Origin: Tridacna crocea
Taxonomy: Eukaryota > Mollusca > Bivalvia > Cardiida > Cardiidae
Length of the DNA: 64,000 bases
Direction of reading: 5' to 3'
Assembly: GCA_943736015.1 (NCBI GenBank)
Contig: OX031063.1
Coordinates: 3,453,001 to 3,517,000 of the forward strand
The translations under genes and the position numbers were made by a program. The notes under the pieces are model-generated. The model saw only the letters and a list, made by a program, of their open reading frames with translations, did no database searches and had not been told where the DNA came from. Numbering within the stretch: position 1 is the first letter of the stretch; each line of letters starts with the position of its first letter. Shown here in pieces: positions 1-64,000 of the stretch.

Positions 1-69
1 TTTGACAGCAGAGCCATAAAAAAACAGGCTTGTTTGGAAAAATTATCTGTATACACCTTCTACTTTCAG

Positions 70-173
70 CTCAACCCTGTAACAGGTGCATTTGAGATAT
101 CGGACGATTCAGAAATTGAAGAAGACCAGGGAACATGCTCAAGATTTATGACATACACTGAACATTGTAACAG
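70..173 (+). CDS. Exon A of the SIM-rich gene (first in window)
   Basis: A 104-nt exon between a pyrimidine-rich acceptor (TACTTTCAG, ends at 69) and a GTGAAC donor at 174. It is read from a phase-0 start and ends two bases into an Arg codon completed by the first base of the next exon. It encodes an acidic stretch FEISDDSEIEED, which resembles a SUMO-interacting motif, followed by a Cys/Thr/His segment. The preceding 69 bases are intron. A MITE starts only 20 bp past the donor. Confidence 0.75.
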
Positions 174-3100
174 GTGAACTTTTTTTTTATTGTTTAACTC
201 TTTACCAAACAACAAAATTTTGGACTAGTCCAAATTGAAAGCATTTGCAGACAACAAAATAATTATGACTCAAAAGTAGAAACTTGACTTTAGAAAGGTA
301 GAAAACCTTATGAGAAAAGGAGAAAATGCTGGTTGCCAACATTTTCTCCTTTTCCCACAATGTTTTCTTAAGGCTTCTTCCACAGGGTTGTAAAAAGTGA
401 ATTGTGTGGTAAAAAGTTAAATATTTGTGACCTGTCATACGAAAAGGGACCATCGGAAAATTCTGTACACCAATTAGATGAAAACAGATCAACGATAGAG
501 CTGGTCAATTTAAGTTGGAGTTAAAAAATGATGGTATGGTAAGGCAGAATGACTAGTTTACGTACAGAAAATATCATAAAAGCGGAAAGTGTCGAACCTA
601 GTCAGCCTGTGCAATCCGCGCAGTCTGACCAGGGGTCAACACTTTTCGCAGTTCCCAGAATGTTACATTTTGCGTGACAGGTCAATTTCTTGATGTGCAA
701 GCTGAATTGAGGTTTTAACTTTAACCAAAAGATCCTGAGTGTTAATGACCTTTGGAAGGAATTTTTTTGAAAACATTGCTGGAAAAGGAGAAAATGCTGG
801 TTACCAGCATTTTCTCCTTTTCCAACAATATTTTTTTCACCTTTTCAGAAATAAAGGCAATCACTTACGACCTTGGCAATTTGTTACCTTACCAAGTAAG
901 ACTTAGACATCACATAGCTCTTGATCCATAAACTTCCATTTTGTCTGACAACTAACTGTATCAAGAGATAGATAGAATGCTTCTTAGACATGCAGAAAAT
1001 TGACGAATTCAGCCTGCACAGACTGCATAGAATGATAGAGGTCAATACGTTGGCGGACAAACTAAACCCTTTTTATATGCCTGAAGGGTCGTATTACGTT
1101 ATGGCCCTGTCCATCTGTCCACCAGTCTGTCTGTCTGTCTGTCCATCCGTTAGAAATTTCTTGTGCACACAACTCCTCCTACAGTTTTCATTGGAATAAG
1201 TTCAAACTTACCGCAATTAACCTCTATGATGTGTAGTTGTGCATGTGACTTATAGGATTTGGATATCTGCAGGTGTTCTAGATTTTAACTCGTTTCTTTG
1301 ACAAGCCCCTTCAGGGGTATATGCACCCCTTTGCAAAATTCTTGTTTCTCATCAAAGTGGAAGAAGAAAAACAGAATCAAAAATTAGAAAAAGGAAATTG
1401 TACATTTGTGATAAATTTTCTTACCTTGCAGAAAACAGCATGTCAAAGCATCTGATGGCAAATCTATGGCTGGTAGTGATGCTAAACCCTCAACAGATAC
1501 AAGTAAATTGGCAGAAAATTCTTCCAAGCCTGAAGTGATTGATCTAGACACAGATGAGGAGAGTAAAGACAATAGCGAGAAATCACAAAAACCTGTCTGC
1601 CAGCTGACTGTGTCACAGAGACTGAGTATCGCTAAAAAGGTATGATATATACAGAAAATCATGTTAAAGTGACTTTCCTGGTGCTTGTGTTTAACCCATC
1701 ACCACACAATCCCTACTTTTGACAACCTTGAGATAGAAGCCTTTAGAAAACATTGTGGGAAAAGGAGAAAATGCTGGTAACCAGCATTTTCTCCTTTTCC
1801 CACAATGTTTTCTACTCTTCACATTACCAAATTTCAAATTTTCAGTCATTTATTTTGTCGTCTGCAAATGCTTTCGATTTGGACAAACCTACAACTTTGT
1901 CGTTAGGTAATGAGTTAATTTGAGCAGCTTGAGAAAATTTGGTATGTCAGACTAAAGGTCGCGCACGTTTGGTCTCGCCCGATGTCAAAATTTTCTTAGT
2001 GAGAAGTAAATTTTTTTTCCCCTTTTTACTGGTTTTGAAATTAATTTTTTTTTGGCTGTGACTAACACTTGGACCATACAGTGATGGACTATTACCTTCA
2101 CAGTAATTTCAATACTTCAGTTTTAAAAAACATTCTATCAACTGCATTGTTTACCGTTGGCTGCTCCTAGGCCTTTATCTAGAACTTATCATAAAACTCC
2201 TTTAACACTTTACCACATTGCCAAGCCCCATTGGCTCAGTCGGTGGCGTGCAGGACTTGAGAACAGGGGCTTGCTGTTTCGATTCCTCTTCTAACGCTGA
2301 CAATTATCTTGACAATGGCTTTATGGGAAAGCAGCCAGTGGCATGGACAGAAATTTGTGCTTAGTACTGGTATAAGAGACTTCAGGAAAGCATGAATAGG
2401 TGCAGGGGCTGCCACGATATTACTGAAAAAAATGTTGGAAACAGCATTAAACACCATACAATCTATCAATCTCTTCAAAACAAACTAGAGTTTTTACATC
2501 CTTAACCCATTACCACATAATAACGATTATTGACATCCCTGAGGTGGAAGCCTTTTTAAAGTATTGTGGGAAAAGGAGAAAATGCTGGTTACCAGCATTT
2601 TCTCCTTTTCTCACAATATTCTCTACCCTTCAAAAAACAAAAATTCAAATTTTCAGTCACTTTTATTTTGTCGTCTGCAAATGCTTTCGCCTTGGACAAT
2701 ATTGTTGTATGGTAATGAGTTTGGGGAAAAAACGTTTGAAAACATTGTGGGAAAAGAGAAAATTCCATCAACCAGCATCATCTCCTTTTTCCACAATGTT
2801 TTCCACCCTTCCTGATACAAATGCCATCATTTTACCATGATCTTATTTGTTTGATGCAGATGTTTTGACTTTTGCTGTAAATGGTAATTTTTTTTGTTTG
2901 TTCATTTTTAGCTGACAGAGTCACAACCAGAGGCTAACAAATGGAAAACGCAAATGGTGTGCTTAAAAGCCAAGAAGAAGTCTGATGAGAAATCGTCGGA
3001 TTCACAGTCTGAAATAAAATTGCTTGAAATCATCTCAAACTGCAGCTGGGAAAATGACCGCACAAACATGTTGTCCAAAATCTCCCACATCATTTCACAG

Positions 3101-6100
3101 GAATATCCGGCAAATTTTATCACCATGTGGCAGAGTTACGTGTTGCAGTTTTTACCGAAGGCTGACAAACCTGCGGTCATTCCTCAGGAATTGCAGTCCA
3201 AATTACCGAATGGCATGTATTCAATACGGGTAAGGGTGACAAAGAATTTATCGGATATTGAACAAGCAGAGAACAATCCAAAGGAGGACAGTACTGACAA
3301 GGTAGATGATGAAGGATTGAAAAATATGTCTGATGAAGAAAGAAAGAAGTACTGTGTGGTGCAGCAAAGGAAATTGATTGAAAAAATTAAGTTTGCTGAA
3401 AGACTGAGAGATCTGATAAAAAATGAGGAACTGAAAGGAATTTCTCCATCTAAATTCTCTGTGTCACTGGAGGGTATAGAGAAAGCACTGAAACGATATA
3501 AAACCCAGTTATGGAAAGCTTATACTGGAACCAGCAATAAGTCATTGATGCAGATCAAGAGTGCTGTACAAGCATTAAAGGGAACTGCCAAGGGAACTTC
3601 TAAACAACCTATGTATAATAACGATGGAATTCTTATGCCAACTGGGTGTGGAATGTCCACAGGAACTTTATCCCGACTTCAGACCAATCAGGGGCTTAAA
3701 CTTCAAAATTCTGTGTCTGTTGGGAATACTGGTAAAGCTTTTATTTCCCTGGGTTCCATGGTTCCCTGTACAAGTGTTACAAGTGGCAACGTTACTGTGA
3801 AAAGTCAGGACAGTACCCAGGGTAAAAGTATTGCTCCTGTTATAAATAAACCTTCACCTGCTGCTTTGACAGTTACCGCACCTAGTCTCAAGCCTAAAAC
3901 TAATGAAGTATTACTGATACCTGTACAAGATGGTAACAGTGGGACATGGAACCCAAGTGCTGCTCCAGTGTTCACTGCCAAGGTAACTATGATTCCTGCA
4001 GATGGCACAAAGACCAGTATAAATAGCACAGTGATGAATTCGAACCCTATATCCTCTCCAGGAATTGTCCCATCCAACATGCCTGTAACATTTGTGGTGC
4101 CACCTAGGGCTAGCTTAAGTAACTTACCAGCTAAGCATCCCAGAAACCTCACCAAACCAATTCTTAATCCAGCTCTTACTGCCTATGCAAATGCACCACT
4201 TTTGCCAGGCTTTATGAATAAACCAGTGCCTGTTCCTGCTGGAAGTTCTCAGATCCTCTTCAGTTCAATACAGGCAGTTTCCACAGGCTCTCCGGTATTC
4301 AGCCAGGTCCAGTCCCTGATGACACAAGGTGTTCCGTTAACTCCAGTTCAAGTTGCACCCATGAAATCTGGAACACCTGTTGGTATCATCCGGCCCCAGG
4401 TTCCTCCAAGTGCTGTGACTTCTGGAAGTCCCAATACCTCAGTAAATGTGACAAAAGATAACATTCCATCATCAGTTTCAGGAAAACCACCAAACTTAAA
4501 TGCCTTTCCTCCAATTCGTTATGCTACTCCATTAGGGAGTACTTCATCTGGACCAGTGACCTTTATAACCAATACAAATACTAACTCAAAGCAACCAGTG
4601 ATATTACTCCCAATGTCTTCAACGACAAACATGCCACCAGGAGCTTCTCCTGGACAGGCCATGATTGCTGTTCCAGTGTCCAACTTCTCTGCTGCAGGCT
4701 TGCCTCCTGTCCAAAAACCCATGAGAATGGTCAGCCCACAAACCGTCAACAGTTCAAATGTGGCCGGTTTTCAAAAAACTGTAAATGCTCAACAGAAACA
4801 AGAAAGTGTTCCGAGGAAAGATCTCAATGGTTTAAAAAGTGGAGATTCAAAACCTAAGAGTGAAAAGTCTATTACTGATAAAGATTGTGTAGGTAACAAT
4901 AAGGAAAAGTCAGCAATAGAAGCTGGAAAGGAAAGTAGCAAAGAGACTACAGGCAATGTCAACACTGAATCGCTCCATTCTGTTTGTTCAGCTGCTTCAG
5001 ATGGAAGTCAACAAAAGCAGAAAACAGGTGAAAATCTAAGTCAAGAAAACTCGACAAAAGACAGTACAACATGTGTTAGTAAAACTGTGTCTGACCAGAA
5101 TCAAGATAAGATGGAAGAACTGAAAGCGGATATTAATGAAATTGACATTGTTGAAGTGTGTGATGATGCCGACAGTGATACAAAATCTCAGGGTAATTCT
5201 AAAAGATATATAGCTGAAAATGCTGAAAGTAAAAGCCAAGAGGGTGCCCAAAGGAAAAGAAAAGGAGAGGACTTGGCCTCTGATATAGGGAATATAGCTA
5301 AAATGAGCAAGAGAATTGGTTCATTTACTGCCACAGATTCCAGCAAGCAGTGTACACTGGAGTCAAATGTAAGTTGTTTGATGGAATTTTGTTCATGTTG
5401 TTTTATTTAGTCACTTTCCAAACATTGTTGTTTATTTTTGTTCATTGTTATCCAACCTAGGGAAGATGCCATTTTACAACAAAATAGAAAAGGGAAGAAA
5501 AGTAGCATTTAACCCTTTACCACATAATCCCGACTTTTAACGACCCTGAGAAAGAAGCCTTTTGAAAACATTTTGGGAAAAGGAGAAAATGAGGTATTGC
5601 CATTTTACAACAAAATGGAAAAGGGAAGAAAAGTAGTATTTAACCCTTTACCACACAATCCCAACTTTTAATGACCCTGAGAAAGAAGCCTTTTGAAAAC
5701 AATGTTTTTTACTCTTCCCAAAACAAATTTCAATTTTCAGATCACATTTATTATGTTGTCTGCAAATGCTTTCAATTTGGACCAGTCTAAAATTTTGTTG
5801 TGTGGTGAAAAGTTAATACCTTGGAGACTGGGCAAATTCTATCATACCAGAAAACATATGTAATCCTTTTTCATACCTAAATAGCATCCTCCTTTAGCTC
5901 ACCTGAGAACAAAATTAGCAATTGAAATCAGGGCCCATATTCACCAACCATTCTTAAGAATGTTCTTGGTCCTGTTCTTCAAGATTCCCTGACTGTGAAA
6001 AGTAACAATTTTTGATTGGCTAAACCAAATGGTTCAGCCAATCATAAGTTCTGTTACTTTCACATTGACAAAACTCTGAAGAATAGGATGAAGAATGTTC

Positions 6101-9100
6101 TAAAGAATTGTTGGTGAATACAGACCCAGGCCTAGTGTGTCCCCTGGTCATTAATAGTTACCCTGGTTGAAGTCCAGAACTTTTTTAGTCCATAACTCTT
6201 GAAACATGGTCAGAATATTTTTCTTCGTAAAATCTTCAATAAATTGGAATTTGGGTCACCTGTGGTCAGAAAAGGTCATGAGGACTTATCTTAGAAAAAA
6301 CTTGTGCACTCTCAGGGCAACATGTCAAGTCTGGTACTCGTAAAACTTTTACCTTTCATATTGTGTTGAAGGGAAACCTTTTATGTTGAGAGGAAGGGAG
6401 ACCTTTTATGTTGTGTTGAAGGGAGACCTTTCATGTCCTGCTGAAGGGAGACCTTTCACGTTGTGCTGAAGGGTCACCTTTCATGGTGTGCTGAAAAGAA
6501 ACCCTTTATGTTGTGTTGAAGGGATACGTTTCATGTCCTGCAGAAGGGAGACCTTTCATGTCCTGCTGAAGGGAAACCTTTTATGTCCTGCTGAAGAAAA
6601 ACCCCTTATGTTGTGTTGAAGGGAGACGTTTCATGTTCTGCTGAAGGGAGACCTTTTATGTTGTGCTGAAGGGTCACCTTCCATGTGCCGAGGGTCTGCA
6701 GAAGGGAAACCTTTTATGTTGAGAGGAAGGGAAAAATTTCATGTTGTGCTGAAGCAACTTGTTTAATTTTTGTCCTTTTCTTACCATGTTTTCTACCCTT
6801 TCCATAACAAATTTAAACTTTTTTAAACTTCTTTCTTAATCACATTTGTTTTGTCGTCTGCAACTTCCTTTAATTTCGACCAATCTAAATTTTGTCGTCT
6901 GATAAAGAGTTGATTTTATGGCAGGAGCCAGACATCGACATTGTTTCTTTGGACAAGTCCATGCCAGATACCCTAGCAACACAACTACTGCAATCAAATC
7001 GCCGGAAATCACAGCAGATCTCTATGTCGCTGGACGACTTCCAAATAAAAACGGTAAGGTTGAATTTAAACTTTTACTGTTACAGATGCCAAAAGATTTC
7101 TCCTGCCAAGCTCAGGTAGCCGAGTCTGTAGCATGGAGGACTTGAGAACGGGGTCGTGGGTTCTATCCCTGGCTCAGCTTAATTCTCTCCAAGGATTGAT
7201 GATAGACAGTCATTAACCCTTTACCATACAACAATATTTTAGGTTTGTCCAAATCGAAAGCTTTTGCAGAAGACAAAATAAAAATAAAAGTGACTGAAAA
7301 TTTGAAATTTGTTGTGTGAAGGGTAGAAAACATTGTGGGAAAAGGAGAAAATGCTGGTTACCAGCATTTTCTCCTTATCCCACAGTGTTTTCAAAAGGCT
7401 TCTTATACAGGGGTGTTAAAAGTTGGGATTGTGTGGTAAAGAGCTAAGACAACTGCTTGGCCTATTGTCAACAACAGTTATGTGGGAAAGCAGCCAGTCG
7501 GCTGCAAAGAAAATTGTACAGGGTTCTGGTAAAAGAGACTCCAGGAAAGCATAGTTAGGTGTACTAGCAGGTGCAATATGACCGAAATAATGTTGAAAAT
7601 GGTGTTAAACACTATACAACTAATCAGTCATTGGATTTGCCCAAACTGAAAGGATTTGCAGACAAAAAAATTGTGGCTCATATTATATGGCATTTTCCTG
7701 ATAGAATAGAAAACAATGTTGGAAAAGGAGAAAAGTCTTCTGTACTAGGGTCATTAAAGCTCCAGATTGTATGGTAAATAGTTAAACAATCATGAGTCAA
7801 CAGGGGTAAATAAAAGGTAACTATTTGCAAAACACGTTCTGATGAAAAATGTATGTACCGAATGTTACAGTAATGCAACATCTCATTGGCTAAACCCAAC
7901 TATTGTATTGAGCCAGTCAAATATTGTGTTACTTTCCAAATCTAGATTAAGACTTAGAATGATTGATGAACACTTCTCTAGGACTGTCAGGACACAAAAC
8001 TGAAAAAGTCAATTTTTGATAACCCCGAGGAAAAATGCTTTTGAAAACATTGTTGAAAAAGGAGAAAATGCTGGTAACCAGCATTTTCTCCTTGTTCCAC
8101 AATGTTTCCTGAAGCTTTCCACCTCAGGGTCATGAAAACATGGAATTGTAATTTGGAAGTTAAAAATATGGGCTTGTTTGGTAGAAGATTAAAGCAAGTT
8201 TATGATAATATTAAATAAAAGAAATCTATAATTACTTACAATTCCCATTGTTTCAGGTGAAGGTACCAAATCCTAAAAAGCCAGTGCCAATGACTGCCAG
8301 AAGTCTGAGTGAGCGAACAAGACGTCACCATGTGAAATACTGCCGTAGTAATCTGTCTAAAGTCGTCTTCAAGTACAATCCAGATATTCTCAACTTTTCT
8401 CAAGCAATACCAGAGCATCTCATTCTTAATGAGGTAAGAAATGTACGCACATTGAAAGCCTTATTACTTTTTGTTACTGGCTGTATTTGGCACAAAACAT
8501 ACAGTGTATTTCTCCTATTAAAAGCACCCAGGAGCTATGCAAAACAGAGATAGGGAGCCTTTATTTTGTACCCACCTTGTAAAGTAAAAAGTCTGTCTAA
8601 TTTTGTATTTCTTTGTGTTTTAATGATTGTTTAGAGGAAACATTCATCAAATTAGAGGAAATATTCATCAAATTAGAGGAAATATTCATCCTTTGTGTTT
8701 TAATGATTGTTTAGAGGAAACATTCATCAAATTAGAGGAAATATTCATCAAATTAGAGGAAATATTCATCAAATTAGAGGAACATTGTCATTTAACCCTT
8801 TACCACTCAATCCCTACTTTTGACGCCCCTGAGAAAGAAGCCTTTGGAAAACACTGTGGGAAAAGGAGAAAATGCTGGTAACCAGCATTTTCTCCTTTTC
8901 CCACAGTGTTTTCTACCCTTTCCAGAACAAATTTCAATTTTTTAGTCACCTTTATTTTGTCGTCTGCAAATGCTTTCAATTTGGACCAGTCTAAAATATT
9001 CTCGTATGGTAAAGAGTTAATCAACTAATGTACATTAGATTATCATGACTTAACTCTTTACCACAAAATCCGGACTTTTAACAACCCGGAGAAAAAAAGC

Positions 9101-12100
9101 CTTAGCCTGGTAACTAGCATTATTTCCTTTTCCCACAATGTTTTCTACCAATTCCGAATCAAATTTCAATTTTTGATTCTCAATTATTTTTTTAGCTCCC
9201 CTGAGCACAATGTGCTCAAGGGGAGCTTTTAGGATCACCCGGTGTCCGTCGTGCATCATTTGTCGTGTGTCATTAACAATTCTTTAAACATGAACTCCTC
9301 CTAAAATGCAGGGCCAATTTGGACCAAACTTGGCTGGGATGTTCCTTGGAAGGTCCTCTTTAAAATTTGTTCACAGAATTTGATTATGTCAAAAAACTGC
9401 GGTTGCCATGGCAACCAAATGGAATTTTCTAAGAAATTCTTTGAAAATCTTCTACCCTGAAACTGCTGGCCAGATTTTAAAATAATTTCACAGAGATGTT
9501 CCTTGGGTGACCCTTTTCAAAAATTGTTTGTGTAATTTTGATCCGTCTAGAAACATGGATCTGGTGAATGGGGGCTACTTGCACTATACAGAAATGAAGA
9601 AACTCTTAAAAATTCTTCTTCTCTGAAACCACTGGTCAGATTTTGAAATAATTTCACAGGGATGCTCTTTGGGTGACCCTTTTCAAAAGTTGTTCGCCAA
9701 ATTTTGATCCATCAAGAAACATGGCTGTGGTGAATGGGGGTTACTTGCATTATCAGGTAATGAAAAAAATCTTAAAAATTCTTCTTCTCTTGAACAGATG
9801 GACAGATTTTGAAATAGTTTCACAGATGTTCTTTGGGTGACCATTTTTTAAAAATGTTCGCAAAATTTTGATAGGTCAAGAAACATGGCCCTGGTGCATA
9901 GGAGCTACTTGCACTATACGAACATGAAGAAATTCATGAAAATTCTTCTCCAAAACGGCTGGTGAGATTTTAAAGTAATTTCACAGAAATGTTCCTTGAA
10001 TGACCACTTTCAAAAATTGTTTGTGAATTTTGATAAGTCAATAAATATGGCTCTGGTGAATCAGGGTTAATTGCACTATACGGAAATTAAGAAACTCTTA
10101 AAAATTCTTCTTTTCTGAAACTGCCGGTCTAATGAACATTATAGTGTTATTTTTCTTAGTGTCTTAATTATTCCCTAAAGAATTCAAAGTTTCATTGTGC
10201 TGACTTTTAGCGACCCCTAAAAAGAAGCCTGTTTAAAACATTGCAGGAAAAGGAGAAAATGCTGGTAACCAACATTTTCTCTTTTTCCCCACAATTTTTT
10301 CTACTGTATAAAAGACAAATTCCAATCATTTGAGCTATAGTTAAATTGTTGTCTGCAAATGCTTCCAATTTGGACAAGTTTATTACACAGTATTTGCTTG
10401 TGTGGTAAGCAGTTAATGTTTATAAGATGTTGTTAATAACATTTTCATCATTTTTTAGGCCTTAAAACTGATTCGAGCTTTACAACACAAGGCAGCGAGA
10501 CTGGAAGAGAGCATGGCAGATGGTACCCAGTATCAGCTTAGTTTGCGAGACAAACTGAAGAGACAGATTGGTGAGTAACACTGTCCAAGTACGATAAAAT
10601 TGTACTTTTTAACCCATTACCACACAATCTTTACTTTTGACGACCCTGAGAAAGAAGCCTTTTAAAAACATAGTAGGAAAAGGAGAAAATGCTGATAACC
10701 AGCATTTTCTCCTTTTCCCACAATGTTTTTTACCTTTTGCAAAACAAATTTAAAATTTTCAGTCATTTTTATGATGTCGTCTGCAAATGCTTTCGATTTG
10801 GACAAACCTAAAATTTTGTCGTTTGGTATCGAGTTAATGTCTAGATAGTGAACAAGCTTTCTGATGAATGATTGTATGGTGTTTGACACCATTTGTGACA
10901 TTATTTAGTTATATGGTGGCAGACACAAAAAAAAAAAATTTAGGAAAAGTAATCATTTAATGACTTAGTCATATTTACTTAACACAGTCCACATTAGCGG
11001 TCTCAATGCTTTGAAACTTGCAGGAATTGTTTAATACATTGAATACTATAGGTTATTGCACTCGTATGGGAATATATTGTGTTTAGCAGTCGTATGGGAA
11101 TATATTGTGTTGAATGAGTTCTTTTGGCAGAGTTGCCCGAGCTTATGAGGGCAACTACGCCATTTCATATTTTGATTTTTAGAGAAATGTCAAGTGGAAG
11201 TAACAGAACTTCTGATTGGCTGAACCAATTGGTGTAGCCAGTCAGAAGTTCTGTTACTTTTACAGTCATACAATCTTGAAGACTAAGATAAAGAACCTTC
11301 TTAAAGAATGGTTGGTGAATACGGACCCAGTGTCCAAAAAATTTCAGAACTCTTACTTGTCCTCCTGCCATTTTGTCCTACAGTTAGACAAAGAAGGATA
11401 ATCTTTTTGCCCTTACCAAATTTTTACTAGTAAGGACGAGTGGACAAGTGGATCTTTTGAACCCTGCAAAGTTTTGACCCTGGTCAGTCTCCGTGTATTG
11501 TGCAGGGCATTTAACCCTTTCCCAAGCAATCCCTGGTTTTTACAGGTCTAGAATGGTAGCCTTTTGCAAACATTGTGGGAAAAGGAGAAAATGCTGGTAA
11601 CCAGCATTTTCTCCTTTTCCCACAATGTTTTCTGCCCTATCATAGACAGAAATCATCTTTTCATCAAGAGTTGAATTGTCGTCTGCAAATGCTTTCAATT
11701 CGGTCTAGTCCAAAAAATTGTCGTTTGGGAAAGCGTTAAACCCGCTTCTCATGCAGTATTTATAGCTAATTTCTTTGTTACAGAGGAATTCGTGAAGTCT
11801 GGAGTACCAGAACCTATCATAAAAAATTTCCTCAAGAGCGTCTCTAAAGCCGCTCTGAGTACTTTTCCTCCGAAACGGAAGCAGTCAATGGAAACAATTG
11901 GTCTCGAGGATCCTGATACCGATCTAGATTACGTCCAATTAAGCACTGAAGAGGTGCTAAGAAATAAGAACACTTCTCTCGAAAAAGTACTTGAAGTCAT
12001 CGGGGAAGACTTTACTTTAGACCCTAGTCCAATAGACAGTGCTGCCAGCTCTCAATTCTTGATCAGCAAACTGGAAAGTCTCGACCCAAATGTTTATATC

Positions 12101-12319
12101 GATAATCCAGAAGAAGATATCTTGTCTGATACAGCAGAGTTCGAACATTTTGTCGACGTGAATGTTGTGAGTGATGAAGAGGTGCGCAGTTCCACAGGAG
12201 ATGTGATCCTGGAAAGCGATATTGTCGATTTAGAAGCTGAGGAGCATGCTAGCAGTATAGTTAACTCATTGCCTCCTGACACAAATTTGCAGCAAACTAC
12301 TTCGAAAATATCATCCTGA
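70..12319 (+). CDS. Seven-exon gene, 3' part: unrecognised SIM-rich nuclear protein (5' end outside window)
   Basis: Spliced CDS: 70-173, 1432-1639, 2912-5368, 6925-7053, 8257-8433, 10459-10570, 11784-12319. The exons total 3,723 nt including the TGA stop and read as one frame of 1,240 residues; every junction is AG/GT and every phase matches, which is strong evidence that the model is right. I do not recognise the family. Visible layout: acidic N-terminal segment; conserved-looking helical/charged region (about 120-320) with Trp, Tyr and Leu; Ser/Thr/Pro/Val-rich low-complexity region (about 320-740); Lys/Glu-rich region with basic patch QRKRKG near 884; basic patch ERTRRHH in exon 5; helical region in exon 6; acidic C-terminus. 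SIM-like patches lie at about 8-19, 70-78, 848-857, 927-933, 1188-1195 and 1209-1216. Known SIMs (V/I-x-V/I-V/I or V-I-D-L plus acidic residues) bind SUMO, so I infer a nuclear SUMO-binding scaffold. The upstream start lies left of the window. Confidence 0.85.
194..420 (-). mobile_element. MITE family M1, full copy in intron
   Basis: 227 bp from TTAA (194-197) to TTAA (417-420). The outer ends are TTAACTCTTTACCAAAC and GGTAAAAAGTTAA. The central palindrome carries the family's GGAGAAAATGCTGG / CCAGCATTTTCTCC-type arms, slightly mutated. Orientation is given by which asymmetric arm comes first; here the long arm (TCTGCAAATGCTTTC reverse complement) leads. Confidence 0.85.
581..650. repeat. 70-bp imperfect fold-back repeat
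   Basis: Left arm AGCGGAAAGTGTCG and right arm CAACACTTTTCGC fold on each other with several mismatches around a centre of TGTGCAATCCGCG. From memory, similar GCGGAAAGTGTCG...CACTTT fold-backs are frequent in bivalve genomes; that comparison was not checked. The rest of 421-718 holds nothing else I can name. Confidence 0.5.
719..884 (+). mobile_element. MITE M1, degenerate copy
   Basis: The central palindrome is well kept (about 767-832: GGAGAAAATGCTGGT, one base, ACCAGCATTTTCTCC). Both outer arms are decayed, and the TTAA end is clear only on the left. It is the second M1 copy in this intron. Confidence 0.65.
1070..1345 (+). repeat. Dispersed molluscan-type repeat with CTGT microsatellite
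   Basis: It starts TATGCCTGAAGGGTCGTATT, passes through a (CTGT)n/CCATC microsatellite (about 1109-1150) and an ACAACTCCTCCTA box, and ends with the roughly inverted CCCCTTCAGGGGTATATGC. Repeats of this GTCCGTCC / ACTCCTCC type are widespread in bivalves (general knowledge). The boundaries are approximate. Confidence 0.5.
1432..1639 (+). CDS. Exon B of the SIM-rich gene
   Basis: 208 nt, acceptor TTACCTTGCAG ending at 1431, donor GTATGA at 1640. It completes the split Arg codon and ends in phase 0. It encodes a Ser/Lys/Asp-rich segment containing PEVIDLDTDEES (about residues 68-79). That is a textbook-looking SUMO-interacting motif: hydrophobic V-I-x-L followed by acidic residues and a phosphorylatable Thr/Ser. 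An alternative acceptor AG at 1437-1438 would break the frame, so 1432 is preferred. Confidence 0.8.
1691..1918 (+). mobile_element. MITE M1, near-consensus copy
   Basis: 228 bp, TTAA to TTAA. The central 67 nt (1746-1812) are a perfect palindrome: two 33-nt arms around a single A. The short arm carries GAGATAGAAGCC and the long arm carries GTCGTCTGCAAATGCTTTCG. This copy is a good reference for the family. Confidence 0.9.
2220..2475 (+). mobile_element. tRNA-headed SINE, copy 1
   Basis: The head has a polymerase III box A (TGGCTCAGTCGG, about 2231-2242) and a box-B-like GTTTCGATTCC (about 2276). The body contains ATGGGAAAGCAGCCAGTGG, and the 3' tail is GCATTAAACACCATACAA. The same body and tail recur at 7105-7640 and 23161-23431. 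The tail resembles widespread molluscan V-SINE-like elements, an unverified family match. A TTAACACTTTACCACA fragment of M1 lies just upstream (2202). Confidence 0.7.
2502..2722 (+). mobile_element. MITE M1
   Basis: Starts at TTAACCCATTACCACATAA and ends GGTAATGAGTTT, where the terminal TTAA has decayed. The core palindrome is intact except for a TCTCACAATATT substitution in the right arm. Confidence 0.85.
2723..2885 (+). mobile_element. MITE M1, decayed copy abutting exon C acceptor
   Basis: The core is GAAAACATTGTGGGAAAAGA ... CACAATGTTTTCCACCC with a damaged centre. The right arm continues as CTTATTTGTTTGATGCAGATG and TGTAAATGGTAATTT, recognisable as the family's TTTATTTTGTCGTCTGCAAATG and GGTAAAG blocks. 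The exon acceptor lies 26 bp downstream, so the branch-point area of that intron is probably MITE-derived. Confidence 0.6.
2912..5368 (+). CDS. Exon C, the 2,457-nt central exon of the SIM-rich gene
   Basis: The acceptor is a long T-rich tract ending TTTTTAG at 2911; the donor is GTAAGT at 5369. Both ends are phase 0 and it encodes 819 residues. Order: a charged/helical region with WKTQ, MLSKISHIISQ and MWQSYVLQFLP; a Glu/Lys-rich helix (DEERKKYCVVQQRKLIEKIK); an RYKTQLWKAY block; about 420 residues of Ser/Thr/Pro/Val-rich low complexity typical of intrinsically disordered transcription or chromatin cofactors; a Lys/Glu-rich part; a SIM-like IDIVEVCDDADSD (near 848); and the basic QRKRKG (near 884), a plausible nuclear localisation signal. 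If the donor is not used, the frame runs 13 more codons to a TAG at 5408. Confidence 0.9.
5468..5702 (+). repeat. 131-bp direct duplication in intron, containing MITE left arms
   Basis: The block GCCATTTTACAACAAAAT...AAGGGAAGAAAAGTAG followed by the M1 left arm occurs at 5468 and again at 5599, an offset of 131 bp with only a few substitutions. The first M1 copy is therefore a left-arm fragment (about 5509-5594) and the second is the copy at 5640-5816. Confidence 0.75.
5640..5816 (+). mobile_element. MITE M1 with the palindromic core deleted
   Basis: 177 bp, TTAA to TTAA. Left arm TTAACCCTTTACCACACAAT, right arm GTCTGCAAATGCTTTCAATT and GGTGAAAAGTTAA. The core is reduced to GAAAACAATGTTTTTTAC, as expected if the hairpin was deleted during replication. 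Confidence 0.8.
5931..6127. mobile_element. MITE family M3 (TATTCACCAAC ends), copy 1
   Basis: Inverted ends GGGCCCATATTCACCAACCA and the reverse complement of TTGTTGGTGAATACAGACCC, 197 bp. The centre is a second inverted repeat, GATTGGCTAAACC / GGTTCAGCCAATC. Related pieces occur at 7870-7985 and 11180-11331. No target duplication could be read with confidence. Confidence 0.65.
6361..6754 (+). repeat. 25-bp minisatellite in an intron (about 15 units)
   Basis: The unit is close to TTGTGTTGAAGGGAGACCTT plus TTATG (25 bp). I count fifteen units plus part of a sixteenth, nearly all 25 bp; one unit near 6680-6712 is 8 bp longer. The first five bases alternate between types such as TTGTG, TCCTG and TTGAG, so the array has distinguishable unit classes. 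Confidence 0.9.
6767..6914 (+). mobile_element. MITE M1, right arm immediately upstream of exon D
   Basis: From CCTTTTCTTACCATGTTTTC through TCGTCTGCAACTTCCTTTAA and AATTTTGTCGTCTGATAAAG to AGTTGA. The left half is missing. The element ends about 10 bp before the splice acceptor at 6924, so the acceptor's upstream signals lie inside transposon-derived sequence. Confidence 0.75.
6925..7053 (+). CDS. Exon D of the SIM-rich gene (symmetric 129-nt exon)
   Basis: 43 codons, phase 0 at both ends; acceptor TTTATGGCAG, donor GTAAGG. It encodes EPDIDIVSLDKSMPD, again a SIM-like hydrophobic-acidic patch (about 927-933), then a polar Gln/Ser-rich stretch. The acceptor has a weak pyrimidine tract and sits directly after a MITE arm. 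Because the exon is symmetric, skipping it would keep the frame; a cassette exon is possible. Confidence 0.75.
7105..7640 (+). mobile_element. tRNA-headed SINE, copy 2, split by a MITE
   Basis: The head (CCGAGTCTGTAG, then GTGGGTTCTATCCC as the box-B region) occupies about 7105-7212. The body resumes at 7448 (GACAACTGCTTGGCC), continues with ATGTGGGAAAGCAGCCAGTC, and ends GTGTTAAACACTATACAACT. An M1 MITE (7213-7447) lies between, cleanly separating two halves that align with copy 1. Confidence 0.7.
7213..7447 (-). mobile_element. MITE M1 inserted in the SINE
   Basis: 235 bp; left end TTAACCCTTTACCATACAAC, right end GTGTGGTAAAGAGCTAA. TTAA on the left and CTAA on the right are consistent with a duplicated TTAA target with one mutation. 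The core palindrome is nearly perfect. Confidence 0.85.
7630..7785 (-). mobile_element. MITE M1, partial
   Basis: Contains CCCAAACTGAAAGGATTTGC, AGAAAACAATGTTGGAAAAG and the right end ATTGTATGGTAAATAGTTAA. The right half of the palindrome is deleted and the left terminus is lost next to the SINE tail. Confidence 0.65.
7870..7985. mobile_element. MITE M3-like remnant
   Basis: Shares CATTGGCTAAACCCAA / TTGAGCCAGTCAA and TGATTGATGAACAC with the M3 copy at 5931-6127, at clearly lower identity. Confidence 0.4.
8005..8163. mobile_element. MITE M1 variant with two short arms
   Basis: Left of the core is the short arm (GATAACCCCGAGG, TGCTTTTGAAAAC). Right of the core is also a short-type arm (TGAAGCTTTCCACCTCAGGG, ATTGTAATTTGG, AGTTAA), not the usual long GTCTGCAAATGC arm. 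The element is therefore palindromic over almost its whole length. Confidence 0.65.
8257..8433 (+). CDS. Exon E of the SIM-rich gene
   Basis: 177 nt, 59 codons, phase 0 at both ends; acceptor CCATTGTTTCAG, donor GTAAGA. It encodes a basic, probably nucleic-acid- or partner-facing stretch (LSERTRRHHVKYCRSN) followed by VVFKYNPDILNFSQAIPEHL. The rich, non-repetitive composition and clean splice sites suggest a conserved segment. I do not recognise a named domain. Confidence 0.85.
8611..8784 (+). repeat. 21-bp minisatellite with an 80-bp higher-order unit
   Basis: The basic unit is AAATTAGAGGAAATATTCAT+C (21 bp). A leader CTTTGTGTTTTAATGATTG followed by several units begins at 8611 and is repeated from 8691, so the array shows a two-level organisation. 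The 7-residue periodic open frame across it is only a consequence of 21 being divisible by three. Confidence 0.85.
8792..9020 (+). mobile_element. MITE M1, near-consensus copy
   Basis: 229 bp, TTAACCCTTTACCACTCAAT to GGTAAAGAGTTAA. The central palindrome is intact (CACTGTGGG / CCCACAGTG, a compensated change on both arms). Confidence 0.9.
9050..9192 (+). mobile_element. MITE M1, truncated by the next element
   Basis: Starts TTAACTCTTTACCACAAAAT, keeps a damaged core (CCTGGTAACTAGCATTATTT), and stops about 9192 where the AGCTCCCCTGAGCACA element begins. The long arm's TCTGCAAATGC block is missing. Confidence 0.65.
9193..10140 (+). mobile_element. 1-kb core-repeat element C1, copy 1
   Basis: It begins with a terminal hairpin (AGCTCCCCTGAGCACA / TGTGCTCAAGGGGAGCT), then a GTCCGTCGTGCATC box and an AACTCCTCC box, then a core of about 166-bp direct repeats (TTTCACAG starts near 9486, 9652, 9818 and 9979). 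Each repeat carries AAACATGG, GGTGAATGGGGG and TACTTGCA-type words. The far end seen in the second copy (19426-20433) is missing here. The architecture resembles bivalve pearl-type or Helitron-derived non-autonomous elements with tandem core repeats; that assignment is inference. Confidence 0.65.
10190..10416 (+). mobile_element. MITE M1, left terminus decayed
   Basis: Recognisable from GACTTTTAGCGACCCC through a slightly damaged core to TGTGGTAAGCAGTTAA. It ends 42 bp before exon F. Confidence 0.75.
10459..10570 (+). CDS. Exon F of the SIM-rich gene
   Basis: 112 nt, acceptor CATTTTTTAG, donor GTGAGT, ends one base into a Glu codon. It encodes an amphipathic, Lys/Leu/Arg-rich helix (ALKLIRALQHKAARLEESM, LRDKLKRQI) that continues into exon G; a short coiled coil or helical bundle is likely. 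Confidence 0.85.
10609..10837 (+). mobile_element. MITE M1
   Basis: 229 bp, TTAACCCATTACCACACAAT to GGTATCGAGTTAA, with a near-perfect core. It lies 38 bp past the exon F donor. Confidence 0.9.
11062..11112 (+). repeat. 28-bp tandem duplication
   Basis: TCGTATGGGAATATATTGTG occurs at 11062 and 11090, separated by TTTAGCAG; two copies only. Confidence 0.7.
11180..11331. mobile_element. MITE M3, copy with extended inner palindrome
   Basis: Inner inverted repeat AGTAACAGAACTTCTGATTG / CAGTCAGAAGTTCTGTTACT and the M3 right end TGGTTGGTGAATACGGACCC. The left terminus is not recognisable. Confidence 0.6.
11511..11739 (+). mobile_element. MITE M1, CCCAA-type subfamily
   Basis: 229 bp. The ends read TTAACCCTTTCCCAAGCAAT and TTGTCGTTTGGGAAAGCGTTAA rather than the more common TTTACCACA type, and the arms carry GGTCTAGAATGGTAGCC and TCATAGACAGAAAT. 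The same subfamily occurs at 21476-21704 and inside every tandem-array unit, so it is the closest visible relative of the array's MITE. Confidence 0.9.
11784..12319 (+). CDS. Exon G, terminal coding exon of the SIM-rich gene
   Basis: Acceptor TTCTTTGTTACAG; the split Glu codon is completed and the frame runs 177 residues to TGA at 12317-12319. It encodes a helical start (EEFVKSGVPEPIIKNFLKSV), then a strongly acidic tail with two adjacent SIM-like patches, VNVVSDEEV (about 1188) and DIVDLEAEE (about 1208), both flanked by Asp/Glu/Ser. Tandem SIMs are the arrangement known to bind poly-SUMO chains with avidity. A MITE begins 22 bp beyond the stop, so the 3' UTR is transposon-rich; no convincing AATAAA lies close by. 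Confidence 0.85.
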
Positions 12320-12340
12320 AACATGGATAATCAATGCAGA

Positions 12341-12564
12341 TTAACTCTTTACTAAATGACAAAATTTTACAAAGTGGAAGTATCTTCACACAACCTAGTA
12401 TCAAAGGTGACTGAAGAATTAAAATGTGTTTTTGGAAGGGTTGAAAAGATTGTAGATAAAGGAGAAAATGCTGGCTGCCAGCATTTTCTCCTTTTCCTAC
12501 AATGTTTTCAAAAGGCTTCTATCTCAGGATCGTTGAATGACGGGATTGTGTGGTAAAGGGTTAA
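12341..12564 (-). mobile_element. MITE M1 just past the stop codon
   Basis: 224 bp, TTAACTCTTTACTAAATGAC to GGTAAAGGGTTAA. It lies in the presumed 3' UTR and shares its right-hand TTAA with the next copy. Confidence 0.85.
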
Positions 12565-12790
12565 CTCTTTACCCGAGGGAAAAAATTGAGACTTGTTCAT
12601 TTTGAAAGCATTGTAGAGAATTGTTTAGAATTTAGCTCAGATGAAAGGATATCTCTCTGAAAGGTAAGAAAACATTGTGGGAAAAGGAGAAAATGCAGTT
12701 TACAAACATTTTCTCCTTTGCCCACAAGGTTTTCAAAAGCCTTTTGCCTTACATCCATTGAAAATTCTTATCGGTAGGGAAACTGTTGGT
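12561..12790 (-). mobile_element. MITE M1, back-to-back copy
   Basis: Begins at the same TTAA (12561-12564) that ends its neighbour. The core is intact to a few mismatches (GCAGTTTACAAACATT at the centre) and the right end is decayed (GGTAGGGAAACTG). Confidence 0.75.
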
Positions 12791-12802
12791 GAATAGAATG
12801 TT

Positions 12803-12872
12803 TATGAAGGCATTGTGGTGATAACGAGAAATTGCCTGTTACAAGCAATTTGTCCTTTTTCCATTCTTTTTG
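12803..12872. mobile_element. MITE M1-like core remnant
   Basis: An imperfect palindrome, GAAATTGCCTGTTACAAGCA / AATTTGTCC, with GGCATTGTGGTG on its left. Only the core is recognisable. Confidence 0.4.
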
Positions 12873-12896
12873 TGAGTGATGCTGGTTATAAATAAT

Positions 12897-13112
12897 TTAA
12901 CCTTTTTTCCAAACAATCTTGATTTTTATGGACTGAGAAGGAATGCTACTGATGTCATTTTGGGAAAAGGAGAAAATACAGGTAACAAGCATTTTCTCCT
13001 TTTTCCACAATGTTTTCTACCCATCCAAAAACAAATTACACTTTTAAGTCACACTTGATTTGTTGTTTGCAAGTGCTTTCAGTCTTAATTTTGTCTTTTG
13101 CAAAAGAGTTAA
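12897..13112 (+). mobile_element. MITE M1, diverged
   Basis: 216 bp, TTAACCTTTTTTCCAAACAA to GCAAAAGAGTTAA, with a core mismatch at the centre (ATACAGGTAACAAGCATT). Confidence 0.8.
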
Positions 13113-13278
13113 GAAAGAGATGGGGACTGAAAGAGATTAAATTATCCAGAAATGTAATCTTACAACACCATTTGCAATTTAGGAACTGCTTTGATCAGAA
13201 AGGTTCTGGAGAAGAGATTGAATTTTTGTGAATATGATTAATGATTACTCTTTACAAAATTATGAATTTAGGACTAGT

Positions 13279-13500
13279 TTAACCCTGTACCACACAATCC
13301 TGACTTTTAACAACCCTGAGAAAGAAGCCTTTTGAAAACATTGTAGGAAAAGGAGAAAATGCTGGTAACCAGCATTTTCTCCTTTTCCCACAATGTTTTT
13401 TATCCTTCCAAATACAAATTTCAAATTTCATTCGTTTTTGTGTTCTGCAAATGCTTTCAATTTGGACCAGTCTAAAATTTGTTGTTTAGTAAAGAGTTAA
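13279..13500 (+). mobile_element. MITE M1
   Basis: 222 bp, TTAACCCTGTACCACACAAT to AGTAAAGAGTTAA, well-preserved core. Confidence 0.9.
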
Positions 13501-13694
13501 ATTGAAAGAGTTCACAGACAAGATATTAATTAATGTAGCTAAAATTATAATAACTGTTTTTTAGAAAGTGTAGAAAATCTTGTAGACAAAGGAGAAAATG
13601 CTGGTAAGCAGCATTTTCACCTTTTCCAGTAAGGTTTCAAAGTGCTGTTTCCTCAGAGTTGTGAAAACTCATGATTGTGTGGTTAAGTGTTGAA
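13501..13694 (-). mobile_element. MITE M1, decayed
   Basis: Starts right after the previous TTAA. It keeps ATTGAAAGAGTTCACAGAC, the core half AGACAAAGGAGAAAATGCTG and GATTGTGTGGTTAAGTG. Confidence 0.6.
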
Positions 13695-13742
13695 AACCCA
13701 CTGGCTAAATGTAAGGGTGGTCAAATGGGAGGCAAATTTAAC

Positions 13743-13967
13743 TTAACTCATTACCGAACGACAACATTTTCGCCTTGTCCATTGAAAGCATGCGGACGAC
13801 AAAGTAAAAGTGACTGAAAATTTGAGATTTGTTTTGAGAAGAGTAGAAAACATTGTGGGAAAAGGAGAAAATGCTGGTTACCAGCATTTTCTCCTTTTCC
13901 AACAATGTTTTTTAAAGGCTTCTTTCTTAGGGATGTCAAAAGTAGGGACTGTGTGGTAATGGGTTAA
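13743..13967 (-). mobile_element. MITE M1
   Basis: 225 bp, TTAACTCATTACCGAACGAC to GGTAATGGGTTAA, near-perfect core. The 13,968-14,500 stretch that follows shows only a loose internal duplication (AGCCATTTAGAAGTATT / AGCCATTTAAAAGCATT) and no gene. Confidence 0.9.
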
Positions 13968-14514
13968 GCCATTTAGAAGTATTGATATTGTTATGAGTGT
14001 TTTCAGGCTAGTTCCTCAAGAGTTGTGAAACATGGGATTGTGTTATGATTTTAAAGGCCCAATAGCTGCCAAAATTTAACAGTTTGAGGGTCAATATACA
14101 GGCAAATTCAACTTTAGCCATTTAAAAGCATTTATATTGTAATGGGTGTTTCAATATGTTATGATTGCTGACTGAAAATTTAAATCTTAGAACTAGAGAT
14201 AAAGTGGGCCACTTGAATTTTAGTTTTATATATGTAATTCATTTTTCGGCCATGGGCCAGACCTTTGACAGACATGAAGCGACACATTGCTAGATATAAA
14301 ATCATATAGATATAAAATTTTCTTTCTGTAATTGGGCATTTAACACCACAAGAACCTTGTTGAAAATTGGGACTTTGCTGAAAATAAGCAAATTCTCCCT
14401 ATTATAAGAATTTTTTAAAAGTGAACAATTTTTAGAGGGAAAGAATGGGTCAAGTTAATTTTTTCTTTCATGAACTGCTTAACTCTTTAACAAAATTACA
14501 GACAACAAATTGAC

Positions 14515-14748
14515 TTAACTGTTTACTATACAATCTCGAGTTTTAACGAATCTGAGACAGAAGCCTTTTGAAAAGACTGTGGGAAAAGGAGACAGTGTTA
14601 GTCACTAGCATTGTCTCCTTTTCCCACAATATTTTCTACCCAATTAAAGACAGATTTCATCATAAATTTTGTGCCACATTCAAATTAGTGTCTATAAACA
14701 CTTTTGGTTTGGACAAGTCTTCAATTTGGTCGTGTGATAAAGAGTTAT
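14515..14748 (+). mobile_element. MITE M1 with compensated core variant
   Basis: 234 bp. The core reads GGAGACAGTGTTAGTCACTAG then CATTGTCTCC: the AAAATG/CATTTT pair is changed on both arms (ACAGTG / CATTGTC). The right end is GATAAAGAGTTAT. Confidence 0.8.
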
Positions 14749-14895
14749 ATGATGGAATTTTCCTTTGATAGGGTAGAAAACATCGTGGAAAAAAGAAAGA
14801 AATGCTGGAAATGGCATTTTTTTCTTTTCCAACAATGTTTTCACAATGCTTCTTCCAGGTTTTTAAAACACAAGATTGTGTGGTAAAGAGTAAAA
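14749..14895 (-). mobile_element. MITE M1, partial, abutting the previous copy
   Basis: Core GAAAACATCGTGG ... CCAACAATGTTTTC with a remodelled centre, then AGATTGTGTGGTAAAGAG. The long arm is missing. Confidence 0.65.
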
Positions 14896-14981
14896 TATTT
14901 GTATTGTATTTTCGTGAATCCATTGCTACGCTAATGCTTTCACTACTGCGGGCAAACTTGATACCTTTTACAGTCTGTATA

Positions 14982-15020
14982 TCAAGATCAGATTGCACAC
15001 AACATGCAGTCTGATCTTGA
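14982..15020. repeat. 39-nt fold-back
   Basis: TCAAGATCAGATTGCA and TGCAGTCTGATCTTGA form an inverted repeat separated by CACAACA. Similar CAGTCTGATCTTG words occur near 19047 and 21380, so this is probably a fragment of a dispersed element. Confidence 0.5.
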
Positions 15021-15087
15021 ATCTGCTTAGCCTGGTTCATCATTCTAATCTGTACCCAAGAGGTGTCTTCATTTGCACTGTAATCCT

Positions 15088-15284
15088 TTAACCCTTTACC
15101 CCATGAGGCATTTCTATGGTATCTCTAATTGACTCTAAATAACAGCAAGGATGAAGCTGTTTCTTATATATGACACCTTTTGATAGCATAAAAAACATTG
15201 AGATAAAAGGTGAAATTGCTCGTCACGAGCAAAGGCTTCTACAGGCAATGCGTAGAAACGACTATCTATGGAGTAAAGGGTTAA
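15088..15284. mobile_element. Second TTAA/CCCTTTAC MITE family (M2)
   Basis: 197 bp with TTAACCCTTTACCCCAT at the left and ATGGAGTAAAGGGTTAA at the right. The outer ~13 bp match M1, but the interior is unrelated (GAGGCATTTCTATGG, and a small palindrome TTGCTCGTCACGAGCAA near 15216). It shares its right TTAA with the next M1 copy. It probably uses the same transposition machinery as M1. Confidence 0.7.
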
Positions 15285-15489
15285 CCCTTTACCAAACAAC
15301 AAAATTTTAGACTGGTCCAAATTGAAAGCAATTTGCAAACAACACAGTAGAAGTGAAGGAAAATTTGAAATTTCTGGTGGAAAGGGAAGAAAACAATGGT
15401 TACCAGCATTTTCTCCTTTTCCTACAATGTTTTCAGAAGGCTTCTTTCTTAACGTTGTTAAAAGTCGGGATTGTGTGGTAAAGGCTTAA
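15281..15489 (-). mobile_element. MITE M1 with half core deleted
   Basis: 209 bp, TTAACCCTTTACCAAACAAC to TGTGTGGTAAAGGCTTAA. The left half of the core is lost (GAAAACAATGGTTACCAGC). Confidence 0.8.
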
Positions 15490-15504
15490 GGATCCTACGA
15501 TAAA

Positions 15505-15683
15505 AAACTTCAGACAACATTGTTGGAAAAGGAGGAAATGCTAATATCCAGCATTTTCTCGCTTTTTCCACTATGTTTTCTATCGTTTCAAAGACAAATT
15601 GCACCTTCAAAAAACATTGAATTTGTCATCTGCAAATGTTTTCAAATTGGACAAGTCTAAAATTTTGGTTTCTTTTGAATGAG
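15505..15683 (+). mobile_element. MITE M1, ends decayed
   Basis: Core GACAACATTGTTGG ... CCACTATGTTTTC and long arm GTCATCTGCAAATGTTTTC; no TTAA ends remain. Confidence 0.65.
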
Positions 15684-15972
15684 TCAGTGGTAATCTTTTT
15701 ATACAAAGCGTTGAGTTCATTTCATTGACAGCGAAAGAGTGCATACAGTTTAGTCATGCTCTGAAAAAAGGGGGTTAATGGATATCTCTAACGCTTTGTA
15801 CCAGTCGAGACATCACATACTCTATAATTGGAAATTTTTGCTACATGGAAATTTTTGCGATTTCGTGAATTTGAAACATTCATGCACTTTTCTGTTTGCA
15901 TATTTCATCACATTTATACCAACAGATAACGAGTATCTTGAATTTGCTAACATTTCCACACACAAAATGCCT

Positions 15973-16197
15973 TTAACACTTTTCCATGCAGTCCCTACTT
16001 TTGATGACCCTGAGATAGAAGCCTTTTGAAAACATTGTGGGAAATGGAGAAAATGCTGGTAACCAGCATTTTCTCCTTTTCTCAAAATGTTTTCTACCCT
16101 GCTGACAAATTCCAATTTTAAGTTAGGTTTATTTTGTCATGTGCAAGTGCTTTCATTTTGGACCTGTCTAAAATGTTGTGTTTTGGTAAAGAGTTAA
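15973..16197 (+). mobile_element. MITE M1
   Basis: 225 bp, TTAACACTTTTCCATGCAGT to GGTAAAGAGTTAA, good core. Confidence 0.9.
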
Positions 16198-16297
16198 TCA
16201 GCGATTTGCAGATTTTTTGACATGTGTATATATCCAGGTATAGAATAATGACGGATCCATAAATCACAGTCTGTCTAGGAGTTGTGCTTCATAGGGC

Positions 16298-16423
16298 AGG
16301 AAACATTGTGGGGAGAAATGCAGAAAATGCTGATAACCAGCATTTTCTCCTTGTCACACTATGTTTCAAAAATCTTTCATTATTAGGGTCGTTAAAACTC
16401 AGGATTGTGTGGTAAAGGGTTAC
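16298..16423 (-). mobile_element. MITE M1, partial
   Basis: From GGGCAGGAAACATTGTGG through the core to GATTGTGTGGTAAAGGGTTA. The long-arm side (16198-16297) is too diverged to call. Confidence 0.65.
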
Positions 16424-16435
16424 AAAGTCAGAGGT

Positions 16436-16807
16436 GCAGTCTAACAATTACAATCCTGTAAAAGAAGGCTTTTGAAAACATCGTTGGAAAGGAGAAAGTG
16501 CTGGTTACCAACATTTTCTCCTTTTCCCACAATGTTTTCCTGTCCTACCAAAGACAGAAAATAGCATTTGAGCTGCATTTAACCCTTTACCACACAATCC
16601 CGGTAGCCAGCATTTTCTCCTTTTCCCAGTTGTTTTCTATCCTTCCTGTTCCAAATTTTAATTTTACAGTCACATTTATTTTGTCATCTGTGAATGCTTT
16701 CAATTTGGACCAGTCTAAAGTTTTCCGGTTTGGTAAAGAGTTCATTCGTTGTCTCCAAATGCTTTTCATATGGTCAGCCAAAACTTCTGTCATTTGTAAA
16801 GATTTAA
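16436..16807 (+). mobile_element. MITE M1 (outer) interrupted by another M1
   Basis: The left part has GGCTTTTGAAAACATCG, the core, and CCTACCAAAGACAGAAAATA. The right part resumes at 16745 with TTCGTTGTCTCCAAATGCTT and ends TGTAAAGATTTAA. The interruption is the M1 copy at 16579-16744. Confidence 0.75.
16579..16744 (+). mobile_element. MITE M1 (inner), core-deleted, nested in an M1
   Basis: TTAACCCTTTACCACACAAT to GGTAAAGAGTTC. The left half of the hairpin is deleted (CCCGGTAGCCAGCATT). TTAA at the left and TTCA at the right fit a TTAA target with one mutation. Confidence 0.8.
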
Positions 16808-17897
16808 TAGGAAGTGAAGTCCATTTATTTTATGTATGACTTGTTTTCATTTCCAGCAAGTTTTGAGTTGAATTTAACACTTTCCATTTCATTGCTCAGT
16901 TTTTCTGTTATTTCTGCTATTAGATGTTTGCAAGCACAAACTTACTTATTATTTGTAATTTACAGTATGATTTCTTTGGTACATATTTGTTTAGAATGAA
17001 AAATTAATGAATTTCAGTTTCGAGGGATTGAATACCTGATAAAATACTGTACGGTATAATAAGATTTGTTTAGAATACGTCCATAATGGAATGGTGTTTA
17101 TTAAAAAATTACACAAGTATGCTGTTGTTCTGTTATTGTCTTAAAACCTTCAGTAAGTTCTTATCTTTTGTGGAGGCTGCTTATTGGAAGCTAGACAAAG
17201 TCACCACTACTTCAGCTCAGTGTGTGTGTGTTCTTGCATTCGCGCACATGTTCGTCTAAATTTGTATGGGCAATAACGTTTAAGGTTAAATAAATAATTT
17301 AGCATGAGTGTTCCGATTCATAAATGGAAGAGCCGTTTGAAAAAATTATTTAGATAGGGTCAATGTCACACTTGAAGGTTAAATGATAAAGTCTTATATA
17401 AAAAGATTTTAAAAACGTTGTCTGCACCTTAATTTCTACACATATAGATGGATTTCAGAACATTTCACTCTAGTGTAGAAGTGCCATTTTAATAATTTTC
17501 TGCATACCATTGTGTACATATATATATATCTGAATTTGGCCAAGAGGAGATAATTCCTCCTCCTTATGGCGATCGCACAAACACCGTAGAGCTGTTTTGC
17601 AAATTCATGCTCGCCGTAGGAAACTGTGCAAATTCTTATGGCAGTCTTCAGGGTGCCTTGAGAATTTGTACGGCAGTCTTATGATAATTGAATGACAGCC
17701 ATGCAAACAGATCACTTTGTTTTTTCGTGTGTTCAACCAGCAAACACCATACGGTTCATGAGTCAACTGTGCGAACAATGTAACTATGGAGGTCACTTTG
17801 CAATTTTGCAGTATGTGTGACGGGTACGAAAAGGTAGCAATTGTGTTTGCGGCGGGAAGTATACGACGAAAATATCGCATTGCAGATGTGAAACAGA
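16808..17897. other. Unique-looking stretch, no gene seen
   Basis: AT-rich, with a TGTGTGTGTG run (about 17220), an AATAAA at 17289-17294, TATATATATAT near 17518 and a small palindrome AGGAGATAATTCCTCCT near 17546. The AATAAA could serve as a distant poly(A) signal for the upstream gene, but the spacing of nearly 5 kb from the stop codon makes that weak. Confidence 0.4.
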
Positions 17898-18062
17898 CTT
17901 AACCAGCATTTTCTCCTTTTCCTACAAAGTTTGATACCATATCAAAGAAAAGTTGCATCATGTAAACCAGTCTAAAACTGCCATCTGCAAATGCTTTCAA
18001 CTTGGATAGGTCTATTATTTTGCAGATAGTTTTATAATTTTTGCCATTTGGTAGAGGGCTAA
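17898..18062 (+). mobile_element. MITE M1, right half only
   Basis: CCAGCATTTTCTCCTTTTCC then GCCATCTGCAAATGCTTTC and ATTTGGTAGAGGGCTAA. The left half is absent. An M1 right-end scrap (GTTAAAAGTCAGGAATGATT) fills 18065-18089. Confidence 0.65.
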
Positions 18063-18089
18063 GGGTTGTTAAAAGTCAGGAATGATTGG

Positions 18090-18310
18090 TTAACCCATTA
18101 CCACACAATTCCGACTTTTGACGACCCTGGGAAAGACACCCTTTGAAAACATTGAGGGAAAAGGAGAAAATGCTGGTAACATCCATTTTCCCAAAACGTT
18201 TTTTACCCTCCCAAAATCAAAATTCACTTTTTGATTCACATTCATTTTGTCATCTGTAAATGCTGTCCATTTAGAGTAGTCCAACATTTTGTTGTTTGAT
18301 AAAGAGTTAA
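18090..18310 (+). mobile_element. MITE M1, partly deleted core
   Basis: 221 bp, TTAACCCATTACCACACAAT to GATAAAGAGTTAA. The right core arm is shortened (AACATCCATTTTCCCAAAAC). Confidence 0.85.
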
Positions 18311-18335
18311 AGCTTGAGACAATATCACTAGTTAA

Positions 18336-18882
18336 TACATCTTCGCAAGCCAAGGGTTACGATCCACTACACTACTCTACCCTTGGCGGATTGAGCTTGA
18401 TTTTGACAATCACCAGATACGCATTTTCATTGGTTGCAGCTAGCTCTAACTGCATCAAATCAAATCGCTTGTAGCATTTCATCTTTGATAAAAATAGAAC
18501 ATTGTCGCGATAACAACAGAAGGTAAACATGAATACCTTCATGGATGTGTGCAGGATCTGTAATGATTTATTACCAGAAATCATAGGCGAACAATATTTA
18601 CATAAAGTTTCAATCGGACCAATCAATTATCAGATGTTTTAGGCTATATCCCAGCACCTGACCATGGAATGTCGATGTATGTTTATGGTTATTGCTCCAT
18701 GTTGAATTATTGTATTCTTAAGCAGTTTGTAAAACAACATTCGTTGGTTATAAGAAATATGATGTAAAGGGAGATAAAAAGCAGCATCAAATAAGGGTGT
18801 GTCGCAGGAATTTCGAAATCGGGCTCAATCCGCCAAGGTAAGATCCATGTAGTAATCGTAACCTTTTCTCGTGAAGATGTAG
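18336..18882 (-). mobile_element. Inverted-repeat element family T, copy 1
   Basis: About 545 bp with long imperfect terminal inverted repeats. The left end reads ACATCTTCGCAAGCCAAGGG then TTACGATCC and CTTGGCGGATTGAGC; the right end is the reverse complement of ACATCTTCACGAGAAAAGGT then TTACGATTA and CTTGGCGGATTGAGC. The inner parts match copy 2 (20455-20836) in reverse orientation. No transposase frame. Confidence 0.75.
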
Positions 18883-19084
18883 TTTATTAATACAGTAGCT
18901 TGTTTTCATAGTTTGTTCTGTATATTTTGTTTTCAAACATCAAGTTTTGTTTGGTAAAATATTAATCCTTGTCCTACTTACTTAGCATGACTAAATGCTC
19001 TTTAGCAGTGATGATCAACATCAGAAGGCATAGAGCATGCTGTCTGATCTTGGATCTACATGGTCTGATACAGCTGTTTTTTAC

Positions 19085-19200
19085 CAGCAATTATTGGTAA
19101 AAAATGTTGGTTACCGGCATTTTCTCCTTTTCCCACAATTTTTTCAAAGGCTTTCTTTCTCAGGATTGTCAAAAGTCAGGATTGTGTGGTAAAGAGTTAA
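19085..19200 (-). mobile_element. MITE M1, partial
   Basis: GTTGGTTACCGGCATTTTCT through GATTGTGTGGTAAAGAGTTAA. The left part is lost. Its TTAA (19197-19200) also starts the next copy. Confidence 0.7.
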
Positions 19201-19425
19201 CCCATTATCACACAATCCCTACTTTTGACACCCCTGAGAAAGAAGCCTTTTGAAAACACTGTAGGAAAAGGAGAAAATGCTGGTTATCAGCATTTTCTCC
19301 TTTTCCCACAGTGTTTTCTACCTTTCCCAGAACAAATTTCAATTTTTTAGTCACCTTTATTTTGTCGTCTGCACATACTTTCAATTTGGACCAGTCTAAA
19401 ATTTTGTCGTGTGGTAATGAGTTAA
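19197..19425 (+). mobile_element. MITE M1, near-consensus
   Basis: 229 bp, TTAACCCATTATCACACAAT to GGTAATGAGTTAA. The core carries the CACTGTAGG / CCCACAGTG variant. Its closing TTAA is followed at once by a C1 element. Confidence 0.9.
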
Positions 19426-20433
19426 ACAAGAGGGCCCAGATGGGCCTGGATCGCTCAACTGAATTTTTGATAGGACCATAGCCATTTTTTTCCAAAATCT
19501 AAATGGCCATTTCAGAGAAGAAGAATTTTTAAGAATTTCTTCATGTCTGTATAGTGTAAAAAGCCCACAGCCACCAGAGCCATGTTTCTTGATGGATAAA
19601 AATATTTCGAGCAATTTTTGAAAAGGGTCAACTAAGGAACATTTCTGTGAAATTATTTCAGAATCTGATCAGCCGTTTCAGAGAAGAATTTTAAAAAAAT
19701 CCTTCATGGCCATGTAGTGCAAGTAGCCCCCATTTCACCAGAGCAATGCTTTTTGACGAATCAAAATTTCATGAACACCTTTTGAAAAGGATCACCCAAG
19801 AAACATTTCTGTGAAATTATTTCAAAATCTGACCAGCAGTTTCAGAGAAAAAGACTTTTTAAGAATTTCTTCATTTCCCTATTGTGCAAGTAGCCCCCAT
19901 TCACCAGAGCCATGGTTCTTGACGGTTCAAAATTTCGCAAACAGTTTTTTAAAAGGGTCATCCAAGGAACATCTCTGAAACTATTTAAAATTCTGACCAG
20001 GGGTTTCAGAGAAGAATAATTTTTAAGAAATTCTTCATTTCTGTATAGTGCAAGTAGCCCCCTTTCACCAGAGCCATGATTCTAGACGGATCAAAGTTTC
20101 GCGAACAGATTTTGAAAAAGGTCACCCAAGGAGCAACTCTGTGAAGTTATTTTAAATCTTACCAGCGGTTTCAGAGAAGATTTTTAAAGAATTTCCTAGA
20201 AAATTCCATTTGGTTGCCATGGCAACCAGAGTTTTTGACGGAATCAAATTCTGTGAACATTTTTAAAGAGGACCTCCCAAGGAACCTTCCAGCCAAGTTT
20301 GGTCCAAATTGGCCAAACGGTTTAGGAGGAGTTGATGTTTAAGAATTGTTGACGACGCACAACGGATGACGCACAAACGACACTCAGTGATCCTAAAAGC
20401 TCCCCTTGAGCATGTTGTGCTCAGATGAACTGA
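19426..20433 (-). mobile_element. 1-kb core-repeat element C1, copy 2 (complete-looking)
   Basis: Reverse orientation of the element at 9193. It starts ACAAGAGGGCCCAGATGGGC, contains five or more ~166-bp core repeats (AGTAGCCCCCATTCACCAGA, AAACATTTCTGTGAAATTAT), then TTGGTTGCCATGGCAACC, GGAGGAGTTGATG, and the terminal half-hairpin AGCTCCCCTTGAGCATG ... GTGCTCAGATGAAC. Both ends are visible here, so this copy defines the family's length. Confidence 0.7.
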
Positions 20434-20454
20434 CAAAAACACTTAAACTGTGTT

Positions 20455-20836
20455 TATCAACTTGCGAGCCAAGGTTACGATCACTACGTGGATCTTACCT
20501 TGGCTTATTGAGCCTGGTTTCGAGATTCCTGCGATGCGCCCTCTATTGGATGCTGGTTATTACCCCCTTTACATCATATTTCTGAAAGCCAAGGAAACAT
20601 CATTTTACAAACCGCTTACGAATACAATTGTTCAACATGAAGAGATAAGCAGACATCCATGTGGGTTTTCAGGTTTACCTTCAATTCGAAATGTTGCGAC
20701 CTTTTTCTATTTTTATCAAAGATGAAATGCTACGAGCGATTTCATTCGTTGCAGTTAAGAGCTGGCTATATCCAATGAAAAAGTGTATGGGGGAATGTAA
20801 AAATCAAGCTCGGTCTGCCTTGGCTTGCAAAGATGG
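20455..20836 (+). mobile_element. Inverted-repeat element family T, copy 2
   Basis: About 380 bp; left CTTGCGAGCCAAGGTTACGA and CCTTGGCTTATTGAGCC, right AATCAAGCTCGGTCTGCC and TTGGCTTGCAAAGATG. Internal words TTTACATCATATTTCT and GATGAAATGCTACGAGC are shared with copy 1 (18336-18882), which lies in the opposite orientation and has a longer middle. Confidence 0.75.
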
Positions 20837-21475
20837 GTGTTTATATAATCTTAAACAATGCTTCAGATGAGCAAATTTCTAGAAAGCACTTTTGCTAAGT
20901 TTTTTTATTTCCTCTTTACTTACTGCTCATATGCAAACACAGAAATTAGGTGCAATTCCACATGACAGCTTGTCTTCATCTATGTCTATACCTGGACATT
21001 GTGCACTTACTTGGCATTGTGCCTAGTCTGGGTCTGGGACCTCGGGTGTTTGCTGCAATTACAACATATATATTATTTGATAACAAATATTGTTTAGATG
21101 CACAGAATTGACTTACGGCTTATTAAGTTTTTATCCAGATCAGCCTGGCCACTGGCAGGCCTTGGTTGAATCTTTTCCCTATCAGTCAATTTTCTGTCTG
21201 TCAAAGGCTCGATCTACCTCATGATTAAATTGGTTGTAAAAGTGGGTATGTGATGGCTTGCTTGGTTCTATGGATCACCGATATGTATTAAGCTCCATTT
21301 TGTCAAATCATGGCTCATATACGAAATTATATAAAGATAGTGGACAGTGCAGTTTCAATATCAGACTACAAGTTCTATGCAATCTGATCTTGACCTAAAC
21401 TATGTGCAAAAGCAATTTGCACTGATCCAACCTCTCCAAGTTGGTGTATCTAAATTCATAATCACACACCATGTC
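20837..21475. other. No gene seen
   Basis: AT-rich single-copy-looking sequence. It contains CAATCTGATCTTGACC (about 21379), a scrap of the fold-back family at 14982, and nothing else I can identify. Confidence 0.4.
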
Positions 21476-21704
21476 TTAACCGTTTCCCAAACAATCCCTG
21501 CCTTTTACGGCTCTGGAATAGTAGCCTTTTGAAAACATTGTGGGAAAAGGAAAAAATGCTGGTAACCAGCATTTTCTCCTTTTCCCACAATGTTTTCTAC
21601 CCTATCATAGACAGAAATGATCTTTACAGCAAGAGTTGAATTGTCGTCTGCAAATGCTTTTAATTTGGTCTAGTCCAAAAATTTGTCGTGTGGGAAAGGG
21701 TTAA
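21476..21704 (+). mobile_element. MITE M1, CCCAA-type subfamily
   Basis: 229 bp, TTAACCGTTTCCCAAACAAT to TGTGGGAAAGGGTTAA, near-perfect core. It shares GGAATAGTAGCC and TCATAGACAGAAAT with the copy inside the tandem-array unit. Confidence 0.9.
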
Positions 21705-21723
21705 CAGAACATATAATGTCTTC

Positions 21724-21953
21724 TTAACTCCTTACCAAACGACAAAATTTTGGACTAGTCCAGATTGAAAGCATTTGAAGACAACAAAATAAATGTGAAT
21801 CAAAAATTGAATTTTGCATTGGAAAGGGTAGAAAACGTTGTGGTGAAAAGGAGAAAATGCAGGTTACCAGCATTTTCTCCTTTTTCAACAATGTTTTCAA
21901 AGGCTTTCTTTCTTTGGGTCGTTAAAAGTAGGGATTGTGTGGTAAAGGGTTAA
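21724..21953 (-). mobile_element. MITE M1
   Basis: 230 bp, TTAACTCCTTACCAAACGAC to GGTAAAGGGTTAA, with a few core mismatches. Confidence 0.9.
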
Positions 21954-22163
21954 ATATGACCCATTCCCTGTGAAATGGGGCCTTAATTCTTCTGCGAAAA
22001 GTTAAGACTGAGCTGGGCCAAATCTCTTTGCCGTCTTTCAATTTTCTGTGTGCCTAAGGACCACTTTTCCTCTAAATTCAATCATTCATTAGACTAGGTG
22101 AATTTTACCGATCCCAAATTATGTGATGACTTGCTTGGTATTATGGAACACAGATATTTGTAT

Positions 22164-22374
22164 TATTCCTTTACCAAACAATCCCAGGTTTTTAAGACCC
22201 TGAGATGGAAGCCTTTTGAAAACATTTGTGGGAAAAAGAGAAAATGCTAGTAACATTGCACATTGTTTTCTACCCAGTTGGAAACAAATTTCAGTTTTGA
22301 GTTATGTTTCTTTTGTCATCTGCAAATGCTTTCAGCTTTGACCACTCTAAAATTTTGTTGATTGGCAAAGGGTT
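22164..22374 (+). mobile_element. MITE M1, core partly deleted
   Basis: ATTCCTTTACCAAACAATCC to TGGCAAAGGGTTT; the right core arm is lost (GCTAGTAACATTGCACATTG) and the TTAA ends have decayed. Confidence 0.75.
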
Positions 22375-22518
22375 TGCCTTCTTTTGCAAGAGCATGCTTC
22401 ATTTACATGAAATAGTTGACATTATGGATCCATGTTCTATACGGTCTTATCTTGATGTACAGTATTAAATATAAGTTGATCTTACGTCTCCAAGTTGGTG
22501 TGTAGTCATATTTAGGTT

Positions 22519-22777
22519 CATCCTCGGATAGTCCGGGGTCTCCCTATTTGCTACGCTACATCGACTCCTGGGACAATTGACTAATAAAACTTTGAATCAA
22601 CCGCCGAAAATCGATACGAAACGTCATAGCGTACAGTCCACTTGCCCATCACAAAATGATGATGGAACCAATGAAAAGCCAGCATTCAGCCAGCGGTAAA
22701 GCGAGGGAAATTCAATTAATTGTCCCAGGGGTCGATGTAGCGTAGCAAATAGGGAGACCCCGGGGTATCCGAGGATG
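22519..22777. mobile_element. Mutator-like MITE with 57-bp inverted ends and 9-bp target duplication
   Basis: 259 bp. Left end CATCCTCGGATAGTCCGGGG; right end is the reverse complement of CATCCTCGGATACCCCGGGG. The inverted repeat runs about 57 bp with three mismatches. It is flanked by ATTTAGGTT on both sides (22510-22518 and 22778-22786). Long inverted ends plus a 9-bp duplication fit the Mutator/MULE superfamily; no coding capacity. Confidence 0.85.
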
Positions 22778-22973
22778 ATTTAGGTTTACAATTGAAAATA
22801 TATAGGTTGTGTTGCATTTACAAGCTCTGGGCTTTTAAGGATTCTCCATTCCAATACCAAACCAGTAGCCTGTCATCATCTGTAAACATGTGGAAAAAAT
22901 AAATAGGATAATAAAGAAAATTATGAAATCTTGATTATCTTATAAACAAGTTATAAACTATTTCTTCAGAACT

Positions 22974-23474
22974 GCTTTACCCCTAACAAAACAACCTCTG
23001 TTTCAATGATCTTGAGAAAGAAGGCCTATGAAATATTGTAGGAAAAGGAAAAAAAATGCTGGTAACCAGCAATGCTACAATGCCCTCTGCCCTTTCAGAG
23101 ACAAATCCCATTATTGAAGCCACATTCAGTGTTTTATCTACAATTGCTTTCAAAGGACAATTTGGTTGCTTGGTTGTAATGGGGTTTAACGCTACTTTAA
23201 CAGCTATGGTCATATGCATGGCTGTCGGTGACGCACATATGTTTCCTGGCTTTCTCACACCGGTACTAACACAACTTTCATTCCAAAGCCACCAACTACT
23301 TTTCCCACATGCTTCAGCATAGGTGAGAGGCGAAAATACGCTGGAAAGAAAGTTTGCCTCAACCGAGTATCAAACTCACAACCGACAGGTCATGAGTCCG
23401 ACACTCTCACCACTGAGCCACCCGGGTGGGCTTCAAAGGACAAAAGCAAACACTTTGTCATCTGGCACGGAATT
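22974..23474 (+). mobile_element. MITE M1 interrupted by a SINE
   Basis: The left part is TGCTTTACCCCTAACAAAAC, the half core GAAAAAAAATGCTGGTAACC and CTTTCAGAGACAAATCCC. It breaks at the SINE and resumes as AAGCAAACACTTTGTCATC and GGCACGGAATTAA. Diverged but alignable across the gap. Confidence 0.6.
23161..23431 (-). mobile_element. tRNA-headed SINE, copy 3, with 12-bp target duplication
   Basis: Minus strand: box A TGGCTCAGTGGT and box-B region GTGAGTTTGATACTC, then body GCATGTGGGAAAAGTAGTTG and tail GCGTTAAACCCCATTACAA, homologous to copies at 2220 and 7105. TTCAAAGGACAA flanks it on both sides (23149-23160 and 23432-23443). Confidence 0.85.
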
Positions 23475-23620
23475 AAATACAAGTCTAATTATTTTCAGAA
23501 GTTTTACTTCTTGGATTTGCAGCTCAGTATAAAAATCCCAAAATATTTTCAAAAATTTCTGCACAATTGTTTTTGTAGTCTTTAGGAAACAGACCCCCCC
23601 CCCCTTTCTGAAATAATAGG

Positions 23621-23690
23621 TTGAGCTGTATTGGATTTGTCATCTGCAAATGATTTCAGTTTGGATGAGTCTAAAATTTTGTTGTGGGGT
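23621..23690 (+). mobile_element. MITE M1, right-arm scrap
   Basis: TTTGTCATCTGCAAATGATT and TCTAAAATTTTGTTGTGG only. A 13-base C run lies just upstream (about 23593). Confidence 0.5.
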
Positions 23691-23880
23691 CTGTGAGGTA
23701 GAGCACTGGCCTCATTAGCCAAAGGTCTCGAGTTCGGTATGTGGGAGCAGGTGTCAACTTTGGGATTTTTCATTGGCCAACATATCTGCATGAGTACTGG
23801 TGACCGTATAGTTCTCGGGCACCAGACTCAAGAAAGATTAGTATAAGTTGTAAGAACTTGTTTTCTCAATCGACGTAAAA
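23690..23880 (+). mobile_element. Possible second tRNA-headed SINE
   Basis: GAGGTAGAGCACTGG resembles a box A and TCTCGAGTTCGGTATG a degenerate box B; the body that follows (TCGGGCACCAGACTCAAG) is unlike the other SINE. It is too degenerate to be a working tRNA gene. Confidence 0.4.
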
Positions 23881-23889
23881 TGAATTTGC

Positions 23890-24122
23890 CTCACTGTTTA
23901 CCACACCGCAAAATTTAAGATTAATCCAGATTGAAAGCATTTGCAGACGACAAAATAAACGTGGCTCAAAAATAGTATTTGGTTTGGGATGGGTAGAAAA
24001 CATTGTGGGAAAAGGAGAAAATGCTGGTTACCAGTAATTTCTCCTATTCCCACAATGTTTTCAAAAGGCTTCTTCTAGCTATATGGGTTGCTAAAAGTCG
24101 GGATTGTGTGGTAATTGGTTAA
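23890..24122 (-). mobile_element. MITE M1
   Basis: GTTTACCACACCGCAAAATT to GTGTGGTAATTGGTTAA, core with small mismatches. A right-arm scrap (TTGTTGTTTTGGAAAGGGTT) follows at about 24143-24163. Confidence 0.85.
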
Positions 24123-24179
24123 ACTAAACCTAAACTAAAAAATTGTTGTTTTGGAAAGGGTTAAAACTGCTGTTTAATT

Positions 24180-24362
24180 TGCTTATATTGTGAAACAAGT
24201 CCAATCTAGCTCAACAGATTATTTCTATCTTTGAAATGGTAGAAAACATTATGAAAAAAGTAGAAAATTCTTGTAGCCAGCATTTTCTCCCTTTTCCACA
24301 ATGTTTTCAAATGCTACTCAGTCAAAATCATAAAAACCTCTGATTGTTTGAAAATGCTTTAA
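24180..24362 (-). mobile_element. MITE M1, diverged
   Basis: ACAAGTCCAATCTAGC, core GTAGAAAACATTATG ... CCACAATGTTTTC, right end TTTGAAAATGCTTTAA. It shares its TTAA (24359-24362) with the next copy. Confidence 0.6.
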
Positions 24363-24568
24363 CTCATTACCAAACGACAAAATTTTAGGATTGTCCAAAT
24401 CGAAAGCATTTTGCAGACGACAAAATAAAAGTGACTGGAAAATTGAAATTTCTTTTGTGAAGGGTAGAAAACATTGTTGGAAAAGGAGAAAATGCTGGTT
24501 ACTTAATGTTTTCTAAAGGCTTCTTTCTCAGGGGCGTCAAAAGTAGGGATTGTGTGGTAATGGGTTAA
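24359..24568 (-). mobile_element. MITE M1, right core arm deleted
   Basis: 210 bp, TTAACTCATTACCAAACGAC to GGTAATGGGTTAA; the core stops at GCTGGTTACTTAATG. Confidence 0.85.
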
Positions 24569-24645
24569 TGTAATTTTAGAGTGAAGGGTAATACATAAAA
24601 TGAAGGGCAGATAGAGTGACTGTGTACATTAGTAGGTTTTAAAAG

Positions 24646-24857
24646 TTAATGCTTTTATCAGATGACAAAATTTTAACCCAATCCAAATTGAAAGCATTTG
24701 CAGATGACCAATTCAATGTGGCTCAAACGGTGCAATGGCTTAGTTAAAGGGTAGAAAATACTGTGGGAAAAGAAGAAAATGCTAGTTGCCCACAATGTTC
24801 TCAAATGGCTTTTTTCCAAAGATCATCAAAAGTCATCCTTGTGTGGTTAAGGGTTAA
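24646..24857 (-). mobile_element. MITE M1, right core arm deleted
   Basis: 212 bp, TTAATGCTTTTATCAGATGA to GGTTAAGGGTTAA; the core is reduced to GAAAATGCTAGTTGCCCAC. Confidence 0.75.
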
Positions 24858-25569
24858 ATGTTTAAATGTTCTATTGGAGCGAAGAGTTCTCTCTGTGTAT
24901 CTTATCTATTTGGAGGGTTGTTCTTGTTACATCAGCACATGGATTATGTGAATCATGGGATAGCAAGTCATGTTTAGCTATAAACTGAGGGAACACTAGC
25001 ATCTTTGGACATTTATTTTTGCAAGGTATATACCTGTAATAGTGTGCGGCAGTGCTGGAAAGAGTTCTGGGGTAAGCTTTATCTTAGAGATTTTCAGTTT
25101 TAGAGCATATTTTTTGAAGGTAGACTGCGTGGATTGCAAGGCTGGTCAGTGACGACACTTTACACATATTTCTGTCTGTTGCTGGCCATATACAGTATGT
25201 TCTTTCCAACCAAACGATGTTTATTTGTAAGCATTCATTATAGTCTAAGACTGTTTTTTGAGAAATAATCTTCTTTCTATCATGGTTTATTGTTCAATAA
25301 ACGGCAGTTGTGAATTATAATCAGAGTCACTTCAGAAGTTCAAACTATCTTTTCAGCTAACTTAAATTATTTTAAAGAGTAGATTTCATATATAACAGGC
25401 TCTTGTGTTGCAAATGTTAAATATGGATTGATTTACCTATAGACTAGTTGTGATTTGTGAATCATTATTGTTGTCATTCCGTCTAATATGAAATCTTACC
25501 CCCATTTTTTTTTAGCTCAGAGGCTAAGTGTACCCTTGAAAGAAAAAGGTAGTGGGAACACTGAATTAG
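24858..25569. other. No gene seen
   Basis: AT-rich unique-looking sequence with an AATAAA at 25296-25301. No exon with convincing splice sites or an open frame of useful length. Confidence 0.4.
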
Positions 25570-25800
25570 GTGTTTAGACTTCAGACGACAGAATCTTAGA
25601 ATCAACCCCATTGAAAGAAATTGCAGACAAGGTGACAAATTCCTCACAAGGTGTTTTAATTTTGCCTTTTGAAAAGGTAGAAAATATCATGGGAAAAGGA
25701 CCAAATGCTGGTTACCATAATTTTCACCTTTTCCTTGTTTTTGCAATCTTAAGCCGACCTTCTCAAGGTCACTCAAACTGCGGATTGTATTGTCAAAGCT
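25570..25800 (-). mobile_element. MITE M1, strongly diverged
   Basis: ACTTCAGACGACAGAATC, CATTGAAAGAAATTGCAGAC, a core half GGGAAAAGGACCAAATGCTG and GGATTGTATTGTCAAAG. Ends decayed. Confidence 0.55.
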
Positions 25801-25854
25801 ATTTTAAAAGCCTGATTAAAATACAGCCACGTAGGAAGCATTTCAAGATTGGGT

Positions 25855-25992
25855 GGGGGGGGGGGGGGGGCTAACTTCGAAAAACCGAGATTTTTTGCGT
25901 GCTTGTTGCATTGCGATAAAAACTCATATTTTAGTTACAATGATTTTCAAAATTATTGGGGGGGGGGGGGGGGGGGCTCAAGCCCCCCCCCC
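25855..25992. repeat. Two long poly-G tracts and a poly-C tract
   Basis: G16 at 25855-25870, G19 at 25958-25976, then a poly-C tract ending about 25992. The second G tract and the C tract, separated by CTCAAG, can form a hairpin; either G tract could form a quadruplex. The exact lengths are prone to sequencing error. Confidence 0.75.
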
Positions 25993-26374
25993 ACCCCTGC
26001 TCCTACGGGCCTGAGAATACACATAGATCTATTAATGAATTTATGGAACTTTAAATCATTCATGAATCTGGCTTCCAGCACAAGAATTTGTAGCCGACTT
26101 TTGACACTAGGCTCTCATTTGTATGTAGTGGGACCGTTAGATCTAGCTATATACTGATACTGAAATTTATACTGAGGTCTGAACCCGGATTTTGAACTAG
26201 ATCTACAAAAAATATGGCATTTTTTTAGCTGGCACCAACCTAGTCTCAAGAGAATATCTAGTGAAAATTACAATCACGGCCGTTATATGACATAAGCTGT
26301 TAATTTAAAGGCTTTTAACTACAAACACGCAACCAATTAAACCGTAATTTCTGAAATTAGACGAACCTGTTTCG

Positions 26375-26475
26375 GGGGATTTTTTTTTTTCATGGAAGTA
26401 TGAGAAAAAAAAAAACTATACAAAAGTGTGATTAGGGTTTTTTTTCATACCTCCATGAAAACAAAAAAAAAAGAA
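26375..26475. repeat. A/T-tract inverted repeat
   Basis: TTTTTTTCATGGAAGTATGA plus an A-tract and, 40 bp on, TTTTTTTTCATACCTCCATG plus an A-tract, form an imperfect inverted repeat. A related TTTTCATGGAGCTGTGAAAA occurs near 26948. Confidence 0.55.
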
Positions 26476-26628
26476 TATCTTCATTCCTTATAATTCAATA
26501 TCACGGACAACAAATATCCACTTGAAAATTACTGTTTTTTTTTTCATTGAAAATCTAATAGGTCTATTGCATTTTTATATAATGTCCATTTCATTCATAA
26601 TTCACAGCGCGGTAAAACTGCTGGTTCA

Positions 26629-26658
26629 TGACGTAACAATGACGTATACGTGACGTCA
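26629..26658. promoter_or_regulatory. Cluster of three CRE-like TGACGT motifs
   Basis: TGACGTAA (26629), TGACGTAT (26640) and the full palindromic TGACGTCA (26651) lie within 30 bp. TGACGTCA is the consensus for CREB/ATF factors. No gene start is visible within the adjacent kilobases, so function is unknown. Confidence 0.35.
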
Positions 26659-27479
26659 CTATAGTACTGAACATTTGCAGGTTCAGTAGCTTTATTACTA
26701 GAAGTTCAATACGCTAGAACTAAGCTGAAAATAAGATTGTTAGAACCCCGCAAAATGACAATGAGTTTTCAGCTCTCTCTTTGAATTTGCTGTTGGATAT
26801 TGTTATAAATATTTAGAGAAAATAAATTCAGCAAGCAAGTTGAACTTCGGACTCGATAAAGATCAGAAAGAAGACCATTATGAAATCTCGTATACATGTT
26901 TGTTTACATTACTTTGCAAAAGTAGTCCCGGCACTGCTGAAATTTTTTTTTTCATGGAGCTGTGAAAAAAATTTTCAGCCAATCAGAACTCGCCAATGTC
27001 CATAAAAACAACTAGTATTGAATTATTTGGTGTTTTTTTTTTTAACACGTTGCGTCCTTCTTCCTCAGATACTTTTCTCTTATCTATCTAATTAACGTCT
27101 GACTGTCACAAACTTGTTTAAGATGGTTTTAAACACAGATGTTTGACACTGTTTTGACACTGTTTTGTAAGTTTCTTTATATACATGTATCAAATAAAGA
27201 GCCCAGTCTTTACATAGACTTGTTTAAATCTTCATACTATCTTTTGCTTCTCGAATTATTTCTCGTTTTTCAAGTTTCATAAATTTGAGTTTTTGTTCAT
27301 TACACAAATGACTTTTTGCTTGAATGTTTTATGTTTGTGTGGTTTTTTTTTTTCATTGTGTTTGTTGCGAGTACGGATTGAAATTTTTTAAATTATTAAC
27401 TTTCCATGTATTGTGTGTTCTTGTAAGGTCCCCCATCGTATTTTACAATGTTTGTCCAGGACTCCTTGTGTGAATATTA
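26659..27479. other. No gene seen
   Basis: AT-rich, with several T8-T10 runs. No convincing exon, RNA gene or repeat family beyond the TTTTCATGG motif noted near 26948. Confidence 0.4.
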
Positions 27480-27593
27480 TCTTCTCCTTTTTCTGCTGTG
27501 TTTTCATAGATGCAATTTGAGCTACATTCCATTTTTCGTCTACAAATACTTTTGACTTCAACATTGTAAAGTTTTGGCAATTTGAAGACTTAA
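27480..27593 (+). mobile_element. MITE M1, right half
   Basis: CTTCTCCTTTTTCTGCTGTG, TTTTTCGTCTACAAATACTT and GGCAATTTGAAGACTTAA. It ends at the TTAA that begins the next copy. Confidence 0.55.
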
Positions 27594-27819
27594 CCTTTAC
27601 CAACCAGTCTCGGGTTTTCACGACCCTGATATAAAAGCCTTTTGAAAACATTGTGGGAAAAAGGAGAAAACGATGGTAACCGGCATTTTCTCCTTTTCTC
27701 ACAATGTTTTCTACCCTGCTGGGAACAAATTTCAATTTTTGAGTTACGTTTATTTTGTTGTCTGCAAGAGCTTTGAATTTGGACCTGTCTAAAATTTTGA
27801 CGATTTGGTAAAGCGTTAA
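27590..27819 (+). mobile_element. MITE M1
   Basis: 230 bp, TTAACCTTTACCAACCAGTC to GGTAAAGCGTTAA, good core. Confidence 0.85.
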
Positions 27820-28154
27820 AAGTGTTGCTAAAGCCTTTAGCGGTTTGCTCAGTAAGTTTCAGTAGTTCGCGCGTTTGTTGCATAAATATTTGAAAAGAGG
27901 TAAATAAAAGATGTAGATTTAATTCAGCCTGTGCGTTTTTCTTTCAATCGTCTTATGCTGCATTTTATTCCATTTCTATTTAAACTGACCTGAAAAAAAA
28001 AAAAAGGGCTAGAGAACTGCATTGATTTCTTCTCTAAATACATGTAGTCTACCTGGGTGAAATGATCGAACAAATGCACGAAAACTTGCATACATGTATA
28101 ACAAAAACATTACGTAGAGTTTTCATTATTTATGAATAAAACAAGAAAAAGAGT

Positions 28155-28234
28155 GGGCCGTTTCGGTTTTGGGCCGTTTCGGTTTTGGGCCGTTCTGGAA
28201 GTGGGCCGTTTTGGGAGTGGGCCGTTTTGACCCC
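28155..28234 (+). repeat. 16-bp minisatellite, five units
   Basis: Unit GGGCCGTTTCGGTTTT, five copies in exact 16-bp phase; the last three diverge in their second half (GGGCCGTTTTGGGAGT). It is markedly more GC-rich than its surroundings and lies about 300 bp before the tandem array. The gap 28235-28529 holds nothing I can identify. Confidence 0.9.
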
Positions 28235-28664
28235 AATTCTTGTTAACAGAGAGACAGCTTTTTTCGAACTAGCAATGAATTCGAAATGGCCATGGTCAAA
28301 ATTAGAAATAATAGAGATAGATAAGTTTTTAATCCAATTCTAATTAGAAGAGAATTTACTAGACACATAAATTGTGCAAGATAGGGATCTCTACCGTTCC
28401 TTCTTCCTTCAACAAGTTTGAGCCAAAATACGAAACGGAGGTGAAGACTTTGGCAGCAGGTGTCACACCACTATAAAGTAAAATCGACTACATTGAAGCG
28501 TCCTAGAGGGCGTAATCGCAAGCCTTTTTTTCAAGCGCCCTTGCAAGAGTTACTTCCCTTGAAATAAACCCTTGATGCCCCTTTATCCCTTAATTAGATT
28601 TCCTGACTCAGACCACATTAAATTCTGCGCATTGAATAAGCCAAAATGATCAATGTACAGTGTA

Positions 28665-29595
28665 AAAACCCCAGAAATTAATGTGACAAGTGGCTAAAAA
28701 AGGACTGAATACTCTTTCAGTAGCAATTGATTCCCATTGCACGAATCAAACAAAGGGAATTGAAGTGTAATTTTTCTAATCTCTTCAAACCGCAACAAGA
28801 AACCCAGTTACGTCGACTGCCGTTTCATACGTGCCAGTTACGCACATGCCAAAACACCAGGAAATAATGTGACAAGTGGCTAAAAAAAGACTGAAGACTC
28901 TTTCAGTAGCAACTGCTTCCTGTTGCATAAGTCAAACAAAGAGAACTAAATTTCTAATATATTTTTTCTCTCCAATCTCTTTATACTGTGACGACATATA
29001 CCCATTTACGTAGACTACCGTCTCTCGTAGGTGCCACTTACGTATCCTCGAAAACATGAAAAATTGACCTACGGAACATTTCCTAGCAGACGACACATGT
29101 TTCTTAAGTCAAATATAGGGAACTAAATTTCTGATTTTTTTTTTCTCCATTGTCTTTATACCATGACAACAAACCCATTTATGTTGACTACCGTCTCATA
29201 GGTGCCAGTTACGTATCCGCGAAAACATGAAAAATGGACTTTTGGAACATTTTGTAGCAGACGACACCTGTCGTTTAAGTCAATCATAGGGATTTTTCTT
29301 TTTCGTTTTCTCTCACTAGGGCCATCGATTTGGTTACGATGACTATCTCACCCATACGTGATGGTTGCGTGCTACGCATAAAATCGTAAAATCAACTTAG
29401 ACACTTTCGGAGGCAACTGAAACCTGTTGCACAAATCAAAAAAAAAGGTAAACCGAATGCTTCCCTGTTTTCTTACCAGGGTCAATTTTGGTGACCTTGC
29501 GAGTCAAAAGTCAATGTTATGTTTAACTGCTGCGCAAAAATATAAAATTCAGAAGCAACCGGTTGCTGTTGCGGAAACTTTTTCCGGTTAAAAAA
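28665..29595 (+). repeat. Diverged internal subrepeats a-f of the unit
   Basis: Starts at about 28665 (a), 28851 (b), 29051 (c), 29222 (d), 29380 (e) and 29536 (f, partial), so lengths run about 186, 200, 171, 158 and 156 bp. Shared words in order: AAAACAYnAGAAAT-like start, TTTCAGTAGCAACTG or GTAGCAGACGACA, AAGTCAAA-ATAGGGAACT, a TTTTTTCTCTCC run, CCCATTTACGT-GACTACCG, GTGCCAGTTACGTATCC. Subrepeats c and d are the most alike; a, e and f are the most diverged. An old ~170-bp tandem repeat therefore lies inside the young 1.9-kb repeat. Confidence 0.8.
28723..29572. repeat. Six 18-nt motifs, mostly dyads, one per subrepeat
   Basis: 28723 GCAATTGATTCCCATTGC; 28909 GCAACTGCTTCCTGTTGC; 29086 GCAGACGACACATGTTTC; 29257 GCAGACGACACCTGTCGT; 29413 GCAACTGAAACCTGTTGC; 29555 GCAACCGGTTGCTGTTGC. 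All are 18 nt. Four have 5-bp complementary ends around 8 nt, with one compensated pair (GCAAT/ATTGC against GCAAC/GTTGC). The fourth has an alternative ACGACA/TGTCGT pairing. Only the third has no perfect stem. Confidence 0.7.
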
Positions 29596-29679
29596 AATCT
29601 TGAACTAGTTTGAAGAATTTAAAAATAGGCCATAAAGATACAATAAGATGTAAGAATAACTAGTAATCATTTTTGTCTT

Positions 29680-29815
29680 TGATAGGATTGAAAACATTGT
29701 GGGAAAAGGAGAAAATGCTGGTAACCTGCATTGTCTCCTTTTCTCAGATTTTTTTCAAAAGCTTTCTCTTTCGGGGGTGTTAAAAGGCGTCATTGTGTGG
29801 TAAAAGGTTAACAAG
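29680..29815 (-). mobile_element. Degenerate MITE M1 inside the array unit
   Basis: ATTGAAAACATTGTGGGAAA, then the damaged centre GCTGGTAACCTGCATTGTC and the right end CATTGTGTGGTAAAAGGTTAA. It recurs in every complete unit; unit 4 has a private T-to-C change in ACATTGTG at about 35475. Confidence 0.75.
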
Positions 29816-29837
29816 TATAAACAGAACCCCCCCCCCT

Positions 29838-30280
29838 TTACCAATCAGCCAATCAAATCCTATCCCTCTGTGAAATTATCCAATCACAGAAGCTTTAACC
29901 CTTTCCCAAACAAGCCCTGGTTTTTAAGGGTCTGGAATAGTAGCCTTTTGAAAACATTGTGGGAAAAGGAGAAAATGCTGGCTAACCAGCATTTTCTCCT
30001 TTTCCCACAATGTTTTCTAGCCTATCATAGACAGAAATTATCTTTTCAGCAAGAGTTGAATTGTCGTCTGCAAATGCTTCCAATTTAGTCTAGTCCAAAA
30101 GTTTGTCGTTTGGGAAAGGGTTAAGGAAATCAGCATGGGGCCCAGTCAGCCAATCAGAGGCTTCGAGAAATTCAAAACTGGGCCCAGTCAGCCAATCAGA
30201 GGCTTCGAGATATTCAAAGTTGGGCCCAGTCAGCCAATCAGAGAGCTTGAAAATTACTTCAAAATGGCGCCCTAATATAT
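29838..30280 (+). promoter_or_regulatory. Promoter-like block of the array unit: five CCAAT boxes, ATGGCG, TATA-like
   Basis: CAGCCAATCAAA (about 29845) and ATCCAATCACAG (about 29878) precede the MITE. After it, AGTCAGCCAATCAGAG occurs three times (about 30147, 30189, 30231) within a 42-bp triplication beginning GGGCCCAGTCAGCC. AAAATGGCGCCC (30262) resembles a YY1-type site and CTAATATATAG (30272) a TATA-like stretch; GCATAAAAGTG follows at about 30307. RRCCAAT is the NF-Y consensus. The arrangement is promoter-like on the plus strand, but no product is recognised. Confidence 0.45.
29895..30124 (+). mobile_element. Intact MITE M1 (CCCAA-type) inside the array unit
   Basis: 230 bp, TTAACCCTTTCCCAAACAAG to TCGTTTGGGAAAGGGTTAA. 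The core palindrome is perfect (GCTGGCTAACCAGC centre, with a CTA insertion-like loop). It recurs in all 18 complete units, giving 18 identical long hairpins. It belongs to the same subfamily as the copies at 11511 and 21476. Confidence 0.9.
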
Positions 30281-33200
30281 AGATAGAAAACAGTGAACAA
30301 AAAACGGCATAAAAGTGGATTTACAGTCTTCTTTGAAGGCTGCTGTGCAGTCCTAGGCAAACTGCTAGGCATGCACCACCCACACATGCCAGATTTCACT
30401 GAAAAAGGGCCAAAATTTAAGAAATCAGGGTGGCAGAAGACCTTGTTTTGGTCTGTTCAAGCGCCCTTGCAAGAGTTACTTCCCTTGAAATAAACCCTTG
30501 ATGCCCCTTTATCCCTTAATTAGATTTCCTGACTCAGACCACATTAAATTCTGCGCATTGAATAAGCCAAAATGATCAATGTACAGTGTAAAAACCCCAG
30601 AAATTAATGTGACAAGTGGCTAAAAAAGGACTGAATACTCTTTCAGTAGCAATTGATTCCCATTGCACGAATCAAACAAAGGGAATTGAAGTGTAATTTT
30701 TCTAATCTCTTCAAACCGCAACAAGAAACCCAGTTACGTCGACTGCCGTTTCATACGTGCCAGTTACGCACATGCCAAAACACCAGGAAATAATGTGACA
30801 AGTGGCTAAAAAAAGACTGAAGACTCTTTCAGTAGCAACTGCTTCCTGTTGCATAAGTCAAACAAAGAGAACTAAATTTCTAATATATTTTTTCTCTCCA
30901 ATCTCTTTATACTGTGACGACATATACCCATTTACGTAGACTACCGTCTCTCGTAGGTGCCACTTACGTATCCTCGAAAACATGAAAAATTGACCTACGG
31001 AACATTTCCTAGCAGACGACACATGTTTCTTAAGTCAAATATAGGGAACTAAATTTCTGATTTTTTTTTTCTCCATTGTCTTTATACCATGACAACAAAC
31101 CCATTTATGTTGACTACCGTCTCATAGGTGCCAGTTACGTATCCGCGAAAACATGAAAAATGGACTTTTGGAACATTTTGTAGCAGACGACACCTGTCGT
31201 TTAAGTCAATCATAGGGATTTTTCTTTTTCGTTTTCTCTCACTAGGGCCATCGATTTGGTTACGATGACTATCTCACCCATACGTGATGGTTGCGTGCTA
31301 CGCATAAAATCGTAAAATCAACTTAGACACTTTCGGAGGCAACTGAAACCTGTTGCACAAATCAAAAAAAAAGGTAAACCGAATGCTTCCCTGTTTTCTT
31401 ACCAGGGTCAATTTTGGTGACCTTGCGAGTCAAAAGTCAATGTTATGTTTAACTGCTGCGCAAAAATATAAAATTCAGAAGCAACCGGTTGCTGTTGCGG
31501 AAACTTTTTCCGGTTAAAAAAAATCTTGAACTAGTTTGAAGAATTTAAAAATAGGCCATAAAGATACAATAAGATGTAAGAATAACTAGTAATCATTTTT
31601 GTCTTTGATAGGATTGAAAACATTGTGGGAAAAGGAGAAAATGCTGGTAACCTGCATTGTCTCCTTTTCTCAGATTTTTTTCAAAAGCTTTCTCTTTCGG
31701 GGGTGTTAAAAGGCGTCATTGTGTGGTAAAAGGTTAACAAGTATAAACAGAACCCCCCCCCCTTTACCAATCAGCCAATCAAATCCTATCCCTCTGTGAA
31801 ATTATCCAATCACAGAAGCTTTAACCCTTTCCCAAACAAGCCCTGGTTTTTAAGGGTCTGGAATAGTAGCCTTTTGAAAACATTGTGGGAAAAGGAGAAA
31901 ATGCTGGCTAACCAGCATTTTCTCCTTTTCCCACAATGTTTTCTAGCCTATCATAGACAGAAATTATCTTTTCAGCAAGAGTTGAATTGTCGTCTGCAAA
32001 TGCTTCCAATTTAGTCTAGTCCAAAAGTTTGTCGTTTGGGAAAGGGTTAAGGAAATCAGCATGGGGCCCAGTCAGCCAATCAGAGGCTTCGAGAAATTCA
32101 AAACTGGGCCCAGTCAGCCAATCAGAGGCTTCGAGATATTCAAAGTTGGGCCCAGTCAGCCAATCAGAGAGCTTGAAAATTACTTCAAAATGGCGCCCTA
32201 ATATATAGATAGAAAACAGTGAACAAAAAACGGCATAAAAGTGGATTTACAGTCTTCTTTGAAGGCTGCTGTGCAGTCCTAGGCAAACTGCTAGGCATGC
32301 ACCACCCACACATGCCAGATTTCACTGAAAAAGGGCCAAAATTTAAGAAATCAGGGTGGCAGAAGACCTTGTTTTGGTCTGTTCAAGCGCCCTTGCAAGA
32401 GTTACTTCCCTTGAAATAAACCCTTGATGCCCCTTTATCCCTTAATTAGATTTCCTGACTCAGACCACATTAAATTCTGCGCATTGAATAAGCCAAAATG
32501 ATCAATGTACAGTGTAAAAACCCCAGAAATTAATGTGACAAGTGGCTAAAAAAGGACTGAATACTCTTTCAGTAGCAATTGATTCCCATTGCACGAATCA
32601 AACAAAGGGAATTGAAGTGTAATTTTTCTAATCTCTTCAAACCGCAACAAGAAACCCAGTTACGTCGACTGCCGTTTCATACGTGCCAGTTACGCACATG
32701 CCAAAACACCAGGAAATAATGTGACAAGTGGCTAAAAAAAGACTGAAGACTCTTTCAGTAGCAACTGCTTCCTGTTGCATAAGTCAAACAAAGAGAACTA
32801 AATTTCTAATATATTTTTTCTCTCCAATCTCTTTATACTGTGACGACATATACCCATTTACGTAGACTACCGTCTCTCGTAGGTGCCACTTACGTATCCT
32901 CGAAAACATGAAAAATTGACCTACGGAACATTTCCTAGCAGACGACACATGTTTCTTAAGTCAAATATAGGGAACTAAATTTCTGATTTTTTTTTTCTCC
33001 ATTGTCTTTATACCATGACAACAAACCCATTTATGTTGACTACCGTCTCATAGGTGCCAGTTACGTATCCGCGAAAACATGAAAAATGGACTTTTGGAAC
33101 ATTTTGTAGCAGACGACACCTGTCGTTTAAGTCAATCATAGGGATTTTTCTTTTTCGTTTTCTCTCACTAGGGCCATCGATTTGGTTACGATGACTATCT

Positions 33201-34307
33201 CACCCATACGTGATGGTTGCGTGCTACGCATAAAATCGTAAAATCAACTTAGACACTTTCGGAGGCAACTGAAACCTGTTGCACAAATCAAAAAAAAAGG
33301 TAAACCGAATGCTTCCCTGTTTTCTTACCAGGGTCAATTTTGGTGACCTTGCGAGTCAAAAGTCAATGTTATGTTTAACTGCTGCGCAAAAATATAAAAT
33401 TCAGAAGCAACCGGTTGCTGTTGCGGAAACTTTTTCCGGTTAAAAAAAATCTTGAACTAGTTTGAAGAATTTAAAAATAGGCCATAAAGATACAATAAGA
33501 TGTAAGAATAACTAGTAATCATTTTTGTCTTTGATAGGATTGAAAACATTGTGGGAAAAGGAGAAAATGCTGGTAACCTGCATTGTCTCCTTTTCTCAGA
33601 TTTTTTTCAAAAGCTTTCTCTTTCGGGGGTGTTAAAAGGCGTCATTGTGTGGTAAAAGGTTAACAAGTATAAACAGAACCCCCCCCCCTTTACCAATCAG
33701 CCAATCAAATCCTATCCCTCTGTGAAATTATCCAATCACAGAAGCTTTAACCCTTTCCCAAACAAGCCCTGGTTTTTAAGGGTCTGGAATAGTAGCCTTT
33801 TGAAAACATTGTGGGAAAAGGAGAAAATGCTGGCTAACCAGCATTTTCTCCTTTTCCCACAATGTTTTCTAGCCTATCATAGACAGAAATTATCTTTTCA
33901 GCAAGAGTTGAATTGTCGTCTGCAAATGCTTCCAATTTAGTCTAGTCCAAAAGTTTGTCGTTTGGGAAAGGGTTAAGGAAATCAGCATGGGGCCCAGTCA
34001 GCCAATCAGAGGCTTCGAGAAATTCAAAACTGGGCCCAGTCAGCCAATCAGAGGCTTCGAGATATTCAAAGTTGGGCCCAGTCAGCCAATCAGAGAGCTT
34101 GAAAATTACTTCAAAATGGCGCCCTAATATATAGATAGAAAACAGTGAACAAAAAACGGCATAAAAGTGGATTTACAGTCTTCTTTGAAGGCTGCTGTGC
34201 AGTCCTAGGCAAACTGCTAGGCATGCACCACCCACACATGCCAGATTTCACTGAAAAAGGGCCAAAATTTAAGAAATCAGGGTGGCAGAAGACCTTGTTT
34301 TGGTCTG

Positions 34308-37300
34308 TTCAAGCGCCCTTGCAAGAGTTACTTCCCTTGAAATAAACCCTTGATGCCCCTTTATCCCTTAATTAGATTTCCTGACTCAGACCACATTAAA
34401 TTCTGCGCATTGAATAAGCCAAAATGATCAATGTACAGTGTAAAAACCCCAGAAATTAATGTGACAAGTGGCTAAAAAAGGACTGAATACTCTTTCAGTA
34501 GCAATTGATTCCCATTGCACGAATCAAACAAAGGGAATTGAAGTGTAATTTTTCTAATCTCTTCAAACCGCAACAAGAAACCCAGTTACGTCGACTGCCG
34601 TTTCATACGTGCCAGTTACGCACATGCCAAAACACCAGGAAATAATGTGACAAGTGGCTAAAAAAAGACTGAAGACTCTTTCAGTAGCAACTGCTTCCTG
34701 TTGCATAAGTCAAACAAAGAGAACTAAATTTCTAATATATTTTTTCTCTCCAATCTCTTTATACTGTGACGACATATACCCATTTACGTAGACTACCGTC
34801 TCTCGTAGGTGCCACTTACGTATCCTCGAAAACATGAAAAATTGACCTACGGAACATTTCCTAGCAGACGACACATGTTTCTTAAGTCAAATATAGGGAA
34901 CTAAATTTCTGATTTTTTTTTTCTCCATTGTCTTTATACCATGACAACAAACCCATTTATGTTGACTACCGTCTCATAGGTGCCAGTTACGTATCCGCGA
35001 AAACATGAAAAATGGACTTTTGGAACATTTTGTAGCAGACGACACCTGTCGTTTAAGTCAATCATAGGGATTTTTCTTTTTCGTTTTCTCTCACTAGGGC
35101 CATCGATTTGGTTACGATGACTATCTCACCCATACGTGATGGTTGCGTGCTACGCATAAAATCGTAAAATCAACTTAGACACTTTCGGAGGCAACTGAAA
35201 CCTGTTGCACAAATAAAAAAAAAAGGTAAACCGAATGCTTCCCTGTTTTCTTACCAGGGTCAATTTTGGTGACCTTGCGAGTCAAAAGTCAATGTTATGT
35301 TTAACTGCTGCGCAAAAATATAAAATTCAGAAGCAACCGGTTGCTGTTGCGGAAACTTTTTCCGGTTAAAAAAAATCTTGAACTAGTTTGAAGAATTTAA
35401 AAATAGGCCATAAAGATACAATAAGATGTAAGAATAACTAGTAATCATTTTTGTCTTTGATAGGATTGAAAACACTGTGGGAAAAGGAGAAAATGCTGGT
35501 AACCTGCATTGTCTCCTTTTCTCAGATTTTTTTCAAAAGCTTTCTCTTTCGGGGGTGTTAAAAGGCGTCATTGTGTGGTAAAAGGTTAACAAGTATAAAC
35601 AGAACCCCCCCCCCCTTTACCAATCAGCCAATCAAATCCTATCCCTCTGTGAAATTATCCAATCACAGAAGCTTTAACCCTTTCCCAAACAAGCCCTGGT
35701 TTTTAAGGGTCTGGAATAGTAGCCTTTTGAAAACATTGTGGGAAAAGGAGAAAATGCTGGCTAACCAGCATTTTCTCCTTTTCCCACAATGTTTTCTAGC
35801 CTATCATAGACAGAAATTATCTTTTCAGCAAGAGTTGAATTGTCGTCTGCAAATGCTTCCAATTTAGTCTAGTCCAAAAGTTTGTCGTTTGGGAAAGGGT
35901 TAAGGAAATCAGCATGGGGCCCAGTCAGCCAATCAGAGGCTTCGAGAAATTCAAAACTGGGCCCAGTCAGCCAATCAGAGGCTTCGAGATATTCAAAGTT
36001 GGGCCCAGTCAGCCAATCAGAGAGCTTGAAAATTACTTCAAAATGGCGCCCTAATATATAGATAGAAAACAGTGAACAAAAAACGGCATAAAAGTGGATT
36101 TACAGTCTTCTTTGAAGGCTGCTGTGCAGTCCTAGGCAAACTGCTAGGCATGCACCACCCACACATGCCAGATTTCACTGAAAAAGGGCCAAAATTTAAG
36201 AAATCAGGGTGGCAGAAGACCTTGTTTTGGTCTGTTCAAGCGCCCTTGCAAGAGTTACTTCCCTTGAAATAAACCCTTGATGCCCCTTTATCCCTTAATT
36301 AGATTTCCTGACTCAGACCACATTAAATTCTGCGCATTGAATAAGCCAAAATGATCAATGTACAGTGTAAAAACCCCAGAAATTAATGTGACAAGTGGCT
36401 AAAAAAGGACTGAATACTCTTTCAGTAGCAATTGATTCCCATTGCACGAATCAAACAAAGGGAATTGAAGTGTAATTTTTCTAATCTCTTCAAACCGCAA
36501 CAAGAAACCCAGTTACGTCGACTGCCGTTTCATACGTGCCAGTTACGCACATGCCAAAACACCAGGAAATAATGTGACAAGTGGCTAAAAAAAGACTGAA
36601 GACTCTTTCAGTAGCAACTGCTTCCTGTTGCATAAGTCAAACAAAGAGAACTAAATTTCTAATATATTTTTTCTCTCCAATCTCTTTATACTGTGACGAC
36701 ATATACCCATTTACGTAGACTACCGTCTCTCGTAGGTGCCACTTACGTATCCTCGAAAACATGAAAAATTGACCTACGGAACATTTCCTAGCAGACGACA
36801 CATGTTTCTTAAGTCAAATATAGGGAACTAAATTTCTGATTTTTTTTTTCTCCATTGTCTTTATACCATGACAACAAACCCATTTATGTTGACTACCGTC
36901 TCATAGGTGCCAGTTACGTATCCGCGAAAACATGAAAAATGGACTTTTGGAACATTTTGTAGCAGACGACACCTGTCGTTTAAGTCAATCATAGGGATTT
37001 TTCTTTTTCGTTTTCTCTCACTAGGGCCATCGATTTGGTTACGATGACTATCTCACCCATACGTGATGGTTGCGTGCTACGCATAAAATCGTAAAATCAA
37101 CTTAGACACTTTCGGAGGCAACTGAAACCTGTTGCACAAATAAAAAAAAAAGGTAAACCGAATGCTTCCCTGTTTTCTTACCAGGGTCAATTTTGGTGAC
37201 CTTGCGAGTCAAAAGTCAATGTTATGTTTAACTGCTGCGCAAAAATATAAAATTCAGAAGCAACCGGTTGCTGTTGCGGAAACTTTTTCCGGTTAAAAAA

Positions 37301-38159
37301 AATCTTGAACTAGTTTGAAGAATTTAAAAATAGGCCATAAAGATACAATAAGATGTAAGAATAACTAGTAATCATTTTTGTCTTTGATAGGATTGAAAAC
37401 ATTGTGGGAAAAGGAGAAAATGCTGGTAACCTGCATTGTCTCCTTTTCTCAGATTTTTTTCAAAAGCTTTCTCTTTCGGGGGTGTTAAAAGGCGTCATTG
37501 TGTGGTAAAAGGTTAACAAGTATAAACAGAACCCCCCCCCTTTACCAATCAGCCAATCAAATCCTATCCCTCTGTGAAATTATCCAATCACAGAAGCTTT
37601 AACCCTTTCCCAAACAAGCCCTGGTTTTTAAGGGTCTGGAATAGTAGCCTTTTGAAAACATTGTGGGAAAAGGAGAAAATGCTGGCTAACCAGCATTTTC
37701 TCCTTTTCCCACAATGTTTTCTAGCCTATCATAGACAGAAATTATCTTTTCAGCAAGAGTTGAATTGTCGTCTGCAAATGCTTCCAATTTAGTCTAGTCC
37801 AAAAGTTTGTCGTTTGGGAAAGGGTTAAGGAAATCAGCATGGGGCCCAGTCAGCCAATCAGAGGCTTCGAGAAATTCAAAACTGGGCCCAGTCAGCCAAT
37901 CAGAGGCTTCGAGATATTCAAAGTTGGGCCCAGTCAGCCAATCAGAGAGCTTGAAAATTACTTCAAAATGGCGCCCTAATATATAGATAGAAAACAGTGA
38001 ACAAAAAACGGCATAAAAGTGGATTTACAGTCTTCTTTGAAGGCTGCTGTGCAGTCCTAGGCAAACTGCTAGGCATGCACCACCCACACATGCCAGATTT
38101 CACTGAAAAAGGGCCAAAATTTAAGAAATCAGGGTGGCAGAAGACCTTGTTTTGGTCTG
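34308..38159 (+). repeat. Array units 4 and 5, sharing an A variant
   Basis: Both carry CACAAATAAAA (about 35210 and 37135) where units 1-3 and 6-9 have CACAAATCAAA. Unit 4 has 11 Cs in the C-tract, unit 5 has 9. The 11-C length lets a longer open frame run through the tract in units 4 and 16; this is a frame accident, not a gene. Confidence 0.85.
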
Positions 38160-41100
38160 TTCAAGCGCCCTTGCAAGAGTTACTTCCCTTGAAATAAACC
38201 CTTGATGCCCCTTTATCCCTTAATTAGATTTCCTGACTCAGACCACATTAAATTCTGCGCATTGAATAAGCCAAAATGATCAATGTACAGTGTAAAAACC
38301 CCAGAAATTAATGTGACAAGTGGCTAAAAAAGGACTGAATACTCTTTCAGTAGCAATTGATTCCCATTGCACGAATCAAACAAAGGGAATTGAAGTGTAA
38401 TTTTTCTAATCTCTTCAAACCGCAACAAGAAACCCAGTTACGTCGACTGCCGTTTCATACGTGCCAGTTACGCACATGCCAAAACACCAGGAAATAATGT
38501 GACAAGTGGCTAAAAAAAGACTGAAGACTCTTTCAGTAGCAACTGCTTCCTGTTGCATAAGTCAAACAAAGAGAACTAAATTTCTAATATATTTTTTCTC
38601 TCCAATCTCTTTATACTGTGACGACATATACCCATTTACGTAGACTACCGTCTCTCGTAGGTGCCACTTACGTATCCTCGAAAACATGAAAAATTGACCT
38701 ACGGAACATTTCCTAGCAGACGACACATGTTTCTTAAGTCAAATATAGGGAACTAAATTTCTGATTTTTTTTTTCTCCATTGTCTTTATACCATGACAAC
38801 AAACCCATTTATGTTGACTACCGTCTCATAGGTGCCAGTTACGTATCCGCGAAAACATGAAAAATGGACTTTTGGAACATTTTGTAGCAGACGACACCTG
38901 TCGTTTAAGTCAATCATAGGGATTTTTCTTTTTCGTTTTCTCTCACTAGGGCCATCGATTTGGTTACGATGACTATCTCACCCATACGTGATGGTTGCGT
39001 GCTACGCATAAAATCGTAAAATCAACTTAGACACTTTCGGAGGCAACTGAAACCTGTTGCACAAATCAAAAAAAAAGGTAAACCGAATGCTTCCCTGTTT
39101 TCTTACCAGGGTCAATTTTGGTGACCTTGCGAGTCAAAAGTCAATGTTATGTTTAACTGCTGCGCAAAAATATAAAATTCAGAAGCAACCGGTTGCTGTT
39201 GCGGAAACTTTTTCCGGTTAAAAAAAATCTTGAACTAGTTTGAAGAATTTAAAAATAGGCCATAAAGATACAATAAGATGTAAGAATAACTAGTAATCAT
39301 TTTTGTCTTTGATAGGATTGAAAACATTGTGGGAAAAGGAGAAAATGCTGGTAACCTGCATTGTCTCCTTTTCTCAGATTTTTTTCAAAAGCTTTCTCTT
39401 TCGGGGGTGTTAAAAGGCGTCATTGTGTGGTAAAAGGTTAACAAGTATAAACAGAACCCCCCCCCCTTTACCAATCAGCCAATCAAATCCTATCCCTCTG
39501 TGAAATTATCCAATCACAGAAGCTTTAACCCTTTCCCAAACAAGCCCTGGTTTTTAAGGGTCTGGAATAGTAGCCTTTTGAAAACATTGTGGGAAAAGGA
39601 GAAAATGCTGGCTAACCAGCATTTTCTCCTTTTCCCACAATGTTTTCTAGCCTATCATAGACAGAAATTATCTTTTCAGCAAGAGTTGAATTGTCGTCTG
39701 CAAATGCTTCCAATTTAGTCTAGTCCAAAAGTTTGTCGTTTGGGAAAGGGTTAAGGAAATCAGCATGGGGCCCAGTCAGCCAATCAGAGGCTTCGAGAAA
39801 TTCAAAACTGGGCCCAGTCAGCCAATCAGAGGCTTCGAGATATTCAAAGTTGGGCCCAGTCAGCCAATCAGAGAGCTTGAAAATTACTTCAAAATGGCGC
39901 CCTAATATATAGATAGAAAACAGTGAACAAAAAACGGCATAAAAGTGGATTTACAGTCTTCTTTGAAGGCTGCTGTGCAGTCCTAGGCAAACTGCTAGGC
40001 ATGCACCACCCACACATGCCAGATTTCACTGAAAAAGGGCCAAAATTTAAGAAATCAGGGTGGCAGAAGACCTTGTTTTGGTCTGTTCAAGCGCCCTTGC
40101 AAGAGTTACTTCCCTTGAAATAAACCCTTGATGCCCCTTTATCCCTTAATTAGATTTCCTGACTCAGACCACATTAAATTCTGCGCATTGAATAAGCCAA
40201 AATGATCAATGTACAGTGTAAAAACCCCAGAAATTAATGTGACAAGTGGCTAAAAAAGGACTGAATACTCTTTCAGTAGCAATTGATTCCCATTGCACGA
40301 ATCAAACAAAGGGAATTGAAGTGTAATTTTTCTAATCTCTTCAAACCGCAACAAGAAACCCAGTTACGTCGACTGCCGTTTCATACGTGCCAGTTACGCA
40401 CATGCCAAAACACCAGGAAATAATGTGACAAGTGGCTAAAAAAAGACTGAAGACTCTTTCAGTAGCAACTGCTTCCTGTTGCATAAGTCAAACAAAGAGA
40501 ACTAAATTTCTAATATATTTTTTCTCTCCAATCTCTTTATACTGTGACGACATATACCCATTTACGTAGACTACCGTCTCTCGTAGGTGCCACTTACGTA
40601 TCCTCGAAAACATGAAAAATTGACCTACGGAACATTTCCTAGCAGACGACACATGTTTCTTAAGTCAAATATAGGGAACTAAATTTCTGATTTTTTTTTT
40701 CTCCATTGTCTTTATACCATGACAACAAACCCATTTATGTTGACTACCGTCTCATAGGTGCCAGTTACGTATCCGCGAAAACATGAAAAATGGACTTTTG
40801 GAACATTTTGTAGCAGACGACACCTGTCGTTTAAGTCAATCATAGGGATTTTTCTTTTTCGTTTTCTCTCACTAGGGCCATCGATTTGGTTACGATGACT
40901 ATCTCACCCATACGTGATGGTTGCGTGCTACGCATAAAATCGTAAAATCAACTTAGACACTTTCGGAGGCAACTGAAACCTGTTGCACAAATCAAAAAAA
41001 AAGGTAAACCGAATGCTTCCCTGTTTTCTTACCAGGGTCAATTTTGGTGACCTTGCGAGTCAAAAGTCAATGTTATGTTTAACTGCTGCGCAAAAATATA

Positions 41101-44100
41101 AAATTCAGAAGCAACCGGTTGCTGTTGCGGAAACTTTTTCCGGTTAAAAAAAATCTTGAACTAGTTTGAAGAATTTAAAAATAGGCCATAAAGATACAAT
41201 AAGATGTAAGAATAACTAGTAATCATTTTTGTCTTTGATAGGATTGAAAACATTGTGGGAAAAGGAGAAAATGCTGGTAACCTGCATTGTCTCCTTTTCT
41301 CAGATTTTTTTCAAAAGCTTTCTCTTTCGGGGGTGTTAAAAGGCGTCATTGTGTGGTAAAAGGTTAACAAGTATAAACAGAACCCCCCCCCCTTTACCAA
41401 TCAGCCAATCAAATCCTATCCCTCTGTGAAATTATCCAATCACAGAAGCTTTAACCCTTTCCCAAACAAGCCCTGGTTTTTAAGGGTCTGGAATAGTAGC
41501 CTTTTGAAAACATTGTGGGAAAAGGAGAAAATGCTGGCTAACCAGCATTTTCTCCTTTTCCCACAATGTTTTCTAGCCTATCATAGACAGAAATTATCTT
41601 TTCAGCAAGAGTTGAATTGTCGTCTGCAAATGCTTCCAATTTAGTCTAGTCCAAAAGTTTGTCGTTTGGGAAAGGGTTAAGGAAATCAGCATGGGGCCCA
41701 GTCAGCCAATCAGAGGCTTCGAGAAATTCAAAACTGGGCCCAGTCAGCCAATCAGAGGCTTCGAGATATTCAAAGTTGGGCCCAGTCAGCCAATCAGAGA
41801 GCTTGAAAATTACTTCAAAATGGCGCCCTAATATATAGATAGAAAACAGTGAACAAAAAACGGCATAAAAGTGGATTTACAGTCTTCTTTGAAGGCTGCT
41901 GTGCAGTCCTAGGCAAACTGCTAGGCATGCACCACCCACACATGCCAGATTTCACTGAAAAAGGGCCAAAATTTAAGAAATCAGGGTGGCAGAAGACCTT
42001 GTTTTGGTCTGTTCAAGCGCCCTTGCAAGAGTTACTTCCCTTGAAATAAACCCTTGATGCCCCTTTATCCCTTAATTAGATTTCCTGACTCAGACCACAT
42101 TAAATTCTGCGCATTGAATAAGCCAAAATGATCAATGTACAGTGTAAAAACCCCAGAAATTAATGTGACAAGTGGCTAAAAAAGGACTGAATACTCTTTC
42201 AGTAGCAATTGATTCCCATTGCACGAATCAAACAAAGGGAATTGAAGTGTAATTTTTCTAATCTCTTCAAACCGCAACAAGAAACCCAGTTACGTCGACT
42301 GCCGTTTCATACGTGCCAGTTACGCACATGCCAAAACACCAGGAAATAATGTGACAAGTGGCTAAAAAAAGACTGAAGACTCTTTCAGTAGCAACTGCTT
42401 CCTGTTGCATAAGTCAAACAAAGAGAACTAAATTTCTAATATATTTTTTCTCTCCAATCTCTTTATACTGTGACGACATATACCCATTTACGTAGACTAC
42501 CGTCTCTCGTAGGTGCCACTTACGTATCCTCGAAAACATGAAAAATTGACCTACGGAACATTTCCTAGCAGACGACACATGTTTCTTAAGTCAAATATAG
42601 GGAACTAAATTTCTGATTTTTTTTTTCTCCATTGTCTTTATACCATGACAACAAACCCATTTATGTTGACTACCGTCTCATAGGTGCCAGTTACGTATCC
42701 GCGAAAACATGAAAAATGGACTTTTGGAACATTTTGTAGCAGACGACACCTGTCGTTTAAGTCAATCATAGGGATTTTTCTTTTTCGTTTTCTCTCACTA
42801 GGGCCATCGATTTGGTTACGATGACTATCTCACCCATACGTGATGGTTGCGTGCTACGCATAAAATCGTAAAATCAACTTAGACACTTTCGGAGGCAACT
42901 GAAACCTGTTGCACAAATCAAAAAAAAAGGTAAACCGAATGCTTCCCTGTTTTCTTACCAGGGTCAATTTTGGTGACCTTGCGAGTCAAAAGTCAATGTT
43001 ATGTTTAACTGCTGCGCAAAAATATAAAATTCAGAAGCAACCGGTTGCTGTTGCGGAAACTTTTTCCGGTTAAAAAAAATCTTGAACTAGTTTGAAGAAT
43101 TTAAAAATAGGCCATAAAGATACAATAAGATGTAAGAATAACTAGTAATCATTTTTGTCTTTGATAGGATTGAAAACATTGTGGGAAAAGGAGAAAATGC
43201 TGGTAACCTGCATTGTCTCCTTTTCTCAGATTTTTTTCAAAAGCTTTCTCTTTCGGGGGTGTTAAAAGGCGTCATTGTGTGGTAAAAGGTTAACAAGTAT
43301 AAACAGAACCCCCCCCCTTTACCAATCAGCCAATCAAATCCTATCCCTCTGTGAAATTATCCAATCACAGAAGCTTTAACCCTTTCCCAAACAAGCCCTG
43401 GTTTTTAAGGGTCTGGAATAGTAGCCTTTTGAAAACATTGTGGGAAAAGGAGAAAATGCTGGCTAACCAGCATTTTCTCCTTTTCCCACAATGTTTTCTA
43501 GCCTATCATAGACAGAAATTATCTTTTCAGCAAGAGTTGAATTGTCGTCTGCAAATGCTTCCAATTTAGTCTAGTCCAAAAGTTTGTCGTTTGGGAAAGG
43601 GTTAAGGAAATCAGCATGGGGCCCAGTCAGCCAATCAGAGGCTTCGAGAAATTCAAAACTGGGCCCAGTCAGCCAATCAGAGGCTTCGAGATATTCAAAG
43701 TTGGGCCCAGTCAGCCAATCAGAGAGCTTGAAAATTACTTCAAAATGGCGCCCTAATATATAGATAGAAAACAGTGAACAAAAAACGGCATAAAAGTGGA
43801 TTTACAGTCTTCTTTGAAGGCTGCTGTGCAGTCCTAGGCAAACTGCTAGGCATGCACCACCCACACATGCCAGATTTCACTGAAAAAGGGCCAAAATTTA
43901 AGAAATCAGGGTGGCAGAAGACCTTGTTTTGGTCTGTTCAAGCGCCCTTGCAAGAGTTACTTCCCTTGAAATAAACCCTTGATGCCCCTTTATCCCTTAA
44001 TTAGATTTCCTGACTCAGACCACATTAAATTCTGCGCATTGAATAAGCCAAAATGATCAATGTACAGTGTAAAAACCCCAGAAATTAATGTGACAAGTGG

Positions 44101-45862
44101 CTAAAAAAGGACTGAATACTCTTTCAGTAGCAATTGATTCCCATTGCACGAATCAAACAAAGGGAATTGAAGTGTAATTTTTCTAATCTCTTCAAACCGC
44201 AACAAGAAACCCAGTTACGTCGACTGCCGTTTCATACGTGCCAGTTACGCACATGCCAAAACACCAGGAAATAATGTGACAAGTGGCTAAAAAAAGACTG
44301 AAGACTCTTTCAGTAGCAACTGCTTCCTGTTGCATAAGTCAAACAAAGAGAACTAAATTTCTAATATATTTTTTCTCTCCAATCTCTTTATACTGTGACG
44401 ACATATACCCATTTACGTAGACTACCGTCTCTCGTAGGTGCCACTTACGTATCCTCGAAAACATGAAAAATTGACCTACGGAACATTTCCTAGCAGACGA
44501 CACATGTTTCTTAAGTCAAATATAGGGAACTAAATTTCTGATTTTTTTTTTCTCCATTGTCTTTATACCATGACAACAAACCCATTTATGTTGACTACCG
44601 TCTCATAGGTGCCAGTTACGTATCCGCGAAAACATGAAAAATGGACTTTTGGAACATTTTGTAGCAGACGACACCTGTCGTTTAAGTCAATCATAGGGAT
44701 TTTTCTTTTTCGTTTTCTCTCACTAGGGCCATCGATTTGGTTACGATGACTATCTCACCCATACGTGATGGTTGCGTGCTATGCATAAAATCGTAAAATC
44801 AACTTAGACACTTTCGGAGGCAACTGAAACCTGTTGCACAAATCAAAAAAAAAGGTAAACCGAATGCTTCCCTGTTTTCTTACCAGGGTCAATTTTGGTG
44901 ACCTTGCGAGTCAAAAGTCAATGTTATGTTTAACTGCTGCGCAAAAATATAAAATTCAGAAGCAACCGGTTGCTGTTGCGGAAACTTTTTCCGGTTAAAA
45001 AAAATCTTGAACTAGTTTGAAGAATTTAAAAATAGGCCATAAAGATACAATAAGATGTAAGAATAACTAGTAATCATTTTTGTCTTTGATAGGATTGAAA
45101 ACATTGTGGGAAAAGGAGAAAATGCTGGTAACCTGCATTGTCTCCTTTTCTCAGATTTTTTTCAAAAGCTTTCTCTTTCGGGGGTGTTAAAAGGCGTCAT
45201 TGTGTGGTAAAAGGTTAACAAGTATAAACAGAACCCCCCCCCCTTTACCAATCAGCCAATCAAATCCTATCCCTCTGTGAAATTATCCAATCACAGAAGC
45301 TTTAACCCTTTCCCAAACAAGCCCTGGTTTTTAAGGGTCTGGAATAGTAGCCTTTTGAAAACATTGTGGGAAAAGGAGAAAATGCTGGCTAACCAGCATT
45401 TTCTCCTTTTCCCACAATGTTTTCTAGCCTATCATAGACAGAAATTATCTTTTCAGCAAGAGTTGAATTGTCGTCTGCAAATGCTTCCAATTTAGTCTAG
45501 TCCAAAAGTTTGTCGTTTGGGAAAGGGTTAAGGAAATCAGCATGGGGCCCAGTCAGCCAATCAGAGGCTTCGAGAAATTCAAAACTGGGCCCAGTCAGCC
45601 AATCAGAGGCTTCGAGATATTCAAAGTTGGGCCCAGTCAGCCAATCAGAGAGCTTGAAAATTACTTCAAAATGGCGCCCTAATATATAGATAGAAAACAG
45701 TGAACAAAAAACGGCATAAAAGTGGATTTACAGTCTTCTTTGAAGGCTGCTGTGCAGTCCTAGGCAAACTGCTAGGCATGCACCACCCACACATGCCAGA
45801 TTTCACTGAAAAAGGGCCAAAATTTAAGAAATCAGGGTGGCAGAAGACCTTGTTTTGGTCTG

Positions 45863-48800
45863 TTCAAGCGCCCTTGCAAGAGTTACTTCCCTTGAAATAA
45901 ACCCTTGATGCCCCTTTATCCCTTAATTAGATTTCCTGACTCAGACCACATTAAATTCTGCGCATTGAATAAGCCAAAATGATCAATGTACAGTGTAAAA
46001 ACCCCAGAAATTAATGTGACAAGTGGCTAAAAAAGGACTGAATACTCTTTCAGTAGCAATTGATTCCCATTGCACGAATCAAACAAAGGGAATTGAAGTG
46101 TAATTTTTCTAATCTCTTCAAACCGCAACAAGAAACCCAGTTACGTCGACTGCCGTTTCATACGTGCCAGTTACGCACATGCCAAAACACCAGGAAATAA
46201 TGTGACAAGTGGCTAAAAAAAGACTGAAGACTCTTTCAGTAGCAACTGCTTCCTGTTGCATAAGTCAAACAAAGAGAACTAAATTTCTAATATATTTTTT
46301 CTCTCCAATCTCTTTATACTGTGACGACATATACCCATTTACGTAGACTACCGTCTCTCGTAGGTGCCACTTACGTATCCTCGAAAACATGAAAAATTGA
46401 CCTACGGAACATTTCCTAGCAGACGACACATGTTTCTTAAGTCAAATATAGGGAACTAAATTTCTGATTTTTTTTTTCTCCATTGTCTTTATACCATGAC
46501 AACAAACCCATTTATGTTGACTACCGTCTCATAGGTGCCAGTTACGTATCCGCGAAAACATGAAAAATGGACTTTTGGAACATTTTGTAGCAGACGACAC
46601 CTGTCGTTTAAGTCAATCATAGGGATTTTTCTTTTTCGTTTTCTCTCACTAGGGCCATCGATTTGGTTACGATGACTATCTCACCCATACGTGATGGTTG
46701 CGTGCTACGCATAAAATCGTAAAATCAACTTAGACACTTTCGGAGGCAACTGAAACCTGTTGCACAAATAAAAAAAAAAGGTAAACCGAATGCTTCCCTG
46801 TTTTCTTACCAGGGTCAATTTTGGTGACCTTGCGAGTCAAAAGTCAATGTTATGTTTAACTGCTGCGCAAAAATATAAAATTCAGAAGCAACCGGTTGCT
46901 GTTGCGGAAACTTTTTCCGGTTAAAAAAAATCTTGAACTAGTTTGAAGAATTTAAAAATAGGCCATAAAGATACAATAAGATGTAAGAATAACTAGTAAT
47001 CATTTTTGTCTTTGATAGGATTGAAAACATTGTGGGAAAAGGAGAAAATGCTGGTAACCTGCATTGTCTCCTTTTCTCAGATTTTTTTCAAAAGCTTTCT
47101 CTTTCGGGGGGTGTTAAAAGGCGTCATTGTGTGGTAAAAGGTTAACAAGTATAAACAGAACCCCCCCCCCTTTACCAATCAGCCAATCAAATCCTATCCC
47201 TCTGTGAAATTATCCAATCACAGAAGCTTTAACCCTTTCCCAAACAAGCCCTGGTTTTTAAGGGTCTGGAATAGTAGCCTTTTGAAAACATTGTGGGAAA
47301 AGGAGAAAATGCTGGCTAACCAGCATTTTCTCCTTTTCCCACAATGTTTTCTAGCCTATCATAGACAGAAATTATCTTTTCAGCAAGAGTTGAATTGTCG
47401 TCTGCAAATGCTTCCAATTTAGTCTAGTCCAAAAGTTTGTCGTTTGGGAAAGGGTTAAGGAAATCAGCATGGGGCCCAGTCAGCCAATCAGAGGCTTCGA
47501 GAAATTCAAAACTGGGCCCAGTCAGCCAATCAGAGGCTTCGAGATATTCAAAGTTGGGCCCAGTCAGCCAATCAGAGAGCTTGAAAATTACTTCAAAATG
47601 GCGCCCTAATATATAGATAGAAAACAGTGAACAAAAAACGGCATAAAAGTGGATTTACAGTCTTCTTTGAAGGCTGCTGTGCAGTCCTAGGCAAACTGCT
47701 AGGCATGCACCACCCACACATGCCAGATTTCACTGAAAAAGGGCCAAAATTTAAGAAATCAGGGTGGCAGAAGACCTTGTTTTGGTCTGTTCAAGCGCCC
47801 TTGCAAGAGTTACTTCCCTTGAAATAAACCCTTGATGCCCCTTTATCCCTTAATTAGATTTCCTGACTCAGACCACATTAAATTCTGCGCATTGAATAAG
47901 CCAAAATGATCAATGTACAGTGTAAAAACCCCAGAAATTAATGTGACAAGTGGCTAAAAAAGGACTGAATACTCTTTCAGTAGCAATTGATTCCCATTGC
48001 ACGAATCAAACAAAGGGAATTGAAGTGTAATTTTTCTAATCTCTTCAAACCGCAACAAGAAACCCAGTTACGTCGACTGCCGTTTCATACGTGCCAGTTA
48101 CGCACATGCCAAAACACCAGGAAATAATGTGACAAGTGGCTAAAAAAAGACTGAAGACTCTTTCAGTAGCAACTGCTTCCTGTTGCATAAGTCAAACAAA
48201 GAGAACTAAATTTCTAATATATTTTTTCTCTCCAATCTCTTTATACTGTGACGACATATACCCATTTACGTAGACTACCGTCTCTCGTAGGTGCCACTTA
48301 CGTATCCTCGAAAACATGAAAAATTGACCTACGGAACATTTCCTAGCAGACGACACATGTTTCTTAAGTCAAATATAGGGAACTAAATTTCTGATTTTTT
48401 TTTTCTCCATTGTCTTTATACCATGACAACAAACCCATTTATGTTGACTACCGTCTCATAGGTGCCAGTTACGTATCCGCGAAAACATGAAAAATGGACT
48501 TTTGGAACATTTTGTAGCAGACGACACCTGTCGTTTAAGTCAATCATAGGGATTTTTCTTTTTCGTTTTCTCTCACTAGGGCCATCGATTTGGTTACGAT
48601 GACTATCTCACCCATACGTGATGGTTGCGTGCTACGCATAAAATCGTAAAATCAACTTAGACACTTTCGGAGGCAACTGAAACCTGTTGCACAAATAAAA
48701 AAAAAAGGTAAACCGAATGCTTCCCTGTTTTCTTACCAGGGTCAATTTTGGTGACCTTGCGAGTCAAAAGTCAATGTTATGTTTAACTGCTGCGCAAAAA

Positions 48801-51643
48801 TATAAAATTCAGAAGCAACCGGTTGCTGTTGCGGAAACTTTTTCCGGTTAAAAAAAATCTTGAACTAGTTTGAAGAATTTAAAAATAGGCCATAAAGATA
48901 CAATAAGATGTAAGAATAACTAGTAATCATTTTTGTCTTTGATAGGATTGAAAACATTGTGGGAAAAGGAGAAAATGCTGGTAACCTGCATTGTCTCCTT
49001 TTCTCAGATTTTTTTCAAAAGCTTTCTCTTTCGGGGGTGTTAAAAGGCGTCATTGTGTGGTAAAAGGTTAACAAGTATAAACAGAACCCCCCCCCCCCTT
49101 TACCAATCAGCCAATCAAATCCTATCCCTCTGTGAAATTATCCAATCACAGAAGCTTTAACCCTTTCCCAAACAAGCCCTGGTTTTTAAGGGTCTGGAAT
49201 AGTAGCCTTTTGAAAACATTGTGGGAAAAGGAGAAAATGCTGGCTAACCAGCATTTTCTCCTTTTCCCACAATGTTTTCTAGCCTATCATAGACAGAAAT
49301 TATCTTTTCAGCAAGAGTTGAATTGTCGTCTGCAAATGCTTCCAATTTAGTCTAGTCCAAAAGTTTGTCGTTTGGGAAAGGGTTAAGGAAATCAGCATGG
49401 GGCCCAGTCAGCCAATCAGAGGCTTCGAGAAATTCAAAACTGGGCCCAGTCAGCCAATCAGAGGCTTCGAGATATTCAAAGTTGGGCCCAGTCAGCCAAT
49501 CAGAGAGCTTGAAAATTACTTCAAAATGGCGCCCTAATATATAGATAGAAAACAGTGAACAAAAAACGGCATAAAAGTGGATTTACAGTCTTCTTTGAAG
49601 GCTGCTGTGCAGTCCTAGGCAAACTGCTAGGCATGCACCACCCACACATGCCAGATTTCACTGAAAAAGGGCCAAAATTTAAGAAATCAGGGTGGCAGAA
49701 GACCTTGTTTTGGTCTGTTCAAGCGCCCTTGCAAGAGTTACTTCCCTTGAAATAAACCCTTGATGCCCCTTTATCCCTTAATTAGATTTCCTGACTCAGA
49801 CCACATTAAATTCTGCGCATTGAATAAGCCAAAATGATCAATGTACAGTGTAAAAACCCCAGAAATTAATGTGACAAGTGGCTAAAAAAGGACTGAATAC
49901 TCTTTCAGTAGCAATTGATTCCCATTGCACGAATCAAACAAAGGGAATTGAAGTGTAATTTTTCTAATCTCTTCAAACCGCAACAAGAAACCCAGTTACG
50001 TCGACTGCCGTTTCATACGTGCCAGTTACGCACATGCCAAAACACCAGGAAATAATGTGACAAGTGGCTAAAAAAAGACTGAAGACTCTTTCAGTAGCAA
50101 CTGCTTCCTGTTGCATAAGTCAAACAAAGAGAACTAAATTTCTAATATATTTTTTCTCTCCAATCTCTTTATACTGTGACGACATATACCCATTTACGTA
50201 GACTACCGTCTCTCGTAGGTGCCACTTACGTATCCTCGAAAACATGAAAAATTGACCTACGGAACATTTCCTAGCAGACGACACATGTTTCTTAAGTCAA
50301 ATATAGGGAACTAAATTTCTGATTTTTTTTTTCTCCATTGTCTTTATACCATGACAACAAACCCATTTATGTTGACTACCGTCTCATAGGTGCCAGTTAC
50401 GTATCCGCGAAAACATGAAAAATGGACTTTTGGAACATTTTGTAGCAGACGACACCTGTCGTTTAAGTCAATCATAGGGATTTTTCTTTTTCGTTTTCTC
50501 TCACTAGGGCCATCGATTTGGTTACGATGACTATCTCACCCATACGTGATGGTTGCGTGCTACGCATAAAATCGTAAAATCAACTTAGACACTTTCGGAG
50601 GCAACTGAAACCTGTTGCACAAATAAAAAAAAAAGGTAAACCGAATGCTTCCCTGTTTTCTTACCAGGGTCAATTTTGGTGACCTTGCGAGTCAAAAGTC
50701 AATGTTATGTTTAACTGCTGCGCAAAAATATAAAATTCAGAAGCAACCGGTTGCTGTTGCGGAAACTTTTTCCGGTTAAAAAAAATCTTGAACTAGTTTG
50801 AAGAATTTAAAAATAGGCCATAAAGATACAATAAGATGTAAGAATAACTAGTAATCATTTTTGTCTTTGATAGGATTGAAAACATTGTGGGAAAAGGAGA
50901 AAATGCTGGTAACCTGCATTGTCTCCTTTTCTCAGATTTTTTTCAAAAGCTTTCTCTTTCGGGGGTGTTAAAAGGCGTCATTGTGTGGTAAAAGGTTAAC
51001 AAGTATAAACAGAACCCCCCCCCCTTTACCAATCAGCCAATCAAATCCTATCCCTCTGTGAAATTATCCAATCACAGAAGCTTTAACCCTTTCCCAAACA
51101 AGCCCTGGTTTTTAAGGGTCTGGAATAGTAGCCTTTTGAAAACATTGTGGGAAAAGGAGAAAATGCTGGCTAACCAGCATTTTCTCCTTTTCCCACAATG
51201 TTTTCTAGCCTATCATAGACAGAAATTATCTTTTCAGCAAGAGTTGAATTGTCGTCTGCAAATGCTTCCAATTTAGTCTAGTCCAAAAGTTTGTCGTTTG
51301 GGAAAGGGTTAAGGAAATCAGCATGGGGCCCAGTCAGCCAATCAGAGGCTTCGAGAAATTCAAAACTGGGCCCAGTCAGCCAATCAGAGGCTTCGAGATA
51401 TTCAAAGTTGGGCCCAGTCAGCCAATCAGAGAGCTTGAAAATTACTTCAAAATGGCGCCCTAATATATAGATAGAAAACAGTGAACAAAAAACGGCATAA
51501 AAGTGGATTTACAGTCTTCTTTGAAGGCTGCTGTGCAGTCCTAGGCAAACTGCTAGGCATGCACCACCCACACATGCCAGATTTCACTGAAAAAGGGCCA
51601 AAATTTAAGAAATCAGGGTGGCAGAAGACCTTGTTTTGGTCTG
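45863..51643 (+). repeat. Array units 10-12, sharing the same A variant
   Basis: CACAAATAAAA is found in all three (about 46766, 48695, 50622). Unit 10 also has one extra G in TTTCGGGGGGTG (about 47106-47111); unit 11 has the longest C-tract (12). The variant is contiguous here and in units 4-5 and absent elsewhere. Confidence 0.85.
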
Positions 51644-54600
51644 TTCAAGCGCCCTTGCAAGAGTTACTTCCCTTGAAATAAACCCTTGATGCCCCTTTAT
51701 CCCTTAATTAGATTTCCTGACTCAGACCACATTAAATTCTGCGCATTGAATAAGCCAAAATGATCAATGTACAGTGTAAAAACCCCAGAAATTAATGTGA
51801 CAAGTGGCTAAAAAAGGACTGAATACTCTTTCAGTAGCAATTGATTCCCATTGCACGAATCAAACAAAGGGAATTGAAGTGTAATTTTTCTAATCTCTTC
51901 AAACCGCAACAAGAAACCCAGTTACGTCGACTGCCGTTTCATACGTGCCAGTTACGCACATGCCAAAACACCAGGAAATAATGTGACAAGTGGCTAAAAA
52001 AAGACTGAAGACTCTTTCAGTAGCAACTGCTTCCTGTTGCATAAGTCAAACAAAGAGAACTAAATTTCTAATATATTTTTTCTCTCCAATCTCTTTATAC
52101 TGTGACGACATATACCCATTTACGTAGACTACCGTCTCTCGTAGGTGCCACTTACGTATCCTCGAAAACATGAAAAATTGACCTACGGAACATTTCCTAG
52201 CAGACGACACATGTTTCTTAAGTCAAATATAGGGAACTAAATTTCTGATTTTTTTTTTCTCCATTGTCTTTATACCATGACAACAAACCCATTTATGTTG
52301 ACTACCGTCTCATAGGTGCCAGTTACGTATCCGCGAAAACATGAAAAATGGACTTTTGGAACATTTTGTAGCAGACGACACCTGTCGTTTAAGTCAATCA
52401 TAGGGATTTTTCTTTTTCGTTTTCTCTCACTAGGGCCATCGATTTGGTTACGATGACTATCTCACCCATACGTGATGGTTGCGTGCTACGCATAAAATCG
52501 TAAAATCAACTTAGACACTTTCGGAGGCAACTGAAACCTGTTGCACAAATCAAAAAAAAAGGTAAACCGAATGCTTCCCTGTTTTCTTACCAGGGTCAAT
52601 TTTGGTGACCTTGCGAGTCAAAAGTCAATGTTATGTTTAACTGCTGCGCAAAAATATAAAATTCAGAAGCAACCGGTTGCTGTTGCGGAAACTTTTTCCG
52701 GTTAAAAAAAATCTTGAACTAGTTTGAAGAATTTAAAAATAGGCCATAAAGATACAATAAGATGTAAGAATAACTAGTAATCATTTTTGTCTTTGATAGG
52801 ATTGAAAACATTGTGGGAAAAGGAGAAAATGCTGGTAACCTGCATTGTCTCCTTTTCTCAGATTTTTTTCAAAAGCTTTCTCTTTCGGGGGTGTTAAAAG
52901 GCGTCATTGTGTGGTAAAAGGTTAACAAGTATAAACAGAACCCCCCCCCCTTTACCAATCAGCCAATCAAATCCTATCCCTCTGTGAAATTATCCAATCA
53001 CAGAAGCTTTAACCCTTTCCCAAACAAGCCCTGGTTTTTAAGGGTCTGGAATAGTAGCCTTTTGAAAACATTGTGGGAAAAGGAGAAAATGCTGGCTAAC
53101 CAGCATTTTCTCCTTTTCCCACAATGTTTTCTAGCCTATCATAGACAGAAATTATCTTTTCAGCAAGAGTTGAATTGTCGTCTGCAAATGCTTCCAATTT
53201 AGTCTAGTCCAAAAGTTTGTCGTTTGGGAAAGGGTTAAGGAAATCAGCATGGGGCCCAGTCAGCCAATCAGAGGCTTCGAGAAATTCAAAACTGGGCCCA
53301 GTCAGCCAATCAGAGGCTTCGAGATATTCAAAGTTGGGCCCAGTCAGCCAATCAGAGAGCTTGAAAATTACTTCAAAATGGCGCCCTAATATATAGATAG
53401 AAAACAGTGAACAAAAAACGGCATAAAAGTGGATTTACAGTCTTCTTTGAAGGCTGCTGTGCAGTCCTAGGCAAACTGCTAGGCATGCACCACCCACACA
53501 TGCCAGATTTCACTGAAAAAGGGCCAAAATTTAAGAAATCAGGGTGGCAGAAGACCTTGTTTTGGTCTGTTCAAGCGCCCTTGCAAGAGTTACTTCCCTT
53601 GAAATAAACCCTTGATGCCCCTTTATCCCTTAATTAGATTTCCTGACTCAGACCACATTAAATTCTGCGCATTGAATAAGCCAAAATGATCAATGTACAG
53701 TGTAAAAACCCCAGAAATTAATGTGACAAGTGGCTAAAAAAGGACTGAATACTCTTTCAGTAGCAATTGATTCCCATTGCACGAATCAAACAAAGGGAAT
53801 TGAAGTGTAATTTTTCTAATCTCTTCAAACCGCAACAAGAAACCCAGTTACGTCGACTGCCGTTTCATACGTGCCAGTTACGCACATGCCAAAACACCAG
53901 GAAATAATGTGACAAGTGGCTAAAAAAAGACTGAAGACTCTTTCAGTAGCAACTGCTTCCTGTTGCATAAGTCAAACAAAGAGAACTAAATTTCTAATAT
54001 ATTTTTTCTCTCCAATCTCTTTATACTGTGACGACATATACCCATTTACGTAGACTACCGTCTCTCGTAGGTGCCACTTACGTATCCTCGAAAACATGAA
54101 AAATTGACCTACGGAACATTTCCTAGCAGACGACACATGTTTCTTAAGTCAAATATAGGGAACTAAATTTCTGATTTTTTTTTTCTCCATTGTCTTTATA
54201 CCATGACAACAAACCCATTTATGTTGACTACCGTCTCATAGGTGCCAGTTACGTATCCGCGAAAACATGAAAAATGGACTTTTGGAACATTTTGTAGCAG
54301 ACGACACCTGTCGTTTAAGTCAATCATAGGGATTTTTCTTTTTCGTTTTCTCTCACTAGGGCCATCGATTTGGTTACGATGACTATCTCACCCATACGTG
54401 ATGGTTGCGTGCTACGCATAAAATCGTAAAATCAACTTAGACACTTTCGGAGGCAACTGAAACCTGTTGCACAAATCAAAAAAAAAGGTAAACCGAATGC
54501 TTCCCTGTTTTCTTACCAGGGTCAATTTTGGTGACCTTGCGAGTCAAAAGTCAATGTTATGTTTAACTGCTGCGCAAAAATATAAAATTCAGAAGCAACC

Positions 54601-57600
54601 GGTTGCTGTTGCGGAAACTTTTTCCGGTTAAAAAAAATCTTGAACTAGTTTGAAGAATTTAAAAATAGGCCATAAAGATACAATAAGATGTAAGAATAAC
54701 TAGTAATCATTTTTGTCTTTGATAGGATTGAAAACATTGTGGGAAAAGGAGAAAATGCTGGTAACCTGCATTGTCTCCTTTTCTCAGATTTTTTTCAAAA
54801 GCTTTCTCTTTCGGGGGTGTTAAAAGGCGTCATTGTGTGGTAAAAGGTTAACAAGTATAAACAGAACCCCCCCCCCTTTACCAATCAGCCAATCAAATCC
54901 TATCCCTCTGTGAAATTATCCAATCACAGAAGCTTTAACCCTTTCCCAAACAAGCCCTGGTTTTTAAGGGTCTGGAATAGTAGCCTTTTGAAAACATTGT
55001 GGGAAAAGGAGAAAATGCTGGCTAACCAGCATTTTCTCCTTTTCCCACAATGTTTTCTAGCCTATCATAGACAGAAATTATCTTTTCAGCAAGAGTTGAA
55101 TTGTCGTCTGCAAATGCTTCCAATTTAGTCTAGTCCAAAAGTTTGTCGTTTGGGAAAGGGTTAAGGAAATCAGCATGGGGCCCAGTCAGCCAATCAGAGG
55201 CTTCGAGAAATTCAAAACTGGGCCCAGTCAGCCAATCAGAGGCTTCGAGATATTCAAAGTTGGGCCCAGTCAGCCAATCAGAGAGCTTGAAAATTACTTC
55301 AAAATGGCGCCCTAATATATAGATAGAAAACAGTGAACAAAAAACGGCATAAAAGTGGATTTACAGTCTTCTTTGAAGGCTGCTGTGCAGTCCTAGGCAA
55401 ACTGCTAGGCATGCACCACCCACACATGCCAGATTTCACTGAAAAAGGGCCAAAATTTAAGAAATCAGGGTGGCAGAAGACCTTGTTTTGGTCTGTTCAA
55501 GCGCCCTTGCAAGAGTTACTTCCCTTGAAATAAACCCTTGATGCCCCTTTATCCCTTAATTAGATTTCCTGACTCAGACCACATTAAATTCTGCGCATTG
55601 AATAAGCCAAAATGATCAATGTACAGTGTAAAAACCCCAGAAATTAATGTGACAAGTGGCTAAAAAAGGACTGAATACTCTTTCAGTAGCAATTGATTCC
55701 CATTGCACGAATCAAACAAAGGGAATTGAAGTGTAATTTTTCTAATCTCTTCAAACCGCAACAAGAAACCCAGTTACGTCGACTGCCGTTTCATACGTGC
55801 CAGTTACGCACATGCCAAAACACCAGGAAATAATGTGACAAGTGGCTAAAAAAAGACTGAAGACTCTTTCAGTAGCAACTGCTTCCTGTTGCATAAGTCA
55901 AACAAAGAGAACTAAATTTCTAATATATTTTTTCTCTCCAATCTCTTTATACTGTGACGACATATACCCATTTACGTAGACTACCGTCTCTCGTAGGTGC
56001 CACTTACGTATCCTCGAAAACATGAAAAATTGACCTACGGAACATTTCCTAGCAGACGACACATGTTTCTTAAGTCAAATATAGGGAACTAAATTTCTGA
56101 TTTTTTTTTTCTCCATTGTCTTTATACCATGACAACAAACCCATTTATGTTGACTACCGTCTCATAGGTGCCAGTTACGTATCCGCGAAAACATGAAAAA
56201 TGGACTTTTGGAACATTTTGTAGCAGACGACACCTGTCGTTTAAGTCAATCATAGGGATTTTTCTTTTTCGTTTTCTCTCACTAGGGCCATCGATTTGGT
56301 TACGATGACTATCTCACCCATACGTGATGGTTGCGTGCTACGCATAAAATCGTAAAATCAACTTAGACACTTTCGGAGGCAACTGAAACCTGTTGCACAA
56401 ATCAAAAAAAAAGGTAAACCGAATGCTTCCCTGTTTTCTTACCAGGGTCAATTTTGGTGACCTTGCGAGTCAAAAGTCAATGTTATGTTTAACTGCTGCG
56501 CAAAAATATAAAATTCAGAAGCAACCGGTTGCTGTTGCGGAAACTTTTTCCGGTTAAAAAAAATCTTGAACTAGTTTGAAGAATTTAAAAATAGGCCATA
56601 AAGATACAATAAGATGTAAGAATAACTAGTAATCATTTTTGTCTTTGATAGGATTGAAAACATTGTGGGAAAAGGAGAAAATGCTGGTAACCTGCATTGT
56701 CTCCTTTTCTCAGATTTTTTTCAAAAGCTTTCTCTTTCGGGGGTGTTAAAAGGCGTCATTGTGTGGTAAAAGGTTAACAAGTATAAACAGAACCCCCCCC
56801 CCTTTACCAATCAGCCAATCAAATCCTATCCCTCTGTGAAATTATCCAATCACAGAAGCTTTAACCCTTTCCCAAACAAGCCCTGGTTTTTAAGGGTCTG
56901 GAATAGTAGCCTTTTGAAAACATTGTGGGAAAAGGAGAAAATGCTGGCTAACCAGCATTTTCTCCTTTTCCCACAATGTTTTCTAGCCTATCATAGACAG
57001 AAATTATCTTTTCAGCAAGAGTTGAATTGTCGTCTGCAAATGCTTCCAATTTAGTCTAGTCCAAAAGTTTGTCGTTTGGGAAAGGGTTAAGGAAATCAGC
57101 ATGGGGCCCAGTCAGCCAATCAGAGGCTTCGAGAAATTCAAAACTGGGCCCAGTCAGCCAATCAGAGGCTTCGAGATATTCAAAGTTGGGCCCAGTCAGC
57201 CAATCAGAGAGCTTGAAAATTACTTCAAAATGGCGCCCTAATATATAGATAGAAAACAGTGAACAAAAAACGGCATAAAAGTGGATTTACAGTCTTCTTT
57301 GAAGGCTGCTGTGCAGTCCTAGGCAAACTGCTAGGCATGCACCACCCACACATGCCAGATTTCACTGAAAAAGGGCCAAAATTTAAGAAATCAGGGTGGC
57401 AGAAGACCTTGTTTTGGTCTGTTCAAGCGCCCTTGCAAGAGTTACTTCCCTTGAAATAAACCCTTGATGCCCCTTTATCCCTTAATTAGATTTCCTGACT
57501 CAGACCACATTAAATTCTGCGCATTGAATAAGCCAAAATGATCAATGTACAGTGTAAAAACCCCAGAAATTAATGTGACAAGTGGCTAAAAAAGGACTGA

Positions 57601-60600
57601 ATACTCTTTCAGTAGCAATTGATTCCCATTGCACGAATCAAACAAAGGGAATTGAAGTGTAATTTTTCTAATCTCTTCAAACCGCAACAAGAAACCCAGT
57701 TACGTCGACTGCCGTTTCATACGTGCCAGTTACGCACATGCCAAAACACCAGGAAATAATGTGACAAGTGGCTAAAAAAAGACTGAAGACTCTTTCAGTA
57801 GCAACTGCTTCCTGTTGCATAAGTCAAACAAAGAGAACTAAATTTCTAATATATTTTTTCTCTCCAATCTCTTTATACTGTGACGACATATACCCATTTA
57901 CGTAGACTACCGTCTCTCGTAGGTGCCACTTACGTATCCTCGAAAACATGAAAAATTGACCTACGGAACATTTCCTAGCAGACGACACATGTTTCTTAAG
58001 TCAAATATAGGGAACTAAATTTCTGATTTTTTTTTTCTCCATTGTCTTTATACCATGACAACAAACCCATTTATGTTGACTACCGTCTCATAGGTGCCAG
58101 TTACGTATCCGCGAAAACATGAAAAATGGACTTTTGGAACATTTTGTAGCAGACGACACCTGTCGTTTAAGTCAATCATAGGGATTTTTCTTTTTCGTTT
58201 TCTCTCACTAGGGCCATCGATTTGGTTACGATGACTATCTCACCCATACGTGATGGTTGCGTGCTACGCATAAAATCGTAAAATCAACTTAGACACTTTC
58301 GGAGGCAACTGAAACCTGTTGCACAAATCAAAAAAAAAGGTAAACCGAATGCTTCCCTGTTTTCTTACCAGGGTCAATTTTGGTGACCTTGCGAGTCAAA
58401 AGTCAATGTTATGTTTAACTGCTGCGCAAAAATATAAAATTCAGAAGCAACCGGTTGCTGTTGCGGAAACTTTTTCCGGTTAAAAAAAATCTTGAACTAG
58501 TTTGAAGAATTTAAAAATAGGCCATAAAGATACAATAAGATGTAAGAATAACTAGTAATCATTTTTGTCTTTGATAGGATTGAAAACATTGTGGGAAAAG
58601 GAGAAAATGCTGGTAACCTGCATTGTCTCCTTTTCTCAGATTTTTTTCAAAAGCTTTCTCTTTCGGGGGTGTTAAAAGGCGTCATTGTGTGGTAAAAGGT
58701 TAACAAGTATAAACAGAACCCCCCCCCCCTTTACCAATCAGCCAATCAAATCCTATCCCTCTGTGAAATTATCCAATCACAGAAGCTTTAACCCTTTCCC
58801 AAACAAGCCCTGGTTTTTAAGGGTCTGGAATAGTAGCCTTTTGAAAACATTGTGGGAAAAGGAGAAAATGCTGGCTAACCAGCATTTTCTCCTTTTCCCA
58901 CAATGTTTTCTAGCCTATCATAGACAGAAATTATCTTTTCAGCAAGAGTTGAATTGTCGTCTGCAAATGCTTCCAATTTAGTCTAGTCCAAAAGTTTGTC
59001 GTTTGGGAAAGGGTTAAGGAAATCAGCATGGGGCCCAGTCAGCCAATCAGAGGCTTCGAGAAATTCAAAACTGGGCCCAGTCAGCCAATCAGAGGCTTCG
59101 AGATATTCAAAGTTGGGCCCAGTCAGCCAATCAGAGAGCTTGAAAATTACTTCAAAATGGCGCCCTAATATATAGATAGAAAACAGTGAACAAAAAACGG
59201 CATAAAAGTGGATTTACAGTCTTCTTTGAAGGCTGCTGTGCAGTCCTAGGCAAACTGCTAGGCATGCACCACCCACACATGCCAGATTTCACTGAAAAAG
59301 GGCCAAAATTTAAGAAATCAGGGTGGCAGAAGACCTTGTTTTGGTCTGTTCAAGCGCCCTTGCAAGAGTTACTTCCCTTGAAATAAACCCTTGATGCCCC
59401 TTTATCCCTTAATTAGATTTCCTGACTCAGACCACATTAAATTCTGCGCATTGAATAAGCCAAAATGATCAATGTACAGTGTAAAAACCCCAGAAATTAA
59501 TGTGACAAGTGGCTAAAAAAGGACTGAATACTCTTTCAGTAGCAATTGATTCCCATTGCACGAATCAAACAAAGGGAATTGAAGTGTAATTTTTCTAATC
59601 TCTTCAAACCGCAACAAGAAACCCAGTTACGTCGACTGCCGTTTCATACGTGCCAGTTACGCACATGCCAAAACACCAGGAAATAATGTGACAAGTGGCT
59701 AAAAAAAGACTGAAGACTCTTTCAGTAGCAACTGCTTCCTGTTGCATAAGTCAAACAAAGAGAACTAAATTTCTAATATATTTTTTCTCTCCAATCTCTT
59801 TATACTGTGACGACATATACCCATTTACGTAGACTACCGTCTCTCGTAGGTGCCACTTACGTATCCTCGAAAACATGAAAAATTGACCTACGGAACATTT
59901 CCTAGCAGACGACACATGTTTCTTAAGTCAAATATAGGGAACTAAATTTCTGATTTTTTTTTTCTCCATTGTCTTTATACCATGACAACAAACCCATTTA
60001 TGTTGACTACCGTCTCATAGGTGCCAGTTACGTATCCGCGAAAACATGAAAAATGGACTTTTGGAACATTTTGTAGCAGACGACACCTGTCGTTTAAGTC
60101 AATCATAGGGATTTTTCTTTTTCGTTTTCTCTCACTAGGGCCATCGATTTGGTTACGATGACTATCTCACCCATACGTGATGGTTACGTGCTACGCATAA
60201 AATCGTAAAATCAACTTAGACACTTTCGGAGGCAACTGAAACCTGTTGCACAAATCAAAAAAAAAGGTAAACCGAATGCTTCCCTGTTTTCTTACCAGGG
60301 TCAATTTTGGTGACCTTGCGAGTCAAAAGTCAATGTTATGTTTAACTGCTGCGCAAAAATATAAAATTCAGAAGCAACCGGTTGCTGTTGCGGAAACTTT
60401 TTCCGGTTAAAAAAAATCTTGAACTAGTTTGAAGAATTTAAAAATAGGCCATAAAGATACAATAAGATGTAAGAATAACTAGTAATCATTTTTGTCTTTG
60501 ATAGGATTGAAAACATTGTGGGAAAAGGAGAAAATGCTGGTAACCTGCATTGTCTCCTTTTCTCAGATTTTTTTCAAAAGCTTTCTCTTTCGGGGGTGTT

Positions 60601-63198
60601 AAAAGGCGTCATTGTGTGGTAAAAGGTTAACAAGTATAAACAGAACCCCCCCCCTTTACCAATCAGCCAATCAAATCCTATCCCTCTGTGAAATTATCCA
60701 ATCACAGAAGCTTTAACCCTTTCCCAAACAAGCCCTGGTTTTTAAGGGTCTGGAATAGTAGCCTTTTGAAAACATTGTGGGAAAAGGAGAAAATGCTGGC
60801 TAACCAGCATTTTCTCCTTTTCCCACAATGTTTTCTAGCCTATCATAGACAGAAATTATCTTTTCAGCAAGAGTTGAATTGTCGTCTGCAAATGCTTCCA
60901 ATTTAGTCTAGTCCAAAAGTTTGTCGTTTGGGAAAGGGTTAAGGAAATCAGCATGGGGCCCAGTCAGCCAATCAGAGGCTTCGAGAAATTCAAAACTGGG
61001 CCCAGTCAGCCAATCAGAGGCTTCGAGATATTCAAAGTTGGGCCCAGTCAGCCAATCAGAGAGCTTGAAAATTACTTCAAAATGGCGCCCTAATATATAG
61101 ATAGAAAACAGTGAACAAAAAACGGCATAAAAGTGGATTTACAGTCTTCTTTGAAGGCTGCTGTGCAGTCCTAGGCAAACTGCTAGGCATGCACCACCCA
61201 CACATGCCAGATTTCACTGAAAAAGGGCCAAAATTTAAGAAATCAGGGTGGCAGAAGACCTTGTTTTGGTCTGTTCAAGCGCCCTTGCAAGAGTTACTTC
61301 CCTTGAAATAAACCCTTGATGCCCCTTTATCCCTTAATTAGATTTCCTGACTCAGACCACATTAAATTCTGCGCATTGAATAAGCCAAAATGGTCAATGT
61401 ACAGTGTAAAAACCCCAGAAATTAATGTGACAAGTGGCTAAAAAAGGACTGAATACTCTTTCAGTAGCAATTGATTCCCATTGCACGAATCAAACAAAGG
61501 GAATTGAAGTGTAATTTTTCTAATCTCTTCAAACCGCAACAAGAAACCCAGTTACGTCGACTGCCGTTTCATACGTGCCAGTTACGCACATGCCAAAACA
61601 CCAGGAAATAATGTGACAAGTGGCTAAAAAAAGACTGAAGACTCTTTCAGTAGCAACTGCTTCCTGTTGCATAAGTCAAACAAAGAGAACTAAATTTCTA
61701 ATATATTTTTTCTCTCCAATCTCTTTATACTGTGACGACATATACCCATTTACGTAGACTACCGTCTCTCGTAGGTGCCACTTACGTATCCTCGAAAACA
61801 TGAAAAATTGACCTACGGAACATTTCCTAGCAGACGACACATGTTTCTTAAGTCAAATATAGGGAACTAAATTTCTGATTTTTTTTTTCTCCATTGTCTT
61901 TATACCATGACAACAAACCCATTTATGTTGACTACCGTCTCATAGGTGCCAGTTACGTATCCGCGAAAACATGAAAAATGGACTTTTGGAACATTTTGTA
62001 GCAGACGACACCTGTCGTTTAAGTCAATCATAGGGATTTTTCTTTTTCGTTTTCTCTCACTAGGGCCATCGATTTGGTTACGATGACTATCTCACCCATA
62101 CGTGATGGTTGCGTGCTACGCATAAAATCGTAAAATCAACTTAGACACTTTCGGAGGCAACTGAAACCTGTTGCACAAATCAAAAAAAAAGGTAAACCGA
62201 ATGCTTCCCTGTTTTCTTACCAGGGTCAATTTTGGTGACCTTGCGAGTCAAAAGTCAATGTTATGTTTAACTGCTGCGCAAAAATATAAAATTCAGAAGC
62301 AACCGGTTGCTGTTGCGGAAACTTTTTCCGGTTAAAAAAAATCTTGAACTAGTTTGAAGAATTTAAAAATAGGCCATAAAGATACAATAAGATGTAAGAA
62401 TAACTAGTAATCATTTTTGTCTTTGATAGGATTGAAAACATTGTGGGAAAAGGAGAAAATGCTGGTAACCTGCATTGTCTCCTTTTCTCAGATTTTTTTC
62501 AAAAGCTTTCTCTTTCGGGGGTGTTAAAAGGCGTCATTGTGTGGTAAAAGGTTAACAAGTATAAACAGAACCCCCCCCCTTTACCAATCAGCCAATCAAA
62601 TCCTATCCCTCTGTGAAATTATCCAATCACAGAAGCTTTAACCCTTTCCCAAACAAGCCCTGGTTTTTAAGGGTCTGGAATAGTAGCCTTTTGAAAACAT
62701 TGTGGGAAAAGGAGAAAATGCTGGCTAACCAGCATTTTCTCCTTTTCCCACAATGTTTTCTAGCCTATCATAGACAGAAATTATCTTTTCAGCAAGAGTT
62801 GAATTGTCGTCTGCAAATGCTTCCAATTTAGTCTAGTCCAAAAGTTTGTCGTTTGGGAAAGGGTTAAGGAAATCAGCATGGGGCCCAGTCAGCCAATCAG
62901 AGGCTTCGAGAAATTCAAAACTGGGCCCAGTCAGCCAATCAGAGGCTTCGAGATATTCAAAGTTGGGCCCAGTCAGCCAATCAGAGAGCTTGAAAATTAC
63001 TTCAAAATGGCGCCCTAATATATAGATAGAAAACAGTGAACAAAAAACGGCATAAAAGTGGATTTACAGTCTTCTTTGAAGGCTGCTGTGCAGTCCTAGG
63101 CAAACTGCTAGGCATGCACCACCCACACATGCCAGATTTCACTGAAAAAGGGCCAAAATTTAAGAAATCAGGGTGGCAGAAGACCTTGTTTTGGTCTG

Positions 63199-64000
63199 TT
63201 CAAGCGCCCTTGCAAGAGTTACTTCCCTTGAAATAAACCCTTGATGCCCCTTTATCCCTTAATTAGATTTCCTGACTCAGACCACATTAAATTCTGCGCA
63301 TTGAATAAGCCAAAATGATCAATGTACAGTGTAAAAACCCCAGAAATTAATGTGACAAGTGGCTAAAAAAGGACTGAATACTCTTTCAGTAGCAATTGAT
63401 TCCCATTGCACGAATCAAACAAAGGGAATTGAAGTGTAATTTTTCTAATCTCTTCAAACCGCAACAAGAAACCCAGTTACGTCGACTGCCATTTCATACG
63501 TGCCAGTTACGCACATGCCAAAACACCAGGAAATAATGTGACAAGTGGCTAAAAAAAGACTGAAGACTCTTTCAGTAGCAACTGCTTCCTGTTGCATAAG
63601 TCAAACAAAGAGAACTAAATTTCTAATATATTTTTTCTCTCCAATCTCTTTATACTGTGACGACATATACCCATTTACGTAGACTACCGTCTCTCGTAGG
63701 TGCCACTTACGTATCCTCGAAAACATGAAAAATTGACCTACGGAACATTTCCTAGCAGACGACACATGTTTCTTAAGTCAAATATAGGGAACTAAATTTC
63801 TGATTTTTTTTTTCTCCATTGTCTTTATACCATGACAACAAACCCATTTATGTTGACTACCGTCTCATAGGTGCCAGTTACGTATCCGCGAAAACATGAA
63901 AAATGGACTTTTGGAACATTTTGTAGCAGACGACACCTGTCGTTTAAGTCAATCATAGGGATTTTTCTTTTTCGTTTTCTCTCACTAGGGCCATCGATTT
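63199..64000 (+). repeat. Array unit 19, cut by the window edge
   Basis: 802 bp, reaching into subrepeat d. It has a private G-to-A change at 63491 (CTGCCATTTC). The array therefore continues to the right by an unknown amount. Confidence 0.9.

Follow-up and report, generated by a model that had tools for sequence, protein, structure and literature searches.

The best-known higher-order satellite arrays are those of primates, in which alpha satellite consists of diverged monomers of ~170 bp organized in higher-order units; the units of one array are near-identical as neighbours but differ from those of other arrays. To our knowledge, few such arrays have been assembled outside primates. In bivalves, Cg170/BIV160 and the Helentron-derived Cg_HINE contain a handful of ~160-180-bp monomers within a longer, transposable element-like sequence that is widely dispersed (PMC5139131, PMC7492417, PMC7348941). 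The centre of oyster HINEs is made of satellite-like monomers of 160-180 bp, up to about five per element on average, with a palindrome beyond the last of them; the elements insert at TT and produce no target duplication (PMC7492417, PMC5139131). The monomer arrays of Cg170/HINE are mostly short, with two to three monomers in 56% (PMC7492417). Satellites derived from transposable elements are also described, namely the tandem truncated Helitrons found at plant centromeres (PMC7348941).

The 64-kb stretch of DNA analysed here (the window) contains the left part of a tandem array that resembles the bivalve systems in combining a handful of monomers of similar length with longer, transposable element-like sequence, in its wide dispersal and in having a palindrome close to where the monomer block ends. 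It differs from Cg170/Cg_HINE, with their short arrays in dispersed elements, in that the block of monomers plus linker is itself repeated in tandem to form arrays that reach 100-400 kb. Like the tandem truncated Helitrons of plants, it represents transposable element-like sequence amplified in tandem, but no convincing Helitron ends were found here. With primate alpha satellite it shares diverged monomers of about 170 bp, higher-order units, array-wise homogeneity and graded age layers; it is distinguished from it by a long non-monomeric linker with MITEs and by several arrays or matches per contig, and no sequence kinship is claimed. The 1,926-bp unit of the window is the form taken, in a single array, by a composite repeat made of ~155-185-bp monomers, and it is probable that the whole family is a composite, higher-order-like satellite DNA enlarged by local amplification and homogenised array by array.

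The window array and the anatomy of its unit

The array begins at window position 28531/28537, where the left flank ends in a T-run, and is still ongoing at the window end. It includes 18 full units of 1,925-1,928 bp each (11 distinct sequences, eight units being mutually identical) and a remainder of 795 bp, with only 10 variable alignment columns in the window, nine among the full units and one in the cut 19th unit only. Self-identity at a lag of 1,926 is 1.0 where register-shifting indels are absent and ~0.23-0.30 in the left flank; at one fixed lag it is 0.70 over the full stretch because the period wobbles by 1-3 bases. Followed beyond the window, the array consists of 70 full contiguous units up to position 3,617,000 of contig C8, and array sequence was found in all five samples taken from 3.65-3.85 Mb. 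Overall, it spans C8:3,481,531 to about 3,896,697, that is roughly 415 kb and an estimated ~210 copies, with coverage of the 3,617-3,854 kb interval through samples and pattern places only. A single ~9.8-kb insertion splits the array, and the units resume after it. Thus, the homogeneous array of a 1,926-bp unit put forward in the original prediction is confirmed and is larger than claimed, extending well past the window. The array lies 3.5 Mb from the start of the 60.8-Mb C8 contig, on which other matches are found at 15-30 Mb.

The features of the left end are as follows (window coordinates), the monomer positions in unit 1 deriving from an HMM grown from the units:

28531..64000, + strand: left part of the array, starting at C8:3,481,531; 18 full units and 795 bp
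28531..28537, no strand: left junction, T-rich unique flank abutting the unit, decayed edge copy absent
28537..30462, + strand: unit 1, the 1,926-bp reference
28684..28835, + strand: monomer 1 (HMM)
28869..29035, + strand: monomer 2 (HMM)
29050..29206, + strand: monomer 3 (HMM)
29218..29350, + strand: monomer 4 (HMM)
29375..29483, + strand: monomer 5, partial match (HMM)
29555..29566, no strand: palindrome GCAACCGGTTGC, ~70 bp past the last monomer match, within a 24-bp run invariant across six units
29691..29727, no strand: 37-bp run invariant across six units, belonging to a MITE-like foldback common to all six
29899..30122, no strand: 224-bp MITE with inverted ends CCCTTTCCCAAAC/GTTTGGGAAAGGG and TTAA on each side
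30138..30255, + strand: 42-bp x 2.8 repeat with three CCAAT-box-like CAGCCAATCAGA words
30264..30271, + strand: ATGGCGCC word, present in five of the six units compared and missing from that of C1
63206..64000, + strand: unit 19, truncated by the window end and going on in the adjoining sequence L001

Each of the six units sampled from different arrays (~1.6-2.5 kb) is made of 5-6 diverged monomers of ~155-185 bp and a linker of ~0.8-1.4 kb, so that all six contain a single basic monomer in repeated, diverged form. The monomers inside unit 1 are 75-83% alike over aligned letters, gaps excluded. The ATGGCGCC word is presumably YY1-like, a putative assignment by resemblance.

The presence of MITEs inside the unit, also anticipated, is borne out by the 224-bp insert. 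It is flanked by duplicated TTAA target sites and its inverted ends begin with CCC, from which we take it to be of the piggyBac type. Across the 70 contiguous units both of its junctions were counted 70 times, the other five sampled subtypes all have an empty TTAA site at the corresponding position, and three relatives, adjoining TTAA, are found in the left flank. The MITE junction occurs at 408 places in the genome, about twice the copy number of the window array, and therefore the MITE-bearing subtype is not exclusive to it, ruling out a private subtype.

As for gene content, Rfam searches (E<=1) of positions 28,000-34,500 yielded 24 weak matches, confined to the MITE foldback and far short of the gathering scores, in agreement with the earlier view that the unit is not a known RNA gene. 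No tRNA was detected in the window, and among the open frames of the unit the three longest had no Pfam family over cut-off, the only match being Omp85 (E 0.0099, below its cut-off). Taken over these scopes, the results speak against an RNA or histone gene repeat.

The satellite family across the genome

With up to three mismatches allowed, two words taken from the unit had 14,745 and 17,660 genomic matches, with none for the reversed-pattern controls, so that the window array is one member of a large family spread over the genome of this animal, probably a bivalve. Among the matches listed, C1-C18 are all represented, and multiple loci are found on C1, C2, C3, C4, C8 and others, for example at 3.5, 15.3, 17.4, 27.2 and 30.0 Mb of C8, where several arrays or matches share the contig. 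From the two word counts, at 1.6-2.1 kb per unit, the family was estimated to account for roughly 24-37 Mb, or 2.2-3.5% of the 1.05-Gb assembly, to be compared with the 1.76% given for Cg170 in the oyster genome (PMC7348941). Long head-to-tail arrays, a non-coding unit and many copies make this a satellite DNA. The exact core word had no matches in viral and prokaryote contigs, and none of the openly licensed papers listed in literature searches names this satellite family in its title or abstract opening.

The unit lengths in the six sampled arrays are 1,926, 2,104, 2,086, 1,610, 1,828 and ~2,460 bp, and further arrays have periods of ~1,605, ~1,666, ~1,690 and ~1,686. Identity between neighbouring units is >99% over most of the length of the window array, 99.8% for the array at 30 Mb of C8, 97.9-99.3% on C1, 99.6% on C2, 95.6-98.9% on C4 and 88.7-94.7% in the irregular sample from C3. 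Between arrays it is 74-95%, as measured for 15 pairs, each over its longest aligned piece. Units are thus far more alike within than between arrays, with the exception of those of C1 (33.1 Mb) and C8 (30.0 Mb), which are 95% identical over their full length, nearly matching the likeness of neighbours on C4. On this ground the units are array-specific at best and not chromosome-specific; C8 itself has at least three unit lengths.

In some features the unit recalls HINEs: it has 5-6 monomers (~155-185 bp each), its palindrome lies ~70 bp past the last monomer match, and the left junction is T-rich. It is possible, at modest odds, that the arrays derive from a rolling-circle transposon of the Helitron or Helentron/HINE type with satellite-like monomers at its centre, repeated head-to-tail when copying ran beyond the end of the element. 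In three of the five units tested for subterminal inverted repeats, namely those of C8 3.5 Mb, C2 and C4, the stretch ahead of the monomers shares the same inverted match of 11-13 bp with the last monomer (3-4 versus 0.2-1.25 in shuffles). However, this match is missing from the units of C1 and C8 30 Mb, and it sits within the last monomer, while in HINEs it comes after it. A hairpin followed by a CTRR end was absent from five of six units, with one match in C3, and none of the three stray places examined contained a complete solitary copy. Furthermore, four array or fragment edges fall at four different unit positions in a common numbering (~907 and ~145 for the left and right edges of the window array, ~809 and ~1426 for the left edges in L051 and L052). 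End searches, edge phases and inverted repeats give no clear support to a rolling-circle element with fixed ends, and the rolling-circle re-insertion envisaged at the outset draws no support from the edge positions or from the search for ends, which gave no convincing Helitron or Helentron termini.

Diversity along the window array

The near identity of neighbouring units, along with 27 matches on C1 at an exact spacing of 2,090 bp, could also be produced by an assembly artefact, through multiplication of a small number of true copies or a wrong join in the array. This is very improbable because within the contiguous part (135 kb) exact repeats extend to 6,684 bp at most. None of its 127,471 8-kb windows is duplicated, so that reads of ordinary HiFi length could place the units. 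Moreover, there is no N across 164 kb of joined sequence, shared and private variants are scattered along the array, and the family recurs on other contigs. The artefact raised in the original prediction is thus not supported as a serious alternative, every 8-kb window being unique in the contiguous part and like arrays being present on other contigs.

The mean pairwise difference rises about ninefold from the left edge, from 0.045% for units 1-10 to 0.416% for units 61-70. The gradient is not strictly monotonic, the sample at 3.75 Mb (L013) being nearer to unit 1 than that at 3.65 Mb (L011), and 600 bp at 3,875 kb still show 99.8% identity. At the right end identity to unit 1 is 96.8% at 3,895 kb, then 98.5% over the following 741 bp and, in the final piece, 93.5%. 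The claim of an undegraded edge copy stands for the left edge, while the right end is more diverged. With the least diversity at the left edge, the most recent amplification probably took place there, in line with the recent amplification that had been proposed.

The abrupt left junction and the undegraded, least diverse edge would also be explained if the left part were a recent multi-copy insertion of an extrachromosomal circle. This is unlikely, in that diversity climbs gradually over ~135 kb instead of stepwise and one subtype persists to the diverged right end.

Homogenisation, possible roles and CpG bias

By taking these data together in terms of a composite satellite amplified and homogenised locally, a basic monomer of ~155-185 bp would have been repeated 5-6 times, diverging, and the monomer block together with the ~0.8-1.4-kb non-monomeric linker and its accumulated MITEs would have become the amplified unit. 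The latter would have formed many separate arrays across the genome, each of which would have been homogenised independently, so that neighbours within an array are far more alike than units across arrays. The ancestor of the window array would have been a unit already carrying the TTAA-target MITE, with growth to ~210 copies by a local mechanism that may have been unequal exchange, replication-based copying or conversion, and with the latest growth at the left end. The unit DNA most likely acts as non-coding heterochromatin or pericentromere-type DNA.

Judged from sequence features, the family may be heterochromatin-like or centromere-like. That the arrays are the functional centromere satellite, binding the centromeric histone, with the conserved palindrome possibly serving as a protein-binding box, is conceivable and rather doubtful. 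Monomers of ~155-185 bp in higher-order units, long homogeneous arrays and places on C1-C18 (among the matches listed) would fit such a role, as would the example of the oyster, in which a satellite with monomers of similar length is centromeric on several chromosomes (PMC7348941). However, several scattered arrays or matches per contig, with the window array 3.5 Mb from the contig start and others at 15-30 Mb, do not look like one centromere each. A single centromere per contig was suggested by one locus per contig among 100 matches listed, and was weakened by further searches that returned multiple loci.

A broader proposal, which we regard as improbable, is that an alpha-satellite-like system evolved in a mollusc or other lophotrochozoan independently of primates, with ~155-185-bp monomers in higher-order units, independently homogenised, age-layered and CpG-methylated arrays on every chromosome that would act as centromere or heterochromatin seeds, and the near-invariant palindrome GCAACCGGTTGC as a putative CENP-B-box-like binding site. 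Being assembled, and combining a MITE marker with variants private to single units and an age gradient, the arrays lend themselves to direct tests of array birth, homogenisation and movement, and of whether they mark centromeres in an animal group with poorly known centromere DNA.

The variation itself carries a signature. Variable sites make up 20 of 90 CpG bases and 23 of 663 other C/G bases (p = 5e-9), an approximately sixfold excess as expected for methylated DNA, pointing to CpG methylation as the likely cause of the bias; 19 of the 20 CpG changes are C>T or G>A.

Extent and integrity of the array

The satellite runs head to tail from window position 28531 through the window end, and the original prediction of a homogeneous array of ~1,926-bp units was borne out: cutting at an anchor word yields 18 complete units, each 1,925–1,928 bp long, plus a final piece of 795 bp. 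Eleven distinct sequences are found among the full units, 8 of which are mutually identical. Ten columns are variable, of which one differs solely in the truncated unit 19. The fixed-lag identity over the whole stretch is only 0.70 because single-base indels shift the register. The array continues uninterrupted through the next 100 kb (L001–L010), and the joined 164 kb, without any N, contains 70 full-length matches to unit 1 (the reference unit, window 28537..30462).

The window occupies C8:3,453,001–3,517,000 of the assembly (G000), which comprises 1.049 Gb in 31 contigs. Further along contig C8, the array was present in all five 4-kb samples taken at 3.65, 3.70, 3.75, 3.80 and 3.85 Mb. The 12 samples between 3.90 and 7.0 Mb were without any match longer than 250 bp to it, short MITE-type matches being present in 10 (absent in L018 and L025). 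The contig-end sample also gave no array match, and that at the contig start (C8:1-4000, L028) consists of 4,000 N, either a gap or sequence that was withheld. The following interruption was detected:

G000:C8:~3,858,007–3,867,794: ~9.8-kb insertion inside the array, described from its ends (in L035 and L048)

The insertion has direct terminal repeats of 378 bp, 99.7% alike, and from its ends appears retroelement-like. To its right the array resumes up to an edge at ~C8:3,896,697, as placed from samples and edges, and the units near this end are rearranged, with two internal jumps. The copy number is estimated at ~210, from ~415 kb minus the insertion, with 3,617–3,854 kb only sampled. An exact 51-base unit word has 184 genome matches, 181 of them forward and 3 reverse, and all places among the matches listed (at least 100 of the 184) fall in this array.

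The alternative initially considered, namely that the array is an assembly artefact, is unlikely: the contiguous array contains zero duplicated 8-kb windows and its longest exact repeat is 6,684 bp, so that each unit could be assigned its position with HiFi reads of usual length.

Diversity gradient and CpG changes

Of the 1,926 columns, 84 are variable across the first 70 units, and the mean pairwise difference in successive ten-unit blocks is 0.045, 0.068, 0.120, 0.136, 0.217, 0.193 and 0.416%. Identity to unit 1 is 98.5% at 3,885 kb, 98.3% at 3,890 kb and 96.8% at 3,895 kb, then 98.5% in the piece that follows and 93.5% in the terminal one. Thus, the least diverse part of the array adjoins unique DNA on the left and the most diverged part lies at the right. 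The gradient is not strictly monotonic: the 3.75 Mb sample (L013) is nearer to unit 1 than that at 3.65 Mb (L011), and a 600-bp stretch at 3,875 kb is 99.8% identical to it.

Variation is seen at 20 of 90 CpG bases versus 23 of 663 other C/G bases (odds ratio 8, p = 5e-9). Of the 20 CpG-base changes counted, C>T and G>A make up 19. Germ-line methylation of the array would be expected to leave such a pattern, and is what we infer from it.

A genome-wide family with a common anatomy

A second array, with a unit of 2,104 bp about 82–83% alike to the window unit, was found in a 4-kb sample at C8:30.0 Mb. A 35-base core word common to both units matches 14,745 genome places (<=3 mismatches; reversed-word control, none), and a second unit word matches 17,660 (control, 0). 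The CpG C>T form of the core word is common (1,558 places) and the G>A form is found at 74; for two non-CpG positions, variant forms are rare, with 6 and 11 places. Place lists are complete only for the three variant or related searches with 6, 74 and 11 places. Among the matches listed, unit words reach every contig from C1 to C18 and, with their variants, none beyond. Arrays would also be inferred on contigs such as C6, C7, C10, C12 and C13, with at least one to two places among the matches listed.

Periods of the series read or listed
C1: ~2,090 and ~1,666 bp
C2: ~1,610 and ~1,686 bp
C4: ~1,827 and ~1,690 bp
C8: ~1,605, 1,926 and 2,104 bp

At C1:33,051,916-33,106,256, 27 successive word matches lie exactly 2,090 bp apart with zero length changes, a series more regular than the window array; such spacing would reflect either very recent expansion or an artefact of assembly. 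At C1:6.33 Mb, an unrelated duplicated repeat carries in one of its copies an ~86-bp satellite-monomer fragment (L050 2131-2216), 96.5% identical to the C4 unit, which the neighbouring copy lacks.

The comparison covered six units, that of the window subtype (C8 3.5 Mb) and those of C8 30 Mb, C1, C2, C3 and C4. An HMM built up from a single seed monomer places 5 or 6 tandem monomers, spaced ~155–185 bp, in each of them, the remainder being a linker of about 0.8–1.4 kb. The linker starts with a palindrome, which in unit 1 lies ~70 bp past the last monomer match. In unit 1 the five monomers (28684–29483) show 75–83% identity over aligned letters, gaps being excluded. Between arrays, the 15 pairwise comparisons give 74–95% identity over the longest piece that aligns, the 95% pair being the C1 and C8 30 Mb units, over their full length.

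Identity of neighbouring units within arrays
C8 30 Mb: 99.8%
C1, three pieces: 98.3, 99.3 and 97.9%
C2: 99.6%
C4, two pieces: 98.9 and 95.6%
C3, in parts: 88.7–94.7%

Eight runs of at least 15 bases are identical across all six units. One, of 24 bases, contains the palindrome GCAACCGGTTGC, and the others include a CCAAT-type word and a stretch of a MITE-like foldback. Such runs do not prove constraint, the subtypes being so few.

The MITE, a possible origin of the units, and neighbouring features

The predicted MITE in the unit was confirmed, with both junctions found 70 times in 70 contiguous units.

29899–30122: MITE of the window subtype, 224 bp, TTAA on both sides
21478-21704: relative in the left flank, 93%, adjoining TTAA
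11513-11739: relative in the left flank, 92%, adjoining TTAA
8794-9020: relative in the left flank, 79%, adjoining TTAA

Many further partial MITE matches are present in the left flank. All five other subtypes compared have an empty TTAA site, so the MITE serves as a putative founder marker of the window subtype; on C2, a closer relative (L052, about 90%) also lacks the MITE stretch, but shows no clean empty site. The MITE-unit junction is found at 408 genome places (<=3 mismatches; 301 forward, 107 reverse), therefore one or more other arrays also carry MITE-bearing units. Local amplification and homogenisation inside each array would account for the graded diversity, the MITE in common and the differences between arrays.

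In bivalves, Helentron-type HINE elements carrying satellite-like 160–180-bp monomers (PMC7492417), networks of satellites and Helitrons (PMC5139131) and the oyster Cg170 repeat, at several centromeres and also dispersed (PMC7348941), have been described. The anatomy of the present units resembles this HINE/Cg170 model, which, as outlined in these sources, is a close one. The satellite may have come from a HINE/Helentron-type element and is not claimed to be one, because the anatomy is similar, but four array or fragment edges fall at four different unit positions and the tests for HINE/Helitron ends gave no clear result.

Other features were noted in the window:

2912-5410, + strand: 832-aa open frame
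9431-10129 and 19519-20195: a ~165-bp repeat forming two short arrays, their orientations seemingly opposite
28152-28227: 16-bp x 4.8 repeat (AGTGGGCCGTTTCGGT), ~300 bp outside the left edge of the array

The open frame is perhaps a large exon; its sole Pfam match is sub-threshold, and no PDB relative was found at E 0.01. Sequence similar-looking, as judged by eye, to the ~165-bp repeat arrays also lies just past the right edge of the satellite array (L049). Elsewhere in the assembly, the 29,009-bp contig C31 has a full-length cox1 match with three in-frame TGA codons, which together with the satellite matches on 18 contigs would suit a bivalve, and is apparently a long mitochondrial genome.
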